The notes beneath the pieces were generated by a model that worked only from the letters and a program-made list of their open reading frames with translations, searched no databases and was not told where the DNA came from. 64,000 nt of DNA from Liolophura sinensis (Eukaryota; Mollusca; Polyplacophora; Chitonida; Chitonidae). The position numbers were made by a program, and so were the translations under genes. Location of the stretch: positions 95,039,805 through 95,103,804 of the forward strand of contig NC_088295.1 of NCBI RefSeq assembly GCF_032854445.1. The letters run 5' to 3'. Shown piece by piece: positions 1 through 64,000 of the stretch; the stretch's first letter is position 1, and each line of letters begins with the position of its first letter.

Positions 1-99
1 CGTCGTAACAAATATACCTATGTATGAATCGTCATACTGCTTTTTGGATGTCTGTTAGCAGGTCAAGAGGCGACTAGAGTCATGACATCGTAACAGATA

Positions 100-1075
100 T
101 ACTCATACACCCATCCTCATTCTTTCTTGTCGACATCAATCCTCATTCTGCCTTGCCGACACCGATCATCATTCTGCCTTGTCGACACCGATCCTCATTC
201 GGTCTTGTCGACATCAATCCTCATTCGGCCTTGTCGACATCAATCCTCATTCGGCCTTGTCGACATCAATCCTCATTCGGCCTTGTCGACACCGATTCTC
301 ATTCGGCCTTGTCGACATCAATCCTCATTCTGCCTTGCCGACACCGATCCTCATTTTGCCTTCTCGATGTCTTTTAGCAGGCCAAGAGGTGAAGAGGATC
401 ATGACGTCGTAACAGCGTACTCCGATTCTCATTCTGCCTTGTCGACACCGATCCTCATTCTACCTTGACAACACTGATCCCCATTCTGCCTTTTCGACAT
501 CAATCCTCATTCGGCCTTGTCAACACCGTTCTCATTCTGCTTTGTTGACACCGATCCTCAGTCTGCCTTCTCGATGCCTGTTAGCAAGCCAAGAGGTGAC
601 GAGAATCATGAAGTCGTAACAGATATACTCATACACCGATCCTCATTCTGCCTTGTCGACTCCGATCCTCATTCGGCCTTGTCGACACCGATCCTCATTC
701 GACCTTCTCGATGTCCGTTAGCAAGCGAAAAGTTGACGAAAATCCTGCTGTCGTGAAAGATATACTCATACACCGATTCTCATTCTGCCTTGTCAACACC
801 ATCCTCATTCGGCCTTGTCTACACCGATCCTTATCCTGCCTTGTCGACATCAATCCTCATTCGGCCTTGTCGACACTGTTCTCATTCTGCCTTGTCGACA
901 TAAATCTTCATTCGGCCTTGTCGACACCGATCCTCATTCGGCCTTCTCGATGTCTGTTAGCAAGCCAAGAGGTGAAGAGGATCATGACGTCGTAACAGAT
1001 ATACTGATACACCGATCATCATTCTGCTTTGTCGACATCAATCCTTATTCTGTCTCGTTGGTGTCAGTTAGCAAG
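100..1075. repeat. 26-bp minisatellite with interspersed longer unit
   Basis: About 30 copies of a 26-bp unit with the core CGACATCAATCCTCATTCGG. It is interrupted at irregular spacing (near 62, 380, 590, 730, 965, 1075) by a second motif around AGCAAGCCAAGAGGTGA followed by a GTCGTAACAGATATACTC-like stretch, which gives an irregular higher-order structure. Because 26 is not a multiple of 3, open frames appear in all three phases with the same peptide; I do not regard them as genes. Confidence 0.9.
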
Positions 1076-1735
1076 CCAAGATGTAACGAAGATCAGTGAG
1101 AGCAAGCAAGAAATGCCTAAGCAAAATGTTTATACACACAGCTCACGTGGTAAACCAGAATGGTCACATAGTGTGGGTTACAACAAACTCAATTTCGTTG
1201 GAACGGGCAGTTCATTGTACATATATGCAGACAGTATAAATACCGGGATAAACAAGCGTATTGGTGATGTCGTTTACATACCAGATGTGAAGTATGTACA
1301 TGTATACTGTCACCAATAGAAGCGTGCATTTCGTGAGCCTATCAACAACGTCACAGATTACAAACTGATATACTCAAGAATGTCGCTTGTAACCATGTAA
1401 GCAAAGCAAAGCCTGAATCCCGTCCTATCTTGATGAACATTGATTACTGTAGTCAAAAACAACACATGAAACAATAACTGGTGAATGACAAACAATAACC
1501 ATGGCATTCCATTCTGGGGATATGCGTTATACTTTAACTCCATTCATCTATAAATTAACTGAATGAGATACGGGATTATAGACTATACAGAACATTTCCC
1601 TCTTCTGGCTAACCAAAGCAGCAATTCTTCTCCAGGTTCGTAACATTGCGATTATCTTTCAGCGGGAAACATTTGTTATGTTTTTAGGAAAATATTTATG
1701 TTTAGGCACCGTCCAGGTGTAAAACGAAGAGGGTG
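1076..1735. other. No gene recognised
   Basis: Mostly unique sequence. A short open stretch ends at 1319 and contains a segment loosely resembling a retroelement polyprotein (pattern DVVYIPDVK), but it is too short to call. Nothing else is visible. Confidence 0.5.
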
Positions 1736-2445
1736 ACATTTTTGTATCTGCTCTTTTCGCTTACATCGTGCACGATTATCTCTGACGTTTTCGCTTGCAG
1801 CATGCACGACTATCTCTGGCCTTTTCGCTTGCACCGAGCACGATTATTTCTGGCCTTCTCGCTAACATCGAGCACGATTATCTCTGCCTTTTCGCTTACA
1901 TTGTGCTGGGTTATCTCTGGCCTTTTCGCTAACAGCTTGCAGGATTATCTCTGTCCTTTTCGTTTATATTGTGCACGATTATCTCTGTCCTTTTCGCTTA
2001 CATTGTGCACGGTTATCTTTGGCCTTTTTGCTTATAACGTGCACGATATATCTGACCATTTCCCTTACATTGTGCACGACCATCTCTGACGTTTTCGCTT
2101 ACATCGTGCATGATTATCTCTGGCCTTTTCGCTTGCACCGTGAAGGACTATCTCTGACCTTTTCGCTCACGTTGTGTACGATATATCTGACCTTTTAGCT
2201 TACATTGTGCATGATTATCTCTGACCTTTTCGCTTATATCGTGCACGATTATCTCTGGCCTTTTCTGTCTACATCGCACACGAGTATCTCTGACCTATTC
2301 TCTTACATCGTGCACTATTATCTCTGACCTATTCGCTTACATCGTGCACGAGCATCACTGGCCTTTTCGCTTACATCGTGCTCTATTATCTTTGACCTTT
2401 TCGTTTACATCGTGCACGATTACCTTTTCCTTAAGACGCCTAACT
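1736..2445. repeat. 35-bp minisatellite
   Basis: About 20 copies of a 35-bp unit with the core CGTGCACGATTATCTCTG followed by a CTTTTCGCTTACAT-like stretch. Copies are diverged and some have indels. It lies upstream of the SLC5-like gene and is not next to any exon I can see. Confidence 0.88.
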
Positions 2446-3525
2446 TAATCTTTGATCTCCGCCTTACAATATATATTCCAGTCTTGTTCCAACCTCCCCA
2501 CCATTGCTCTCTGTGTCAAACACAGCCAAAATATAACTTATGTTGTCACACGTAGTTTTATTTCAGGCTAATTATGCTTACACACATCATCGTGGTTGTC
2601 AACTATTCAGGTCGCTCACATCGTGTCCTTGGTGAATAAAACGCTCGTGTGCTACAATTTTCCTGTTTAGAGTATAATCAAAAACTTTTGTTCTAAATAC
2701 TTTGTGAATGGTCTCAAGATTACTGCATGGAGCGCAGAAGAAATAAGTCATTACACTTTAATGATAGTGTCAAATAGTAAAACAATTTAATGATAGTGTT
2801 AAATGAGAAAACAATTTAATTTTAGTGTTAAATGAGAGGACACCGAGAATGTTTAAATCTAACCTTAAATCTAACAGGCTATATGTCAGATTGTTCAGGT
2901 ATGCCGTTCTGGATAGTACATTACCAAGTCAATGACCTCCCATTTTTTGACGCACAATGGCTGTGACGGTCATGGGAGACGGCTTCTGGTGAATAAGTTA
3001 CTAATCTACATATTCATGACAGTGTTTCTTTGTATCTCATGCATGACATCAGTTATAAAGTCCTTAAACAATGTACTAGTTCTCTGCTGACTACAAACAT
3101 GAAGCGAAATGTAAACTGAATTAAATAGGACCGGAAGACGGGCCAAATTATTTATGGTAGTCGCCACTACAAAGTAGAAGACATTCATTTCCAATCCGCA
3201 TATCGGTTCAGAGTGTCAAAACGGGCCGGTCATGTGATTCAGATGACCATTGTTCACGGCATCGGGTATATTAGACTAGTGTACATCCACGCGGTTAGAT
3301 TTATATTTTAATTGCAATATCCATTGCAAAACAGGCACGCTCATTAAAACATAGCAGAGCCTTATAAACATTGTTCCTTACAAAGTAATATAATGGTGAA
3401 GATTGGTTGATACGGGATACTGAGTTAGGATTTACTGGCCGAAGTCTGTTTTGGTTATATTCTGCGAATTCAGACTATATACATAGTTCAGCCAGCCATT
3501 CATTTTCTTCATAATCTCTTGGCAT
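2446..3525. other. Unique intergenic sequence, no gene seen
   Basis: AT-rich unique sequence. The only structure noticed is a small triplication of about 33 bp around 2752-2835 (core TTTAATGATAGTGT). No convincing coding exon, RNA gene or transposon end was seen. Confidence 0.5.
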
Positions 3526-3690
3526 GAGACATGTTACATCAATAAAGTCTCTTGAGACATGAGACATGTTAGATCAATAAAGTCTCTTAAGACATGAGGC
3601 ATGTTAGATCAATAAAGTCTCTTAAGACATGAGACATGTTAGATCAATAAAGTCTCTTGAGACATCAGACATTAGATCAATAAAGTGAAT
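3526..3690. repeat. Short tandem array, ~36 bp unit, about 4 copies
   Basis: Four near-identical copies of a unit with the core AGATCAATAAAGTCTCTT, spaced 35-36 bp. Each copy contains AATAAAG, but no upstream gene is visible that would use it as a polyadenylation signal. Confidence 0.8.
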
Positions 3691-4206
3691 CACCTATGTA
3701 GCAAATTGATAGACAAAGACAAACCATCTGTATGGCCAATTGACATACAGACAAATTGTGGATGAGAACATAACTTGTTGGGCTGCACATGCAGTTGGCC
3801 CTAGGCGATTCCGGTCATCTGCGTGCAGAAAGTTAAACGTCAGCGAATTGAGAAATACATGCAGTTATAGGTTCGTGGTTGACTAAATGCGTGCATTTTT
3901 ACCTCTCCCGAAATAATGGTCATGAACACCTACTATGTAGTCACGCCAAGGCTGTGTGCTTAATATGACGTCAAAACCAGCAACACTGACCCAAAATCGT
4001 GCTTCGGCAAAACTTACCCGAGTGGACACTTAATTTTGACAACACGCATCTTAGTGGTCACGTCAACAACTACAGTAAAAGCTTGGGTGAATAAGAGATT
4101 TGTGGTGTATTCACATAAGGTATTGTTCCCTCACTCTGTAGGGGAAACAGAAGTGAGGTGCGGCCGACAGTTCCACGACAAAGGGAGTCTCTTAACATCT
4201 GACAAA
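3691..4206 (+). other. 5' flank / presumed 5' UTR of the SLC5-like gene
   Basis: Unique sequence directly upstream of the chosen start codon. The reading frame of exon 1 is open upstream to about 4036 but without an ATG before 4207, and that stretch shows no family resemblance, so it is treated as 5' UTR or promoter. No TATA box or other element could be assigned. Confidence 0.4.
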
Positions 4207-4554
4207 ATGTCAGAGCGCCTTTTCCACTGGCTGGATTACACCTTCTTCGTCCTCACGCTGATCGTGTCTCTCTCCATCGGGGTGTATTACGCCATACAAA
4301 TCCGGCGTCGTAAGATCGACGCCTCCACAGAAGAGTTCCTGGTGGGTGGCCGGAAGCTGGGCTATTTCCCAGTAGCTCTGTCAATGTTTGTCACCTTTAT
4401 GTCGCCCATCGGGATCCTGGGCACGGCCTCTGAAATCTACTCGTTTGGTGGCATGTACTGGGTCAGATGTATCGGTTTACTGCTAGCGACTCCCATTACT
4501 GCCCATCTCATTCTACCCATTTACCATCGGCTACAACTTACCAGCGCCTACGAG
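4207..4554 (+). CDS. SLC5-like gene, coding exon 1 (aa 1-116)
   Basis: Starts at MSERLFHWLDYTFF and covers TM1 to TM3 of the core fold, including FLVGGRKLGYFPVALSM and LGTASEIYSFGG. Ends ...LTSAYE at donor GAG|GTATGA, phase 0. Sodium and substrate contacts in this family include unwound TM1 residues (of the fold), encoded here. Confidence 0.93.
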
Positions 4555-7500
4555 GTATGACTTTGCCATTTCAGAATATGTAATATTGTATAACATTAGC
4601 TATGCATGGGAATAAAACTTGCCAACAGACGTAAATGGAACAGTCCCTAATGGTGTATGTACCTTAAATACGAAAGTTGAAAATAATGAACATCAACGGT
4701 CATTTCATGTATTACCACTACTTTGTACAAATTCACTTACAACTCACATTTGAATTTCAAGACACCTAGTTTTTTAATTTGTAAATAATTTAATTTTTGT
4801 ACACTACCAGTATTTGATATATAGTGTACCAGACTTAGCAGACTGCACGTAGCGTGCCAGAGAGCAGGCCAATATAGTCTACCAGTCTTAGCAGACTGCA
4901 CGTAGCGTGCCACAGAGTGGGCCATTATAGTCTACCAGACTTAGCAGACTGCACGTAGCGTGCCAGAGGGTAGGTCAATATAGTCTACCAGACTTAGCAG
5001 ACTGCACGTAGCGTGCCAGAGAATGGGCCAATATAGTCTACCAGACTTAGCAGACTGTACGTGGCCCCAGAGAGTAGGTCAATATAGTCTACCAGACGTA
5101 GCAGACTGTACGTAGCGTGCCAGACAGTAGGTCAGTATAGTCTACCAGACTTAGCAGACTGCACGTAGCGTGCCAGAGAATGGGCCAATATAGTCTACCA
5201 GACTTAGCAGACTGCACGTAGCGTGCCAGAGAATGGGCCAATATCGTCTACCAGACTTAGCAGACTGCACGTGGCGTGCCAGAGAATGGGCCAATATAGT
5301 CTACCAGACTTAGCAGACTGCACGTAGCGTGCCAGAGAGTGGGCCAATATAGTCTACCAGTCTTAGCAGACTGCACGTAGCGTACCAGAGAGTAGGTCAA
5401 TATAGTCTACCAGACTTAGCAGACTGCACGTAGCGTGCCAGAGAGTAGGTCAACATAGTCTACCAGACTTAGCAGACTGCACGTAGCATGCCAGAGAATG
5501 GGCCAATATAGTCTACCAGACTTAGCAGACTGCACGTGGCGTGCCAGAGAATGGGCCAATATAGTCTACCAGACTTAGCAGACTGCACGTAGCGTGCCTC
5601 AGAGTAGGTCAATATAGTCTACCAGTCTTAGCAGACTGCACGTAGCGTGCCTCAGAGTAGGTCAATATAGTCTACCAGTCTTAGCAGACTGCACGTAGGG
5701 TGCCAGAGAGTGGGCCAATATAGTCTACCAGACTTAGCAGACTGCACGTAGCGTGCCACAGAGTGGGTCAATATAGTCTACCAGACTTAGCAGACTGCAC
5801 GCAGCGTGCCTCAGAGTAGGTCAATATAGTCTACCAGCCTTAGCAGACTGCACGTAGCGTGCCAGAGAGTAGGTCAATATAGTCTACCAGACTTAGCAGA
5901 CTGCACGTAGCGTGCCAGAGAGTAGGTCAATATAGTCTACCAGACTTAGCAGACTGCACGTAGCGTGCCAGAGGGTAGGCCAGTATAGTGTACCAGACTT
6001 GGCAAAATCTTAGCACTATGTTAACAGTTTCTGTTGCAACACTCAGGTCCAATAATATGCATTAAAAATGTATTATTGCTTTCAGTACTTCGAGTTGCGC
6101 TTTAATAAGCCTGTCAGGATGTTGATCTCCATAGCCTTCATCCCGCAGGTGGTAAGTTGTCTCCATCCTTGTCCAGGGGGCGAGTTCTATCCCATTCTAG
6201 AATAATGAACTACCGAGGCCCCCTTAGCCTACTTTCGCTGTGTTTTAGCTCTAGCTGCTATGCGATCGACAGCGCCTGTAGATGTATGGTCTTCTGTGAG
6301 GCCTGCACAAGATCATATGCCTTCCATTAATGTGTGCACACTGAAAAGTTTGTCAGTTCCTTGCCAAATGCCTATTGTTTATTCTCAGCACCCATAGTTA
6401 TACCGTCACACTCGTCAAGTGATTGACGTCACCATTGATAGAATGACGCCATCTTTGCCAACCCGGGTAAGTGTATAAAGGCGTCATTCCATGCGATCGT
6501 ACCATTCGACAAATCGCATCCTCGTAACGTACCATATAAAACAGACTTGTCTTATTTCTGTCCACTTGTCGAGTTCGATAAATCTGTTCGACGAGCCGCA
6601 TCATGTGAACGCGGCTTAATTAAATAACATATGCAAAAGCTAATTGTGTTATTATGTGCACTGAAGGGACACCTATATGTTTATATCTGTGATTCATTCG
6701 CTAAAAGGCACTTCGTATCTTGATTTGTCCCAGATTTCTTACTTTATAATCACAGTATTATTTTCGTTAATTTGTATTTTTTATCATTATCATACGAATG
6801 TGCCCTTCGTATAAAGAACTTGGAGTACTGTTTTCCACACAGCTTCACCAGAGTATGGTTACTCTTGTCTAAACAGCTTAACCAGAGTAAAGGTACTGTT
6901 GTCTATACAGCTTAACCAGAGTAAAGGTACTGTTGTCTAAACAGCTTAACCAGAGTAAAGGTACTGTTGTCCATACAGCTTAACCAGAGTAAAGGTACTG
7001 TTGTCTATACAGCGTAACCAGAGTAAGGATACTGTTGTTTATACAGCTTAACCAGAGTAAGGGTACTGTTTTCTATACAGTTTAACCAGAGTATGGTTAC
7101 TGCTGTCTATGCAGTGTAACCAGAGTATGAGTACTGTTTTATGTACAGCTTAACATAGTGAGGGTACTGTTTTATTTACAGCTTAACCAGAGTAAGGGTG
7201 CTGTTGTTTATTCAGCTTAACCAGGGTATTGATTTATGTACAGCTTAACCAGAGTATGGGTACTGCTATCTATTGCCATATGTACTGTTGTCTATACAGC
7301 TTAACCAGGGTAAGGGTACTGTTTAATATACAGCTTAACCAGAGTAAGGGTACTGTTTAATATACAGCTTAACCAGAGTAAGGGTACTGTTTTCTGCACA
7401 GCTCAACCAGATTAGGAGCACTGTAGTCTATACAGCTTAACCAGAGTAAGAGTACTATTGTTTATTCAGCTTAACCAGGGTAAGGGTACTGTTTTCTATA

Positions 7501-10500
7501 CAGCTTAACCAGAGTTAAGGGTACTGTTTTCTATACAGCTCAACCAGATTAGGAGTACTGTAGTCTATACAGCTTAACCAGAGTATTGGTACTGTTTTCT
7601 ATACATCTTAACAAGTGTATGGGTACTGTTGTATATACAGCCTTACCAGACTATGGGTACTGTTGTCTATACAGCTTAACCACAGTATAGGTACTGTTTT
7701 CTATACAGCTTAACCAGATTATGGGTACTGTTTTATATACAGGTTAACCAGATTATGGGTACTGTTTTCTATACAGCTTAACCAGGATTAGGGTATTGTT
7801 GTCTATTCAGCTTAACCAAAGTATGGGTATGGTTGTCTATACAGCTTAACCAGAATATGGGTATTATTGTCTATACAGCTTAACCAAAGTATGGTAACTG
7901 TTGTCTGTACAGCTTAACTAGATTATGGGTACTGTTTTATATACAGCTTAACTAGAGTATGGGTACTGTTTTATATACTGCCAAGTTCCCATCATTACAT
8001 ACTCCTGTGGCATTTGGAAGACCACAGTCCAAACTGCCGAGTTCCCATCATTACATACTCCTGTGGCATTTAGGAGACGACAGCCTAAAGTGCCGCGTGT
8101 TCATCATTATATACCCCTGTGGCATTAGGAGACGACAGTCTTAACTGCCCAATTCAGATTATTACATACTCCTGTGGCATTTAGGAGACCACAGTCCAAA
8201 CTGCCGAGTTCCCATCATTACATACTCCTGTGGCATTTAGGAGACGACAGCCTAAAGTGCCGAGTTCCCATCATTACATACTCCTGTGGCATTTAGGAGA
8301 CGACAGCCTAAAGTGCCGCGTGTTCACCATTATATACTCCTGTGGCATTAGGAGACGACAGTCTTAACTGCCCAATTCAGATTATTACATACTCCTGTGT
8401 CATTTAGGAGACGACAGTCTATACTACCGAGTTCCAATTATCACATACCCATTTAGGAGGTGACTGTCTAAACTGCCGAGTTCCCATCATTACATACTCC
8501 TGTGGCATTTAGGAGACGACAGTCTTAACTGCCGAGTTCCCATCACTGTGTTTGAATAGTAAATAATAACTTTCATTCTGTTTGTCGTCTGGGTAGATGT
8601 GTACTCTTGAAAACTATGTCTACCAACACATTGTCCAAAGCTGTACTCGGGCCTGTGGTCCTATATACAATAAAGAATTACGAATGCAACACGAAAACGG
8701 CTTACATGCTGTTGTTATGTCCACAGTTGTCGTACCTAGCTATGGTGTTGTATACTCCGGCACTGGCGCTAAGTCAAGGTAAGTTACCTGGACAAACATC
8801 GTCATTCTGAAATGTAATGAATTGTTAACCGATGCTCAATATTGGGGACAGATATTCTAGTATCCGGTAAATTTGCTGTTCAAAAAACTGATAAAATTAT
8901 CTGCAATATATATTCCATAATCTATACTCTGAGCACTGTTATTGCCAAAAACATCCTAACTTTGAAACTGTTACTGCGCTACAGATAAGCGCTGTAAATA
9001 TTCCAGGTAATGTTTTTAGCAAATCGTGGCCAGGTACAAGTCATTATTTTCTCACCTGTTCGCATAAATGGTCATGAAACCCCAGTCCGTTAATCCGTTA
9101 ATCAAAACCTTCCCTTTTATATCTTAGTGGAACTGTTGCAGTGTGCGGTCTTTCCGTATGGCTGTCAATGGTCATCAAGCCTTCAGCCTTCTATCGATTC
9201 ACCACAAACTTATCCTTCTCTGTTGCAGTGTGCGGTCTTTCCGTATGACTGTTAATGGTCATCAAGCCTTCAGCCTTCTATCGATTCACCACAAACTTGT
9301 CCTTCTCTGTTGCAGTGTGCGGTCTTTCCGTATGACTGTCAGTGGTCATCAAGCCTTCAGCGTTCTATCGATTCACCACAAACTTGTCCTTCTCTGTTGC
9401 AGTGTGCGGTCTTTCCGTATGACTGTCAGTGGTCATCAAGCCTTCAGCCTTCTATCGATTCACCACAAACTTGTCCTTCTCTGTTGCAGTGTGCGGTCTT
9501 TCCGTATGACTGTCAGTGGTCATCAAGCCTTCAGCGTTCTATCGATTCACCACAAACTTGTCCTTCTCTGTTGCAGTGTGCGGTCTTTCCGTATGACTGT
9601 CAGTGGTCACCAAGCCTTCAGCCTTCTATCGATTCACCACAAACTTGTCCTTCTCTGTTGCAGTGTGCGGTCTTTCCGAATGACTGTCAGTGGTCACCAA
9701 GCCTTCAGCGTTCTATCAAGTCACCACAAACTTGTCCTTCTCTGTTGCAGTGTGCGGTCTTTCCGAATGACTGTCAGTGGTCATCAAGCCTTCAGCGTTC
9801 TATCGATTCACCACAAACTTGTCCTTCTCTGTTGCAGTGTGCGGTCTTTCCGAATGACTGTCAGTGGTCATCAAGCCTTCAGCGTTCTATCGATTCACCA
9901 CAAACTTGTCCTTCTCTGTTGCAGTGTGCGGTCTTTCCGAATGACTGTCAGTGGTCATCAAGCCTTCAGCGTTCCATCGATTCACCACAAACTTGTCCTT
10001 CTCTGTTGCAGTGTGCGGTCTTTCCGTATGGCTGTCAATGGTCATCAAGCCTTCAGCGCTTCATGTATTCCCCACAACTTGTCCCTCTCTATTTCAGTGA
10101 GTGGTCTTCCTATATGGCTATCAATTGTCATCAAGCCTTCAGCGTTTTATGTAGTCACCACAACTTGTCCCTCTCTATTTCAGTGAGTGGTCTTCCTATA
10201 TGGCTATCAATTGTCATCAAGCCTTCAGCGTTTTATGTGGTCACCACAACTTGTCCCTCTCTATTTCAGTGAGTGGTCTTCCTATATGGCTATCAATTGT
10301 TACCAAGCCTTCAGCGTTTTATGTAGTCACCACAACTTGTCCCTCTCTATTTCAGTGAGTGGTCTTCCTATATGGCTATCAATTGTCATCAAGCCTTCAG
10401 CGTTTTATGTATTCACCACAACTTGTCCCTCTCTATTTCAGTGAGTGGTCTTCCTATATGGCTATCAATGCTCATCAAGCCTTCAGCGTTTTATGTATTC

Positions 10501-13500
10501 ACCACAACTTGTCCCTCTCTATTTCAGTGAGTGGTTTTCCTATATGGCTATAAATTGTTACCAAGCCTTCAGCGTTTTATGTATTCACCACAACTTGTCC
10601 CTCTCTATTTCAGTGAGTGGTCCTCCTATATGGCTATCAATTGTTACCAAGCCTTCAGCGTTTTATGTAGTCACCACAACTTGTCCCTCTCTATTTCAGT
10701 GAGTGGTCTTCCTATATGCCTATCAATGCTCATCAAGCCTTCAGCGTTTTATGTAGTCACCACAACTTGTCCCTCTCTATTTCAGTGAGTGGTCTTCCTA
10801 TATGGCTATCAATTGTCATCAAGCCTTCAGCCTTCTATGTATTCACCACAAATTTGTTCCTCTCCATTTCAGTGAGTGGTCTTCCTATATGGCTATCAAT
10901 TGTCATCGGTGGATCAGTCTGTGTTATTTACACGTCCATAGTACGTAAAAGTTTTTGTTAAACTGGTTGCCATAGATATACAGTTTTGCACCCTTTCGTG
11001 CTAAAATATAATCAACAATAAATTAATGACATCTGAGAAAAGAAAAGATAGATTTCTGTGCTAAATTTGACAAGTGGAAAACACAAATTCGTGGTACTTT
11101 ATTTCCGCAGTCTGTACTGCGTCATATGCACAACACCACCAGACACAGCATGATAGCTCAATCAAAGTAGCAGTGAGACATTTGCTAACAACTCAGATAA
11201 TCCACGATCGCTTATTTTCTTTGGAGTTAATAACATGCCAGTGCCTTGAACTCATTTCTCGGCATTCATAAATTCCCAATGCCACGAGCTCATTTCCGTG
11301 GTAGTTTAGTATTTTGAAAGCTTAGAACATATTGGCAGTTTTAAATTCTTTATTCTTTGAGCCCAGTTTCTTGTAGTTTCAAACTTCCGGGAATTCAGGC
11401 CATAAAGAATATGGTATATAATCTCCCCTTTGAAACTGAAAACTTATTTGGGGGCTTTTGGGCCACCACGGAGTAGTCATGACAGGTATAGCGGCCCTGT
11501 CATGGCGACCCCACACGGCACACAAACCGCGCCCCGCTCAATCTAAGACCTTTTTGTATCCACAGGGCGGCATGAGAGCTGTAGTATGGAGTGACGTCTT
11601 CCAGTCCGCGGTCATGTTCCTGGGCCTAGTAGTAGCCTGTGTCTTCGGTACCATCCACACTGGAAGCCTAAGCCGAGTGTTTGAACTCTCTGCAGAGGGA
11701 GGGCGAATGCCATACTTTGAGTAAGTCATCCATCTAAGGCACAATGACGCGCTTTTCACGCACAATATGATGGCATTGATCAGATTTCGGTAAGTTATTC
11801 AGCTGTGCTTTTACCCACACTCGTCTGACCCCAGGCTCAGTTTGATACAAAACAACATACCTGTGTCATCACATCCACTCGTCTGACCCCAGGCTCAGTT
11901 TGATACAAGACAACATACCTGTGTCATCACATCCACTCATCTGACCCCAGGCTCACTTTGATACAAGACAACATACCTGTCTCATCACATTCACTCGTCT
12001 GACCCCAGGCTCAGCTTGATACAAGACAACATACCTGTCTCATCACATTCACTCGTCTGACCCCAGGCTCAGCTTGATACAAGACAACATACCTGTGTCA
12101 TCACATTCACTCGTCTGACCCCAGGCTCAGTTTGATACAAGACAACATACCTGTGTCATCACATTCACTCGTCTGACCCCAGGCTCAGTTTGATACAAGA
12201 CAACATACCTGTGTCATCACATTCACTCGTCTGACCCCAGGCTCAGTTTGATACAAGACAACATACCTGTGTCATCACATCCACTCGTCTAACCCCAGGC
12301 TCAGTTTGATACAACTTACTTGTGTCATCACATCCACTTGTCTGACCCCAGGCACAGTTTGATGCAAGACGACTTACTTGTGTCATCACATCCGCTCGTC
12401 TGACCCCAGACTCAGTTTGATACAAGACAACTTACTTGTGTCATCACATCCACTCGTCTGACCCCAGGCACAGTTTGATACAAGACAACTTACTTGTGTC
12501 ATCACATCCACTCGTCTGACCCCAGGCACAGTTTGATACAAGACAACTTACTTGTGTCATCACATTCACTCGTCTGACCCCAGGCACAGTTTGATACAAG
12601 ACAACATACCTGTGTCATCACATCCACTTGTCTGACCCCAGGCTCAGTTTGATACAAGACAACTTACTTGTGTCATCACATCCTCTCGTCTGACCCCAGG
12701 TTCAGTTTGATACAAAACAACATACCTGTGTCATCACATCCACTCGTCTGACCCCAGGCTCACTTTGATACAAGACAACATACCTGTGTCATCACATCCA
12801 CGCATCTGACCCCGGGCTCAGTTTGATACAAAACAACATACCTGTGTCATCACATCCACCCTTCTAACCCCAGGCTCAGTTTGATACAAGACAACATACC
12901 TGTGTCATCACATCCACGCGTCTGACCCCAGGCTCAGTTTGATACAAAACAACATACCTGTGTCATCACATTCACCCGTCTGACCCTAGGCTCAGTTTGA
13001 TACAAGACAACATACCTGTGTCATCACATTCACTCGTCTGACCCCAGGCTCAGTTTGATACAAGACAACATACCTGTGTCATCACATCCATTCGTCTGAC
13101 GCCAGGCTCAGTTTGATACAAGACAGCATACCTGTGTCACCACATCCACTCGTCTAACCCCAGGCTCAGTTTGATACAACTTACCTGTGTCATCACATCC
13201 ACTCGTCTGACCCCAGGCACAGTTTGATACAAGACGACTTACCTGTGTCATCACATCCGCTCGTCTGACCCCAGGCTCAGTTTGATACACGACGACTTCC
13301 TTGTGTCATCACATCCTCTCCTCTGACCCCAGACTCAGTTTGATACAAGACAACTTACTTGTGTCATCACATCCACTCGTCTGACCCCAGGCACAGTTTG
13401 ATACAAGACAACTTACTTGTGTCATCACATTCACTCGTCTGACCCCAGGCACAGTTTGATACAAAACAACATACCTGTGTCATCACATCCACGCGTCTGA

Positions 13501-16500
13501 CCCCAGGCTCAGTTTGATACAAGACAACTTTCTTGTGTCATCACATCCTCTCGTCTGACCCCAGGTTCAGTTTGATACAAGACAACATGCCTGTGTCATC
13601 ACATCCACTCGTCTGACCCCAGGCACAGTTTGATACAAGACAACATACCTGTGTCATCACATCCACGCGTCTGATCCCAGGCTCAGTTTGATACAAGACA
13701 ACATACTTGTGTCATCGCATCCATTTGTCTGACCCCAGGCTCACTTTGATACAAGACAACATACCTGTGTCATCACATCCACCCTTCTAACCCCAGGCTC
13801 AGTTTGATACAAGACAACATACCTGTGTCATCACATCCATTCGTCTGACGCCAGGCTCAGTTTGATACAAGACAACATACCTGTGTCATCACATCCACTC
13901 GTCTGACCCCAGGCTCAGTTTGATACAAGACAATATACTTGTGTCATCACACTCACTCGTCTGACCCCGGGCTCCGTTTGATACAAGACAACATACCTGT
14001 CTCATCACATTCACTCGTCTGACCCCAGGCTCACTTTGATACAAGACAACATACCTGTGTCATCACATTCACTCGTCTGACGCCAGGCTCAGTTTGATAC
14101 AAAACAGCATACCTGTGTCATCACATCTACTCGTCTGATCCCAGGCTCAGTTTGATACAACTTACTTGTGTCATCACATCCACTCGTCTGACCCCAGACT
14201 CAGATTGATACAAAACAACATACCTGTGTCATCACATCAACTCGTCTCACCCTAGTCTCAGATTGATACAAAACAACATACCTGTGTCATCACACCCATT
14301 CGTCTGACCCCAGGCTCAGTTTGATACAAGACAACTTACTTGTGTCATCACATCCACTTGTCTGACCCCAGGCTCAGATTGATACAAGACAACTTACCTG
14401 TGTCATCACATCCACGCCTCTGACCTTAGGTTTAGTTTGATAGAAGACAGCTTACCTGTGTCATGACATACATTTGTCTGACCTCTTGTTCACTCTGATA
14501 TAACAGCTTACCTGTATCGTGGTCTACACTCGTTTGACTTCTGGTTCAGTTTGATAGAAGACAGCTTACCTGTGTCATCACTTACTTTCGCCTGACGTCT
14601 GGTTAAGTTTATTGGAAGACAGCTTACCAATGCCATCACATACATTCGTCTGACCTCTGGTTCAGTTTGGTAGAAGAGAGCTTACCTGTGTCATCAGATA
14701 TTTTCCTCTGACCTCTTGTTCATTGTGATAAGACAGCTTACCTGTATTGTGTTCTACACTCGTCTGATCTCTGGTTCACTCTGATAGAAGGCAGCTTACC
14801 TGTGTCATCACATATTTTCGTCTGACCTCTTGTTCAGTGTGATATGGCAACTTACCTGTGTCATCACAGACATTTGACTGGCCTCTTGTTCATTGTGATA
14901 TGACAGCTTCCCTGTGTCATGGTCTACACTCGTCTTACCTCTGGTTCAGTTTGATACAAGACAACTTACCCGTGTCATCGAATCCACTCGTCTGACCTCA
15001 GGTTCAGTTTGATAGAAGACAGCTTACCTGTGTCATCACATAAATTCCTCTGACTACCGGTTCAGTTTGATTCAAGACAACTTACCTGTGTCATCACATC
15101 CACTCGTCTGTCTTAGTTTCAGTTTGATATGACTGCTTACTTGTGTCCTCACATACATTTGTCTGACCTCTTGATCAGTGTGATATGACAGCTTACTTGT
15201 GTCGTGTTCTACACTCGTCTTACCTCTGGTTCAGTTTGATACAAGTTTGATACAAGACAACTTACCCGTGTCATCACATCCACTCGTCTGACCTCAGGTT
15301 CAGTTTGATAGCAGACGACATACCTGTGTCATCACATCTATTCCTCTGACCACCTGTTCAGTTTGATACAAGACAACTTACCCGTGTCATCACATCCACT
15401 CGTCTGACCTCAGGTTCAGTTTGTTAGCAGACGACATGCCTGTGTCATCACATACATTCCTCTGACCACCGGTTCAGTTTGATACAAGACAACTTACATG
15501 TGTCATCACATTCACTCGTCTGTCTCAGGTTCAGTGTGATATGACAGCTTACTGTGTCATCACAGACATTTGTCTGACCTCTTCTTCAGTTTGATATGAC
15601 AGCTAACCTGTGTCGTGGTCTTACCTCTGGTTCAGTTTGATACAAGACAACTTACCCGTGTCATCGCATCCACTCGTCTAACCTGAGGTTCAGTTTGATA
15701 GAAGACAGCTTACCTGTGTCATCACATACATTCGTTTGACCTTTGGTTCACTGTAATATGACAACTTATTTGTATCGTGGTCTACAGTCGTCTGACCTCT
15801 GGTTCAGTGTGATAGAAGACAGCTTACCTGTGTCATCACATACATTCGTTTGACCTTTTGTTCACTGTGATATGACAGCTTACCTACATCGTGGTCTGCA
15901 CTCGTCTGACCCCTGGTTCAGTCTGATAGAAGATAGCTTACCTGTGTCATCATCTACACTCGTCTGTCTCAGGTTCAGTTTGATTTGACCGTTTACCTGT
16001 TTCTTCATCAACTCTCGTCTGGCATCAGGTTCAGTTTGGATCCGTTTATTCGCCACACGTTCTGGACCCTCACCTTTGGCGCTATAACCTCCTCCGTGTT
16101 TGACGACGGCGGTAACCAGGTGATGATACAGAGGTTCCTTAGCGTCGGCAAGCTACGAGACGCGCAGAAGTAAGACTTCGTCGTTCCCTTTTGCAAGTTT
16201 ACACAACTTCAATTTGAATATAACATTTGAAATTTCTGTAATTCTTAAGCAGTCTTATATTTTATTAAATTTATTAATGTCATTATTGTTTAACGACCTA
16301 CGCAGGAAGTATTCGTTTATGCGATAGCAGTCAGTTTCCTGATTAGAGGAAACCGACAGTTTCATTGTTAGAGGAAACCGGTAACTTCATGGTTAGAGGA
16401 AACCGCCAGTTTCATAGTTAGAGGCATTCCGCAGTTTCATGGTAAGAAGAAACCGATGGTTTCATGGTTAGCGGAAACAAACAGTTTCATGGTTAGAAGA

Positions 16501-19500
16501 AACTGACAGATTAATGGTTTGAGGAAACGGGCAGTTTCATGGTTAGAGGAAACCGGCGACTTTTGGCAAGTCACTTAAAAAGATTTTGCATTTAAAGTTT
16601 GCAGTAAGAACGCTATGTTTAACTGTTTCCGCAGGTCTGCTTGGATTACGAAATTCATCTACATTCTGTACACGACTATCCAATGTTACTCCGGGCTGGT
16701 GACATTCGCCTATTATCATGACTGTGACCCTCTGTTAGACGGCCGAATAGATGTCCGAGACCAGGTAAGTGGCTCATCTACATCCCATACACGACTATCC
16801 AGTGTTACTCCGGGCTGGTGACATTCGCCTATTATTATGACTGTGACTCTCTGTTAGACGGCCGAATAGATGTCCGAGACCAGGTAAGTGGCTTCATCTA
16901 CATCCCATACACGACTATCCAGTGTTACTCCGGGCTGGTGACATTCGCCTATTATCATGACTGTGACTCTCTGTTAGACGGCCCGATAGATGCCCGGGAC
17001 CAACAAAGTGGCTGATCTACATCCATTACACGACTATCCAGTGTTACTCCGGGCTGGTGACATTCGCCTATTATCATGACTGTGACCCTCTGTTAGACGG
17101 CCGAATAGATGTCCGAGACCAGGTAAGTGGCTGATCTACATCCCATACACGACTATCCAGTGTACACGGCTATCCAATGCTACTCCGGGCTGGTGACATT
17201 CGCCTATTATCATGACTGTGACCCTCTGTTAGACGGCCGAATAGATGTCCGAGACCAGGTAAGTGGCTCATCTACATCCCATACACGACTATCCAGTGTT
17301 ACTCCGGGCTGGTGACATTCCCTATTATCATGACTGTGACCCTCTGTTAGACGGCCGAATAGATGTCCGAGACTGGTGACATTCGCCTATTATCATGACT
17401 GTGACCCTCTGTTAGACGGCCGAATAGATGTCCGAGACCAGTAAGTGGCTCATCTACATCCCATACACGACTATCCAGTGTACACGGCTATCCAATGCTA
17501 CTCCGGGCTGGTGACATTCGCCTATTATCATTGACTTGTGACCCTCTGTTAGACGGCCGGATAGATGTCCAGTACCAACAAAGTGGCTGATCTACATCCG
17601 TTACACGACTATCCAATGCTACTCCGGGCTGGTGACATTCGCCTATTACCATGACTGTGACTCTCTGTTAGAGAGATGTCCGGGACCAACAAAGTGGCTG
17701 ATCTACATCCGTTACACGACTATCCAGTGTTACTCCGGGCTGGTGACATTCCCCTATTATCATGACTGTGACTCTCTGATAGACGAGCCGGATAGATGTC
17801 CGCGACTAACAAAGTGGCTGATCTACATCCTGTACACGGCTATCCAAGGTTACTCCGGGCTGGTGACATTCCCCTATTATCATGACTGTGACCCTCTGTT
17901 AGACGGCCGAATAGATGTCCGAGACCAGGTAAGTGCTGATCTACATCCGTTACACGACTATCCAGTGTTACTCCGGGCTGGTGACATTCGCCTATTATCA
18001 TGACTGTGACTCTCTGTTAGACGGCCGGATAGATGTCCGCGACTAACAAAGTGGCTGATCTACATCCTGTACACGGCTATCCAAGGTTACTCCGGGCTGG
18101 TGACATTCCCCTATTATCATGACTGTGACCCTCTGTTAGACGGCCGAATAGATGTCCGAGACCAGGTAAGTGGCTGATCTACATCCCATACACGACTATC
18201 CAGTGTTACTCCGGGCTGGTGACATTTCGCCTATTATCATGACTGTGACCCTCTGTTAGACGGCCGAATAGATGTCCGAGACCAGGTAAGTGGCCCATCT
18301 ACATCCCATACACGACTATCCAGTGTTACTCCGGGCTGGTGACATTCGCCTATTATCATGACTGTGACTCTCTGTTAGAGAGATGTCCGGGACCAACAAA
18401 GTGGCTGATCTACATCCGTTACACGACTATCCAGTGTTACTCCGGGCTGGTGACATTCGCCTATTATCATGACTGTGACTCTCTGATAGACGGCCGATAG
18501 ATGTCCGCGACTAACAAAGTGGCTGATCTACATCCTGTACACGGCTATCCAATGTTACTCCGGGCTGGTGACATTCCCCTATTATCATGACTGTGACCCT
18601 CTGTTAGACGGCCGAATAGATGTCCGAGACTGGTGACATTCGCCTATTATCATGACTGTGACCCTCTGTTAGACGGCCCGATAGATGCCCGGGACCAACA
18701 AAGTGGCTGATCTACATCCATTACACGACTATCCAATGTTACTCCGAACTGGTGACATTCGCCTATTATCATGACTGTGACTCTCTGTTAGAGAGATGTC
18801 CGGTACCAACAAAGTGGCTGATCTACATCCTGTACACGGCTATCCAGTGTTACTCCGGGCTGGTGACATTCGCCTATTATCATGACTGTGACTCTCTGTT
18901 AGACGGCCGGATAGATGTCCGGTACCAACAAAGTGGCTGATCTACATCCGTTACACGACTATCCAATAATACTCCGGGCTGGTGACATTCGCCTATTATC
19001 ATGACTGTGACTCTCTGTTAGACGGCCAGATAGATGCCCGGGACTAACAAAGTGGCTGATCTACATCCATTACACGACAATCCAATGTTACTCCGAACTG
19101 GTGACATTCGCCTATTATCATGACTGTGACTCTCTGTTAGACGGCCGGATAGATGTCCGGGACCAGGTTGGTGGCTGACCTACTTAGAACCTACAAGAAT
19201 GGCACGTTAGATAAGGAGTTCGGCTTCATACCGATCATGCGGTGACAAATATGATATATAGTCACTGCAGACAAGATTTTGAAGTAAGATTTCTCCTGAC
19301 TGATTGTAAGAGATTCTCGCACACCACTCAACATAGCTGTGTCCATGCCTGGGATTCTCTGGAGATACTGAAGGATATAGCACTGATCTCTGATCTCCAC
19401 TGTTATTTCCAGCTATCAAATCTGGCCGATGGCCTTGTGTATTTCAGATCTTCTCCCTGCACGTGATGGATATTCTTCATCATTTACCTGGCATACCTGG

Positions 19501-22500
19501 TCTCTTTCTGTCCTGTCTGCTCAGCGCAGCGCTCAGGTGAGCCTGGCCAAACAGTAATCATAGCAGTATGGGGAGATAGTAATCACACCGGAAAGGGGCC
19601 TCCGTGGCTCAATTGGTTAGCTCGCTACCGCAGCGTAATGACCCAGAAGCCTCTCACAAATGCGGTCGCTTTGAGTTCAAGTTCAGCTCATGCTGGCTTC
19701 CTCTCCGACCGTACATGGGGAGGTCTGTCAACAACGTGGGGATGGTCGTGAGTTTCCTCCCATCATAATGCTGACTGCTGTCGTATAAGTGAAATATTCT
19801 TGAGTACGACGTAAAACACCAATCAAATAAATAATTACACGGGAACTCTCTCTGGACAATACGTATTCATACTACCAGTATGTGTAGATAAATAGTATCT
19901 AAAAATACAAAACATAGAGTAAAAACAGCGGTCGGTGCTTGACAAGTGTATTAAAAGTTAAACCAGGATTAAATCAGTCTTGTCCTAAAACAAAACTACA
20001 CGAACATAAGTCCAGACTAAATTTAGTATACCCCCTGGAAATGCCAGGTTTCCTCCCAGCATAATGCTGGCCGTCATATAAGTGAAATATTCTTGAGTAC
20101 GGCGTAAAACACCAATCAAATAAATAAGTTTAATACACTTTTAAACATCTGGAGTCAGAGTAGTGACGTTAGTGTGCAAACCGTCACACAATTACCGTTG
20201 AAATCCGGTTTCCTGTTAATTTGCCTTAGTTTCAGATATTATTCCAACAAATTATTTATCAGTAATCACACAGGTAGGTTACTGAGGGGATTATCAATAA
20301 TCATACAAGTAGGGTAATGAGGGGATTATCAATAACCATACAGGTAGGGTGCTGGCGGGATTATCAATAATCATACAGGTAGGTTACTAAAAGGATTATC
20401 AATAATCATACAAGTAAGGTACTGAGAGGCTTATCAATAATCATACAAGTAGGGTACTAAGAGGATTATCAATAATCATACAAGTAGGGTACTGAGAGGA
20501 TTATCAATAATCATACATGTAGGGTACTGAGAGGATTATCAATAATCATACAAGTAGGGTACTGAGAGGATTATCAATAATCATACAAGTAGGGTACTGA
20601 GAGGATTATCAATAATCATACATGTAGGGTACTAAAAGGATTATCAATAATCATACAAGTAAGGTACTGAGAGGCTTATCAATAATCATACAAGTAGGGT
20701 ACTAAGAGGATTATCAATAATCATACAAGTAGGGTACTGAGAGGATTATCAATAATCATACATGTAGGGTACTGAGAGGATTATCAATAATCATACAAGT
20801 AGGGTACTGAGAGGATTATCAATAATCATACATGTAGGGTACTAAAAGGATTATCAATAATCATACAAGTAAGGTACTGAGAGGCTTATCAATAATCATA
20901 CAAGTAGGGTACTAAGAGGATTATCAATAATCATACAAGTAGGGTACTGAGAGGATTATCAATAATCATACATGTAGGGTACTGAGAGGATTATCAATAA
21001 TCATACAAGTAGGGTACTGAGAGGATTATCAATAATCATACAAGTAGGGTACTGAGAGGATTATCAATAATCATACATGTAGGGTACTAAGAGGATTATC
21101 AATAATCATACAAGTAGGGTACTGAGGGGATTATCAATAATCACACAGGTAGGGTACTGGGGGGATTATCAATAATCATACAAGTAGGGTACTGAGAGGA
21201 TTATCAATAATCATACAAGTAGGGTACTGAGAGGATTATCAATAATCATACAAGTAGGGTACTGAGAGGATTATCAATAATCATACATGTAGGGTACTAA
21301 GAGGATTATCAATAATCATACAAGTAGGGTACTGAGGGGATTATCAATAATCACACAGGTAGGGTACTGAGGGGATTATCAATAATCATACAGGTAGAGT
21401 ACTAAGAGGATTATCAATAATCATACAAGTAGGTTACTGAGAGGATTATCAATAATCATACAAGTAGGGTACTGAGAGGATTATCAATAATCATACATGT
21501 AGGGTACTGAGAGGATTATCAATAATCATACAAGTAGGGTACTGAGGGGATTATCAGTAATCATACAAGTAGGGTACTGGGGGGATTATCAATAATCATA
21601 CATGTAGGGTACTGAGAGGATTATCAATAATCATACAAGTAGGGTACTGAGGGGATTATCAATAATCATACAAGTAGGTTACTGAGAGGATTATCAATAA
21701 TCATACATGTAGGGTACTGAGAGGATTATCAATAATCATACAAGTAGGGTACTGAGGGGATTATCAGTAATCATACAAGTAGGTTACTGAGAGGATTATC
21801 AATAATCATACAAGTAGGGTACTGAGGGGATTATCAATAATCATACAAGTAGGGTACTGAGAGGATTATCAGTAATCATACAGGTAGGGTACTGAGAGGA
21901 TTATCAATAATCATACAAGTAGGTTACTGAGAGGATTATCAATAATCATACAGGTAGGGTACTGAGAGGATTATCAATAATCATACAAGTAGTGTGCTGA
22001 GGGGATTATCAATAATCATACAAGTAGGGTACTGAGGGGATTATCAATAATCATACAAGTAGGGTACTGAGAGGATTATCAATAATCATACAAGTAGGTT
22101 ACTGAGAGGATTATCAATAATCATACAAGTAGGGTACTGAGGGAATTATGAATAACCATACAGGTAGGTTACTAAGAGCATTATCAATAGTTATACAGGC
22201 AGGGTACTGGGAGGATTATCAGTAATCATACAGGTAGGGTACTGAGAGGATTATCAATAATCATACAAGTAGGGTACTGAGAGGCTTATCAATAATCATA
22301 CAAGTAGGGTACTGAGGGAATTATCAATAACCATACAGGTAGGTTACTAAGAGCATTATCAATAGTTATACAGGCAGGGTACTGGGAGGATTATCAGTAA
22401 TCATACAGGTAGGGTACTGAGAAGATTATCAATAATCATACATGTATGGTACTGACAGGATTATCAATAATCATACAGGTAGGGTACTAGGGGGATTATC

Positions 22501-25500
22501 AATCGTCATACAGGTGTGGTATTCAGGGGATTATCAATAATCATACAGGTAGGTTACTGAGGGGATAATCAGTAATCATACAGGTAGTGTATTAAGGGGA
22601 ATACATGTGCTAAGAGTTGAATAGGCCACAATGACAGACAACACACAGATAGCACCCTTCTGAAGTCATACTTGTACTTTGCAGCACGATATCCTCGGGA
22701 TTAAACTCCTTGGCAGCTGTTCTTCTCAAAGATATCATTCAACCGCTCTACCTGAAATATAAACACAAAGAGATGCCGCCTGGGCTCTCCATCCGGACAT
22801 CCATCGTCGCAGGTAAGCGGTTCAGTCAGCCGAATGGAATCTCCATCGCCACATATAAGTGGTTCACCTCGCATATGGTGACAATCGTCGTCAAAGGTAA
22901 GCGGTTCAGTCAGCCGAATGGAATCTCCATCGCCACATATAAGTGGTTCACCTCGCACATGGTGACAATCGTCGTCGCAGGTAAGCGGTTCAGTCAGTCG
23001 AATGGAATCTCCATCGCCATATATAAGTGGTTCACCTCGCATATGGTGACAATCGTCGTCAAAGGTAAGCGGTTCAGTCAGTCGAATAGAATCTCCATCG
23101 CCACATATAAGTGGTTCACCTCGCATATGGTGACAATCGTCGTCAAAGGTAAGCGGTTCAGTCAGTCGAATGGAATCTCCATCGCCACATATAAGTGGTT
23201 TACCTCGCATATGGTGACAATCGTCGTCGCAGGTAAGCGGTTCAGTCAGTCGAATGGAATCTCCATCGCCACATATAAGTGGTTCACCTCGCATATGGTG
23301 ACAATCGTCGTCGCAGGTAAGCGGTTCAGTCAGTCGAATGGAATCTCCATCGCCACATATAAGTGGTTCACCTCGCATATGGTGACAATCGTCGTCGCAG
23401 GTAAGCGGTTCAGTCAGTCGAATAGAATCTCCATCGCCACATATAAGTGGTTCACCTCGCATATGGTGACAATCGTCGTCAAAGGTAAGCGGTTCAGTCA
23501 GTCGAATGGAATCTCCATCGCCACATATAAGTGGTTCACCTCGCATATGGTGACAATCGTCGTCAAAGGTAAGCGGTTCAGTCAGTCGAATGGAATCTCC
23601 ATCGCCACATATAAGTGGTTTACCTCGCATATGGTGACAATCGTCGTCGCAGGTAAGCGGTTCAGTCAGTCGAATGGAATCTCCATCGCCACATATAAGT
23701 GGTTCACCTCGCATATGGTGACAATCGTCGTCGCAGGTAAGCGGTTCAGTCAGTCGAATGGAATCTCCATCGCCACATATAAGTGGTTCACCTCGCATAT
23801 GGTGACAATCGTCGTCAAAGGTAAGCGGTTCAGTCAGTCGAATGGAATCTCCATCGCCACATATAAGTGGTTCATTTTTTAGCACATCCTTACCTGTATA
23901 GTCACAGGTAAGTATTGTCTTCACACTCAGATGCCACATGTACATGTCTCCCACCTTGTCTCCTGTTTACACATTGCCTTTGCCATCGGTCTACACCGTG
24001 TCTATCTGCACCATGTCACTACCATCCCTTTGCACCACACAATTCCCATCCGTCTACACCATGTTATTGCCATCTGTTTACCCCACACCATTACCATCTC
24101 TCTACATCACACCTTTGTCATCTGTCTACCTCGTGGCATTGCCGTCTGTCTACACCATGTCATTCCCACCTGTGTACACTATATCATTGCAATCTGTCTA
24201 CGCCATGTCATTGCCATCTGTCTACACCATATCATTGTCATCTGTCTACACTATATCCTTGACATCTCTGTAGACCATGACATTGTCATCCGTGTACAAC
24301 ACTATCTACCCATCTACTCATACCATGTCATTCCAATTTGTCTACACCATGACACTGCCGTTTGTCTACACCACGTCATTGTCATTTATCTTAACCACCT
24401 CCTTGCCTTCTTCTATCTCACAGCCGTGTGTATGGGGATATTGGCGATTGGGGGCGCTATTCTCGTACAGCACGCCAGTCAGATGGTGCTCCAACTCCAC
24501 GAGAGTCTCTGGTCGATGGTGTCCGGTCCGACAGGGGGCGTCCTCATTCTCGCCGTCTTCTTCCCTTGTGCCAGCTCTCTGGTATGTCGATATAATCCAA
24601 AAAATTCGGGCCGGTTTCTGAATATATCCCCTAAGATTTTTGGCCAAGTTCCTTTGTGAGTGTATCACACATTTTTTTGATTCAGGTCCGTTCCTGAACA
24701 TGGTCTTTGTTAAGCTTAAGTATCAGGTCTGAAATTAGTATACCATTTATCAACCACGAAGAGGCATTCCAAGTTGATAATCGCAAGATCAGTTCCCGAG
24801 CTGACCAGTCTATTATCCTGTGGGATTCCTGACCTGACCAGTCTATTATCCTGTGGGGTTCCTGAGCTTACCAGTCTATTATCCTCTAGGGCTCCTAAGT
24901 TGACCAGTCTACTATCCTGTGGGGTTCCTGAGCTGACCAGTCTATTATCCTGTGGGGTTCCTGACCTGACCAGTCTACTATCCTGTAGGGTTCCTGAGCT
25001 GACTAGTCTATTATCCTGTGGGGTTCCTGATTTGACCAGTCTACTATCCTGTGGGGTTCCTGAGCTTACCAGTCTATTATCCTGTGGGGTTCCTGAGCTG
25101 ACCAGTCTACTATCCTGTAGGGTTCCTGAGCTGACCAGTCTATTATCTTGTGGGGTTTCTGACCTGACCAGTCTATTATCCTGTGGGGTTCCTGAGCTGA
25201 CCAGTCTATTATCCTGTGGTGTTCCTGACCTGACCAATCTATTATCCTGTGGCGTTCCTGAGCTGACCAGTCTATTATCCTGTGGGGTTGCTGACCTGAC
25301 CAGTCTATTATCATCCTGTGGGGTTCCTGAGCTGACCAGTCTATCATCCTGTGGGGTTCTGGAGCTTACCAGTCTATTATCCTGTGGGGTTCCTGAGCTG
25401 ACCAGTCTACTATCCTGTGGGGTTCCTGAGCTGACCAGTCTATTATCCTGTAGGGTTCCTGAGCTGACCAGTCTATTGCCCTCTATGGTTCCTGAGCTGA

Positions 25501-28500
25501 CCATCTATTATCCTGTGGAGTTCTGGAGCTGACTCGTCCAATGTCTAATTGGGTTTCGCTTAGAATCCTTTCCAGAGGTTTTTTGTTGGAATATGTGGCT
25601 AGCTAAGTCCCATGGGGCAATTTATTCAATGCCTTCCTTTTCTATTCCTTTCCTGGACGTTATTTATATAGTTATTACATTGGTGTACTGTGTTCGAAGA
25701 TGTGATAACGTCAGCCAAAGGCCTGACAGTGGCAGTGAACCAGGGCTTCAACCGTCAAAGCCAGCCAGGACCCCGTTCCCCGCGGTGCCCCGTCGAGTTC
25801 TTGTTGTATTCGTCATTAATCTAGCCACGTTTTTTTCTTCTTGATCGTCCTTGAATGTTTTGTTAAGATCCATACTTCAATCTCCCAGTAGCTTTTTCCT
25901 GATCTCCCCGCAACTCTTTCCCTAATCTGCCCACAGTGTTTTCTCTAATCCTCCTTCAGTGTTTCTCTAATCTCCTAGCAGCTCTTTCTCTAGTCCCTCT
26001 GCAGGTCTTTCTTTGATCTCCCTGCAGCTTTTTCCCTAGTCTCCCTGCAGCTCTTTCCCTTACCCCCTGCAGCTTTTTAACTAATATCACCGCAGCTTTT
26101 CCCCTAATCTCCCTGTAGCTCTTCCCTAATCTCTACGCTGCTTTTACCTAATCTCCCTGCAGCTCTTTCTCTAATCTTCCGTGGCTTTTCCCCTGGTCTC
26201 CCTGCTGTTCCACTAATCTCTCTGATGCTTTTCTCCTAATCTCCATGCAGCTTTCCCCTAATCTCCCTGCAGCTTTTTCTTTAATCTCACCGCACCTTTT
26301 TCTTTAATCTCCCTGCAGTTCCTTCTCTAATCTCCCTAGTGCTTTTCACTAATCTCCCTGCTGCTTTTTCCTAATCTCTTTGCAACTTTCCATTAATTTT
26401 CCTGCAGCTTTTTCCTAATATCCCTGCAGCTTTTTCTTTAATCTCACCGCAGCTCTTTCTTTAGTCTCCCTGCAGTTCTTTCTTTGATCTCCCTGCAGCT
26501 TTTTCCCTTACCCCCTGCAGCTTTTTAACTAATATCACCGCAGCTTTTCCCCTAATCTCCCTGTAGCTCTTCCCTAATCTCTACGCTGCTTTTACCTAAT
26601 CTCCCTGCAGCTCTTTCTCTAATCTTCCGTGGCTTTTCCCCTGGTCTCCTTGCTGTTCCACTAATCTCTCTGCTGCTTTTCTCCTAATCTCCCTGCAGCT
26701 TTTTCTTTAATCTCCCTAGTGCTTTTCACTAATCTCCCTGCAGATTTTTCCTAATCTCTTTGCAACTTTCCATTAATATCCCTGCAGCTTTTCCCTAATA
26801 TCCCTGCAGTTTTTTCCTGATCTCCCTGCAGATTTTCCCTAACTTCTCTGCAGGTTTTTCCCTAACTTCCCTGCAGCTCTTTCTCTACTCTCCCCGCAGC
26901 TTTTCCCCTAATCTCCCTGAAGCTTTTTCCTTAATCTCCATGCAGCTATGTCCCTAATCTACCTCCAGCTTTTCTCTAATATCCCGGCTGCCTTTTTCCT
27001 AATCTCCACGCAGCTTTTACCCTAATCTCCCTGAAGCTTTTTCCTTACTCTCCTTATAGCTCTTTCCTTAATGCCCCCGCAGATTTTATTCTAATCTTCC
27101 CATTTCGCGTTCACCAGGGAACGGGCCTCGGATTTGTTGCCGGATTCACCTTTATCACATGGATTTCCATGGGCGCTATATTGGTACCGCCAGCATTACC
27201 CTTCCTTGGTTTTCGGGACGACGGATGTAACGGCACGAACACAAACGGCAGTCTAACCACCACTATGGCTACACTGGCCACAACAGCCTTGCCCAATCAA
27301 ATGTGCGTTTTTCGTATTCTTTATCGTATTCTATATCGCATTATGTATTACCATCTGTAATTATTACTTAGAAACAGTTCACTTTTGAAATGCTCTTCTC
27401 ATCAAAGCTAAAACTGACCTAAACAGACAGAAATCGCACCTTGAGGGTGTAGACCTACAGGAGGACGATTTTAACAACAAATCCCTTTTACATGAATACT
27501 ATTAAACCAAATTTAAAGTCCAAAAGTGCCCATATGAAGCAGGCACCTTGTCTGAGATGGGAGAAAATGCATCTTCGTGAAGTGTCTGTAGCCTTCAGAG
27601 ATAACACTTGTTCTATTAACGTTAGTAAGTGATCGTGTCGGCCATTCTTGTCTCGTACTATTTCCTCAGTAGGCATTTGTATTCATCACCAGAATAACTG
27701 TTCCGACGTTGTTTTGTTGTTTTTGAAGGTCAGGACTGGAGAAACTGTACAGCCTGTCTTATCAGCACTACACCGTGTTTGGGTCTCTCTTGACTGTTGT
27801 AGTAGCTTTGATCATCAGTGCCATATCAGGTGAGAACTTTGACACGAAACTTTAAGGAAAGAAACGTGCACATTTCTACAGAAGTAATTCAAACTTAAAA
27901 CCCTTGACGGCTTTCTGTATCCTTTCCTACGACTTGTTCTGATGATGGTAGCACTATGTGATAAACAAGCCTCCTTCTTCAGTCCACATGTATATAAAAT
28001 GCTTCGTTTTCAGGATTTGTACCCTCTGAAGACGTGGATCCAAATTTGTACTATCCTGTGATGAGCAAGCTATGTTACCGGAAAAAACTGAAGGATAAAC
28101 AGTTAATAAAGGTGAGTGAAAGTCTTGTGTGTGTCTTCTGTGATGAAATACTCCAGGCTCATACAGGTAAGCACAGGTCTTGTGTGTGTCTTCTGTGATG
28201 AATTACTCCAGGTTCATACAGGTAAGCAAGGGTCTTGTGTGGGTCTTCTGTGATGAAATACTCCAGGTTCATACAGGTAAGCACAGGTCTTGTGTGTGTC
28301 TTCTGTGATGAATTATTCCAGGTTCATACAGGTAAGCACAGGTCTTGTGTGTGTCTTCTGTGATGAAATACTCCAGGCTCATACAGGTAAGCACAGGTCT
28401 TGTGTGTGTCTTCTGTGATGAAATACTCCAGGTTCATACAGGTAAGCACAGGTCTTGTGTGTGTCTTCTGTGATGATATACCCCAGGTTCATACAGGTAA

Positions 28501-31500
28501 ACAAAGGTCCTGTGTGTGTATTCTGTGATGAATTAACCCAGGTTCATACAGGTAAGCAAAGGTCTGGTGTGTGTCTTCTGTGAATTACTGCAGGTTCATA
28601 CAGGTAAGAACAGGTCTTGTGTGTGTCTTCTGTGATGATATACCCCAGGTTCATACAGGTAAACAAAGGTCCTGTGTGTGTATTCTGTGATGAATTAACC
28701 CAGGTTCATACAGGTAAGCAAAGGTCTGGTGTGTGTCTTCTGTGAATTACTGCAGGTTCATACAGGTAAGAACAGGTCTTGTGTGTGTCTTCTGTGATGA
28801 AATATGCCAGGTTTATATAGGTTAGCACAGGTCTTGTGTATGTCTTCTGTGATGAATTACTCCAGGCTCATACCGGTAAGCAAAGGTTGTGTGTGTCTTC
28901 TGTGATGAATTACTCCAGGCTCATACAGGTAAGCAAAGGTTGTGTGTGGATCTTCTGTGATGAATTACTCCAGGCTCATACAGGTAAGCAAAGGTTGTGT
29001 GTGGATCTTCTGTGATGAATTACTCCAGGCTCATACAGGTAAGAACAGGTCTTGTGTGTGTCTTCTGTGATGAATTACTCCAGGCTCATACTGGTAAGCA
29101 AAGGTTGTGTGTGTCTTCTGTGATGAATTACTCCAGGCTCATACAGGTAAGCAAAGGTTGTGTGTGTCTTCTGTGATGAATTACTCCAGGCTCATACAGG
29201 TAAGCAAAGGTTGTGTGTGGATCTTCTGTGATGAATTACTCCAGGCTCATACCGGTAAGCAAAGGTTGGTTATGTCTTCTGTGATGAATTACTCCAGGCT
29301 CATACAGGTAAGCAAAGGTTGTGTGTGGATCTTCTGTGATGAAATACTCCAGGTTCATACAGGTAAGCAAAGGTCTTGTGTATGTCTTCTGTGATGAATT
29401 ACTCCAGGCTCATACAGGTAAGCACAGGTCTTGTGTGTGTCTTCTGTGATGAATTACCCCAGGTTCATACAGGTAAGCAAATGTTTTGTGTGTGTATTCT
29501 GTGATCTAACTAAATTAGACAAAATAGCTACATGTACAAAATTAGGCGTTGATTATTGTTACTATGACGTAATCACTTAAATCTCTACTAACAACAGGTA
29601 GGGAAATTAATTAAAGTCTCCAGATCAGAGATAACGTGTGAAGACAATAACATTCATTCTCCAGATCAGAGACGACATGTGTGAAGACAATAACATTCAT
29701 TCTCAAGATCAGAGACGACATGTGTGAAGACAATAACATTCATTCTCAAGATCAGAGACGACATGTGTGAAGACAATAACATTCGTTCTCCAGATCAGAG
29801 ACGACATGTGTGGAGACAAAAACATTCATTCTCCAGATCAGAGACGACATGTGTGAAGACAAAAACATTCATTCTCCAGATCAGAGACGACATATGAAGA
29901 CAATAACATTCATTCTCCAGATCAGAGACGACATGTGTGAAGACAATAACATTCATTCTCCAGATCAGAGACGACATGTGTGAAGACAATAACATTCATT
30001 CTCCAGATCAGAGACGACATGTGTGAAGACAAAAACATTCATTCTCCAGATCAGAGACGACATGTGTGAAGACAATAACATTCATTCTCAAGATCAGAGA
30101 CGACATATGAAGACAATAACATTCATTCTCCAGATCAGAGACGACATGTGTGAAGACAATAACATTCATTCTCCAGATCAGAGACGACATGTGTGAAGAC
30201 AATAACATTCATTCTCCAGATCAGAGACGACATGTGTGAAGACAAAAACATTCATTCTCAAGATCAGAGACGACATATGTGAAGACAATAACATTCATTC
30301 TCCAGATCAGAGACGACATGTGTGAAGACAATAACATTCATTCTCCAGATCAGAGACGACATGTGTGAAGACAATAACATTCATTCTCCAGATCAGAGAC
30401 GACATGTGTGAAGACAATAACATTCATTCTCCAGATCAGAGACGACATGTGTGAAGACAATAACATTCATTCTCAAGATCAGAGACGACATGTGTGAAGA
30501 CAATAACATTCATTCTCAAGATCAGAGACGACATGTGTGAAGACAATAACATTCATTCTCCAGATCAGAGACGACATGTGTGAAGACAATAACATTCATT
30601 CTCAAGATCAGAGACAACATATGTGTCAAGACAATAACATTCATTCTCCAGATCAGAGACGACATGTGTGAAGACAATAACATTCATTCTCCAGATCAGA
30701 GACGACATGTGTGAAGACAATAACATTCATTCTCCAGATCAGAGACGACATGTGTGAAGACAATAACATTCATTCTCCAGATCAGAGACGACATGTGTGA
30801 AGACAATAACATTCATTCTCCAGATCAGAGACGACATATGAAGACAATAACATTCATTCTCCAGATCAGAGACGACATGTGTGAAGACAATAACATTCAT
30901 TCTCCAGATCAGAGACGACATGTGTGAAGACAATAACATTCATTCTCCAGATCAGAGACGACATGTGTGAAGACAATAACATTCATTCTCCAGATCAGAG
31001 ACGACATGTGTGAAGACAATAACATTCATTCTCCAGATCAGAGACGACATATGAAGACAATAACATTCATTCTCCAGATCAGAGACGACATGTGTGAAGA
31101 CAATAACATTCATTCTCAAGATCAGAGACGACATGTGTGGAGACAATAACATTCATTCTCCAGATCAGAGACGACATGTGTGAAGACAATAACATTCATT
31201 CTCCAGATCAGAGACAACATGTGTGAAGACAATAACATTCATTCTCCAGATCAGAGACGACATGTGTGAAGACAATAACATTCATTCTCAAGATCAGAGA
31301 CGACATATGTGTCAAGACAATAACATTCATTCTCCAGATCAGAGACGACATGTGTGAAGACAAAAACATTCATTCTCAAGATCAGAGACGACATGTGTGA
31401 AGACAATAACATTCATTCTCCAGATCAGAGACGACATATGAAGACAATAACATTCATTCTCAAGATCAGAGACGACATGTGTGAAGACAAAAACATTCAT

Positions 31501-32669
31501 TCTCAAGATCAGAGACGACATGTGTGAAGACAATAACATTCATTCTCCAGATCAGAGACGACATGTGTGAAGACAATAACATTCATTCTCCAGATCAGAG
31601 ACGACATGTGTGAAGACAAAAACATTCATTCTCCAGATCAGAGACGACATGTGTGAAGACAATAACATTCATTCTCAAGATCAGAGACGACATATGAAGA
31701 CAATAACATTCATTCTCCAGATCAGAGACGACATGTGTGAAGACAATAACATTCATTCTCCAGATCAGAGACGACATATAAAGACAATAACATTCATTCT
31801 CCAGATCAGAGACGACATGTGTGAAGACAATAACATTCATTCTCCAGATCAGAGACGACATGTGTGAAGACAATAACATTCATTCTCCAGATCAGAGACG
31901 ACATATGAAGACAATAACATTCATTCTCCAGATCAGAGACGACATGTGTGAAGACAATAACATTCATTCTCCAGATCAGAGACGACATGTGTGAAGACAA
32001 TAACATTCATTCTCCAGATCAGAGACGACATATGAAGACAATAACATTCATTCTCCAGATCAGAGACGACATGTGTGAAGACAATAACATTCATTCTCAA
32101 GATCAGAGACGACATATGTGTCAAGACAATAACATTCATTCTCCAGATCAGAGACGACATGTGTGAAGACAATAACATTCATTCTCCAGATCAGAGACGA
32201 CATGTGTGAAGACAATAACATTCATTCTCCAGATTAGAGACGACATATGAAGACAATAACATTCATTCTCAAGATCAGAGATGACATGTGTGAAGACAAT
32301 AACCTTCATTCCTTTGTCCTCCTCTATGGACTCTCTAGAAATTTCTTTCTGAAATGGTCTTTTGGAATGGGTGTGTGAGCAAACAAATGTTCTGGAAATT
32401 CGTGTTGTAACAGATCTGACTAGTGGTTACATTTCTACCTAAGACCTTTAATGTGGAAAATGCAAACAAACAGCAATGTCCAGAACTTATTTTTGTTTAA
32501 ACACTTGTCTAATTCAGTGCTTTTGTCTATACAGAACAGAGAGGTAGAACTTACAGAAATTGCACAAATAACACCACTGCAGTCTTCAGAAGGACATGAG
32601 AATTCTACAGGCCTATATAAGAAGACAACTTCAGAGTTCAGTAGGGCAAACAACACAGCTTTAGGTTAG
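4207..32669 (+). CDS. SLC5-family sodium-coupled solute transporter (SMCT/SMVT-like), complete, 14 coding exons
   Basis: Plasma-membrane Na+/solute symporter related to the monocarboxylate (SLC5A8/A12), multivitamin (SLC5A6) and iodide (SLC5A5) carriers. Joined exons: 4207-4554, 6086-6151, 8727-8778, 10873-10940, 11566-11720, 16029-16169, 16635-16764, 19448-19536, 22685-22812, 24424-24581, 27118-27302, 27729-27829, 28014-28111, 32535-32669. All junctions are GT-AG with matching phase and the sum is 1854 nt, 617 aa plus stop, close to the ~610-635 aa usual for the subfamily. Family hallmarks in order: TM1 (residues ~10-30), GGR at 47-49, LGTASEIYSFG in TM2, YFELRFNKPVR after exon 1, GGMRAVVWSDVFQ, RHTFW, YHDCDPL, and STISSGLNSL in TM8, which carries the serines that contribute to the Na2 sodium site in this fold. 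The substrate cannot be told from sequence. The start ATG fits the family N-terminus. The C-terminal tail ends NNTALG, not a canonical PDZ ligand. Most of the 28 kb is intronic tandem repeat. Confidence 0.93.
4812..5992. repeat. Intron 1 minisatellite, 53-bp unit, ~22 copies
   Basis: Unit core AGACTTAGCAGACTGCACGT followed by AGCGTGCCAGAGAGTAGG. Copies differ by a few substitutions. Ends about 85 bp before exon 2 and shows no resemblance to either flanking exon edge, unlike several other arrays of this gene. Confidence 0.93.
6086..6151 (+). CDS. SLC5-like gene, coding exon 2 (aa 117-138)
   Basis: Acceptor GCTTTCAG|TACTTC, donor GTG|GTAAGT, 66 nt, phase 0 at both ends. Encodes YFELRFNKPVRMLISIAF plus IPQV, the conserved 'YE-YLELRF' segment that directly continues exon 1. 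A donor three bases upstream (CAG|GTGGTA) would also keep frame. Confidence 0.9.
6152..6827 (+). other. SLC5-like intron 2, unique part
   Basis: Non-repetitive intron sequence; no exon, RNA gene or transposon seen in it. Confidence 0.5.
6828..7983. repeat. Intron 2 minisatellite, ~34-bp unit, ~34 copies
   Basis: Core CAGCTTAACCAGAGTAAGG preceded by TACTGTTGTCTATA. Diverged copies with indels. Each unit has a pyrimidine-rich run ending TATACAG; twelve bases, TTGTCTATACAG, equal the acceptor of exon 14, which may be chance. Confidence 0.9.
7984..8552. repeat. Intron 2 second minisatellite, 56-bp unit, ~10 copies
   Basis: Unit core CATTACATACTCCTGTGGCA then TTTAGGAGACGACAG. It begins directly after the 34-bp array and ends about 175 bp before exon 3. 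Confidence 0.9.
8727..8778 (+). CDS. SLC5-like gene, coding exon 3 (aa 139-155)
   Basis: 52-nt exon between TGTCCACAG|TTGTCG and CAAG|GTAAGT, ending in phase 1. Encodes LSYLAMVLYTPALALSQ, the conserved segment with the family pattern LYxPALALxQ. Confidence 0.9.
9139..10872 (+). repeat. Intron 3 array of exon-4 acceptor units (87 bp x 11, then 86 bp x 9-10)
   Basis: Each unit carries a pyrimidine tract, CAG, and a copy of the first 35 nt of exon 4. AG dinucleotides fall at 9141 and every 87 bp to 10011, then 10097 and every 86 bp to 10785, and the real one at 10872. The 35 nt at 10098-10132 are identical to exon 4 (10873-10907). The 87-bp family is more diverged. In the exon-4 frame a unit reaches a stop (TATGA in the 87-bp units, CAG TGA at the next junction in the 86-bp units), so an upstream acceptor without further splicing would truncate the protein. 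Confidence 0.95.
10873..10940 (+). CDS. SLC5-like gene, coding exon 4 (aa 156-178)
   Basis: Acceptor CCATTTCAG|TGAGTGG, donor CATA|GTACGT, 68 nt. With the last base of exon 3 it reads VSGLPIWLSIVI then GGSVCVIYTSI, the next TM helix. Its first 35 nt are also the exon part of the upstream tandem array. Confidence 0.9.
10941..11565 (+). other. SLC5-like intron 4, unique
   Basis: One of the few introns of this gene without a tandem array. No other feature seen. Confidence 0.6.
11566..11720 (+). CDS. SLC5-like gene, coding exon 5 (aa 179-229)
   Basis: Acceptor TGTATCCACAG|GGCGGC, donor TTTGA|GTAAGT, 155 nt, ending in phase 2. Contains the strongly conserved GGMRAVVWSDVFQSAVMFLG and ends EGGRMPYF, all diagnostic for the SLC5 family. 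Confidence 0.93.
11806..16028 (+). repeat. Intron 5 array of exon-6 acceptor-like units, ~58 bp, ~70 copies
   Basis: Unit runs ATCCACTCGTCTGACCCCAG then GCTCAGTTTGATACAAGACA and ACTTACCTGTGTCATCAC. The CAG|GCTCAGTTTGATA part matches the exon 6 start CAG|GTTCAGTTTGGAT, and the last units before the exon have GGTTCAGTTTGATA, closer still. From about 14400 onward the copies become more diverged. On the opposite strand each unit reads CACAG|GTAAG, a good donor motif. Confidence 0.93.
16029..16169 (+). CDS. SLC5-like gene, coding exon 6 (aa 230-276)
   Basis: Acceptor TGGCATCAG|GTTCAG, donor CAGAA|GTAAGA, 141 nt. Reads FSLDPFIRHTFWTLTFGAIT, then NQVMIQRFLSV, matching the family RHTFW and Q-x-QR segments. 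The first bases GTTCAGTTTG also occur in each unit of the array before it. Confidence 0.93.
16330..16560. repeat. Intron 6 minisatellite, ~26-bp unit, ~9 copies
   Basis: Core GTTAGAGGAAACCG followed by GCAGTTTCATG. Imperfect copies; ends about 75 bp before exon 7. Confidence 0.85.
16635..16764 (+). CDS. SLC5-like gene, coding exon 7 (aa 277-320)
   Basis: Acceptor TGTTTCCGCAG|GTCTGC, donor GACCAG|GTAAGT, 130 nt, ending in phase 0. Encodes FIYILYTTIQCYSGLVTFAY then YHDCDPLLDGRIDVRDQ; YxDCDP is conserved in SLC5. This is the copy with the genuine upstream acceptor; about 21 partial copies follow in the intron. Confidence 0.92.
16765..19175 (+). repeat. Tandem copies of exon 7 with its donor, ~119-bp unit, ~21 copies
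   Basis: Each unit repeats nearly all of exon 7, from the ATCTACATxCTGTACACG region through YHDCDPLLDG to GACCAG, and eight or so units keep a CAG|GTAAGT donor (for example 16884). In other units that junction reads CAACAAAGTGG and is dead as a donor. The unit lacks exon 7's own acceptor. Spacing varies (119-131, and two short copies), so reading frames are broken by stops such as those in 16818-17015. The last copy has a weak CAG|GTTGGT at about 19167. Confidence 0.95.
19176..19447 (+). other. SLC5-like intron 7, unique 3' part
   Basis: Non-repetitive stretch between the exon-7 array and the acceptor of exon 8; nothing further seen. Confidence 0.5.
19448..19536 (+). CDS. SLC5-like gene, coding exon 8 (aa 321-349)
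   Basis: Acceptor GTGTATTTCAG|ATCTTC, donor CTCAG|GTGAGC, 89 nt, ending in phase 2. Encodes IFSLHVMDILHHLPGIPGLF then LSCLLSAAL, matching the conserved LPGLPGLFxxxxxSxxLS region leading into TM8. Confidence 0.92.
19596..19835 (+). mobile_element. tRNA-derived SINE, plus orientation
   Basis: Head GCCTCCGTGGCTCAATTGG resembles a tRNA A box region and GAGTTCAAGTTC a B box. The body ends in AAGTGAAATATTCTTGAGTA and the tail GTAAAACACCAATCAAATAA. The same body and tail recur at 20044, 34521, 38523 and 48467, showing a dispersed family. Located in intron 8 of the SLC5-like gene. Confidence 0.85.
20040..20130 (+). mobile_element. SINE 3' fragment
   Basis: Starts near CCAGGTTTCCTCCCAGCATA and ends in the same ACACCAATCAAATAAATAAG tail as the SINE 200 bp upstream. 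5'-truncated copy. Confidence 0.8.
20255..22600. repeat. Intron 8 minisatellite, 35-bp unit, ~67 copies, higher-order structure
   Basis: Core GGATTATCAATAATCATACA followed by AGTAGGGTACTGAGA. Variant units such as AAGTAAGGTACTGAGAGGC recur near 20416, 20661 and 20871, spacing 245 and 210 bp (7 and 6 units), which shows multi-unit duplications. Ends about 85 bp before exon 9; no similarity to it. Confidence 0.95.
22685..22812 (+). CDS. SLC5-like gene, coding exon 9 (aa 350-392)
   Basis: Acceptor GTACTTTGCAG|CACGAT, donor TCGCAG|GTAAGC, 128 nt, ending in phase 1. Encodes STISSGLNSLAAVLLKDIIQ then PLYLKYKHKEMPPGLSIRTSIVA. The adjacent serines at residues ~353-354 correspond to the Na2-site serines of this fold. 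The exon frame runs on, open, through the following 84-bp array. Confidence 0.93.
22813..23880 (+). repeat. Intron 9 array of exon-9 donor units, 84 bp x ~12.7, in frame
   Basis: Begins at the exon 9 donor. Donors (GCAG or AAAG followed by GTAAGC) lie at 22813 and then every 84 bp to 23821, 13 in all. The end of each unit (ATCGTCGTCGCAG) resembles the exon end (TCCATCGTCGCAG). 84 is 28 codons, the exon frame stays open through the whole array to 23882, and all donors keep phase 1. Variant units repeat at 336 and 420 bp, so blocks of 4-5 units were duplicated. An opposite-strand open frame of over 400 codons is a periodicity effect. Confidence 0.96.
23945..24415. repeat. Intron 9 second array, ~24-bp unit, ~19 copies
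   Basis: Core CATTGCCATCTGTCTACACC. Diverged copies, pyrimidine-rich on the plus strand, ending at the polypyrimidine tract of exon 10 (CTTCTATCTCACAG). It may supply part of the 3' splice-site tract. Confidence 0.85.
24424..24581 (+). CDS. SLC5-like gene, coding exon 10 (aa 393-445)
   Basis: Acceptor TCTATCTCACAG|CCGTGT, donor CTCTG|GTATGT, 158 nt. Reads AVCMGILAIGGAILVQHAS and later GPTGGVLILAVFFPCASS, the GGPLxGxFxLGxxxP-like helix pair of the family. Confidence 0.93.
24800..25535. repeat. Intron 10 minisatellite, 33-bp unit, ~22 copies
   Basis: Core GAGCTGACCAGTCTATTATC followed by CTGTGGGGTTCCT. Since 33 is a multiple of 3 it stays open in several frames (11-residue repeats), which is not evidence of coding. 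Confidence 0.92.
25536..25867 (+). other. SLC5-like intron 10, unique middle part
   Basis: Non-repetitive 330 bp between two arrays. A short open frame is present but has no recognised domain and no splice support. Confidence 0.4.
25868..27117 (+). repeat. Intron 10 pyrimidine array of branch-point/tract/AG-like units, ~24 bp, ~50 copies
   Basis: Degenerate unit of the form CCCTAATCTCCCTGCAG plus CTTTTT, that is a CTAAT branch-point-like motif, pyrimidine tract and CAG. The array runs straight into the genuine acceptor of exon 11, whose upstream sequence (TTCTAATCTTCCCATTTCG, then CGTTCACCAG) looks like its last diverged unit. A block (around 25985-26200) is duplicated near 26460-26680. Confidence 0.85.
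27118..27302 (+). CDS. SLC5-like gene, coding exon 11 (aa 446-506)
   Basis: Acceptor CGTTCACCAG|GGAACG, donor CAAAT|GTGCGT, 185 nt, ending in phase 2. A helix (GLGFVAGFTFITWISMGA) is followed by a Thr/Asn-rich extracellular loop with two sequons, NGT and NGS, matching the glycosylated loop of SLC5A5/A8-like carriers. Confidence 0.92.
27729..27829 (+). CDS. SLC5-like gene, coding exon 12 (aa 507-540)
   Basis: Acceptor GTTTTTGAAG|GTCAGG, donor ATCAG|GTGAGA, 101 nt, ending in phase 1. Encodes SGLEKLYSLSYQHYTVFGSL then the final TM helix LTVVVALIISAIS; the LYSLSYxxYxxxG pattern is typical. Confidence 0.92.
28014..28111 (+). CDS. SLC5-like gene, coding exon 13 (aa 541-573)
   Basis: Acceptor CTTCGTTTTCAG|GATTTG, donor ATAAAG|GTGAGT, 98 nt, ending in phase 0. 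Start of the cytosolic tail: GFVPSEDVDPNLYYPVMSKL then basic CYRKKLKDKQLIK. Confidence 0.9.
28112..29500 (+). repeat. Intron 13 array of exon-13 donor units, ~55 bp, ~25 copies
   Basis: The intron starts GTGAGTGAAAGTCTTGTGTG; the repeat unit starts GTAAGCACAGGTCTTGTGTG, so the donor and following intron bases are the seed. Each unit also has ACTCCAG then about 10 bases (GTTCATACAG) and GTAAGC, a tiny acceptor-donor pair. 55 is not a multiple of 3. Confidence 0.93.
29622..32305. repeat. Intron 13 second minisatellite, 43-bp unit, ~62 copies
   Basis: Very homogeneous units with core AACATTCATTCTCCAGATCA then GAGACGACATGTGTGAAGAC. Some units lack TGTGTG (ACATATGAAG), and block patterns of that variant recur. 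Ends about 230 bp before exon 14 and does not resemble it. Confidence 0.96.
32535..32669 (+). CDS. SLC5-like gene, terminal coding exon 14 (aa 574-617, stop)
   Basis: Acceptor TTTTGTCTATACAG|AACAGA. Encodes a hydrophilic tail (NREVELTEIAQITPLQSSEG and on) ending NNTALG and stop TAG at 32667-32669. Tail sequence is not conserved enough to confirm by family, but phase and acceptor are good and the total length fits. Confidence 0.8.
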   Translation, partial: NREVELTEIAQITPLQSSEGHENSTGLYKKTTSEFSRANNTALG

Positions 32670-32914
32670 AGTCTGCAGGTATCCATGGAAACAGCATGAC
32701 CCAGTCCAAAGTCTTCATCAGAATGCAGATCCAGGATGTACATTGATTATGCTCAGTCATGTTGGTTCATAATCAAATTACATTTTTTAAAGGGACCTGT
32801 TGCTTTGTTGTAAGCGAAGAGGTCGTGTTTTAAACTTTGATACCTATAAAATGGGTCGCTGCAAAGTAACCAAAGTACAAGTGACTACATGTACATTTGT
32901 CTGTGCCCTCTAAG

Positions 32915-33340
32915 CACAGTGCAAGTATCTGTCAGTATGTATCTGTACCAAGTAATCACAGTACTAGTCGCAGTATTTGTCTGTACCAAGTAATCGCAGT
33001 ACTAGTCGCAGTATTTTGTCTGTACCAAGTAATCGCAGTACTAGTCGCAGTATTTGTCTGTACCAAGTAATCGCAGTACTAGTTGCAGTATTTGTCTGTA
33101 CCAAGTAATCACAGTACTAGTCGCAGTATTTGTCTGTACCAAGTAATCGCAGTACTAGTCGCAGTATTTGTCTGTACCAAGTAATCGCAGTACTAGTCGC
33201 AGCATTTGTCTGTACCAAGTAATCGCAGTACTAGTTGCAGTATTTGTCTGTACCAAGTAATCACAGTACTAGTTGCAGTATTTGTCTTTACCAAGTAATC
33301 ACAGTACTAGTCGCAGTATTTGTCTGTACCTTGTAACCAC
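32915..33340. repeat. 38-bp minisatellite in presumed 3' UTR, ~11 copies
   Basis: Core GTAATCGCAGTACTAGTCGC then AGTATTTGTCTGTACCAA. Near-identical copies; would be transcribed if the 3' end at ~33465 is right. Confidence 0.9.
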
Positions 33341-33445
33341 AATCCTTTGCCTTTATCAAGCAACCACATTAAAAGTACTTAGCAATATTTTTCTGTATCC
33401 TGTAACCACATCTATTATTATCCACAGCGTCACACAGGAGCAGCC

Positions 33446-33451
33446 AATAAA
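33446..33451 (+). promoter_or_regulatory. Candidate polyadenylation signal, SLC5-like gene
   Basis: AATAAA in CCAATAAAAC, about 780 bp after the stop. Best hexamer before the convergent IFT57 3' end. Confidence 0.5.
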
Positions 33452-33479
33452 ACAAACGACTTTTACCTCAGAGGTTACC

Positions 33480-33485
33480 TTTATT
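33480..33485 (-). promoter_or_regulatory. Candidate polyadenylation signal, IFT57
   Basis: TTTATT on the plus strand, AATAAA on the minus, about 520 bp after the IFT57 stop codon. It is ~30 bp from the opposing plus-strand signal. Confidence 0.5.
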
Positions 33486-34006
33486 TCATGCTGGCAACAT
33501 TTATGGACGGAACAGGTCTTGTCACTGTGTCACTGCATGGACAAATTTAAAACAATTCTCTGTGTACATCTATTAAGTCTAACAGGATACTTGTTATACA
33601 AAACTTCTTTTCTTCTGAGCAAAGACTGTCTCTTGTCTGTGTGATGAGTAAACCATACTATACACAAATATTGTAAATAACCATCAAACACACAAAAGCG
33701 TGTTACACTGTATCCTTCACAATACCTACATCACTTCTGTTTGCATCCTGTGTTTGTATTGGTAAACGTAGGACACACCTGTAACAACACAGCCTGGACG
33801 GCTGGTCGTCTGACCATCACAGAATTCACAGTCTTCTGTTAAACTGTAAGAAGGAAGTGAAGACAGTTATGCAGGTCCAAGCTGGACAGCCGAGTCTGAA
33901 CTGGCAGGTGAGTGAGTCACACCTAGATGTCTGTCAACCACACGCACAGACAGGCTGCAGGTGAGTGAGTCACAGGATGGAATGTACAAGGAGTACGTAA
34001 GATAGC

Positions 34007-34176
34007 CTAATAGGAGAACTGCTGCCCAGTGTTGGCGTGCACCTGCTTGGTCTGGCTGTGTTTGTCCTTGAGTTTGGCCTGAAGAAGGACGTGTTCCACC
34101 ACCCCAATCCTGATGTCCATCTGAGTGTTGTCCTTCTTCAGCTGCTGTATAGCCTGTTTGATTCTCACCAGGGGAG
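34007..34176 (-). CDS. IFT57 terminal coding exon 10 (aa 358-413, stop)
   Basis: Acceptor TGTGTGTTGCAG|CTCCCC. Encodes APLVRIKQAIQQLKKDNTQM then DIRIGVVEHVLLQAKLKDKH, ending QQFSY and TAG (34009-34007). End of the coiled coil. Confidence 0.95.
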
Positions 34177-37100
34177 CTGCAACACACAAAGAAAAGCAAA
34201 GTAATTTTCGGCAGTAATTCTCACTGTTGATTCATAACACCACAATCAATTACATCTATACTATATATTACTAGTATATGCTGAAGGTCATTTTTATTGC
34301 TGGATTGAAGTGGGGACAACATCAGACCCTTTAAATAGCCCCTTGAGTGACATAAGCTGTTTCTTGTCACCTAGGCAATGACAGCGGAGCCTGTCCATGG
34401 AATGTACCTTACATGTATGTGTCTCGAGTCTGGAGATTGATTACACGCAATCAGCTTACCACTAGGCCACAGTCAACAAAATGCAAGACACAGGTACATA
34501 TATCTGAGACATAGGAGGGTAAATTTATCCATTTATGTATTTGATTGGTGTTTTACGTGGTACTCAAGAATATTTCACTTATACCATGGCCACCAGCATT
34601 ATGGTGGGAGGAAACAGGGCAGAGCTCGGGGGAATCCCATGATCATCCGCAGGTTGCTGGCAGACCTTCCATCGTAAGGCCTGACAGAAAGCCAGCATGA
34701 GCTGAACTTGAACTCACAGCAACCGCATTGGTGAGAGGATCTTGGGTCATTACGCTGCGCTAGCGCGCTAACCAACTGAGCCACCAAGGCTCCCTTTCAT
34801 GGTGAAAACAAGGTCAATGGCTTCTTAGATGAGATATGAAAGAGAAAAGCAATATCAAGACATACAGTGTAGTCTCATCATAGCCCTATAATGAAATGAC
34901 CTTGGCTCCAATATATACATGTAGGCCACATGAATTTGACACTGAACTAATGCAAATAATAATACAAATATATACTAATATCAATGCAAAATGTGTATGG
35001 TCAAACTGATGAGAATTTTGTTACCTAAAGATTCAAATAGTGTTCTATGGTACACAAGGTTTCATGTACAGAACACCAGCATCTCAATGCTGTCCAGCTC
35101 ATATCCCAGAGAGGTTAAACTGATATTGCTTAAGCACGGGCCAAAACTGTCCCGCTCATATCCCGCAAAGTTAGTCTGGGATTGCTTAAGCATGGGCCAA
35201 AACTGTCCTGCTCATATCCCGCAAAGTTAGTCTGGGATTGCTTAAGCATGGGCCAAAACTGTTCTGCTCATATCCTGCAAAGTTAGTCTGGGATTGCTTA
35301 AGCATGGGCCAAAACTGTCCCGCTCATATCCTGCAAAGTTAGTCTGGGATTGCTTAAGCACGGGCCAAAACTGTCCCGCTCATATCCTGCAAAGTTAGTC
35401 TGGGATTGCTTAAGCACGGGCCAAAACTGTCCCGCTCATATCCAGCAAAGTTAGCCTGGGATTGCTTAAGCATGGGCCAAAACTGTCCCGCTCATATCCC
35501 GCAAAGTTAGTCTGGGATTGCTTAAGCATGGGCCAAAACTGTCCCGCTCATATCCCGCAAAGTTAGTCTGGGATTGTTTAAGCATGGGCCAAAACTGACC
35601 CGCTCAAATCCCGCAAAGTTAGTCTGGGATTGCTTAAGCATGGGCCAAAACTGTCCCGCTCATATCCCGCAAAGTTAGTCTGGGATTGCTTAAGCACGGG
35701 CCAAAACTGTCCCGCTCATATCCCGAAAAGTTAGTCTGGGATTGCTTAAGCATGGGCCAAAACTGTCCTGCTCATATCCACAAAGTTAGCTTGGTATTGC
35801 TTAAGCACGGGCCTGAGAGCTGTCCCACTCACAACCCGCGATGTAAGTCTGGTATTGCTTAAACATGGGCCTGAGAGCTGTCCCGCTCACAACCCGCGAT
35901 GTAAGTCTGGTATTGCTTAAGCACAGGCCTGAGAGCTGTCCCGCTCACAACCCGTGATGTAAGTCTGGTATTGCTTAAGCACAGGCCTGAGAGCTGTCCC
36001 GCTCACAACCCGCGATGTAAGTCTGGTACTGCTTAAGCACAGGCCTGAGGGCTGTCCCGCTCACAACCCGTGATGTAAGTCTGGTATTGCTTAAGCACAG
36101 GCCTGAGGGCTGTCCCGCTCACAACCTGCGATGTAAGTCTGGTATTGCTTAAGCACAGGCCTGAGGGCTGTCCCGCTCACAACCCGTGATGTAAGTCTGG
36201 TATTGCTTAAGCACAGGCCTGAGAGCTGTCCCGCTCACAACCCGCGATGTAAGTCTGGTATTGCTTAAGCACAGGCCTGAGAGCTGTCCCGCTCACAACC
36301 TGCGATGTAAGTCTGGTATTGCTTAAGCACAGGCCTGAGAGCTGTCCCGCTCACAACCTGCGATGTAAGTCTGGTATTGCTTAAGCACAGGCCTGAGGGC
36401 TGTCCCGCTCACAACCCGCGATGTAAGTCTGGTATTGCTTAAGCACAGGCCTGAGGGCTGTCCCGCTCACAACCCGCGATGTAAGTCTGGTATTGCTTAA
36501 GCACAGGCCTGAGAGCTGTCCCGCTCACAACCTGCGATGTAAGTCTGGTATTGCTTAAGCACAGGCCTGAGGGCTGTCCCGCTCACAACCTGCAATGTAA
36601 GTCTGGTATTGCTTAAGCACAGGCCTGAGAGCTGTCCCGCTCACAACCCGCGATGTAAGTCTGGTATTGCTTAAGCACAGGCCTGAGAGCTGTCCCGCTC
36701 ACAACCTGCGATGTAAGTCTGGTATTGCTTAAGCACAGGTCTGAGGGCTGTCCCGCTCACAACCTGCGATGTAAGTCTGGTATTGCTTAAGCACAGGCCT
36801 GAGGGCTGTCCCGCTCACAACCTGCGATGTAAGTCTGGTATTGCTTAAGCACAGGCCTGAGGGCTGTCCTGCTCACAACCTGCGATGTAAGTCTGGTATT
36901 GCTTAAGCACAGGCCTGAGGGCTGTCCCGCTCACAACCTGCGATGTAAGTCTGGTATTGCTTAAGCACAGGCCTGAGGGCTGTCCCGCTCACAACCCGTG
37001 ATGTAAGTCTGGTATTGCTTAAGCACGGGCCTGAGCTGATCTACTGAACTTAGAGCACATGTTTACTAGACAGATCCAAGTAAAAGATCTGACAACAGTT

Positions 37101-40100
37101 GTTCAGGCAGTTCACCAAGGTCAAGCAAGTGTGCACAATGACCGTTTAAGGGCACAGGAAAGCCTGAGTGGAAGTGTGCTCCATGATCTCAAAACCAAAT
37201 CCAGACTGGAATAAGGGAGATAACTCCACCTACTCATAACATTTGTACGCCATACATTGGAACATTACACAACCTAAACGTGTATCACCAAATTTTATCA
37301 GGTGTCAGGTATGGATATCACATTTCTACATGTAAGTTTAACGTCTCGAAAAGCATTTGGTTTCAAAATCTACGAATTACACAATTTCCATCGTAAGGCT
37401 TGTGGAATTTTCAACTTAGTGAGGAAAAAATGCATGGACCCATAAGTGTGAGTGAGCGTGTGACAGAAGACAGATTTATCTCCATCAGTTATACCGCTGC
37501 CTGCTCTTTAAGCGCGAGTGAGCATGCGACAGAAGACAGACTTACCTCCATCAGTCATACTGCTGCCCCGCTCTTTAAGCGCGAGTGAGCATGTGACAGA
37601 AGACAGACTTACCTCCATCAGTTATACTGCTGCCCCGCTCTTTAAGCGCGAGTGAGCATGCGACAGAAGACAGACTTACCTCCATCAGTCATGCTGCTGC
37701 CCCGCTCTTTAAGCCCGAGTGAGCGTGTGACAGAAGACAGACTTACCTCCATCAGTCATAATGCTGCCCCGCTCTTTGAACGCGAGTGAGCGTGTGACAG
37801 ACGACAGACTTACTTCCATCAGTATACTGCTGCCTGCTCTTTAAGCCCGAGTGAGCGTGTGACAGAAGACAGACTTACCTCCATCAGTCATACTGCTGCC
37901 CCGCTCTTTAAGCGCGAGTGAGCGTGTGACAGAAGACAGACTTACTTCCATCAGTTATACTGCTGCCCCGCTCTTTAAGCGCGAGTATCGTGTAACAGAA
38001 GACAGACTTACTACCATCAGTCATGCTGCTCCCTGCTCTTTAAGCCCGAGTGAGCGTGTGACAGAAGACAGACTTACCTCCATCAGTCATACCGCTGCCT
38101 GCTCTTTAAGCGTGAGGGAGCGCTTGACAGAGGACAGACTTACTTCCATCAGTCATACTGCTGCCCCGCTCTTTAAGCGCGAGTGAGCGTGCGACAGAAG
38201 ACAGACTTACCTCCATCAGTCATGCTGCTGCCCCGCTCTTTAAGCGCGAGGGAGAGTGTGACAGAAGACAGACTTACTTCCATCAGTCATACCGCTGCCT
38301 GCTCTTTAAGCCCGAGTGAGCGTGTGACAGAAGACCTACTTACCTCCATCAGTCATACTGCTGCCCCGCTCCTCCATCTCCTGCTTCACCTTCTCCAAGT
38401 CCTCTGTCACCTGAGGAATACACACACCACTGTTATTGATCACATCAAACAAAGCAAAATCCCATCAAGACTACATGTAAATGTTCCTTCACATGGTTAC
38501 ACATATATGTACATGTACAATGTTTTATTTATTTAATTGGTGTTTTACGCTATACTCAAGAATATTTCACTTGTATGACTGCAGCCTGCTTTATGGTGAG
38601 AAGAAACACACAACCATCTAGAGATTGCTGGCAGACCTTCCTACACTCCACCACAGAGGAAGCCAGTAACTCACAGCAACATCATTCCAGAGACTACTGA
38701 GTTGAGAAACTACTGAGTCAAGAGACTACTGAGTCACTGCTTTATGGTAGCTTGCTATAAACCACATTGTCATGGAGACCCAATGTGAGAGGTTGTGAGC
38801 AACTCACAACATCCACCTGGTGAATGACCACGTGACACATGAATACCTGGGTGGACAACCAGATGAGGCCTTAATTGAGGAGGTTTTGGTCAGGTACATC
38901 CTGACGGGCAGTACTTTACTCCAGGGTGGTAGTTTAGTCAACACATCAAAAAGCTGCACAAAAGTCATATTCACCAACCTCTCCTTTCTTTTGTAAACAG
39001 GCAGACATTTAAAACCTTCCCTATAGTATATGTACATTATATTACGGTACGTGCACCAGTCTCTTAAAAAGAACAGAAAGTGTGGCAATGGTAAAACCCA
39101 TTCTTCAGATGAACTGGTCCTCAGTGGAGAAGCCAACCTCTGCTAGTTTCCTGGACCTCTCTGTGACTCCCCCGCTGGCCTGTCTGTACCTCTCCTTAGA
39201 CTCAGCCAGTTGGTCCTGTAATGACCTGAAGTCTTGTAGCAGGTGCTCTAGCTGATTGTTGATGTACTTCTCCCGACTCCCGATCTTTTCTAATGTCCTG
39301 GTGATTTCTGAATGAAGCCTGTCTAGGTAGGACTTGGTGTCTGTTAATGAGGTCTCGATGCCCTCTTTGTGCTGATGCATCTGGTCGACATGGACCCTCC
39401 AGTCCTGAAACACAAAAGTTTGACTACATAACTATAGTTCGAACATAAAAATACATGTAAATAACTTCAAAAATGAGATTTTACCTGCATAGCTACACAT
39501 GTATAAATCAAGATTATCTAGTAAATACAACAAGAGAAAGACATACAATTAACAGGATATTCAGAAACCTGACTGTATCTGAATGAATTCCCAGGTGGAT
39601 GATTAGGTGATGAATGAATACCCGGGTGGATGATTAAGTGATGAATGAATATTCAGGAGGATGATTAGATGATGAATGAATACCGGGTGGATGATTAGAT
39701 GATGAATGAATACCCGGGTGGATGATTAGGTGACAAATGAATACCTGGATGGATGAGTAGGTGACAAATGAATAACTGAGTGGAAGACTAGGTGAGAAAG
39801 GAATACCTGGGTGGAAGACTAGGTGACAAATGAATACCTGGGAGGGTGACCAGGTGACACATAAATAACTGTGTGGATGACCAAGTGACACATCGATACC
39901 TTGGTGTATGACCCAGTGATACATGAATACCTGGGTAGATGACCAGCAGCCTCACCTTGTTGTCTGTCCGTATGGTCACCTTGAGTTGAGGTAACACTCT
40001 CTCTACCTCCAGCTTCCAGTCAGCAGCATCTGTGGAGGATTCTAAAATCTCCTCGGGTTTACTTCCTTCTTGTAACTCCTGAAAACATTCCCACACTATA

Positions 40101-43100
40101 TGTAATACCTGATCACACGCATGAATATAAACATCCAGACAGAAGTATACACGTCACACTTCACACAAGTTACCTGTATCAAAGGGGGAACAAATCAAAT
40201 TGAATCTTACAGACTTTTGGGGCAGAGCTTTGGGGGTTATCCATAAAATAACCATTGCTGAGTGTGTTGAAGTACTGAGAGATCAGGGCTTAAGTCCGCC
40301 ACGGCTACATGGACAACAGCTTCACAGTGGCCAATGGGACAACAGCTTTACTGTGGCCAGTGGGACAACAGCTTTAGTGTGGCCAGCGTGACAACAGCTT
40401 TAGTGTGGCCAGTGGGACAACAGCTTTAGTGTGACCAGTGGGACAACAGCTTTACTGCGGCCAGTGGGACAAGAGCTTTGGTGTGGCCAGTGGGACAACA
40501 GCTTTAGTGTGGCCAGTGGGACAACAGTTTTAGTGTTGCCAGTGGGACAACAGCTTTACTGTGGCCAGTGGGACAACAGCTTTACTGTGGCCATAGGGAC
40601 AACAGTTTTACTTTGGTCAGAGAGGCAACAGCTTTACTGTGGTCAGTGGGACAACGGCTTTGCTGTGGCCAGTGGGAGAACAGCTTTACTGTGACCAGTG
40701 GGACAATGGCTTTAATGTGGCCAGCAGGACAATAGTTTTAGTGTGACCAGTGGGGCAACAGCTTTACTGTGGCCAGTGGGGCAATAGGTTTACTGTGACC
40801 AGTGGGACAACAGTTTTACTGTGGGCAGTGGAACAACAGCTTTAGTGTGGCCAGTGGGACAACAGTTTTACTGTGGCCAGTGAGACAACAGCTTTAGTGT
40901 GGCCAGTGGGACAACAGTTTTACTCTGGCCAGTAGGACAACAGTTTTACTGTTTTCAGTGGGGCAACAGCTTTACTGTGGGCAGTGGGACAACAGCTTCA
41001 CTGTGGGGCAGTGGGGCAACAGCTTTACTGTGGCCAGTGGGGCAACAGCTTTACTGTGGGCAGTGGGACAACAGATTTACTGTGGGCATTGGGACAACAG
41101 ATTTACTGTGGGCAGTGAGGCAACAGCTTTACTGTTGGCAGTGGGACAACAGCTTTACTGTGGGCAGTGGGGCAACAGCTTTACTGTGGGCAGTGGGACA
41201 ACAGGTTTAGTGTGGGCAGTGGGACAACAGCTTTAGTGTGGCCAGTGGGACAACAGTTTTACTGTTTTCAGTGGGGCAACAGCTTTACTGTGGGCAGTGG
41301 GACAACAGCTTTACTGTGGGGCAGTGGGACAACAGCTTTACTGTGGCCAGTGGGACAACAGCTTTACTGTGGCCAGTGGGACAACAGCTTTACTGTGGGC
41401 AGTGGGGCAATAGCTTTACTGTGGGCAGTGGGACAACAGTTTTACTGTTTTCAGCGGGGCAACAGCTTTACTGTGGGCAGTGGGACAACAGCTTTACTGT
41501 GGGGCAGTGGGGCAACAGCTTTACTGTGGGCAGTGGGACAACAGCTTTACTGTGGGCAGTGGGGCAACAGCTTTACTGTGGGCAGTGGGGCAACAGCTTT
41601 ACTGTGGGCATTGGGACAACAGCTTTACTGTGGGCAGTGGGACAACAGCTTTGGTTATTTATTGATTTGTTCCTTAACACCATGCTAAATAACTTTTCAT
41701 TTCCATGATGGGTGGAGGAAACCAGAGCCTGGCACAAACCAGCGGAATCTGGTAAGTTACTGACAAACTTTCCCAGGTGTGAGGCACAGATAAGGTAAAC
41801 TGTACTGGTTGAAGAAAGTGGTTTTCAGTGAATAAAAATACGTACAAACGGCCAGACCAGTGCTATCAATCACTTACTGTTACTAAGAGACCCAGAAAGC
41901 ACTGACAGCAGTGTTGTGTACACTAATTCTACCATGCAGTTAGTTGTGGGCCGAGTGCAAACATACATACATGTATTAAACAGAGAAACCTTTCATGTGT
42001 GTCATGTAACACACCTGTCTCCATGCTTACCTCCCTCAATAATATCAGTTCATGCTATTCATTTCTTCAAATAAAAGAATTCGACTTCGTTTAATTGTCA
42101 GATTTGCTTTTATGATTTAAATAAAGGCAAACTGTAGAAATATCCTTTAGAGATGAAAGCATTGCTTCGCATAAGCTTTCCGATGATTGGTCTAAAATGC
42201 ATGACCTCTGCAGAGTGAGCGAAAGAGATAAGCAGCAAAAAGCTGCATAAAATATGTCGTTTTGCATCATTTTCTTCATTTCTGGGGGTAGAATAGACTT
42301 TAACACCTAGTCTTGGTGTTTGATATGTAACCCAATATCACTGAACCTTGTTTCGTACTGAGTCAAATCATGGCATTTTCAGGATTTCACTCGGAACAAA
42401 AGAAAGGTTTAGTGGCATCTGGTTACACAACAAACACCAAAACAAGGTGTCAAACCCTTAACCATACCCTGATTACCTTATGGTGACCAAGCTTTTTCAA
42501 ACCCTCCAGGTCCATCATGGGCTCATCGTCTTCATAGTCTTCATCATCATGAGTGTCCTGGTCGTGAGAAACAGTGAAACCAATTACATCACATGGTGAA
42601 ATCACTAACATGACATGCTAAAACCATTACATCATGCACTGGAACCAATACCATCATGTGGTGAAACCAATAACATTAGGTGTTGAAACCAATAACATCA
42701 CATGATGAAACCAATAATATCACACGGTTAAACCAAAATCATCACAAGGAGAAACCAACAGCATGATATGGTGAAACCACTAACATGACATGCTGAAACC
42801 AATAACTTCATGTGCTGAAACCAATATCATCATGTGTTGAAACCAACAACAGCCTGTGGTGAAACCAATAAGATTAGGTCCTGAAACCAATAACATCACA
42901 TGATGAAACCAATAACATCACACAGTTAAACCAAAATCATCAAAAGGAGAAACCAACAACATCAAATGGTGAAACAAATAACATCAAATGGTGAAACCAA
43001 TAACATCAAGTGGTGAAACCAATAACACACAGCAAAACCAATATCATTATGTGGTGAAGGCTATAGAATACACAGGGAAACCAATAACATCACACAGTTA

Positions 43101-46100
43101 AACCAAAATCATCAAAAGGAGAAGCCATTAACATCACAAGGTGAAACCAATAACGTCATAAGGTGAAACCATTAACATCACAAGGTGAAACCAATAACAT
43201 CACAAGGTGAAACAAATAACTTCACAAAGGTGAAATAAATAATGGTGAAAACAATAACATGACATGGTGAAATCAATAACATCATGACCTGAAAACAATA
43301 ACACCATGATCTCAATCCAATAACAGCATGTGGTGAAACCAATAATATCAGGTGCTGAAACCAATAACATCACATGGTAAAATAGATTACATTTTGTAGG
43401 TTAAAAAGAAAATCGTATGGTAAAACCAAATCATTTGATGACTGGGCCAAGTTGTAGTTTGGGCACAAACACCTAGATCAGATGCTTGACCATACATGTA
43501 TGCTGCCACACAGAACCATGTTCTATCTGAACACAGAAACTCACACAGAACCATGTTCTGTCTGAACACAGAAACTCACACAGAACCATGTTCTGTCTGA
43601 ACACAGAAAGTCACACAGGACCATGTTCTGTCTGAACACAGAAACTCACACAGAGCCATGTTCTGTCTGAACACGGAACCTCACACAGGACTACATTCAT
43701 CCTGAACACAGAAACTCACACAGAACCATGTTCTGTCTGAACACAGAAACTCACACAGAACCATGTTCTGTCTGAACACAGAAACTCACACAGAACCATG
43801 TTCTGTCTGAACACAGAAACTCACACAGAACCATGTTCTGTCTGAACACGGAACCTCACACAGGACTACATTCATCCTGAACATAGAAACTCACACAGAA
43901 CCATGTTCTGTCTGAACACGGAACCTCACACAGGACTACATTCATCCTGAACATAGAAACTCACACAGAGCCATGTTCTGTCTGAACACGGAACCTCACA
44001 CAGGACTACATTCATCCTGAACACAGGCACCCACATGGGGCAATGTTTCAGACTGAACACAGGAACCTACATGTAGGTTTACCATTTACCTGGATCATGT
44101 CCTTCTCCACTTGATGTAGTGTTAGTTCAGAGTCATCCTCTATAATGTTCTCCTCTCCCATTTCTTCCTCTGGGTACTGAGGTCTGTAACACAAACATCA
44201 ACACCACTAAAGCTACAGCTGCTACAGGTATATCCTTACCACACAGCAATACTACTACAGCCACATCCTTAGAAAACCACAATACAACTACAGCTACAGC
44301 TACATCCTTACCACACAGCAATACCACTACAGTTACAGCTACATCCTTATCACACAGCAATACTACTACGGCTACAGCTACGTCCTTACCACACGGTAAT
44401 ATACCTAGTTACAGGTACATCCTTACCACACAGCAGTACCACAACAGCTACAGCTACGTCCTTACCACACAGCAATATCACTACAGTTACAGGTACATCC
44501 TTACCACACAGCAGTACCACAACAGCTACAGCTACAGCTACAGCTATGTCCTTACCACACAGCAATATCACTACAGTTACCGGTACATCCTTACCACACA
44601 GCAGTACCACAACAGCTACAGCTACAGCTATGTCCTTACCACATGGCAATATCACTACAGTTACAGGTACATCCTTACCACACAGCAGTACCACAACAGC
44701 TACAGCTACGTCCTTACCACACAGCAATATCACTACAGTTACAGGTACATCCTTACCACACAGCAATACCACAACAGCTACAGCTACATCCTTACCACAC
44801 AGCAATATCACAACAGTTACATCTACATCCTTAGAACACTGCACTACCACTACAGCTACATCCTTAGAACACTGCACTACCACTACAGCTACATCCTTAC
44901 CACACAGCAATACCACAACAGTTACAGCTACATCCTTAGAACACTGCACTACCACTACAGTTACAGCTACATCCTTAGAACACTGCACTACCACTACAGT
45001 TACATCCTTACCACACAGCAATACTACTACAGCTACAGCTACGTCCTTACCACACAGCAATATCACTAGTTACAGGTACATCCTTACCACACAGCAATAC
45101 CACAACAGCTACAGCTACGTCCTTACCACACAGCAATATCACAACAGTTACAGCTACATCCTTAGAACACTGCACTACCACTACAGCTACAGCTACATCC
45201 TTAGAACACTGCACTACCACTACAGCTATATCCTTACCACACAGCAATACCACAACAGTTACAGCTACATCCTTACCACACTGCACTACCACTACAGTTA
45301 CAGCTACATCCTTAGAACACTGCACTACCACTACAGTTACAGCTACATCCTTACCACACAGCAATACTACTACAGCTACAGCTACGTCCTTACCACACAG
45401 CAATATCACTACAGTTACAGGTACACCCTTACCACACAGCAATACCACAACAGCTACAGCTACAGCAATACCACTACAAATACAGGTACATCCTTACCAC
45501 ACAGCAATACCACAACAGCTACAGGTATATCGTTACCAAACAGCAATACAATCATTTCTTCATAACATTGTCGTTTAACACCATACTCTTACTTATAAGT
45601 TGGTGGGGAGTTTTACGAGTGGAGGAAACTGGAGTGACTGGTGTAAGCTTTCACCTTTTGGCGGCTACTGACAAACTTCTGCACGACATGTTTCACACTT
45701 GCACAACTCACTGATACTGGTAGAGTAGAAGAGCTTTTCAATGAACAGAATGTTTGTCCATCTCTCCCTACATTACATAAACATGGTTGTCCATCTCTCC
45801 CTACATTACATAAACATGGTTGTCCATCTCTCCCTACATTACATAAACATGGTTGTCCTCACCCTCTACCATACATGTGCATGTCTGTCCTCTTCCCCGA
45901 CCATACATGTAAATGTTTGTTCATCTCTCCCCACCACACATGTAAATGTTTGTCCTCTTTCCCCCACCATACATGTGCATGTTTGTCCTCTTCCTCCACC
46001 ATACATGTACATGTTTGTCCTCTTTCCCCCACCATACATGTAAATGTTTGCCCATCTCTCCCCACCATACATGTAAATGTTTATACATGTAAATGTCTGT

Positions 46101-49100
46101 CCTCTTCCCCCACCATACATGTAAATGTTTGCCCATCTCTCCCTACCATACATGTAAATGTTTATACTTGTAAATGTCTGTCCTCTTCCCCCTACCATAC
46201 ATGTTTGTCCTCTTTCCCCTACAATACAGGTGCATGTTTGTCCTCTTCCCCCACCATACATGTAAATGTTTGTTCATCTCTCTCCACCACACATGTAAAT
46301 GTTTATACATATAAATGTTTGTCCTCATCCCCCTACCTTACTTGTACATGTTTGTCCTCTTTCCCCCACCATACATGTGCATGTTTGTCCTCTTCCTCCA
46401 CCATACATGTACATGTTTGTCCTCTTTCCCCCACCATACATGTAAATGTTTGCCCATCTCTCCCCACCATACATGTAAATGTTTATACATGTAAATGTCT
46501 GTCCTCTTCCCCCCACCATACATGTACATGTTTGTCCTCTTTCCCCCACCATACATGTACATGTTTGTCCTCTTTCCCCCACCATACATGTACATGTTTG
46601 TCCTCTTCCCCCCACCATGCATGTACATGTCTGTCCTCTTCCCCCACCATACATAAATATGTTTGTCCTCTCCTTCCAACCATACATGTACAGGTTTGTA
46701 CTCTCCTTCCAACCATACATGTACATCTTTGTCCTCTTCCCCTAACCATACATGTACATGTCTGTCCATCTCTCCCCACCATACATGTAAATGTTTGTCC
46801 TCTTCCCCCACCACACATGTACATGTTTGTCCATCTCTCATGTCCCACCATACACAAACATATTTGTCACTCCCTACCCACCATACACAAACATCTTTGT
46901 CCATCTCTCACCACCAAACATGTACATGTTTGTCCTATTCCCCCCCCCCCCCAACCATACACAAACATGTTTGTCCATCTCTCCCCACCATACACAAACA
47001 TGTTTGTCCCTCTCTCCCCACCATACACAAACATATTTGTCCTCTCTCCCCACCATGCATGTACATGTTGGTCTGTCCGCTCCCCTCCCCCCCCCCGATA
47101 TATGTATATCTCTCTCCTCTTCCCCCCACCACATATGTACATGTTTGTCCACCTCTCCCCACCATACACAAACATATTTGTCCTCTCTCCCCACCATGCA
47201 TGTACATGTTGGCCTGTGCCCTCCTCCCCCCACTGATATATGTATATCTTTCTCCTCTTCCCCCCACCATATATGTACATGTTTGTCCACCTCTCCCCAC
47301 CATACACAAACATATTTGTCCTCTCTCCCCACCATGCATGTACATGTTTGCCTCTCCTCTCCCCTGCCCCCCCCCCCCCACCCCCACCATATATGTATAT
47401 CTTTGTTCTCTTCCCCCACCACACATGTACATGTCTGTCCCTCTCTTCCAACCATACACAAACATATTTGTCCTCTCTCCCCACCATGCGTGTACATGTT
47501 TGTCCATCTCCCCCCACTATACATGTACAAGTGTCTCTTATCACTGTCGCCCCATATACTTAACCTCACTGATCATGACAACTGTGTTATTCTCAGTGGA
47601 ACATATGAACGAACCTCTTCCAAGAAAATGCTGTGTTTTTTAGAGCCTCGTCGGACAAGCGATCCAGCACATAGATACAGTGTTCTCCACAGCCTTGCTT
47701 CAGTTTTGATGGCGGAAAATCCACTGTGTGACCCTGTGAAGAAAGAAAAGAATAAAAAAATGTTTAAAGTCTCAAAAAGTAAAAAGTTCATCACTTTATA
47801 GAAAACAAACAAAACAAATTAGTGTTTCCATTTGTGCAGCTTGTGCATTGTAAGTGGGAGATTTCCAGTAACCTTCCATACACGTAACTGACAAAATCAG
47901 TTATTTACTGGCACAGCTTCTTTACTTCCAGAATATTTACAGTGTAACCAGACAGCATGTGTTTATACTCTCAGTAAATAATTCTGAAAGGTAATATTTA
48001 CTCTCCTCAAGAAACATGCATATACATGTGACAAGGAGACATTCCAGAACGGTAAGCGCTATCAACGCGGATCCTTGCTATTTCTACAGACATGTTCGTT
48101 GCACAGGTGACTAAACACATGATCTCCTCAACTTGCATATCCTGCTCAATATTCATCCTACCAACCAGCGTCTGGCTTACATGAGCACATGCACATGTAC
48201 ACGTATGTGTTAGTTTTACATGTACAGATCACCAGACAAAAGACAACTTACAAAATTCCTCACTTCCTCCAAGATACTGGATATGGTAGCATTGGGGTCA
48301 TCATACTGAAACACCAACAACAGACACCATTACACACCGCACAGGTAAACAGACATATGTCCTCTATGACAGTTTGATAGGACAACCATAATTTTACCTT
48401 GCTGCATGTATGAGGCTGCAGGTTTTTGGAAGAAGCAGGTTTAACTAAAACTAGGATACAACTAGGTGCATTTTATTTATTTATTTATTTGATTGGTGTT
48501 TTACACTGTACTCAAGAATATTTCACTTATACAACGGCGGACAGCATTATGGTGGGAAGAAACCAGGCAAAACCCGGCAGAAACCTACGACCATTCGCAG
48601 ATTACTGGCAGACTTTCCCACATACAACCGGAGAGGAAGCCAGCATGAGCTGCACTTGAAATCAGAACGCCTGCATTGGTGAGAGGCTCCTGGGTCATTA
48701 TGTTCCACTAGTGTGCTGACCAACTGAGCCACGGAGGCCCTCTGATGTATTTCACATTAAGTCTTTCTTAACCTTGTATTTAAATACTTACTATTGATCC
48801 CTGTTTGGGTTTATAAATTATCCATAAAAGTGCACTTTGGCTCACTTATGCTGTTTAGTATAAACAGAACTACAAAAACACAGCATCAACAGTACTCATA
48901 TATGCACAGTTCATAATAAAGGCATCTGTGATTTCAGTCTGAGAGGTAAACATACTGGCTGAGGAGAATAATACAGGATAACACTTCCATTATGATAGTA
49001 TATTTCTAGAACAAGCATGTGATGATCGCTGTAGTAACTTTCAATGTGAATGAACTGTACCCGTACGGGAAACTTTCACATCCAAACATGAAAGGTTTGT

Positions 49101-49814
49101 AAAAAGTCATTATTCTACACATTCTTTTCAGCAGACATCTTTTTTCATCTTTTCATTTTTCTTTTAATACGGACATGAAAACGATATTAATAGTATAAAA
49201 GCATGGAAATATGCATACAACGTAAATGAGTGTGACAATGTTATCCTCTGTGCTGGCTCCACAAAAATAAGCAATATAGTTATTACTGACAATCTACATT
49301 TTGTACATGTAGTTAATAAATAATAGAGAACCATTACCTCCTGCGGCTGTTCAAACTGTTTGCCTGCCTTCCTTAACAACCAAGCGGCGAGAGAAGTGAA
49401 CATAAAAAACTGCTCTCCAGGGTTGGTGGCTATGGCAAAGTAATGTCTGTAAGGGAAAAGATCGAAACATTAGCACCCAAAACCAATCTGCAGTCCCTAT
49501 GCCGGGTCATTACACCACTGATAACCTTATACCTGTCACACAGAAAAGTGACTTGCATCAGTAGCAACACTATTTTTAGGACCACTTCAACACATTCCCA
49601 CAAATTGACATGTAGCATCCTATTATGCAGTATTTAAGGTCTGTATTAAATCCCACCTTGACAATGGCTTCAGATTCATTTTCCTGCTGAATTCTTGCTC
49701 ATACTCAAGAAGCCTCAGTTTATCCAAGAGGTCCTCCATGACCACAAATGGCATGAAGGCTAGGCCAGGGCCACCTTCCTCCCCATCCTCCCCACGCTTC
49801 TTGTCCTCTGACAT
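34007..49814 (-). CDS. Intraflagellar transport protein 57 (IFT57), complete, 10 coding exons
   Basis: Subunit of the IFT-B complex (peripheral IFT-B2 part), needed for anterograde transport in cilia; the N-terminal half is a calponin-homology-like domain and the C-terminal half a coiled coil that pairs with IFT20 in studied species. Minus-strand exons, 5' to 3': 49814-49657, 49446-49338, 48305-48252, 47733-47615, 44183-44090, 42557-42477, 40078-39956, 39404-39138, 38410-38344, 34176-34007. Every junction is GT-AG with matching phase; total 1242 nt, 413 aa plus stop, against ~429 aa in vertebrates. Landmarks: MEDLLDKLRLLEYEQEF, NPGEQFFMFTSLAAWL, DFPPSKLKQGCGEH, an acidic linker, ERVLPQLKVTIRTDNK, DWRVHVDQMHQH, SREKYINNQLEHLL, GGVTERSRKLAE and MDIRIGVVEHVLLQ. 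An in-frame TAG lies just upstream of the ATG. Confidence 0.96.
34521..34797 (-). mobile_element. tRNA-derived SINE, minus orientation
   Basis: Reverse complement of the 19596 element: tail at the low end (TTTGATTGGTGTTTTACG), tRNA-like head at the high end (AACCAACTGAGCCACCAAGG). Near full length, in IFT57 intron 9. Confidence 0.87.
34798..35089. other. IFT57 intron 9, unique part
   Basis: Non-repetitive sequence between SINE and array. Nothing seen. Confidence 0.4.
35090..35830. repeat. IFT57 intron 9 minisatellite, 56-bp unit, ~13 copies
   Basis: Core GTCTGGGATTGCTTAAGCAT followed by GGGCCAAAACTGTCCCGCTC. Merges directly into the related 58-bp family. Confidence 0.93.
35830..37035. repeat. 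IFT57 intron 9 minisatellite, 58-bp unit, ~21 copies
   Basis: Core GTCTGGTATTGCTTAAGCAC followed by AGGCCTGAGRGCTGTCCCGC. Shares the ATTGCTTAAGCA and CTGTCCCGCTCA parts with the preceding 56-bp family, so the two are sister expansions. Confidence 0.94.
37036..37440. other. IFT57 intron 9, unique part
   Basis: About 400 bp of non-repetitive intron between arrays. Nothing recognised. Confidence 0.4.
37441..38345 (-). repeat. IFT57 intron 9 array of exon-9 donor units, 67 bp, ~13 copies
   Basis: On the minus strand each unit contains the end of exon 9 plus its donor: GGCAGCAGTATGACTGATGG then AG|GTAAGT. About 28 nt of exon and the donor are exactly matched in the best units, for example around 37550. 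The array abuts the real donor at 38343. 67 is not a multiple of 3. Confidence 0.95.
38344..38410 (-). CDS. IFT57 coding exon 9 (aa 336-357)
   Basis: 67 nt, acceptor GTATTCCTCAG|GTGACA, donor GATGGAG|GTAAGT, ending in phase 1. Encodes VTEDLEKVKQEMEERGSSMT then DG. Its last ~28 nt and the donor are repeated through the array downstream in the intron. Confidence 0.94.
38523..38690 (-). mobile_element. Degenerate SINE fragment, minus orientation
   Basis: TTAATTGGTGTTTTACGC, then ACTCAAGAATATTTCACTTG and GCTGGCAGACCTTCC match the SINE body; the tRNA-like head is missing or decayed. In IFT57 intron 8. Confidence 0.7.
39138..39404 (-). CDS. IFT57 coding exon 8 (aa 247-335)
   Basis: 267 nt, acceptor TGTTTCAG|GACTGG. 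Main coiled-coil exon: DWRVHVDQMHQHKEGIETSL, LHSEITRTLEKIGSREKYIN, GGVTERSRKLAE. Donor GAG|GTTGGC departs from consensus at +3 and +4, but the junction to exon 9 (VTEDLEKVKQEMEE) is in frame and fits the family. Confidence 0.95.
39590..39945. repeat. IFT57 intron 7 minisatellite, ~30-bp unit, ~12 copies
   Basis: Core GGTGGATGATTAGGTGATGA followed by ATGAATACC. Starts close to the exon 7 donor (on the minus strand) but has no clear match to the exon edge. Confidence 0.85.
39956..40078 (-). CDS. IFT57 coding exon 7 (aa 206-246)
   Basis: 123 nt, acceptor TGTTTTCAG|GAGTTA, donor AACAAG|GTGAGG. Contains EILESSTDAADWKLEVERVL then PQLKVTIRTDNK, nearly invariant in IFT57. Confidence 0.95.
40310..41650. 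repeat. IFT57 intron 6 minisatellite, 26-bp unit, ~51 copies
   Basis: Core CAGTGGGACAACAGCTTTAC plus TGTGGC or TGTGGG. Contains repeated CAGCTTTAC; not related to exon 6 or 7 edges. Confidence 0.94.
41651..41795. mobile_element. Possible decayed dispersed repeat (family B)
   Basis: GTGGAGGAAACCAGAGC and TTACTGACAAACTTTCC are shared, with divergence, by 45565-45690. Possibly an old SINE-like family; boundaries uncertain. Confidence 0.4.
41796..42476. other. IFT57 intron 6, unique part
   Basis: Non-repetitive sequence up to the exon 6 donor. Nothing recognised. Confidence 0.4.
42477..42557 (-). CDS. IFT57 coding exon 6 (aa 179-205)
   Basis: 81 nt, acceptor CACGACCAG|GACACT, donor CATAAG|GTAATC. 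Very acidic linker DTHDDEDYEDDEPMMDLEGL then KKLGHHK. Confidence 0.9.
42590..43385. repeat. IFT57 intron 5 minisatellite, 22-bp unit, ~36 copies
   Basis: Core GAAACCAATAACATCACATG plus GT. Many substituted copies. Not related to exon 6, which lies 30 bp away. Confidence 0.9.
43500..44060. repeat. IFT57 intron 5 second minisatellite, 35-bp unit, ~16 copies
   Basis: Core CACACAGAACCATGTTCTGT followed by CTGAACACAGAAACT. A three-part higher-order pattern (with GGACTACATTCATCC variants) recurs. Begins ~30 bp inside the exon 5 donor without carrying it. Confidence 0.9.
44090..44183 (-). CDS. IFT57 coding exon 5 (aa 147-178)
   Basis: Acceptor GTGTTACAG|ACCTCA, donor ATCCAG|GTAAAT, 94 nt, phase 0 at end. 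Acidic: PQYPEEEMGEENIIEDDSEL then TLHQVEKDMIQ. Confidence 0.92.
44200..45545. repeat. IFT57 intron 4 minisatellite, ~36-42-bp unit, ~35 copies
   Basis: Core ACATCCTTACCACACAGCAA then TACCACAACAGCTACAGCT; internal TACAGC reiteration changes unit length. On the minus strand the array ends at the acceptor of exon 5, and the sequence there (GTAGCTTTAGTGGTGTTGAT, then GTTTGTGTTACAG|ACC) resembles a diverged unit. Confidence 0.9.
45565..45690. mobile_element. Possible decayed dispersed repeat (family B), second copy
   Basis: CGTTTAACACCATACTC, GAGTGGAGGAAACTGGAGTG and GGCTACTGACAAACTTC align with 41651-41795. Low-copy evidence only. Confidence 0.4.
45745..47535. repeat. IFT57 intron 4 second minisatellite, ~32-bp unit, ~55 copies
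   Basis: Core CCACCATACATGTACATGTT followed by TGTCCTCTTCCC; contains palindromic ATACATGTACATGT and C-runs up to 13 (46941-46952, 47369-47381). Heterogeneous units. Long frames on both strands follow from composition. Confidence 0.92.
47615..47733 (-). CDS. IFT57 coding exon 4 (aa 108-146)
   Basis: Acceptor CTTCACAG|GGTCAC, donor AAGAG|GTTCGT, 119 nt. Encodes GHTVDFPPSKLKQGCGEHCI then YVLDRLSDEALKNTAFSWK, the end of the CH-like domain. Confidence 0.94.
48252..48305 (-). CDS. IFT57 coding exon 3 (aa 90-107)
   Basis: 54 nt, acceptor GTGTTTCAG|TATGAT, donor AATTTT|GTAAGT, phase 0 both ends. Encodes YDDPNATISSILEEVRNF, conserved in the family. Confidence 0.93.
48467..48742 (-). mobile_element. 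tRNA-derived SINE, minus orientation
   Basis: Full-length copy: tail TTATTTGATTGGTGTTTTAC at the low end, head CCAACTGAGCCACGGAGGC at the high end. In IFT57 intron 2. Confidence 0.88.
48743..49337. other. IFT57 intron 2, unique part
   Basis: AT-rich non-repetitive intron. Nothing recognised. Confidence 0.4.
49338..49446 (-). CDS. IFT57 coding exon 2 (aa 53-89)
   Basis: Acceptor CTTACAG|ACATTA, donor CAGGAG|GTAATG, 109 nt. Reads HYFAIATNPGEQFFMFTSLA then AWLLRKAGKQFEQPQE, one of the most conserved IFT57 stretches. Confidence 0.95.
49657..49814 (-). CDS. IFT57 coding exon 1 (aa 1-52)
   Basis: ATG at 49814-49812; an in-frame stop TAG two codons upstream fixes this as the first Met. Encodes an acidic leader, then MPFVVMEDLLDKLRLLEYEQ, the start of the CH-like domain. 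Donor CAAG|GTGGGA, phase 2. The bases TTGATCTAG|GTGAGG before the ATG could be an acceptor of a 5' UTR intron. Confidence 0.93.
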
Positions 49815-50035
49815 CCTCACCTAGATCAACAGACAAATACATGGGGTATATGTTTCCTGACAATGACACTGACGACATATGTAGTCCGAACCACAAAGAT
49901 TGCCATTTACTAGCCCACTTGTTAGGGAGATATGAACACTTAGAGTATAATTTTAACGGACTGCTGCAATCACTTCACTGTGATCTTACTTTAGGCCAGG
50001 TTAAAGCATAACAAGTTAGCAGGACTGGACTGTTA

Positions 50036-50588
50036 AGGTTAGCTCTAGAACAGCCTGTAAAGACTCCTTTTCCTATATTGGCCTAGCATCGTTGGAGTCT
50101 TGAAATGTTAACTTCGAACTGAACGAAGGTCTAGGCTGATTATCTTTGTTACTGAATAAGTCTTGCACAAATAAAGGACACCAGCCTAAAGACCTGCTTT
50201 CCGCACTCACAGCACTACCACCATACAACCCTTCTCAATTTAGAGAAGATTTATTACAGCCATGAAGGCTTCTATGGTATACGCTCCTTCGCAAATCCCG
50301 ACGTAGCTGCTCAACATGGCTGCAACAAGAAGCGTATTCCGTGTCACTTTCATGGCTTTAATAAATCTAGTCTAAATGGAGTAGAGAAATATGATGGCAT
50401 GGTGGTGTAGTGGGTGCGGAACGCAGGTATTCAGGTTGGTGTCCTTTATTTGCTTGGTCTATAACAAAGACAATCAGCCTGGATCTTTGTTGAGTACGGA
50501 ATTAGCAATGTAAGCGTCAAGACCACAATGATACTAGGTCAGTATAAGAAAAGGAGTTGGAGTCTTTCGGGGCTAGCCCTCGAATTGT
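50036..50588. mobile_element. Long inverted-repeat (fold-back / MITE-like) element
   Basis: Two imperfect arms of roughly 220-230 bp face each other around a ~90-bp centre (50265-50355). Left arm parts AAGACTCCTTTTCCTATATT, GGCTGATTATCTTTGTTA, CAAATAAAGGACACCA, TTTCCGCACTCACAGCACTA are found reverse-complemented, in reverse order, in the right arm (AATAAATCTAGTC, GTAGTGGGTGCGGAA, TGGTGTCCTTTATTTG, TAACAAAGACAATCAGCC, AAAAGGAGTTGGAGTC). It lies 220 bp upstream of the IFT57 start codon. No coding content; the superfamily is unknown and target-site duplications were not identified. Confidence 0.75.
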
Positions 50589-51433
50589 GTTCGAGACAAA
50601 GCAAAACTGCCAGATTTTTCGAGGGATTTTTCTCATCTGGAAGTACTCAAATACATTACACACCTACCTTTGACAGTTGCGGACGAAGACGTCACTTATA
50701 CTCGCAGAAACTGCGCACAAAATATCCTTTTTTGGGGAATACCAGACATTTGAGTTCGTTCGCTTTGCAACTTTCGTGGCTGTGCCACTCGAATCTGCTT
50801 TACATGTACACGTAAACTAAGATCCCTTTGGAAATCACGTCCTCTTCCAGTTATTCTTACTGTCCGATCTTTTGTAACATTTCTTCTGTTATGTATTAAA
50901 ATGTGTCCAGTTTGTTATGGTCAATGAATAAACCAACCTGATTGTTGTTGTTGTATTAACGTTTTAACGTAAACACTACCTCCGAGAAAAAAATTCTGTT
51001 TCGTCCCTAGCCAAACATGACAAATCGAAATATGAGCTCGCACGTTATAGGCTTTTAATTTTAGCTTGTAAAAATTACCTTCCAATTCTTCTTGGAAACG
51101 ACGTAGAACTGGCACTATATGTATATGTAGCTTTGTCAAACACGATGTCGCCGGATGTGTCGACTGCTTTGCCATGGAATTTTGGTGCCCGGATGATCTA
51201 GGGTTAATGTAAAAACCGAAATGTTGTACACATACGGAAATGAAAAGATATAGATTTCGCCGCTATACCTGTAACTATAACTTAACATTTGTCCTGAAAG
51301 ATTTCTGTTAGCGGCAACTGAAAAAAATCTAGAGCGATACAAAATAGCAAATCAGTAGGCCTACAGTGCGTGTAAACTTGTGACTTTGGACTGGGCAGGC
51401 CCCCTATTCCTTGATATTCCTGTGCTCTCTATG
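50589..51433. other. Presumed upstream region of IFT57
   Basis: Unique sequence. Contains TTTGCCATGGAAT at 51168-51180, an imperfect match to the palindromic X-box (GTTGCCATGGCAAC) bound by RFX factors at cilia genes. No transcription start could be fixed. Confidence 0.3.
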
Positions 51434-51660
51434 TCGTGAGGCCTCGGATTCTCGATCGGTGACAATAATCGTCTTTGAACTTTCGTGAGGCCTCTGATTC
51501 TCGATTTGTGACAATAAACGGCCTTCAACTCTCGTGAGGCCTCGGATTCTCGATTTGTGACAATAAACGGCCTTCAACTCTCGTGGGACCGCGGATACTC
51601 GTTCGGCAACAATAATCGGCCTTCAACCATCGTGAGGCCGCGGAGTCTCGATCGGGTTAT
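51434..51660. repeat. ~49-bp tandem repeat, ~4.5 copies
   Basis: Core GTGAGGCCTCGGATTCTCGA followed by TTTGTGACAATAAACGGCC. Diverged copies. Confidence 0.85.
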
Positions 51661-52144
51661 GGTTGAAGACCACTTTTGCAAGCTTGTACGCTAGCGAGAT
51701 GTGGAAAAGCGCGTCAGTAACATGCCAAAAACATTTTGTTTAATACCCATTCAGGCTCTCAGTCCGTTTTACCACGGGTATAAAAATAATCGTCATGATG
51801 GCGGTATATGCCCAGTTAAAATTAATTAAATCAGTATATAAATCAATCGTCAAATCAATAAATAAATCAATCAACAGATCGATAAATAACTAAAAATAAA
51901 TTCACGACGTTTACGTGGTAGCTGTTAAAGGCATTGGTAACTAACTGTAGGCCTATAATTCCTAAATCGGCTTCTGCGTCGCACTGACGCCTGGTTTATT
52001 TATTGCGACAATGCACATCGCTGACTGTAAGTTATATATTTAATGACGAATTGTGTAGTCCACGTGCGTACAAGCAGTATGCCGTGGACGGTTTCAGGGA
52101 TTAGGTGGAGACGTGCGGGTTATTCGTCTTTCATTTGACACCAA
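51661..52144. other. Unique intergenic sequence
   Basis: AT-rich with an AATCAATMAATAAATCAATC simple stretch near 51840-51900. No gene seen. Confidence 0.4.
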
Positions 52145-53895
52145 GGTTGATGTTACACATCCAGAAGATGACCTGATGATACTGTTGACCCAGAAAATGA
52201 CCCGATAAACTTGTACACCTAGAAGATCATCTGATGATACTGTACACCCAGAAGATGACTTATTGATACTGTACACCTATGACTTGGTGATACTGTTCAC
52301 CCAGAAGATGACCCGATGAACTTGTACACCCAGAAGATATGCCGATGATACTATACACATCCAGAAGATGACTTGTTGATACTGTACGCCCCGAAAGATG
52401 ACTCGATGATCTTGTACACCCGAAAGATCAGCTGATGATACTGTATGCCCAGAAGATGACCGATGATCTTGTACACCTAGAAGATATGCTGATGATACAG
52501 TACCCTCAGAAGATGACTTGGTCATAATGTACACTTAGAAGAAGACTTGATGATACTGTACACCCAGAAGGTGAGCAAATGATCTTGTACACCCAGAAGA
52601 TCAGCTGATGATACACTACCCTCAGAAGATGACTTGGTCATACTGTACACCTAGAAGAAGGCTTGATGATACTGTACACCCAGAAGATGACCAGATGATC
52701 TTGTACACCCAGAAGATCAGCTGATCATACTGTACACCCAGAAGATGACTTGATGATACTCTACGCCCAGAAGATGACCCGATGATCTTGTACACCCAGA
52801 ACATATGCTGATGATACCAGAAGATGACTTATTGATACTGTACACCTAGAAGATGACTTGGTGATACTATAGGCCCAGAAGACCTGGTCATATTGTACAC
52901 CTAGAAGATGACTTGATGGTACTGTACCCACAGAAGATGACTTGATGATACTGTACACCCAGAAGATGACTTGGTGATACTGTACACTTAGAAGATGACT
53001 TGATGATACTGTACACCCAGAAGAGAACTTGATGATACTGTACAGCCGGAAGATTGTTTGATGATGCTGTACATTCGGAAGATGACTTGATGATACAGTA
53101 CCCTCAGAAGATGACTTGGTCATACTGTACACTTAGAAGATGACTTGATGATACTGTACACCTAGAAGATGACTTGATGATAATGTACACCCAGAAGATG
53201 ACTTGATGATACCGTACCTCAGAAGATGACTTGGTCATACTGTACATCCAGAAGATGACTTGATGATACTGTACACCCAAAAGATGACTTGATGATACAG
53301 TACACCCAGAAGATGACTTAGTGATACTGTACACCTCGAAGATGACTTGGTAATACTGTACACCCAGAAGATGACCCTTTCATATTGAACACCTGGAAGA
53401 TGACTTGAAGATACTGTACCCACAGAAGATGACTTGATGATACTGTACCCTTAGAAGATGACTTGGTAATACTGTACACCTAGAAGATGACTTGATGATA
53501 CTGTACACCCAGAAGATGAATTGGTGATACTGTACACCCAGAAGATGACTTGGTGATACTAAACAGCCAGAAGATGACTTGGTGATACTGTACACCCGGA
53601 AGATGACTTGATGATACAGTACCGTCAGAAGATGACTTGGTGATACTGTACACCCGGAAGAAGACTTGATGATACTGTACACCCAGAAGATGACTTGGTG
53701 ATACTGTACACTTAGAAGATGACTTGATGATACTGTACCCTCAGGAGATGACTTGTGATACTGTACACCTAGAAGAAGACTTGATGATACTGTACACCTA
53801 GAAGAAGACTTGATGATACTGTACACCTAGACATCAGAAGATGATTTAGTGATACTATACACCCAGATGATGAATTGATCATATACTGTACACCT
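52145..53895. repeat. 29-bp minisatellite, ~60 copies
   Basis: Core GAAGATGACTTGATGATACT followed by GTACACCCA. Reverse complement of this unit is embedded in the 65-bp array at 54480-55760. No gene context recognised. Confidence 0.94.
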
Positions 53896-54479
53896 AGAAG
53901 AATAGCTGAGGATAGCTGAGGATACAAAGCCATATAAAAGTTAGGTAACTTCAAAAAACGTCTGATTAATTAAGGTACCAGTGTCAACGCCAGTAAGGGC
54001 TGTGCTTATATCAACTGCAAAAAGAAGGGAATCTAATAGACGGGGGCTTTGAGTGAGGTCGTTTGTATAAATTAAAAAGAAAATTGGACCCAAAACAGAG
54101 CTCCAGCGGATAATGTGTTATTGTAATGAAGATTTTGTTACCTACTTTTTGGATAATTCCTAAAAATGCATTAATCTGATGTACCTGTAAACCATTACTA
54201 TCCAGTTTATATAATAGAATTTCATCGTTAACTGTGTCAAAAGCATTTGAAGTCTAAGAATGTTAGAATGGTGATTGGAGAATATGTTTGTCACCTGATT
54301 GTGAAATGTTAGTTTTCATTGTGCCTGGAACAACACCATTTGCAGAGGACAAATTTATTATGTAACGAATTCACAAATAATGTAAAAAAAACGGTTTTGA
54401 ATTCGATCCTCGTTTTCCATCAAAGTCGTGTTTAACATTATTAATAATATTATTGATATCAGTTGGAAAACTATTCACT
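53896..54479. other. Spacer between the two inverted arrays
   Basis: About 580 bp of AT-rich sequence. Parts such as AATTAAAAAGAAAATTGGAC look like degraded retroelement-type sequence but nothing is callable. Confidence 0.4.
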
Positions 54480-55765
54480 TTCTAATAGAGCATAGGCATA
54501 GGTCATCTTCTGAGTGTGCCGTTTCATCACACTGTTTGAATGTAGGAGAATAGTTTGTGGGGACACGTCATCTTCTGGGCGTGCAGTATCATCAAACTGT
54601 TTGAATGTAGGAGAATAGTTTGTGGGGACGCGCAATCTTCTGGGTGTGCAGTATCATCAAACTGTCTGAATGTAGGAGAATAGTTTGTGGGGACGCGTCA
54701 TCTTCTGGGGCATGCAGTATCATCAAACTGCTTGGGTTTATGAGAATAGTTTGTGGGGACACGTAATCTCCTGGACGTGCAGAGTCATCAACCTGTCTGG
54801 GTTTAGGAGAATAGTTTGTGGGGACGCGTCATCTTCTGGGTGTGCAATATCATCAAACTGCCTGGGTTTAGGAGAGTAGTTTGTGGGGACGCGTCATCTT
54901 CTGGGTGTGCAGTNNNNNNNNNNNNNNNNNNNNNNNNNNNNNNNNNNNNNNNNNNNNNNNNNNNNNNNNNNNNNNNNNNNNNNNNNNNNNNNNNNNNNNN
55001 NNNNNNNNNNNNNNNNNNNNNNNNNNNNNNNNNNNNNNNNNNNNNNNNNNNNNNNNNNNNNNNNNNNNNNNNNNNNNNNNNNNNNNNNNNNNNNNNNNNN
55101 NNNNNNNNNNNNNTTTAGGAGAATAGTTTTTGGGGAGACGCCATCTTCTGGGTGTGCAATATCATCAAACTGCCTGGGTTTAGGAGAATAGTTTGTGGGG
55201 AAGCGTCATCTTCTGGGTGTGCAATATCATCAAACTGTCTGAATGTAGGAGAATAGTTTGTGGGGACACGTCATCTTCTGGGTGTGCAGTATCATCAAAC
55301 TTTCTGGGTTTCGGAGAATAGTTTGTGGGGACACGTCATCTTCTGGGTGTGCAGTATCATCAAACTGCCTGGGTTTAGGAGAATAGTTTGTGGGGACGCG
55401 TCATCGTCTGGGTGTGCAATATCATCAAACTGTCTGAATGTAGGAGAATAGTTTGTGGGGACGCATCATCTTCTGGGTGTGCAGTATCATCAAACTGTCT
55501 GAATGTAGGAGAATGGTTTGTGGGGACGCGTCATCTTCTGGGTGTGCAGTATTATGAAACTGTCTAAATGTAGGAGAATAGTGTGTGGGTACACGTCATC
55601 TTCTGGGTGTGCAGTATCATCAAACTGTCTGGGTTTATGAGAATAGTTTGTGGGGACGCGTCATCTTCTGGGTGTGTAGTATTATCAAACTGTCTGGGCT
55701 TATGAGAATAGTTTGTGGGACAAGTCATCTTCTGGGTGTGCAGTATCATCAAACTGCGTGTCCAA
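54480..55765. repeat. 65-bp minisatellite, ~20 copies, interrupted by assembly gap
   Basis: Unit: GGAGAATAGTTTGTGGGGAC, then CGTCATCTTCTGGGTGTGCA and GTATCATCAAACTGTCTG. The middle part is the reverse complement of the 29-bp unit of the 52-54 kb array with a single mismatch. Confidence 0.93.
54914..55113. other. Assembly gap, 200 N
   Basis: Exactly 200 undetermined bases inside the 65-bp array. A round length suggests a placeholder, so the true array length is unknown. Confidence 0.99.
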
Positions 55766-56109
55766 ATTAAGAAGAGGAATTTGTTGGGACACGTGTCATT
55801 ACCAATTTGAAAGTATTGTCTATCGCGGCCAGCATCTTGGTTTCATTACAACACAATATAATTTACTAATTGGCAATCTGAAAGTATTGTCTAAATGGAT
55901 GCTAACTATCGCCGCCAGAACTTTGTTATCCTTACAACACAATATATTCCAGTGGTGTAGGAAGCGGTATGGCCGGTACAGCCAAAGCTGTACTGCTTTT
56001 CATACACACGAAATCTAATAACTATTTGACTTCATTGATGACTTTTGTTGTATGTATTTTTAAAAATGTGCTTATCTGACTGATAAATTTCAAAGGTCAA
56101 GCATGGGGC

Positions 56110-56230
56110 AGTGGCGTAGGAAATGTGTGTGTGAGTGGGCGGGGAGGTGGGTGGGGGGTGGGGTGGGTGTGGGGGTGTGGGGGTGGGGGTGGGGGTGGGG
56201 GGGGGGGGGGTGGGGGGTGGGGTGGGGAAT
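56110..56230 (+). repeat. G-rich tract
   Basis: Runs of GGGTGGGG type for about 120 bp, including a run of 14 G near 56198-56211. Many G-runs of 3 or more close together, so quadruplex formation on the plus strand is likely in single-stranded DNA. Confidence 0.85.
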
Positions 56231-56319
56231 GCAGATGCTTCTGGTGCTTGGGTAATACCTGCACCTTCGCCAATAATTAGGTGAGATAGTCAATCCGCTT
56301 GATTTTGTACACCACCATC

Positions 56320-57360
56320 TCTGCTAAATAGTCCATGTCTTGTTCTATCAACCACTTTCCACAGCTGGCATCTTTCATAGTTAACTTCTGCATAGTGCCA
56401 TCATAGCAGCGTTAAATAGCGAATATATTATCTTTTAGAAAATCCCCACAGATGGCCTCTTTGATAGTTAGCTTCTACACAGCGCTATGATAGCGGTGCG
56501 AAAGAGCGATTGTGTTACTGTTATACAAAATCCGCCAATCTGTCCTCTTTGATAATTAGCTTCTACATAGCGGCACATACATTGCCCTCTCAACCAATAA
56601 GCATAGCTGACCTCTTTGAGTTAGCTTCTACATGGTGCTGTCATAGAAGCGCTAAATAGCGAATGTACTGACCTATCAACGAATCCGCACAAATGGCCTC
56701 TTTGATAGTTGACCTCTACATAGCGCTATGACAGCACCGTTAGATAGCGAATATACTGGTCTTCCAGAAAATCTACCCAGCTGGCCTCTTTGATAGCTAG
56801 TTTCTACATATCGCTATCATAACAGCGTTAAATAGCGAATATATTGTCCTCTCAACAAATATGCACAAGGCGTATCTTGCACAGCTTCTACACATGCACT
56901 ATGATAGGGGCGCTAAATATCGAATACATTGCTCCTGCAGAAAATTCGCCCACCTGCCGTCATTGATAATTAGTTTCTATATTAGACACATATATAGTTT
57001 TCTTGACTCTCGAGCGGACCTCTGGAAGTTAGCTACATAGCGCTATCATCGCTGCGCCAAGTGTCAAATATATTGTCATTCCTACAAATCCACAAAGACC
57101 TCTCTTTAACAGATTCTACATAGATCTATTCTAGCGGCGCTAAATTGCGAATGTATTGCCCTTTCAAGAAATCCCACGTGCCTTTTTCTGACAGTTGGTT
57201 TCCACCTAACGCTATCACAACCGCCCTAAATGGCAAATATATTGTCGTCAGACCAAACCTGCACAGATAGCTTCTTTTATAGTTCGTTTATAGATAGCGC
57301 TATTATAGCAGCCCTAAATGGGGAATAGGCATATATTACCTTCAGAATACCTCTAGAGAT
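56320..57360. repeat. Decayed tandem array, ~90-bp unit, ~11 copies
   Basis: Recurring elements: CTACATAGCGCTATCATAGC, GCGTTAAATAGCGAATATAT, and GGCCTCTTTGATAGTTAGCT. Strong divergence and indels indicate an older array than its neighbours. Confidence 0.8.
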
Positions 57361-58600
57361 TGTCGCTTTCATGGTTTGGTATTAAATGGTTTTATTACAG
57401 CTGTACTAATTACGGCATATATTTTCCTGTCCTGAAAAAATGCGGTGGGTATCCCTACATTGCACTGACACACATCAACAATGCTACTGTTGCGCTAATA
57501 ACAACTACATAACAGTAATCATTAGAACAGGAGAGGAAAAATTGAAGAACATCTGTAAATTATAGTTTGGAAAGACAATTAGCACAATGCTAATAAAATG
57601 GGGAGGGGAGGGGGGCTTAAGCAGAGAAAAAAAACGCTTGAGCACCTATCTCTTGATATGTAGGCTCCGTACAGACCTGAGCCTGTACTGTCATTACACG
57701 TATACACTCATACCCACACTCCCAAGTTTGGTACATAGCTCTTCCTGAACCCTACCAACTAAGCGGAGGCTGTGTGAGTCTGCATGTGGTAGTTCTAAAA
57801 GCAGTTATCTATGCTAATTGCTGCACAAATGATGGGAAACACCGGATAGTATTAAGGTTGTATGTATTTATATGAGAACTTTAGCCAACTAAATAACTAA
57901 CAAACGCAGTAATTCTGTGTAAATGCGGAGTACAACCGAGTCCTGGAGGTTGACCACGACGCATGCTCGTGAAATAAGATATAATTAAGCCAAAATTATT
58001 AGAACAATTAAACGGCCCTGTGAATGTCGCACTCTTAACTGTTATAATACTGGTGCTAGTAACCTTTACTTGGCAAAAGCACCTCTCACTGCTTGACGTG
58101 CAAATCCCAACTGCTGTAGACGTTTTCCAGGCTGCTTGTCACAACTGCTGTCGTCACCATCACGTAAGAACCATATACCTACGCCATTCATATTTGGTGA
58201 AGCCAGCCACGCTGGTGTAAATTTTATTTTCCAACTTTGTTACGATTTCAATCTGTTCAGTCACAGAAATATTAATATCTTGAATACGGTAAATGTAAGG
58301 TAACATCGAGGGCAAAATCTGGTGATTTGCTATGCAAAAGAGCTTGGGGTTTGCCAAAGAGGAAAAGTATGTCAGGAAATAGATTCATTTGTATATCGCC
58401 ATTTTTTGCCATTGTAACCGGTGTCACTTATATGTAAACATGGAAACAAAAACTATCGTGTCTTATTATTTTGTATGGTCGAATACGTGAACCATTCAGG
58501 GATAAAAACTTATCCTTAAGGGTTAGTGGATGAGGAATGTTAAAGCTCTGAAGAGATGGTATATTTGTAACAGATATATAGTGTATATCGTACCAGTGGC
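57361..58600. other. Unique intergenic sequence
   Basis: Non-repetitive. A short frame at 58020-58220 has a hydrophobic start but no support. Nothing recognised. Confidence 0.4.
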
Positions 58601-58609
58601 ATACATTCT

Positions 58610-58640
58610 TCTGTGAGGTATAAAACACCAATCAACGTTT
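58610..58640 (+). mobile_element. SINE tail fragment
   Basis: GGTATAAAACACCAATCAAC matches the 3' end of the SINE family. Too short to tell more. Confidence 0.5.
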
Positions 58641-59462
58641 CTAACCCAAGTGCGTGTGCGATGACTATGGATCCGTCTGTAACCCAGAGCCTGTGCGATG
58701 GCCATAAATCTGTCTGTAACCCAGGGCGTGTGTGATGACCATGAATCCGTCTGTAACACAAGAGCGTGTGTGATGACCATGGATCCGTCTGTAACCCAGA
58801 GCGTGTGAAGACCATGCATCTGTCTGTAACACAAGAGCGTGTGTGATGACCATGGATCCGTCTGTAACCCAGAGCGTGTGATGACCATGCATCCGTCTGT
58901 AACACAAGAGCGTGTGATGACCATGGATCTGCCTGTAACCCAGAGCGTGTGATGACCATGAATCCGTCTGTAACACAAGAGCGTGTGTGATGACCATGGA
59001 TCTGTCTGTAACCCAGAGCGTGTGATGACCATGCATCCGTCTGTAACACAAGAGCGTGTGATGACCATGGTTCCGCCTGTAACCCAGAGCGTGTGATGAC
59101 CATGAATCCGTCTGTAACACAAGAGCGTGTGTGATGACCATGGATCTGCCTGTAACCCAGAGCGTGTGATGACCATGCATCTGTCTGTAACACAAGAGCG
59201 TGTGTGATGACCATGGATCCGCCTGTAACCCAGAGCGTGTGATGACCATGCATCCGTCAGTAACACATGGGCGTGTGTGATGACCATGGATCCGTCTGTA
59301 ACCCAGAGCGTGTGATGACCATGCATCTGTCTGTAACACAAGAGCGTGTGTGATGACCATGGATCCGTCTGTAACCCAGAGCGTGCGATGATCATGGATC
59401 CGTCAGTAACACATGGGCGTGTGCGATGACCATGGATCCGATTGTAACTCAGAGCGTGTGAT
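58641..59462. repeat. Minisatellite of alternating ~35/38-bp units, ~23 copies
   Basis: Type 1 core CCGTCTGTAACCCAGAGCGT, type 2 core CCGTCTGTAACACAAGAGCG, each followed by GTGTGATGACCATGGATC or CATGCATC. The alternation gives a ~72-bp dimer. Frames of over 200 codons on the minus strand are periodicity effects. Confidence 0.93.
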
Positions 59463-59599
59463 TCTTTTTATGTATTAATACTGTTACCAGAAAATATACA
59501 CGACCTCACTATGTTTAGATAGTATTTTTGATTTAGTTCGCATATGTAATTAGCATATGTATTGCTGTACTCAAATACTGTGCGGATCCCAAACGGGTG

Positions 59600-59720
59600 G
59601 GGGCATGCCAATGGTACCTGTTGCTGCCTCCCTTAGCGCTCTGAGAGATCAGAACAAGGAGCCGGGTTAGTTGGCCCGGTGTCAGTATAATGTGACTCGG
59701 TAAGGTGTCATGCTAGTTGA
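59600..59720. mobile_element. Possible dispersed repeat fragment
   Basis: GGCCCGGTGTCAGTATAATG followed by TGACTCGGTAAGGTGTCATG resembles a repeat I associate with bivalve genomes; only one copy here, so this rests on memory. Confidence 0.3.
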
Positions 59721-60458
59721 GTGGCGGCATGAACTCGCCATGTCATATGAGGACATAGTATTTGTACACCTGACGACTCCTCGTCGTCATAAGACTGAAA
59801 AATAGTCAAGTACGGCATAAACACACACAGAGTCATCATGCGAGGACAAGAATTTTGATGCACATATATGCGACTGTGCAGTGAGAGGAGGGGAAAGTGC
59901 ACATGCTCATATGGCCACGCCGACGTAACAACCAACCATCGACTGCATATGGATAAAAATATCTGATCTGAATCTAAATGTCAGACACAAACAACCTTCT
60001 CCACACAGCAGCTTCATGGTAAACTTCTGCTCAGTCCATTTATGTAGATATACAGTTATGAGCCGAGTGGGCAGCTCGGACAGCTAATTCACTGCAGGAC
60101 ATGCGGGTTCGCAATTTCGCATTATCACAATTATCACACAGGCGAACACAGCTTGTACCGCCATTGGTATACGTTCACACTTGCGGCACATCATTGCGTG
60201 ATGCGGCCCTCACATGTTCATACCTGTGAAGCGGCCTGATGCGTCCTGTTTGGGTACGAGCGATTACCACAGCGACTGAAATCTTCTGTTCGAATCGTTC
60301 GCCAATGGTACCTTCACACTTGCGACATGTTGCGGCGTTGTGCTTTGCATTTTCTCTTTTGTAAGCTGACCTGGTTCTTGCTGACAACATCATGCTGAGC
60401 TTTGAGACACGTGCCGTATTGGTGATGCTTGCACTGCTGTTATCTCTTCAGAGAAACC
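59721..60458. other. Upstream region of the secreted-protein gene
   Basis: No repeat array. Two similar segments (GTTCACACTTGCGGCACAT near 60173 and CCTTCACACTTGCGACATGT near 60310) suggest an old duplication or transposon remnant. No promoter element assigned. Confidence 0.35.
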
Positions 60459-60590
60459 ATGAAATTCATGCTGCCCTTGCTGTGCACCCTTATGTGCCTC
60501 GCGGCGCTCGTCCGGTGCAATGAGGGGTTCGGGGAAGGTCAGGCGCAAGAACAAGCCCTGGACGGGGAGGATCTACCCGGGGCCCTAAGG
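60459..60590 (+). CDS. Secreted-protein gene, coding exon 1
   Basis: ATG at 60459 begins a typical signal sequence; the mature part starts near NEGFGEGQAQEQ. The last 24 nt, GATCTACCCGGGGCCCTAAG and G, with the donor, are repeated in the following intron. Confidence 0.65.
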
Positions 60591-61669
60591 GTAAGCATAC
60601 GGGGTAGTGGGGTTGGGGCTGGGGGAATCTACCCGAGCCCTCAGGGTAAGCATACGGGGTAGTGGGGTTGGGGGTGGGGGTGGGGGGATCTACCCGAGCC
60701 CTCAGGGTAAGCATACGGGGTAGTGTGGATGGGGGTGGGGGGGGTGGGGATCTACCCGAGCCCTCAGGGTAAGCATACGGGGTAGTGTGGATGGGGGTGA
60801 TCTACCCAGGCCCTCAGGGAAATAAGAGAGGATCAACTCGGGACCGTGGGGAAAGCATACGGGAAAAGAGTTGAAGGATCAACTTGGGGCCCTCAGTTTA
60901 ACCATATGGGGCAAGAGGTGGGGGATCTACCCAGTGCCCTGTGGATAAACATAACGTAGAAGGTCAGGTTTAGCGTGAAGTACTTGGTCCATTGGGAAGT
61001 ACTTGGGTCTGAGAAAAGTACCTGGCTTAGAGTGAAGCAGCTGGTTCTGAGTGAAATACCTGGTTCTGAGTGAAGTACTTGGCTTTGAGTGAAGTACCTA
61101 GCTTTGAGTGAAGTGCCCGGTTCAGAGTGAAATACCTGGTTCTGAGTGAAATACTTGGTTCTGAGTGAAATACCTGGTTTTGAGCGAAATACCTGGTTCT
61201 GAGTGAAGTACTTGGCTTTGAGTGAAGTACCTGGTTCAGAGTGAAATACCTGGTTCGGAGAGAAGTACCTGGCATGGAGTGAAGCACCTGGTTCTGAGTG
61301 AAATACCTGGTTCTGAGTGAAGTACTTGGCTTTGAGTGAAGTACCTGGTTCAGAGTGAAATACCTGGTTCGGAGAGAAATACCTGGCATGGAGTGAAGCA
61401 CCTGGTTCTGAGTGAAATACCTGGTCCTGAGTGAAGTACTTGGCTTTGAGTGAAGTACCTGGTTCAGAGTAAAATACCTGGTTCTGAGTTAAGTTCCTGG
61501 CTTGCAGTACCTGATTAAAGGTAACCGCTTAGGTATGTCTCGTGTTTTCAGACTCTGCGAGAGGCGGAGGAGTCACACACGAGGCTGAAGCGGGCATGCT
61601 CCTGGTGGTTCCAGTGGAAGGTAACTGGTGCCCGTGTGGATCACGAGGAGGTGACAGGCCAACTGGATG
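60459..61669 (+). CDS. Small secreted protein / possible peptide precursor, first two exons (3' part not found)
   Basis: Exon 1 60459-60590 (44 codons, donor CTAAGG|GTAAGC, phase 0) and exon 2 61552-61669 (118 nt, acceptor TGTTTTCAG|ACTCTG, donor GGATG|GTGAGA, phase 1). The product starts with a signal peptide (MKFMLPLLCTLMCLAALVRC), then an acidic stretch, a Lys-Arg pair and CSWWFQWK. This layout suits a peptide-hormone or neuropeptide precursor, but I recognise no family. An alternative donor in exon 2 (TGGAAG|GTAACT, 61621) would end it 49 nt earlier. No later exon was found before the window ends. Confidence 0.6.
60591..60965 (+). repeat. Array of exon-1 donor units, ~55-62 bp, ~7 copies
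   Basis: Units of GATCTACCCGAGCCCTCAGG|GTAAGCATACGGGG plus a G-rich linker. Donors at 60591 (genuine), 60646, 60707 and 60769 are intact; further copies near 60819, 60853, 60895 and 60941 have progressively lost the donor. Linkers such as GGGGTTGGGGGTGGGGGTGG are quadruplex-prone. Confidence 0.93.
60970..61505. repeat. 20-bp minisatellite, ~26 copies
   Basis: Core TTCTGAGTGAAATACCTGG, often with GAAGTACTTGG. Lies between the exon-1 array and exon 2; higher-order blocks of about 120 bp are visible (61060-61180, 61200-61320, 61320-61440). Confidence 0.9.
61552..61669 (+). CDS. Secreted-protein gene, coding exon 2
   Basis: Reads TLREAEESHTRLKRACSWWF then QWKVTGARVDHEEVTGQLD. Frame agrees with exon 1. 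The donor end CTGGATG|GTGAGACACTG is echoed in the next array. Confidence 0.6.
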
Positions 61670-62000
61670 GTGAGACACTGCCACAGAGCACACTCACATG
61701 CTGGACAGTAAAACTATACTCTATTAGCACATTTTCACGTGCTGTCTGATGAGACACTGACACAAAGCACACTCGCATGCTGGGCAGTAAAGTCATGCTC
61801 TATTAGCACACACTCACGTGCTGGATGATGAGACACTGACACACATGCTGAACAGTGAGATCATACTCTATTAGCACACACTCACGCGCTGGATGATGAG
61901 ACACTGACACAAAACACACCCACATGCTGGACAGTAAAACCATACCCTACCAGCACACATTCACACGCTTCATAGTGAGACATTGACACAGAACACGCAC
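61670..62000 (+). repeat. Array of exon-2 donor-like units, ~70-90 bp, ~5 copies
   Basis: Starts at the donor CTGGATG|GTGAGACACTG; later units have CTGGATGATGAGACACTG (61821, 61891), in which the GT is lost, then CACATGCTGGACAGTAAAAC and TACTCTATTAGCACAC. Confidence 0.85.
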
Positions 62001-63045
62001 ACATGCTGGACAGTGAGACCACACATTGCATACACACACCCTGGACAGTGAGACCATACACTGCACACATATACCCTGGACAGTGAGACCATACACTTGG
62101 CACAAACACCCTGAACAGTGAGACCATACACAGTGAGACCATACACTTGGCACAAACACCCTGGACAGTGAGACCATACACTGAACACAAACACCCCGGA
62201 CACAAACACCCTGGACAGTGAGACCATACACTGCACACACACATCCTGGACAGTGAGACCATACACTGCACACATATACGCTGGACAGTGAGACCATACA
62301 CTGCACACACACACAACCTGGACAGTGAGACCATATAATGGACACACACACCCTGGACAGTGAGACCATACACTGCACACACGCATCCTGGACAGTGAGA
62401 CCATACACTGCACACATATACCCTGGACAGTGAGACCATACACTGCACACACACACAACCTGGACAGTGAGACCATATAATGGACACACACACCCTGGAC
62501 AGTGAGACCATACACTGCACACACACATCCTGGACAGTGAGACCACACATTGCATACACACACCCTGGACAATGAGACCATACGCTGGACACACACACCC
62601 CGGACAATGAGACAATACACTACACACAAGCACCCTGGACAGTGAGACCATACACTGGACACAAACACCCTGGACAGTGGGATCATACATTGCAAGCAAA
62701 CACCTTGGACAGTGAGACCGTACACTGGACAGAGAGACCATACAATGGACACACACACACCCTGGAGAATAAGACCATACACTGGACACAAAGACCCTAG
62801 ACAGTGAGACCATACACTGGACACACACACCCTGGACAGTGGGACCATACATTGCAAGCAAACACCTTGGACAGTGAGACCATACACTGGACAGAGAGAC
62901 CATACACTGGACACACACACACCCTGGAGAATAAGACCATACACTGGACACAAAGACCCTGGACAGTGAGACCATACACTGGACACACACACCCTGGACA
63001 ATCAGACCATACACTGGACACCCCCCCCCCCCCCCCGACAATGAG
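62000..63045. repeat. ~34-bp minisatellite, ~30 copies
   Basis: Core CCTGGACAGTGAGACCATAC then ACTGCACACACACA. CTGGACAGTGAGACCATAC resembles the exon 2 end CTGGATGGTGAGACACTG, so it may be a derived family of the preceding array. Ends in a C-run of 18 (63021-63038). A ~190-bp block is duplicated (62640-62830 versus 62790-63000). Confidence 0.9.
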
Positions 63046-63164
63046 ACGACAGACTAACTTGTCGCTGTTATTCTCAGTGATTTTTACATTTATTGATAAC
63101 AATTGGCATAGGCATTCTTCTTGTAAAAGTCTAACAAGGTCTGTACGACAATCATACACAGCTA

Positions 63165-64000
63165 CTTTCATTGACACGTGTAATCATTACATGACTTCTC
63201 TACCCACTTATTTATTTACACACGTGTAATCATTACATGACTTCTCTACCCACTTATTTTATTGACATGTGTAATCATTACATGACCTCTCTACCCACTT
63301 ACTTTATTGATGTGTAATCATAACATGACTTCTCTACCGACTTATTTTATTGACGTGTAATCATTACATGACCTCTCTACCCACTTATTTGATTGACATG
63401 TGTACACATAACATGACTTCTCTACCCTTATTTTATTGACACACGTGTAATCATTACATGACTTCTCTACCCACTTATTTTATTGACACACATGTAATCA
63501 TTACATGACTTCTCTACCCACTTATTTTATTGACACACGTAATCATTACATGACTTCTCTACCCACTTATTTTATTGACGTGTGTAATCATTACGTGACT
63601 TCTCTACCCACTTATTTTATTGACGTGTGTAATCATTACATGACTTCTCTACCCACTTATTTTATTGACGTGTGTAATCATTACGTGACTTCTCTACCCA
63701 CTTATTTTATAGACGTGTGTAATCATTACATGACTTCTCTACCCACTTATTTTATTGACGTGTGTAATCATTACATGACTTCTCTACCCACTTATTTTAT
63801 TGACACACGTGTAATCATTACGTGACTTCTCTACCCACTTATTTTATTGACGTGTGTAATCATTATGTGACTTCTCTACCCACTTATTTTATTGACATAT
63901 GTGTAATCATTACATGACTTCTCTACCCACTTATTTTATTGATGTGTGTAATCATTACATGACCTCTCTACCCACTTATTTTATTGACGTGTGTAATCAT
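63165..64000. repeat. ~43-bp minisatellite, ~19 copies, runs off the window
   Basis: Core CATTACATGACTTCTCTACC followed by CACTTATTTTATTGACG and TGTGTAAT. Very homogeneous, continues past 64000. Confidence 0.94.

Follow-up and report, generated by a model that had tools for sequence, protein, structure and literature searches.

The question raised by this locus is why some of the tandem arrays in its introns are, in more than one gene, built from a unit that carries the edge of the neighbouring exon together with its splice signal. The stretch analysed, called the window, comprises 64,000 nucleotides of Liolophura sinensis (contig NC_088295.1); the assembly is described in PMC11068029 (accessible part) and the species name was corrected in PMC12441733. 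The gene models of the window were built by hand using the reading frame, and three genes were delineated.

4207..32669, + strand: SLC5-like (sodium:solute symporter) gene with 14 exons (4207-4554, 6086-6151, 8727-8778, 10873-10940, 11566-11720, 16029-16169, 16635-16764, 19448-19536, 22685-22812, 24424-24581, 27118-27302, 27729-27829, 28014-28111 and 32535-32669), based on reading frame, Pfam SSF (E 4.1e-38), PDB SLC5 transporters and homologue alignment
34007..49814, - strand: IFT57 gene with 10 exons (49657-49814, 49338-49446, 48252-48305, 47615-47733, 44090-44183, 42477-42557, 39956-40078, 39138-39404, 38344-38410 and 34007-34176), based on identity to the database protein and Pfam IFT57 (E 9.5e-154)
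60459..61669, + strand: putative secreted-protein gene with exons 60459-60590 and 61552-61669, based on sequence reading, the end of exon 1 being set to 60590 by frame

The product of the IFT57 model and the NCBI Liolophura sinensis IFT57 protein were 100% identical over 413 aa. Alignment of the SLC5-like product to seven homologues placed the end of exon 2 at 6151 instead of 6148. For the putative secreted-protein gene no Pfam match and no homologue was found, so its two junction cases depend on the reading of the sequence by itself. Its product starts like a signal peptide, contains a Lys-Arg site that directly precedes ACSWWFQWK, and is perhaps a lineage-specific neuropeptide.

The TRF list, merged by hand, gave 37 arrays covering 62.6% of the window; within the introns of the three genes, arrays accounted for 30,924 of 42,139 bases. 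The units of 26 arrays were compared with 47 splice-site windows by local alignment in both orientations. For eight of these units the best match was the adjacent junction of their own intron, in sense orientation, crossing the junction and with a clear margin. These eight arrays are listed below with their alignment scores, followed by one array which carries no junction; the arrays were located with TRF.

9133..10907, + strand: 87-bp array, about 20 copies, with the exon 4 acceptor and 35 nt of SLC5-like exon 4; score 65, next best 23; the last copy is the functional one (junction 10872/10873)
11818..16028, + strand: 58-bp array, about 72 copies, with the SLC5-like exon 6 acceptor; score 31, next best 24, the narrowest margin; the copies near the exon are diverged and the TRF spans stop at 15984-16000 (junction 16028/16029)
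16655..19165, + strand: 119-bp array, about 21 copies, with about 104 nt of SLC5-like exon 7 and its donor; score 140; the first copy is the functional one (junction 16764/16765)
22804..23874, + strand: 84-bp array, about 13 copies, with the SLC5-like exon 9 edge and donor; score 74 (junction 22812/22813)
28112..29505, + strand: 55-bp array, about 25 copies, with the SLC5-like exon 13 donor; score 50; a weaker case, the alignment covering 10 nt of exon (junction 28111/28112)
37443..38371, - strand: 67-bp array, about 14 copies, with 28 nt of IFT57 exon 9 and its donor; score 106; the copy that ends at 38344 is the functional one
60565..60799, + strand: 61-bp array, about 4 copies, with the exon 1 edge and donor of the putative secreted-protein gene; score 76
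61663..62021, + strand: 79-bp array, about 5 copies, with 7 nt of exon 2 and the donor region of the putative secreted-protein gene; score 54
4819..6004, no strand assigned: 53-bp intronic array without a junction, given as an example, in intron 1 of the SLC5-like gene (TRF and unit alignment)

The remaining 18 units reached best scores of 16-32 against the splice-site windows. A 35-bp array at 61994-63021 had its own junction, that of exon 2 of the putative gene, at the top with 22 against 20, and it was left out of the count. All eight sites named in the initial annotation were thus recovered; its further, weaker case at SLC5-like exon 11 was dropped, since the adjoining unit matches other sites best. 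The IFT57 gene lies on the minus strand and its array is also in sense to its own exon 9 donor, which bears out the earlier claim that orientation follows the gene.

The eight junction units were then compared with each other. The best local score over the 28 pairs was 26, and seven pairs exceeded the highest of 20 shuffles, three of them being 26 versus 17, 23 versus 22 and 21 versus 20. No shared element, as expected for introners or transposed intron elements, was found in the 28 pairs, and the eight units do not form one family. This result, together with the recurrence elsewhere in the genome described below, is in accordance with the proposal of a recurring local process rather than one repeat family.

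The units carry an exon edge plus GT or AG, which recalls the model of intron gain quoted in PMC4974935 (accessible part), where duplication likewise creates extra GT/AG signals; the initial annotation had drawn this link. On that reading the introns themselves arose by AGGT tandem duplication of an exon segment. However, each of the eight units matches only one end of its intron, and the arrays lie within existing introns with no new intron seen. The SLC5-like exons 4, 7 and 9 are also continuous without inserts against most homologues: exons 4 and 7 gave gapless joins to the neighbouring exons against all seven, and exon 9 against six of seven, with an insert in P0142 alone. An origin of these introns by AGGT duplication is therefore very hard to credit. 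For the other two repeated edges of this gene, the alignment at exon 6 had, with three of the seven homologues, a gap of one residue at a distance of four residues, and exon 13 sits in a poorly aligned tail.

The recurrence of the structure was analysed in a sample of 285 kb from the same genome. Junction arrays were present in it, and among ten stretches extracted an open frame was seen by eye to run into the first copy in eight; the other two were L051, which gave an ambiguous picture, and L002, the latter being the far part of the L003 array. An MTH1 exon was supported by a PDB match (E 5.4e-20), its array holding only about 6 nt of exon, and an exon of V-ATPase subunit a was supported with E 3.2e-17. 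The exon of a NUBP-type gene gave a Pfam match above the cut-off (E 2.4e-7). Antistasin and NUDIX matches of the junction-array peptides fell below their Pfam cut-offs, and five of the ten peptides had no Pfam match. Judged by eye, several other stretches probably belong to one ABCA-like gene on L001 to L008. The 68-bp junction unit of this gene is present at L002:7531-9996, L115:1-2000 and L003:1-1838, and from these three sampled places it appears to form a single array of about 14.3 kb with some 200 copies of the exon edge and donor.

An artefact of the assembly was considered as an explanation. A run of 200 N (window 54914-55113) inside a 65-bp array marks a scaffold gap at a repeat, and the array of about 14 kb exceeds the mean read of 8.3 kb given in the accessible part of PMC11068029. 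The same source describes a PacBio HiFi assembly, however, and 36 of the 37 arrays of the window are shorter than 3 kb. The copies also differ from each other, with a mean identity of 0.88-0.98 in 14 arrays, and the structure is seen at many loci, so an artefact of assembly deserves very little weight.

The density of arrays was found to vary strongly along the genome. Twenty 10-kb pieces of contig C1 between 1.00 and 1.39 Mb consisted of arrays to 47%, a value which was considered and rejected as typical of the genome because 15 scattered 3-kb pieces gave 7.9% (3-13%). Of six probes lying no more than 2 Mb from an end of C1, five had an array fraction of 41-95%; on the same contig from 3 to 90 Mb it was 0-62%, three of seven probes being zero; and near the ends of other contigs it was 0-40% in seven probes. 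Towards either end of C1, tandem arrays account for roughly half of the sequence (L001-L020, C1 1.00-1.39 Mb; L036-L048). The published repeat table, by contrast, lists 0.08% as 'other (simple repeat, microsatellite, RNA)' and a repeat total of 27.89% (PMC11068029, accessible part). Search for a chromosome-end place of the window with 59 short probes over C1 0-2.4 and 94.3-96.4 Mb, with gaps of up to 180 kb near 95 Mb, gave no match.

Whether junctions are favoured over chance was evaluated with three nulls. In the first, restricted to introns, each array was reduced to one unit and this seed unit was placed randomly on its intron. Six of 24 arrays were clear junction arrays against 3.9 expected (P 0.17). 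Counting exon 13 raised this to seven of 24 and rendered the test borderline against chance (P 0.07, or 0.046 when 10 nt of exon were required). Without the putative secreted-protein gene five or six of 22 were obtained against 3.6 (P 0.27 and 0.12); the exon 2 array of that gene, whose intron has no known end, lies outside this count. In the second null the collapsed units were re-placed randomly in the window with coding sequence barred. With the known exons it gave six of 45 against 5.7 (P 0.52) and five donors against 3.1 (P 0.19), exons 6 and 13 being missed because the TRF spans stop short; with predicted exons it gave six of 45 against 4.0 (P 0.21; donors P 0.058). The third null used sample exons predicted from codon use and splice matrices. 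Run on the window, which had in part served for its training, this predictor recovered 17 of the 26 exons with 18 calls and placed both edges exactly in 11; it called 67 exons in the sample. There 11 of 152 arrays spanned a predicted junction against 9.6 expected (P 0.36), comprising seven donors against 4.9 (P 0.22) and four acceptors against 4.6.

These values lie near those predicted by geometry. Since the collapsed introns are short and the units long, random seeding yields about four junction-spanning arrays of 24. The units of junction arrays had a median length of 67 bp compared to 33 bp for the others (P 0.0002), a difference which geometry alone predicts. As far as these tests have power to show, the frequency of junction-spanning arrays is approximately that which short introns and long units would produce. 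A general preference of tandem duplication for all exon-intron junctions, one of the explanations first put forward, would agree with the eight of 26 units carrying a junction, with the borderline excess once weak cases are counted and with the slight surplus of donors taken alone in window and sample. None of the three nulls revealed a proven excess, however, and the acceptors of the sample had none at all, which makes such a preference improbable. Of the interpretation given by the initial annotation, the recurring local process, the gene-following orientation and the recurrence in the genome stood; the preference for junctions was not demonstrated, and the link to intron gain does not fit.

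The reading favoured here, with a probability of roughly two in three, is that these are 'mirage' minisatellites which arose by chance tandem duplication and are tolerated by splicing, the junction arrays being present at the geometric expectation. It is drawn from the specificity of eight of 26 units for their own junction, the agreement with random placement, the longer junction units, the abundance of arrays and the same structure in other genes. In array-rich regions tandem duplication would strike short segments at approximately random positions, and expansion would follow. Where the segment duplicated first lay within an intron, an ordinary intronic array would result. If it straddled an exon edge, the outer copy would keep the exon joined to a splice site and the mRNA could stay unchanged; further copies would all be intronic, and later expansion would be ordinary minisatellite growth. 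Duplications inside coding sequence would presumably be purged by selection. Each junction array would thereby leave a row of mostly intact decoys with the exon-proximal site in use, which is consistent with the IFT57 record.

The decoys were examined in 13 donor arrays of window and sample, a 14th, that of the NUBP-type gene, being set aside because its junction was one base off. Of 201 decoys located, 177 still had GT and 108 scored at least as high as the real donor. The retention differed between arrays, GT being kept in three of 16 decoys of exon 7, in 12 of 12 of exon 9 and in one of four of exon 2 of the putative gene. Splicing at the first decoy would lead to a frameshift or stop in 11 of the 13 arrays. 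The database protein of IFT57 is identical over its 413 aa to the product of the model with the exon-proximal donor, and the SLC5 homologues lack inserts at exons 4, 7 and 9 (six of seven for the last). Both observations fit a use of the exon-proximal site, for donors the one first transcribed, which splicing would presumably have to take. No consistent sign of selection on the splice dinucleotides was found inside 14 arrays, GT being mostly lost in exon 7 and mostly kept elsewhere; the profile of one of the 14, L004a, was taken at the wrong dinucleotide. The similarity of copies showed no gradient with distance from the exon, save for nominal significance in two of the ten arrays with a usable value.

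Donors were the only source of support for some bias. The six repeated donors of the window were stronger than the 18 others (means 6.9 versus 3.6 bits, P 0.005; 0.0035 before the exon 2 end was corrected). The result was similar in the sample, where nine donors in arrays were stronger than 58 of predicted exons (P 0.025); acceptors of the sample showed no difference (five versus 62, P 0.53). Repeated junctions were donors rather than acceptors by 15 to 7 (P 0.067). Donor motifs of at least 5 bits were contained in the units of 23 of 114 sample arrays compared to 8.2 expected, a count in which one array was entered twice, as L002 and L003; none of 3000 placements reached it. This 2.8-fold enrichment is a departure which plain random seeding does not predict. 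At 7 bits the sample gave four against 1.8 (P 0.10), and the window gave six of 35 against 3.2 at 5 bits (P 0.10) and six against 2.3 at 6 bits (P 0.026). An earlier version of the motif test, against non-array DNA (22 of 121 versus 5.6), was discarded as overstated, because its control lacked the junctions taken up by arrays; the values above were obtained with the arrays collapsed.

The role of the exon in this enrichment was analysed with a codon model trained on the window's own genes. In the window only strong donors with a coding flank were enriched. In the sample, motifs without and with a coding flank were enriched alike (3.2 and 3.2 times at 5 bits; 2.1-3.2 versus 2.6-6.7 times over the cut-offs, Fisher 0.17-1.0). 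Window and sample thus disagree on whether the enrichment reflects a bias driven by the motif or a bias or tolerance linked to the exon.

These data bear on a further explanation, namely that duplication is favoured at strong 5' splice sites or retained because of them. The donor motif or co-transcriptional U1 binding might promote duplication, or rows of donors might help the gene, for example by U1 protection; U1 can protect long introns against early cleavage. The greater strength of repeated donors in window and sample, with no such difference among the acceptors of the sample, the enriched motifs, in the window those with a coding flank only, and the surplus of donors over acceptors all argue for it. 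Against it stand the few sites and several tests with uncorrected P values, the equal enrichment without a coding flank, by which linkage to the exon is not established, and the lack of a general junction excess. It is accordingly regarded as an unlikely explanation, but one to be taken seriously. A related proposal, equally tentative, is that strong 5' splice sites are preferentially involved in the birth or tolerance of minisatellites: being committed once transcribed, they could carry up to about 200 near-identical decoys downstream, whereas weak donors could not, nor could acceptors, in which the functional copy comes last. Under chance duplication, too, a strong donor committed before its decoys are transcribed might act as a rule of tolerance that would fit the strength of the repeated donors. 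If the strong-donor proposal holds, the arrays would be natural experiments measuring first-come-first-served choice of splice sites.

'Mirage' minisatellites are known from amphioxus, in Adh3 and the globin genes BflGb6 and BflGb9 (PMC3087553, citing Canestro et al. 2002), where the data suggest that regular splicing is undisturbed, as given in the accessible part of that paper. The chiton arrays resemble them in that the unit takes in both sides of an exon-intron boundary, splice signal included, differs at each locus, and keeps the splice dinucleotide in many copies and not in all (acceptor AG was profiled as well as donor GT). Compared with what that part of PMC3087553 reports, the chiton is a mollusc and not a cephalochordate, its arrays are more numerous and longer (4 to 72 copies in the window, about 14 kb elsewhere) and lie in a region that is about half array DNA, and an association with donor strength is seen which that part does not mention. 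Ordinary intronic and chromosome-end minisatellites are similar in unit length, in head-to-tail copies and in density near both ends of C1, but the chiton junction units include coding sequence and a splice site, and the other contig ends are less dense. Literature search, in which most subscription journals were outside coverage, found no such arrays in a mollusc in the text accessible. The chiton arrays thus have the sequence features of the 'mirage' kind; their occurrence in this phylum, their scale and the comparison with chance are new.

A curiosity of a few amphioxus genes is hereby documented in a different phylum, and in many genes together. Where an intron holds between a few and about 200 near-identical donors in competition, the choice that the spliceosome makes among equal sites is open to a natural test. 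The analysis also carries a caution, as striking repeats at splice junctions can be the chance expectation where arrays fill introns. Apart from the arrays, tRNA-derived SINE-like copies were noted by eye at window 19597-19835, 34530-34790 and 48470-48740, terminating in caatcaaataaata, and a 40-base piece of another copy of this element is present in L008.
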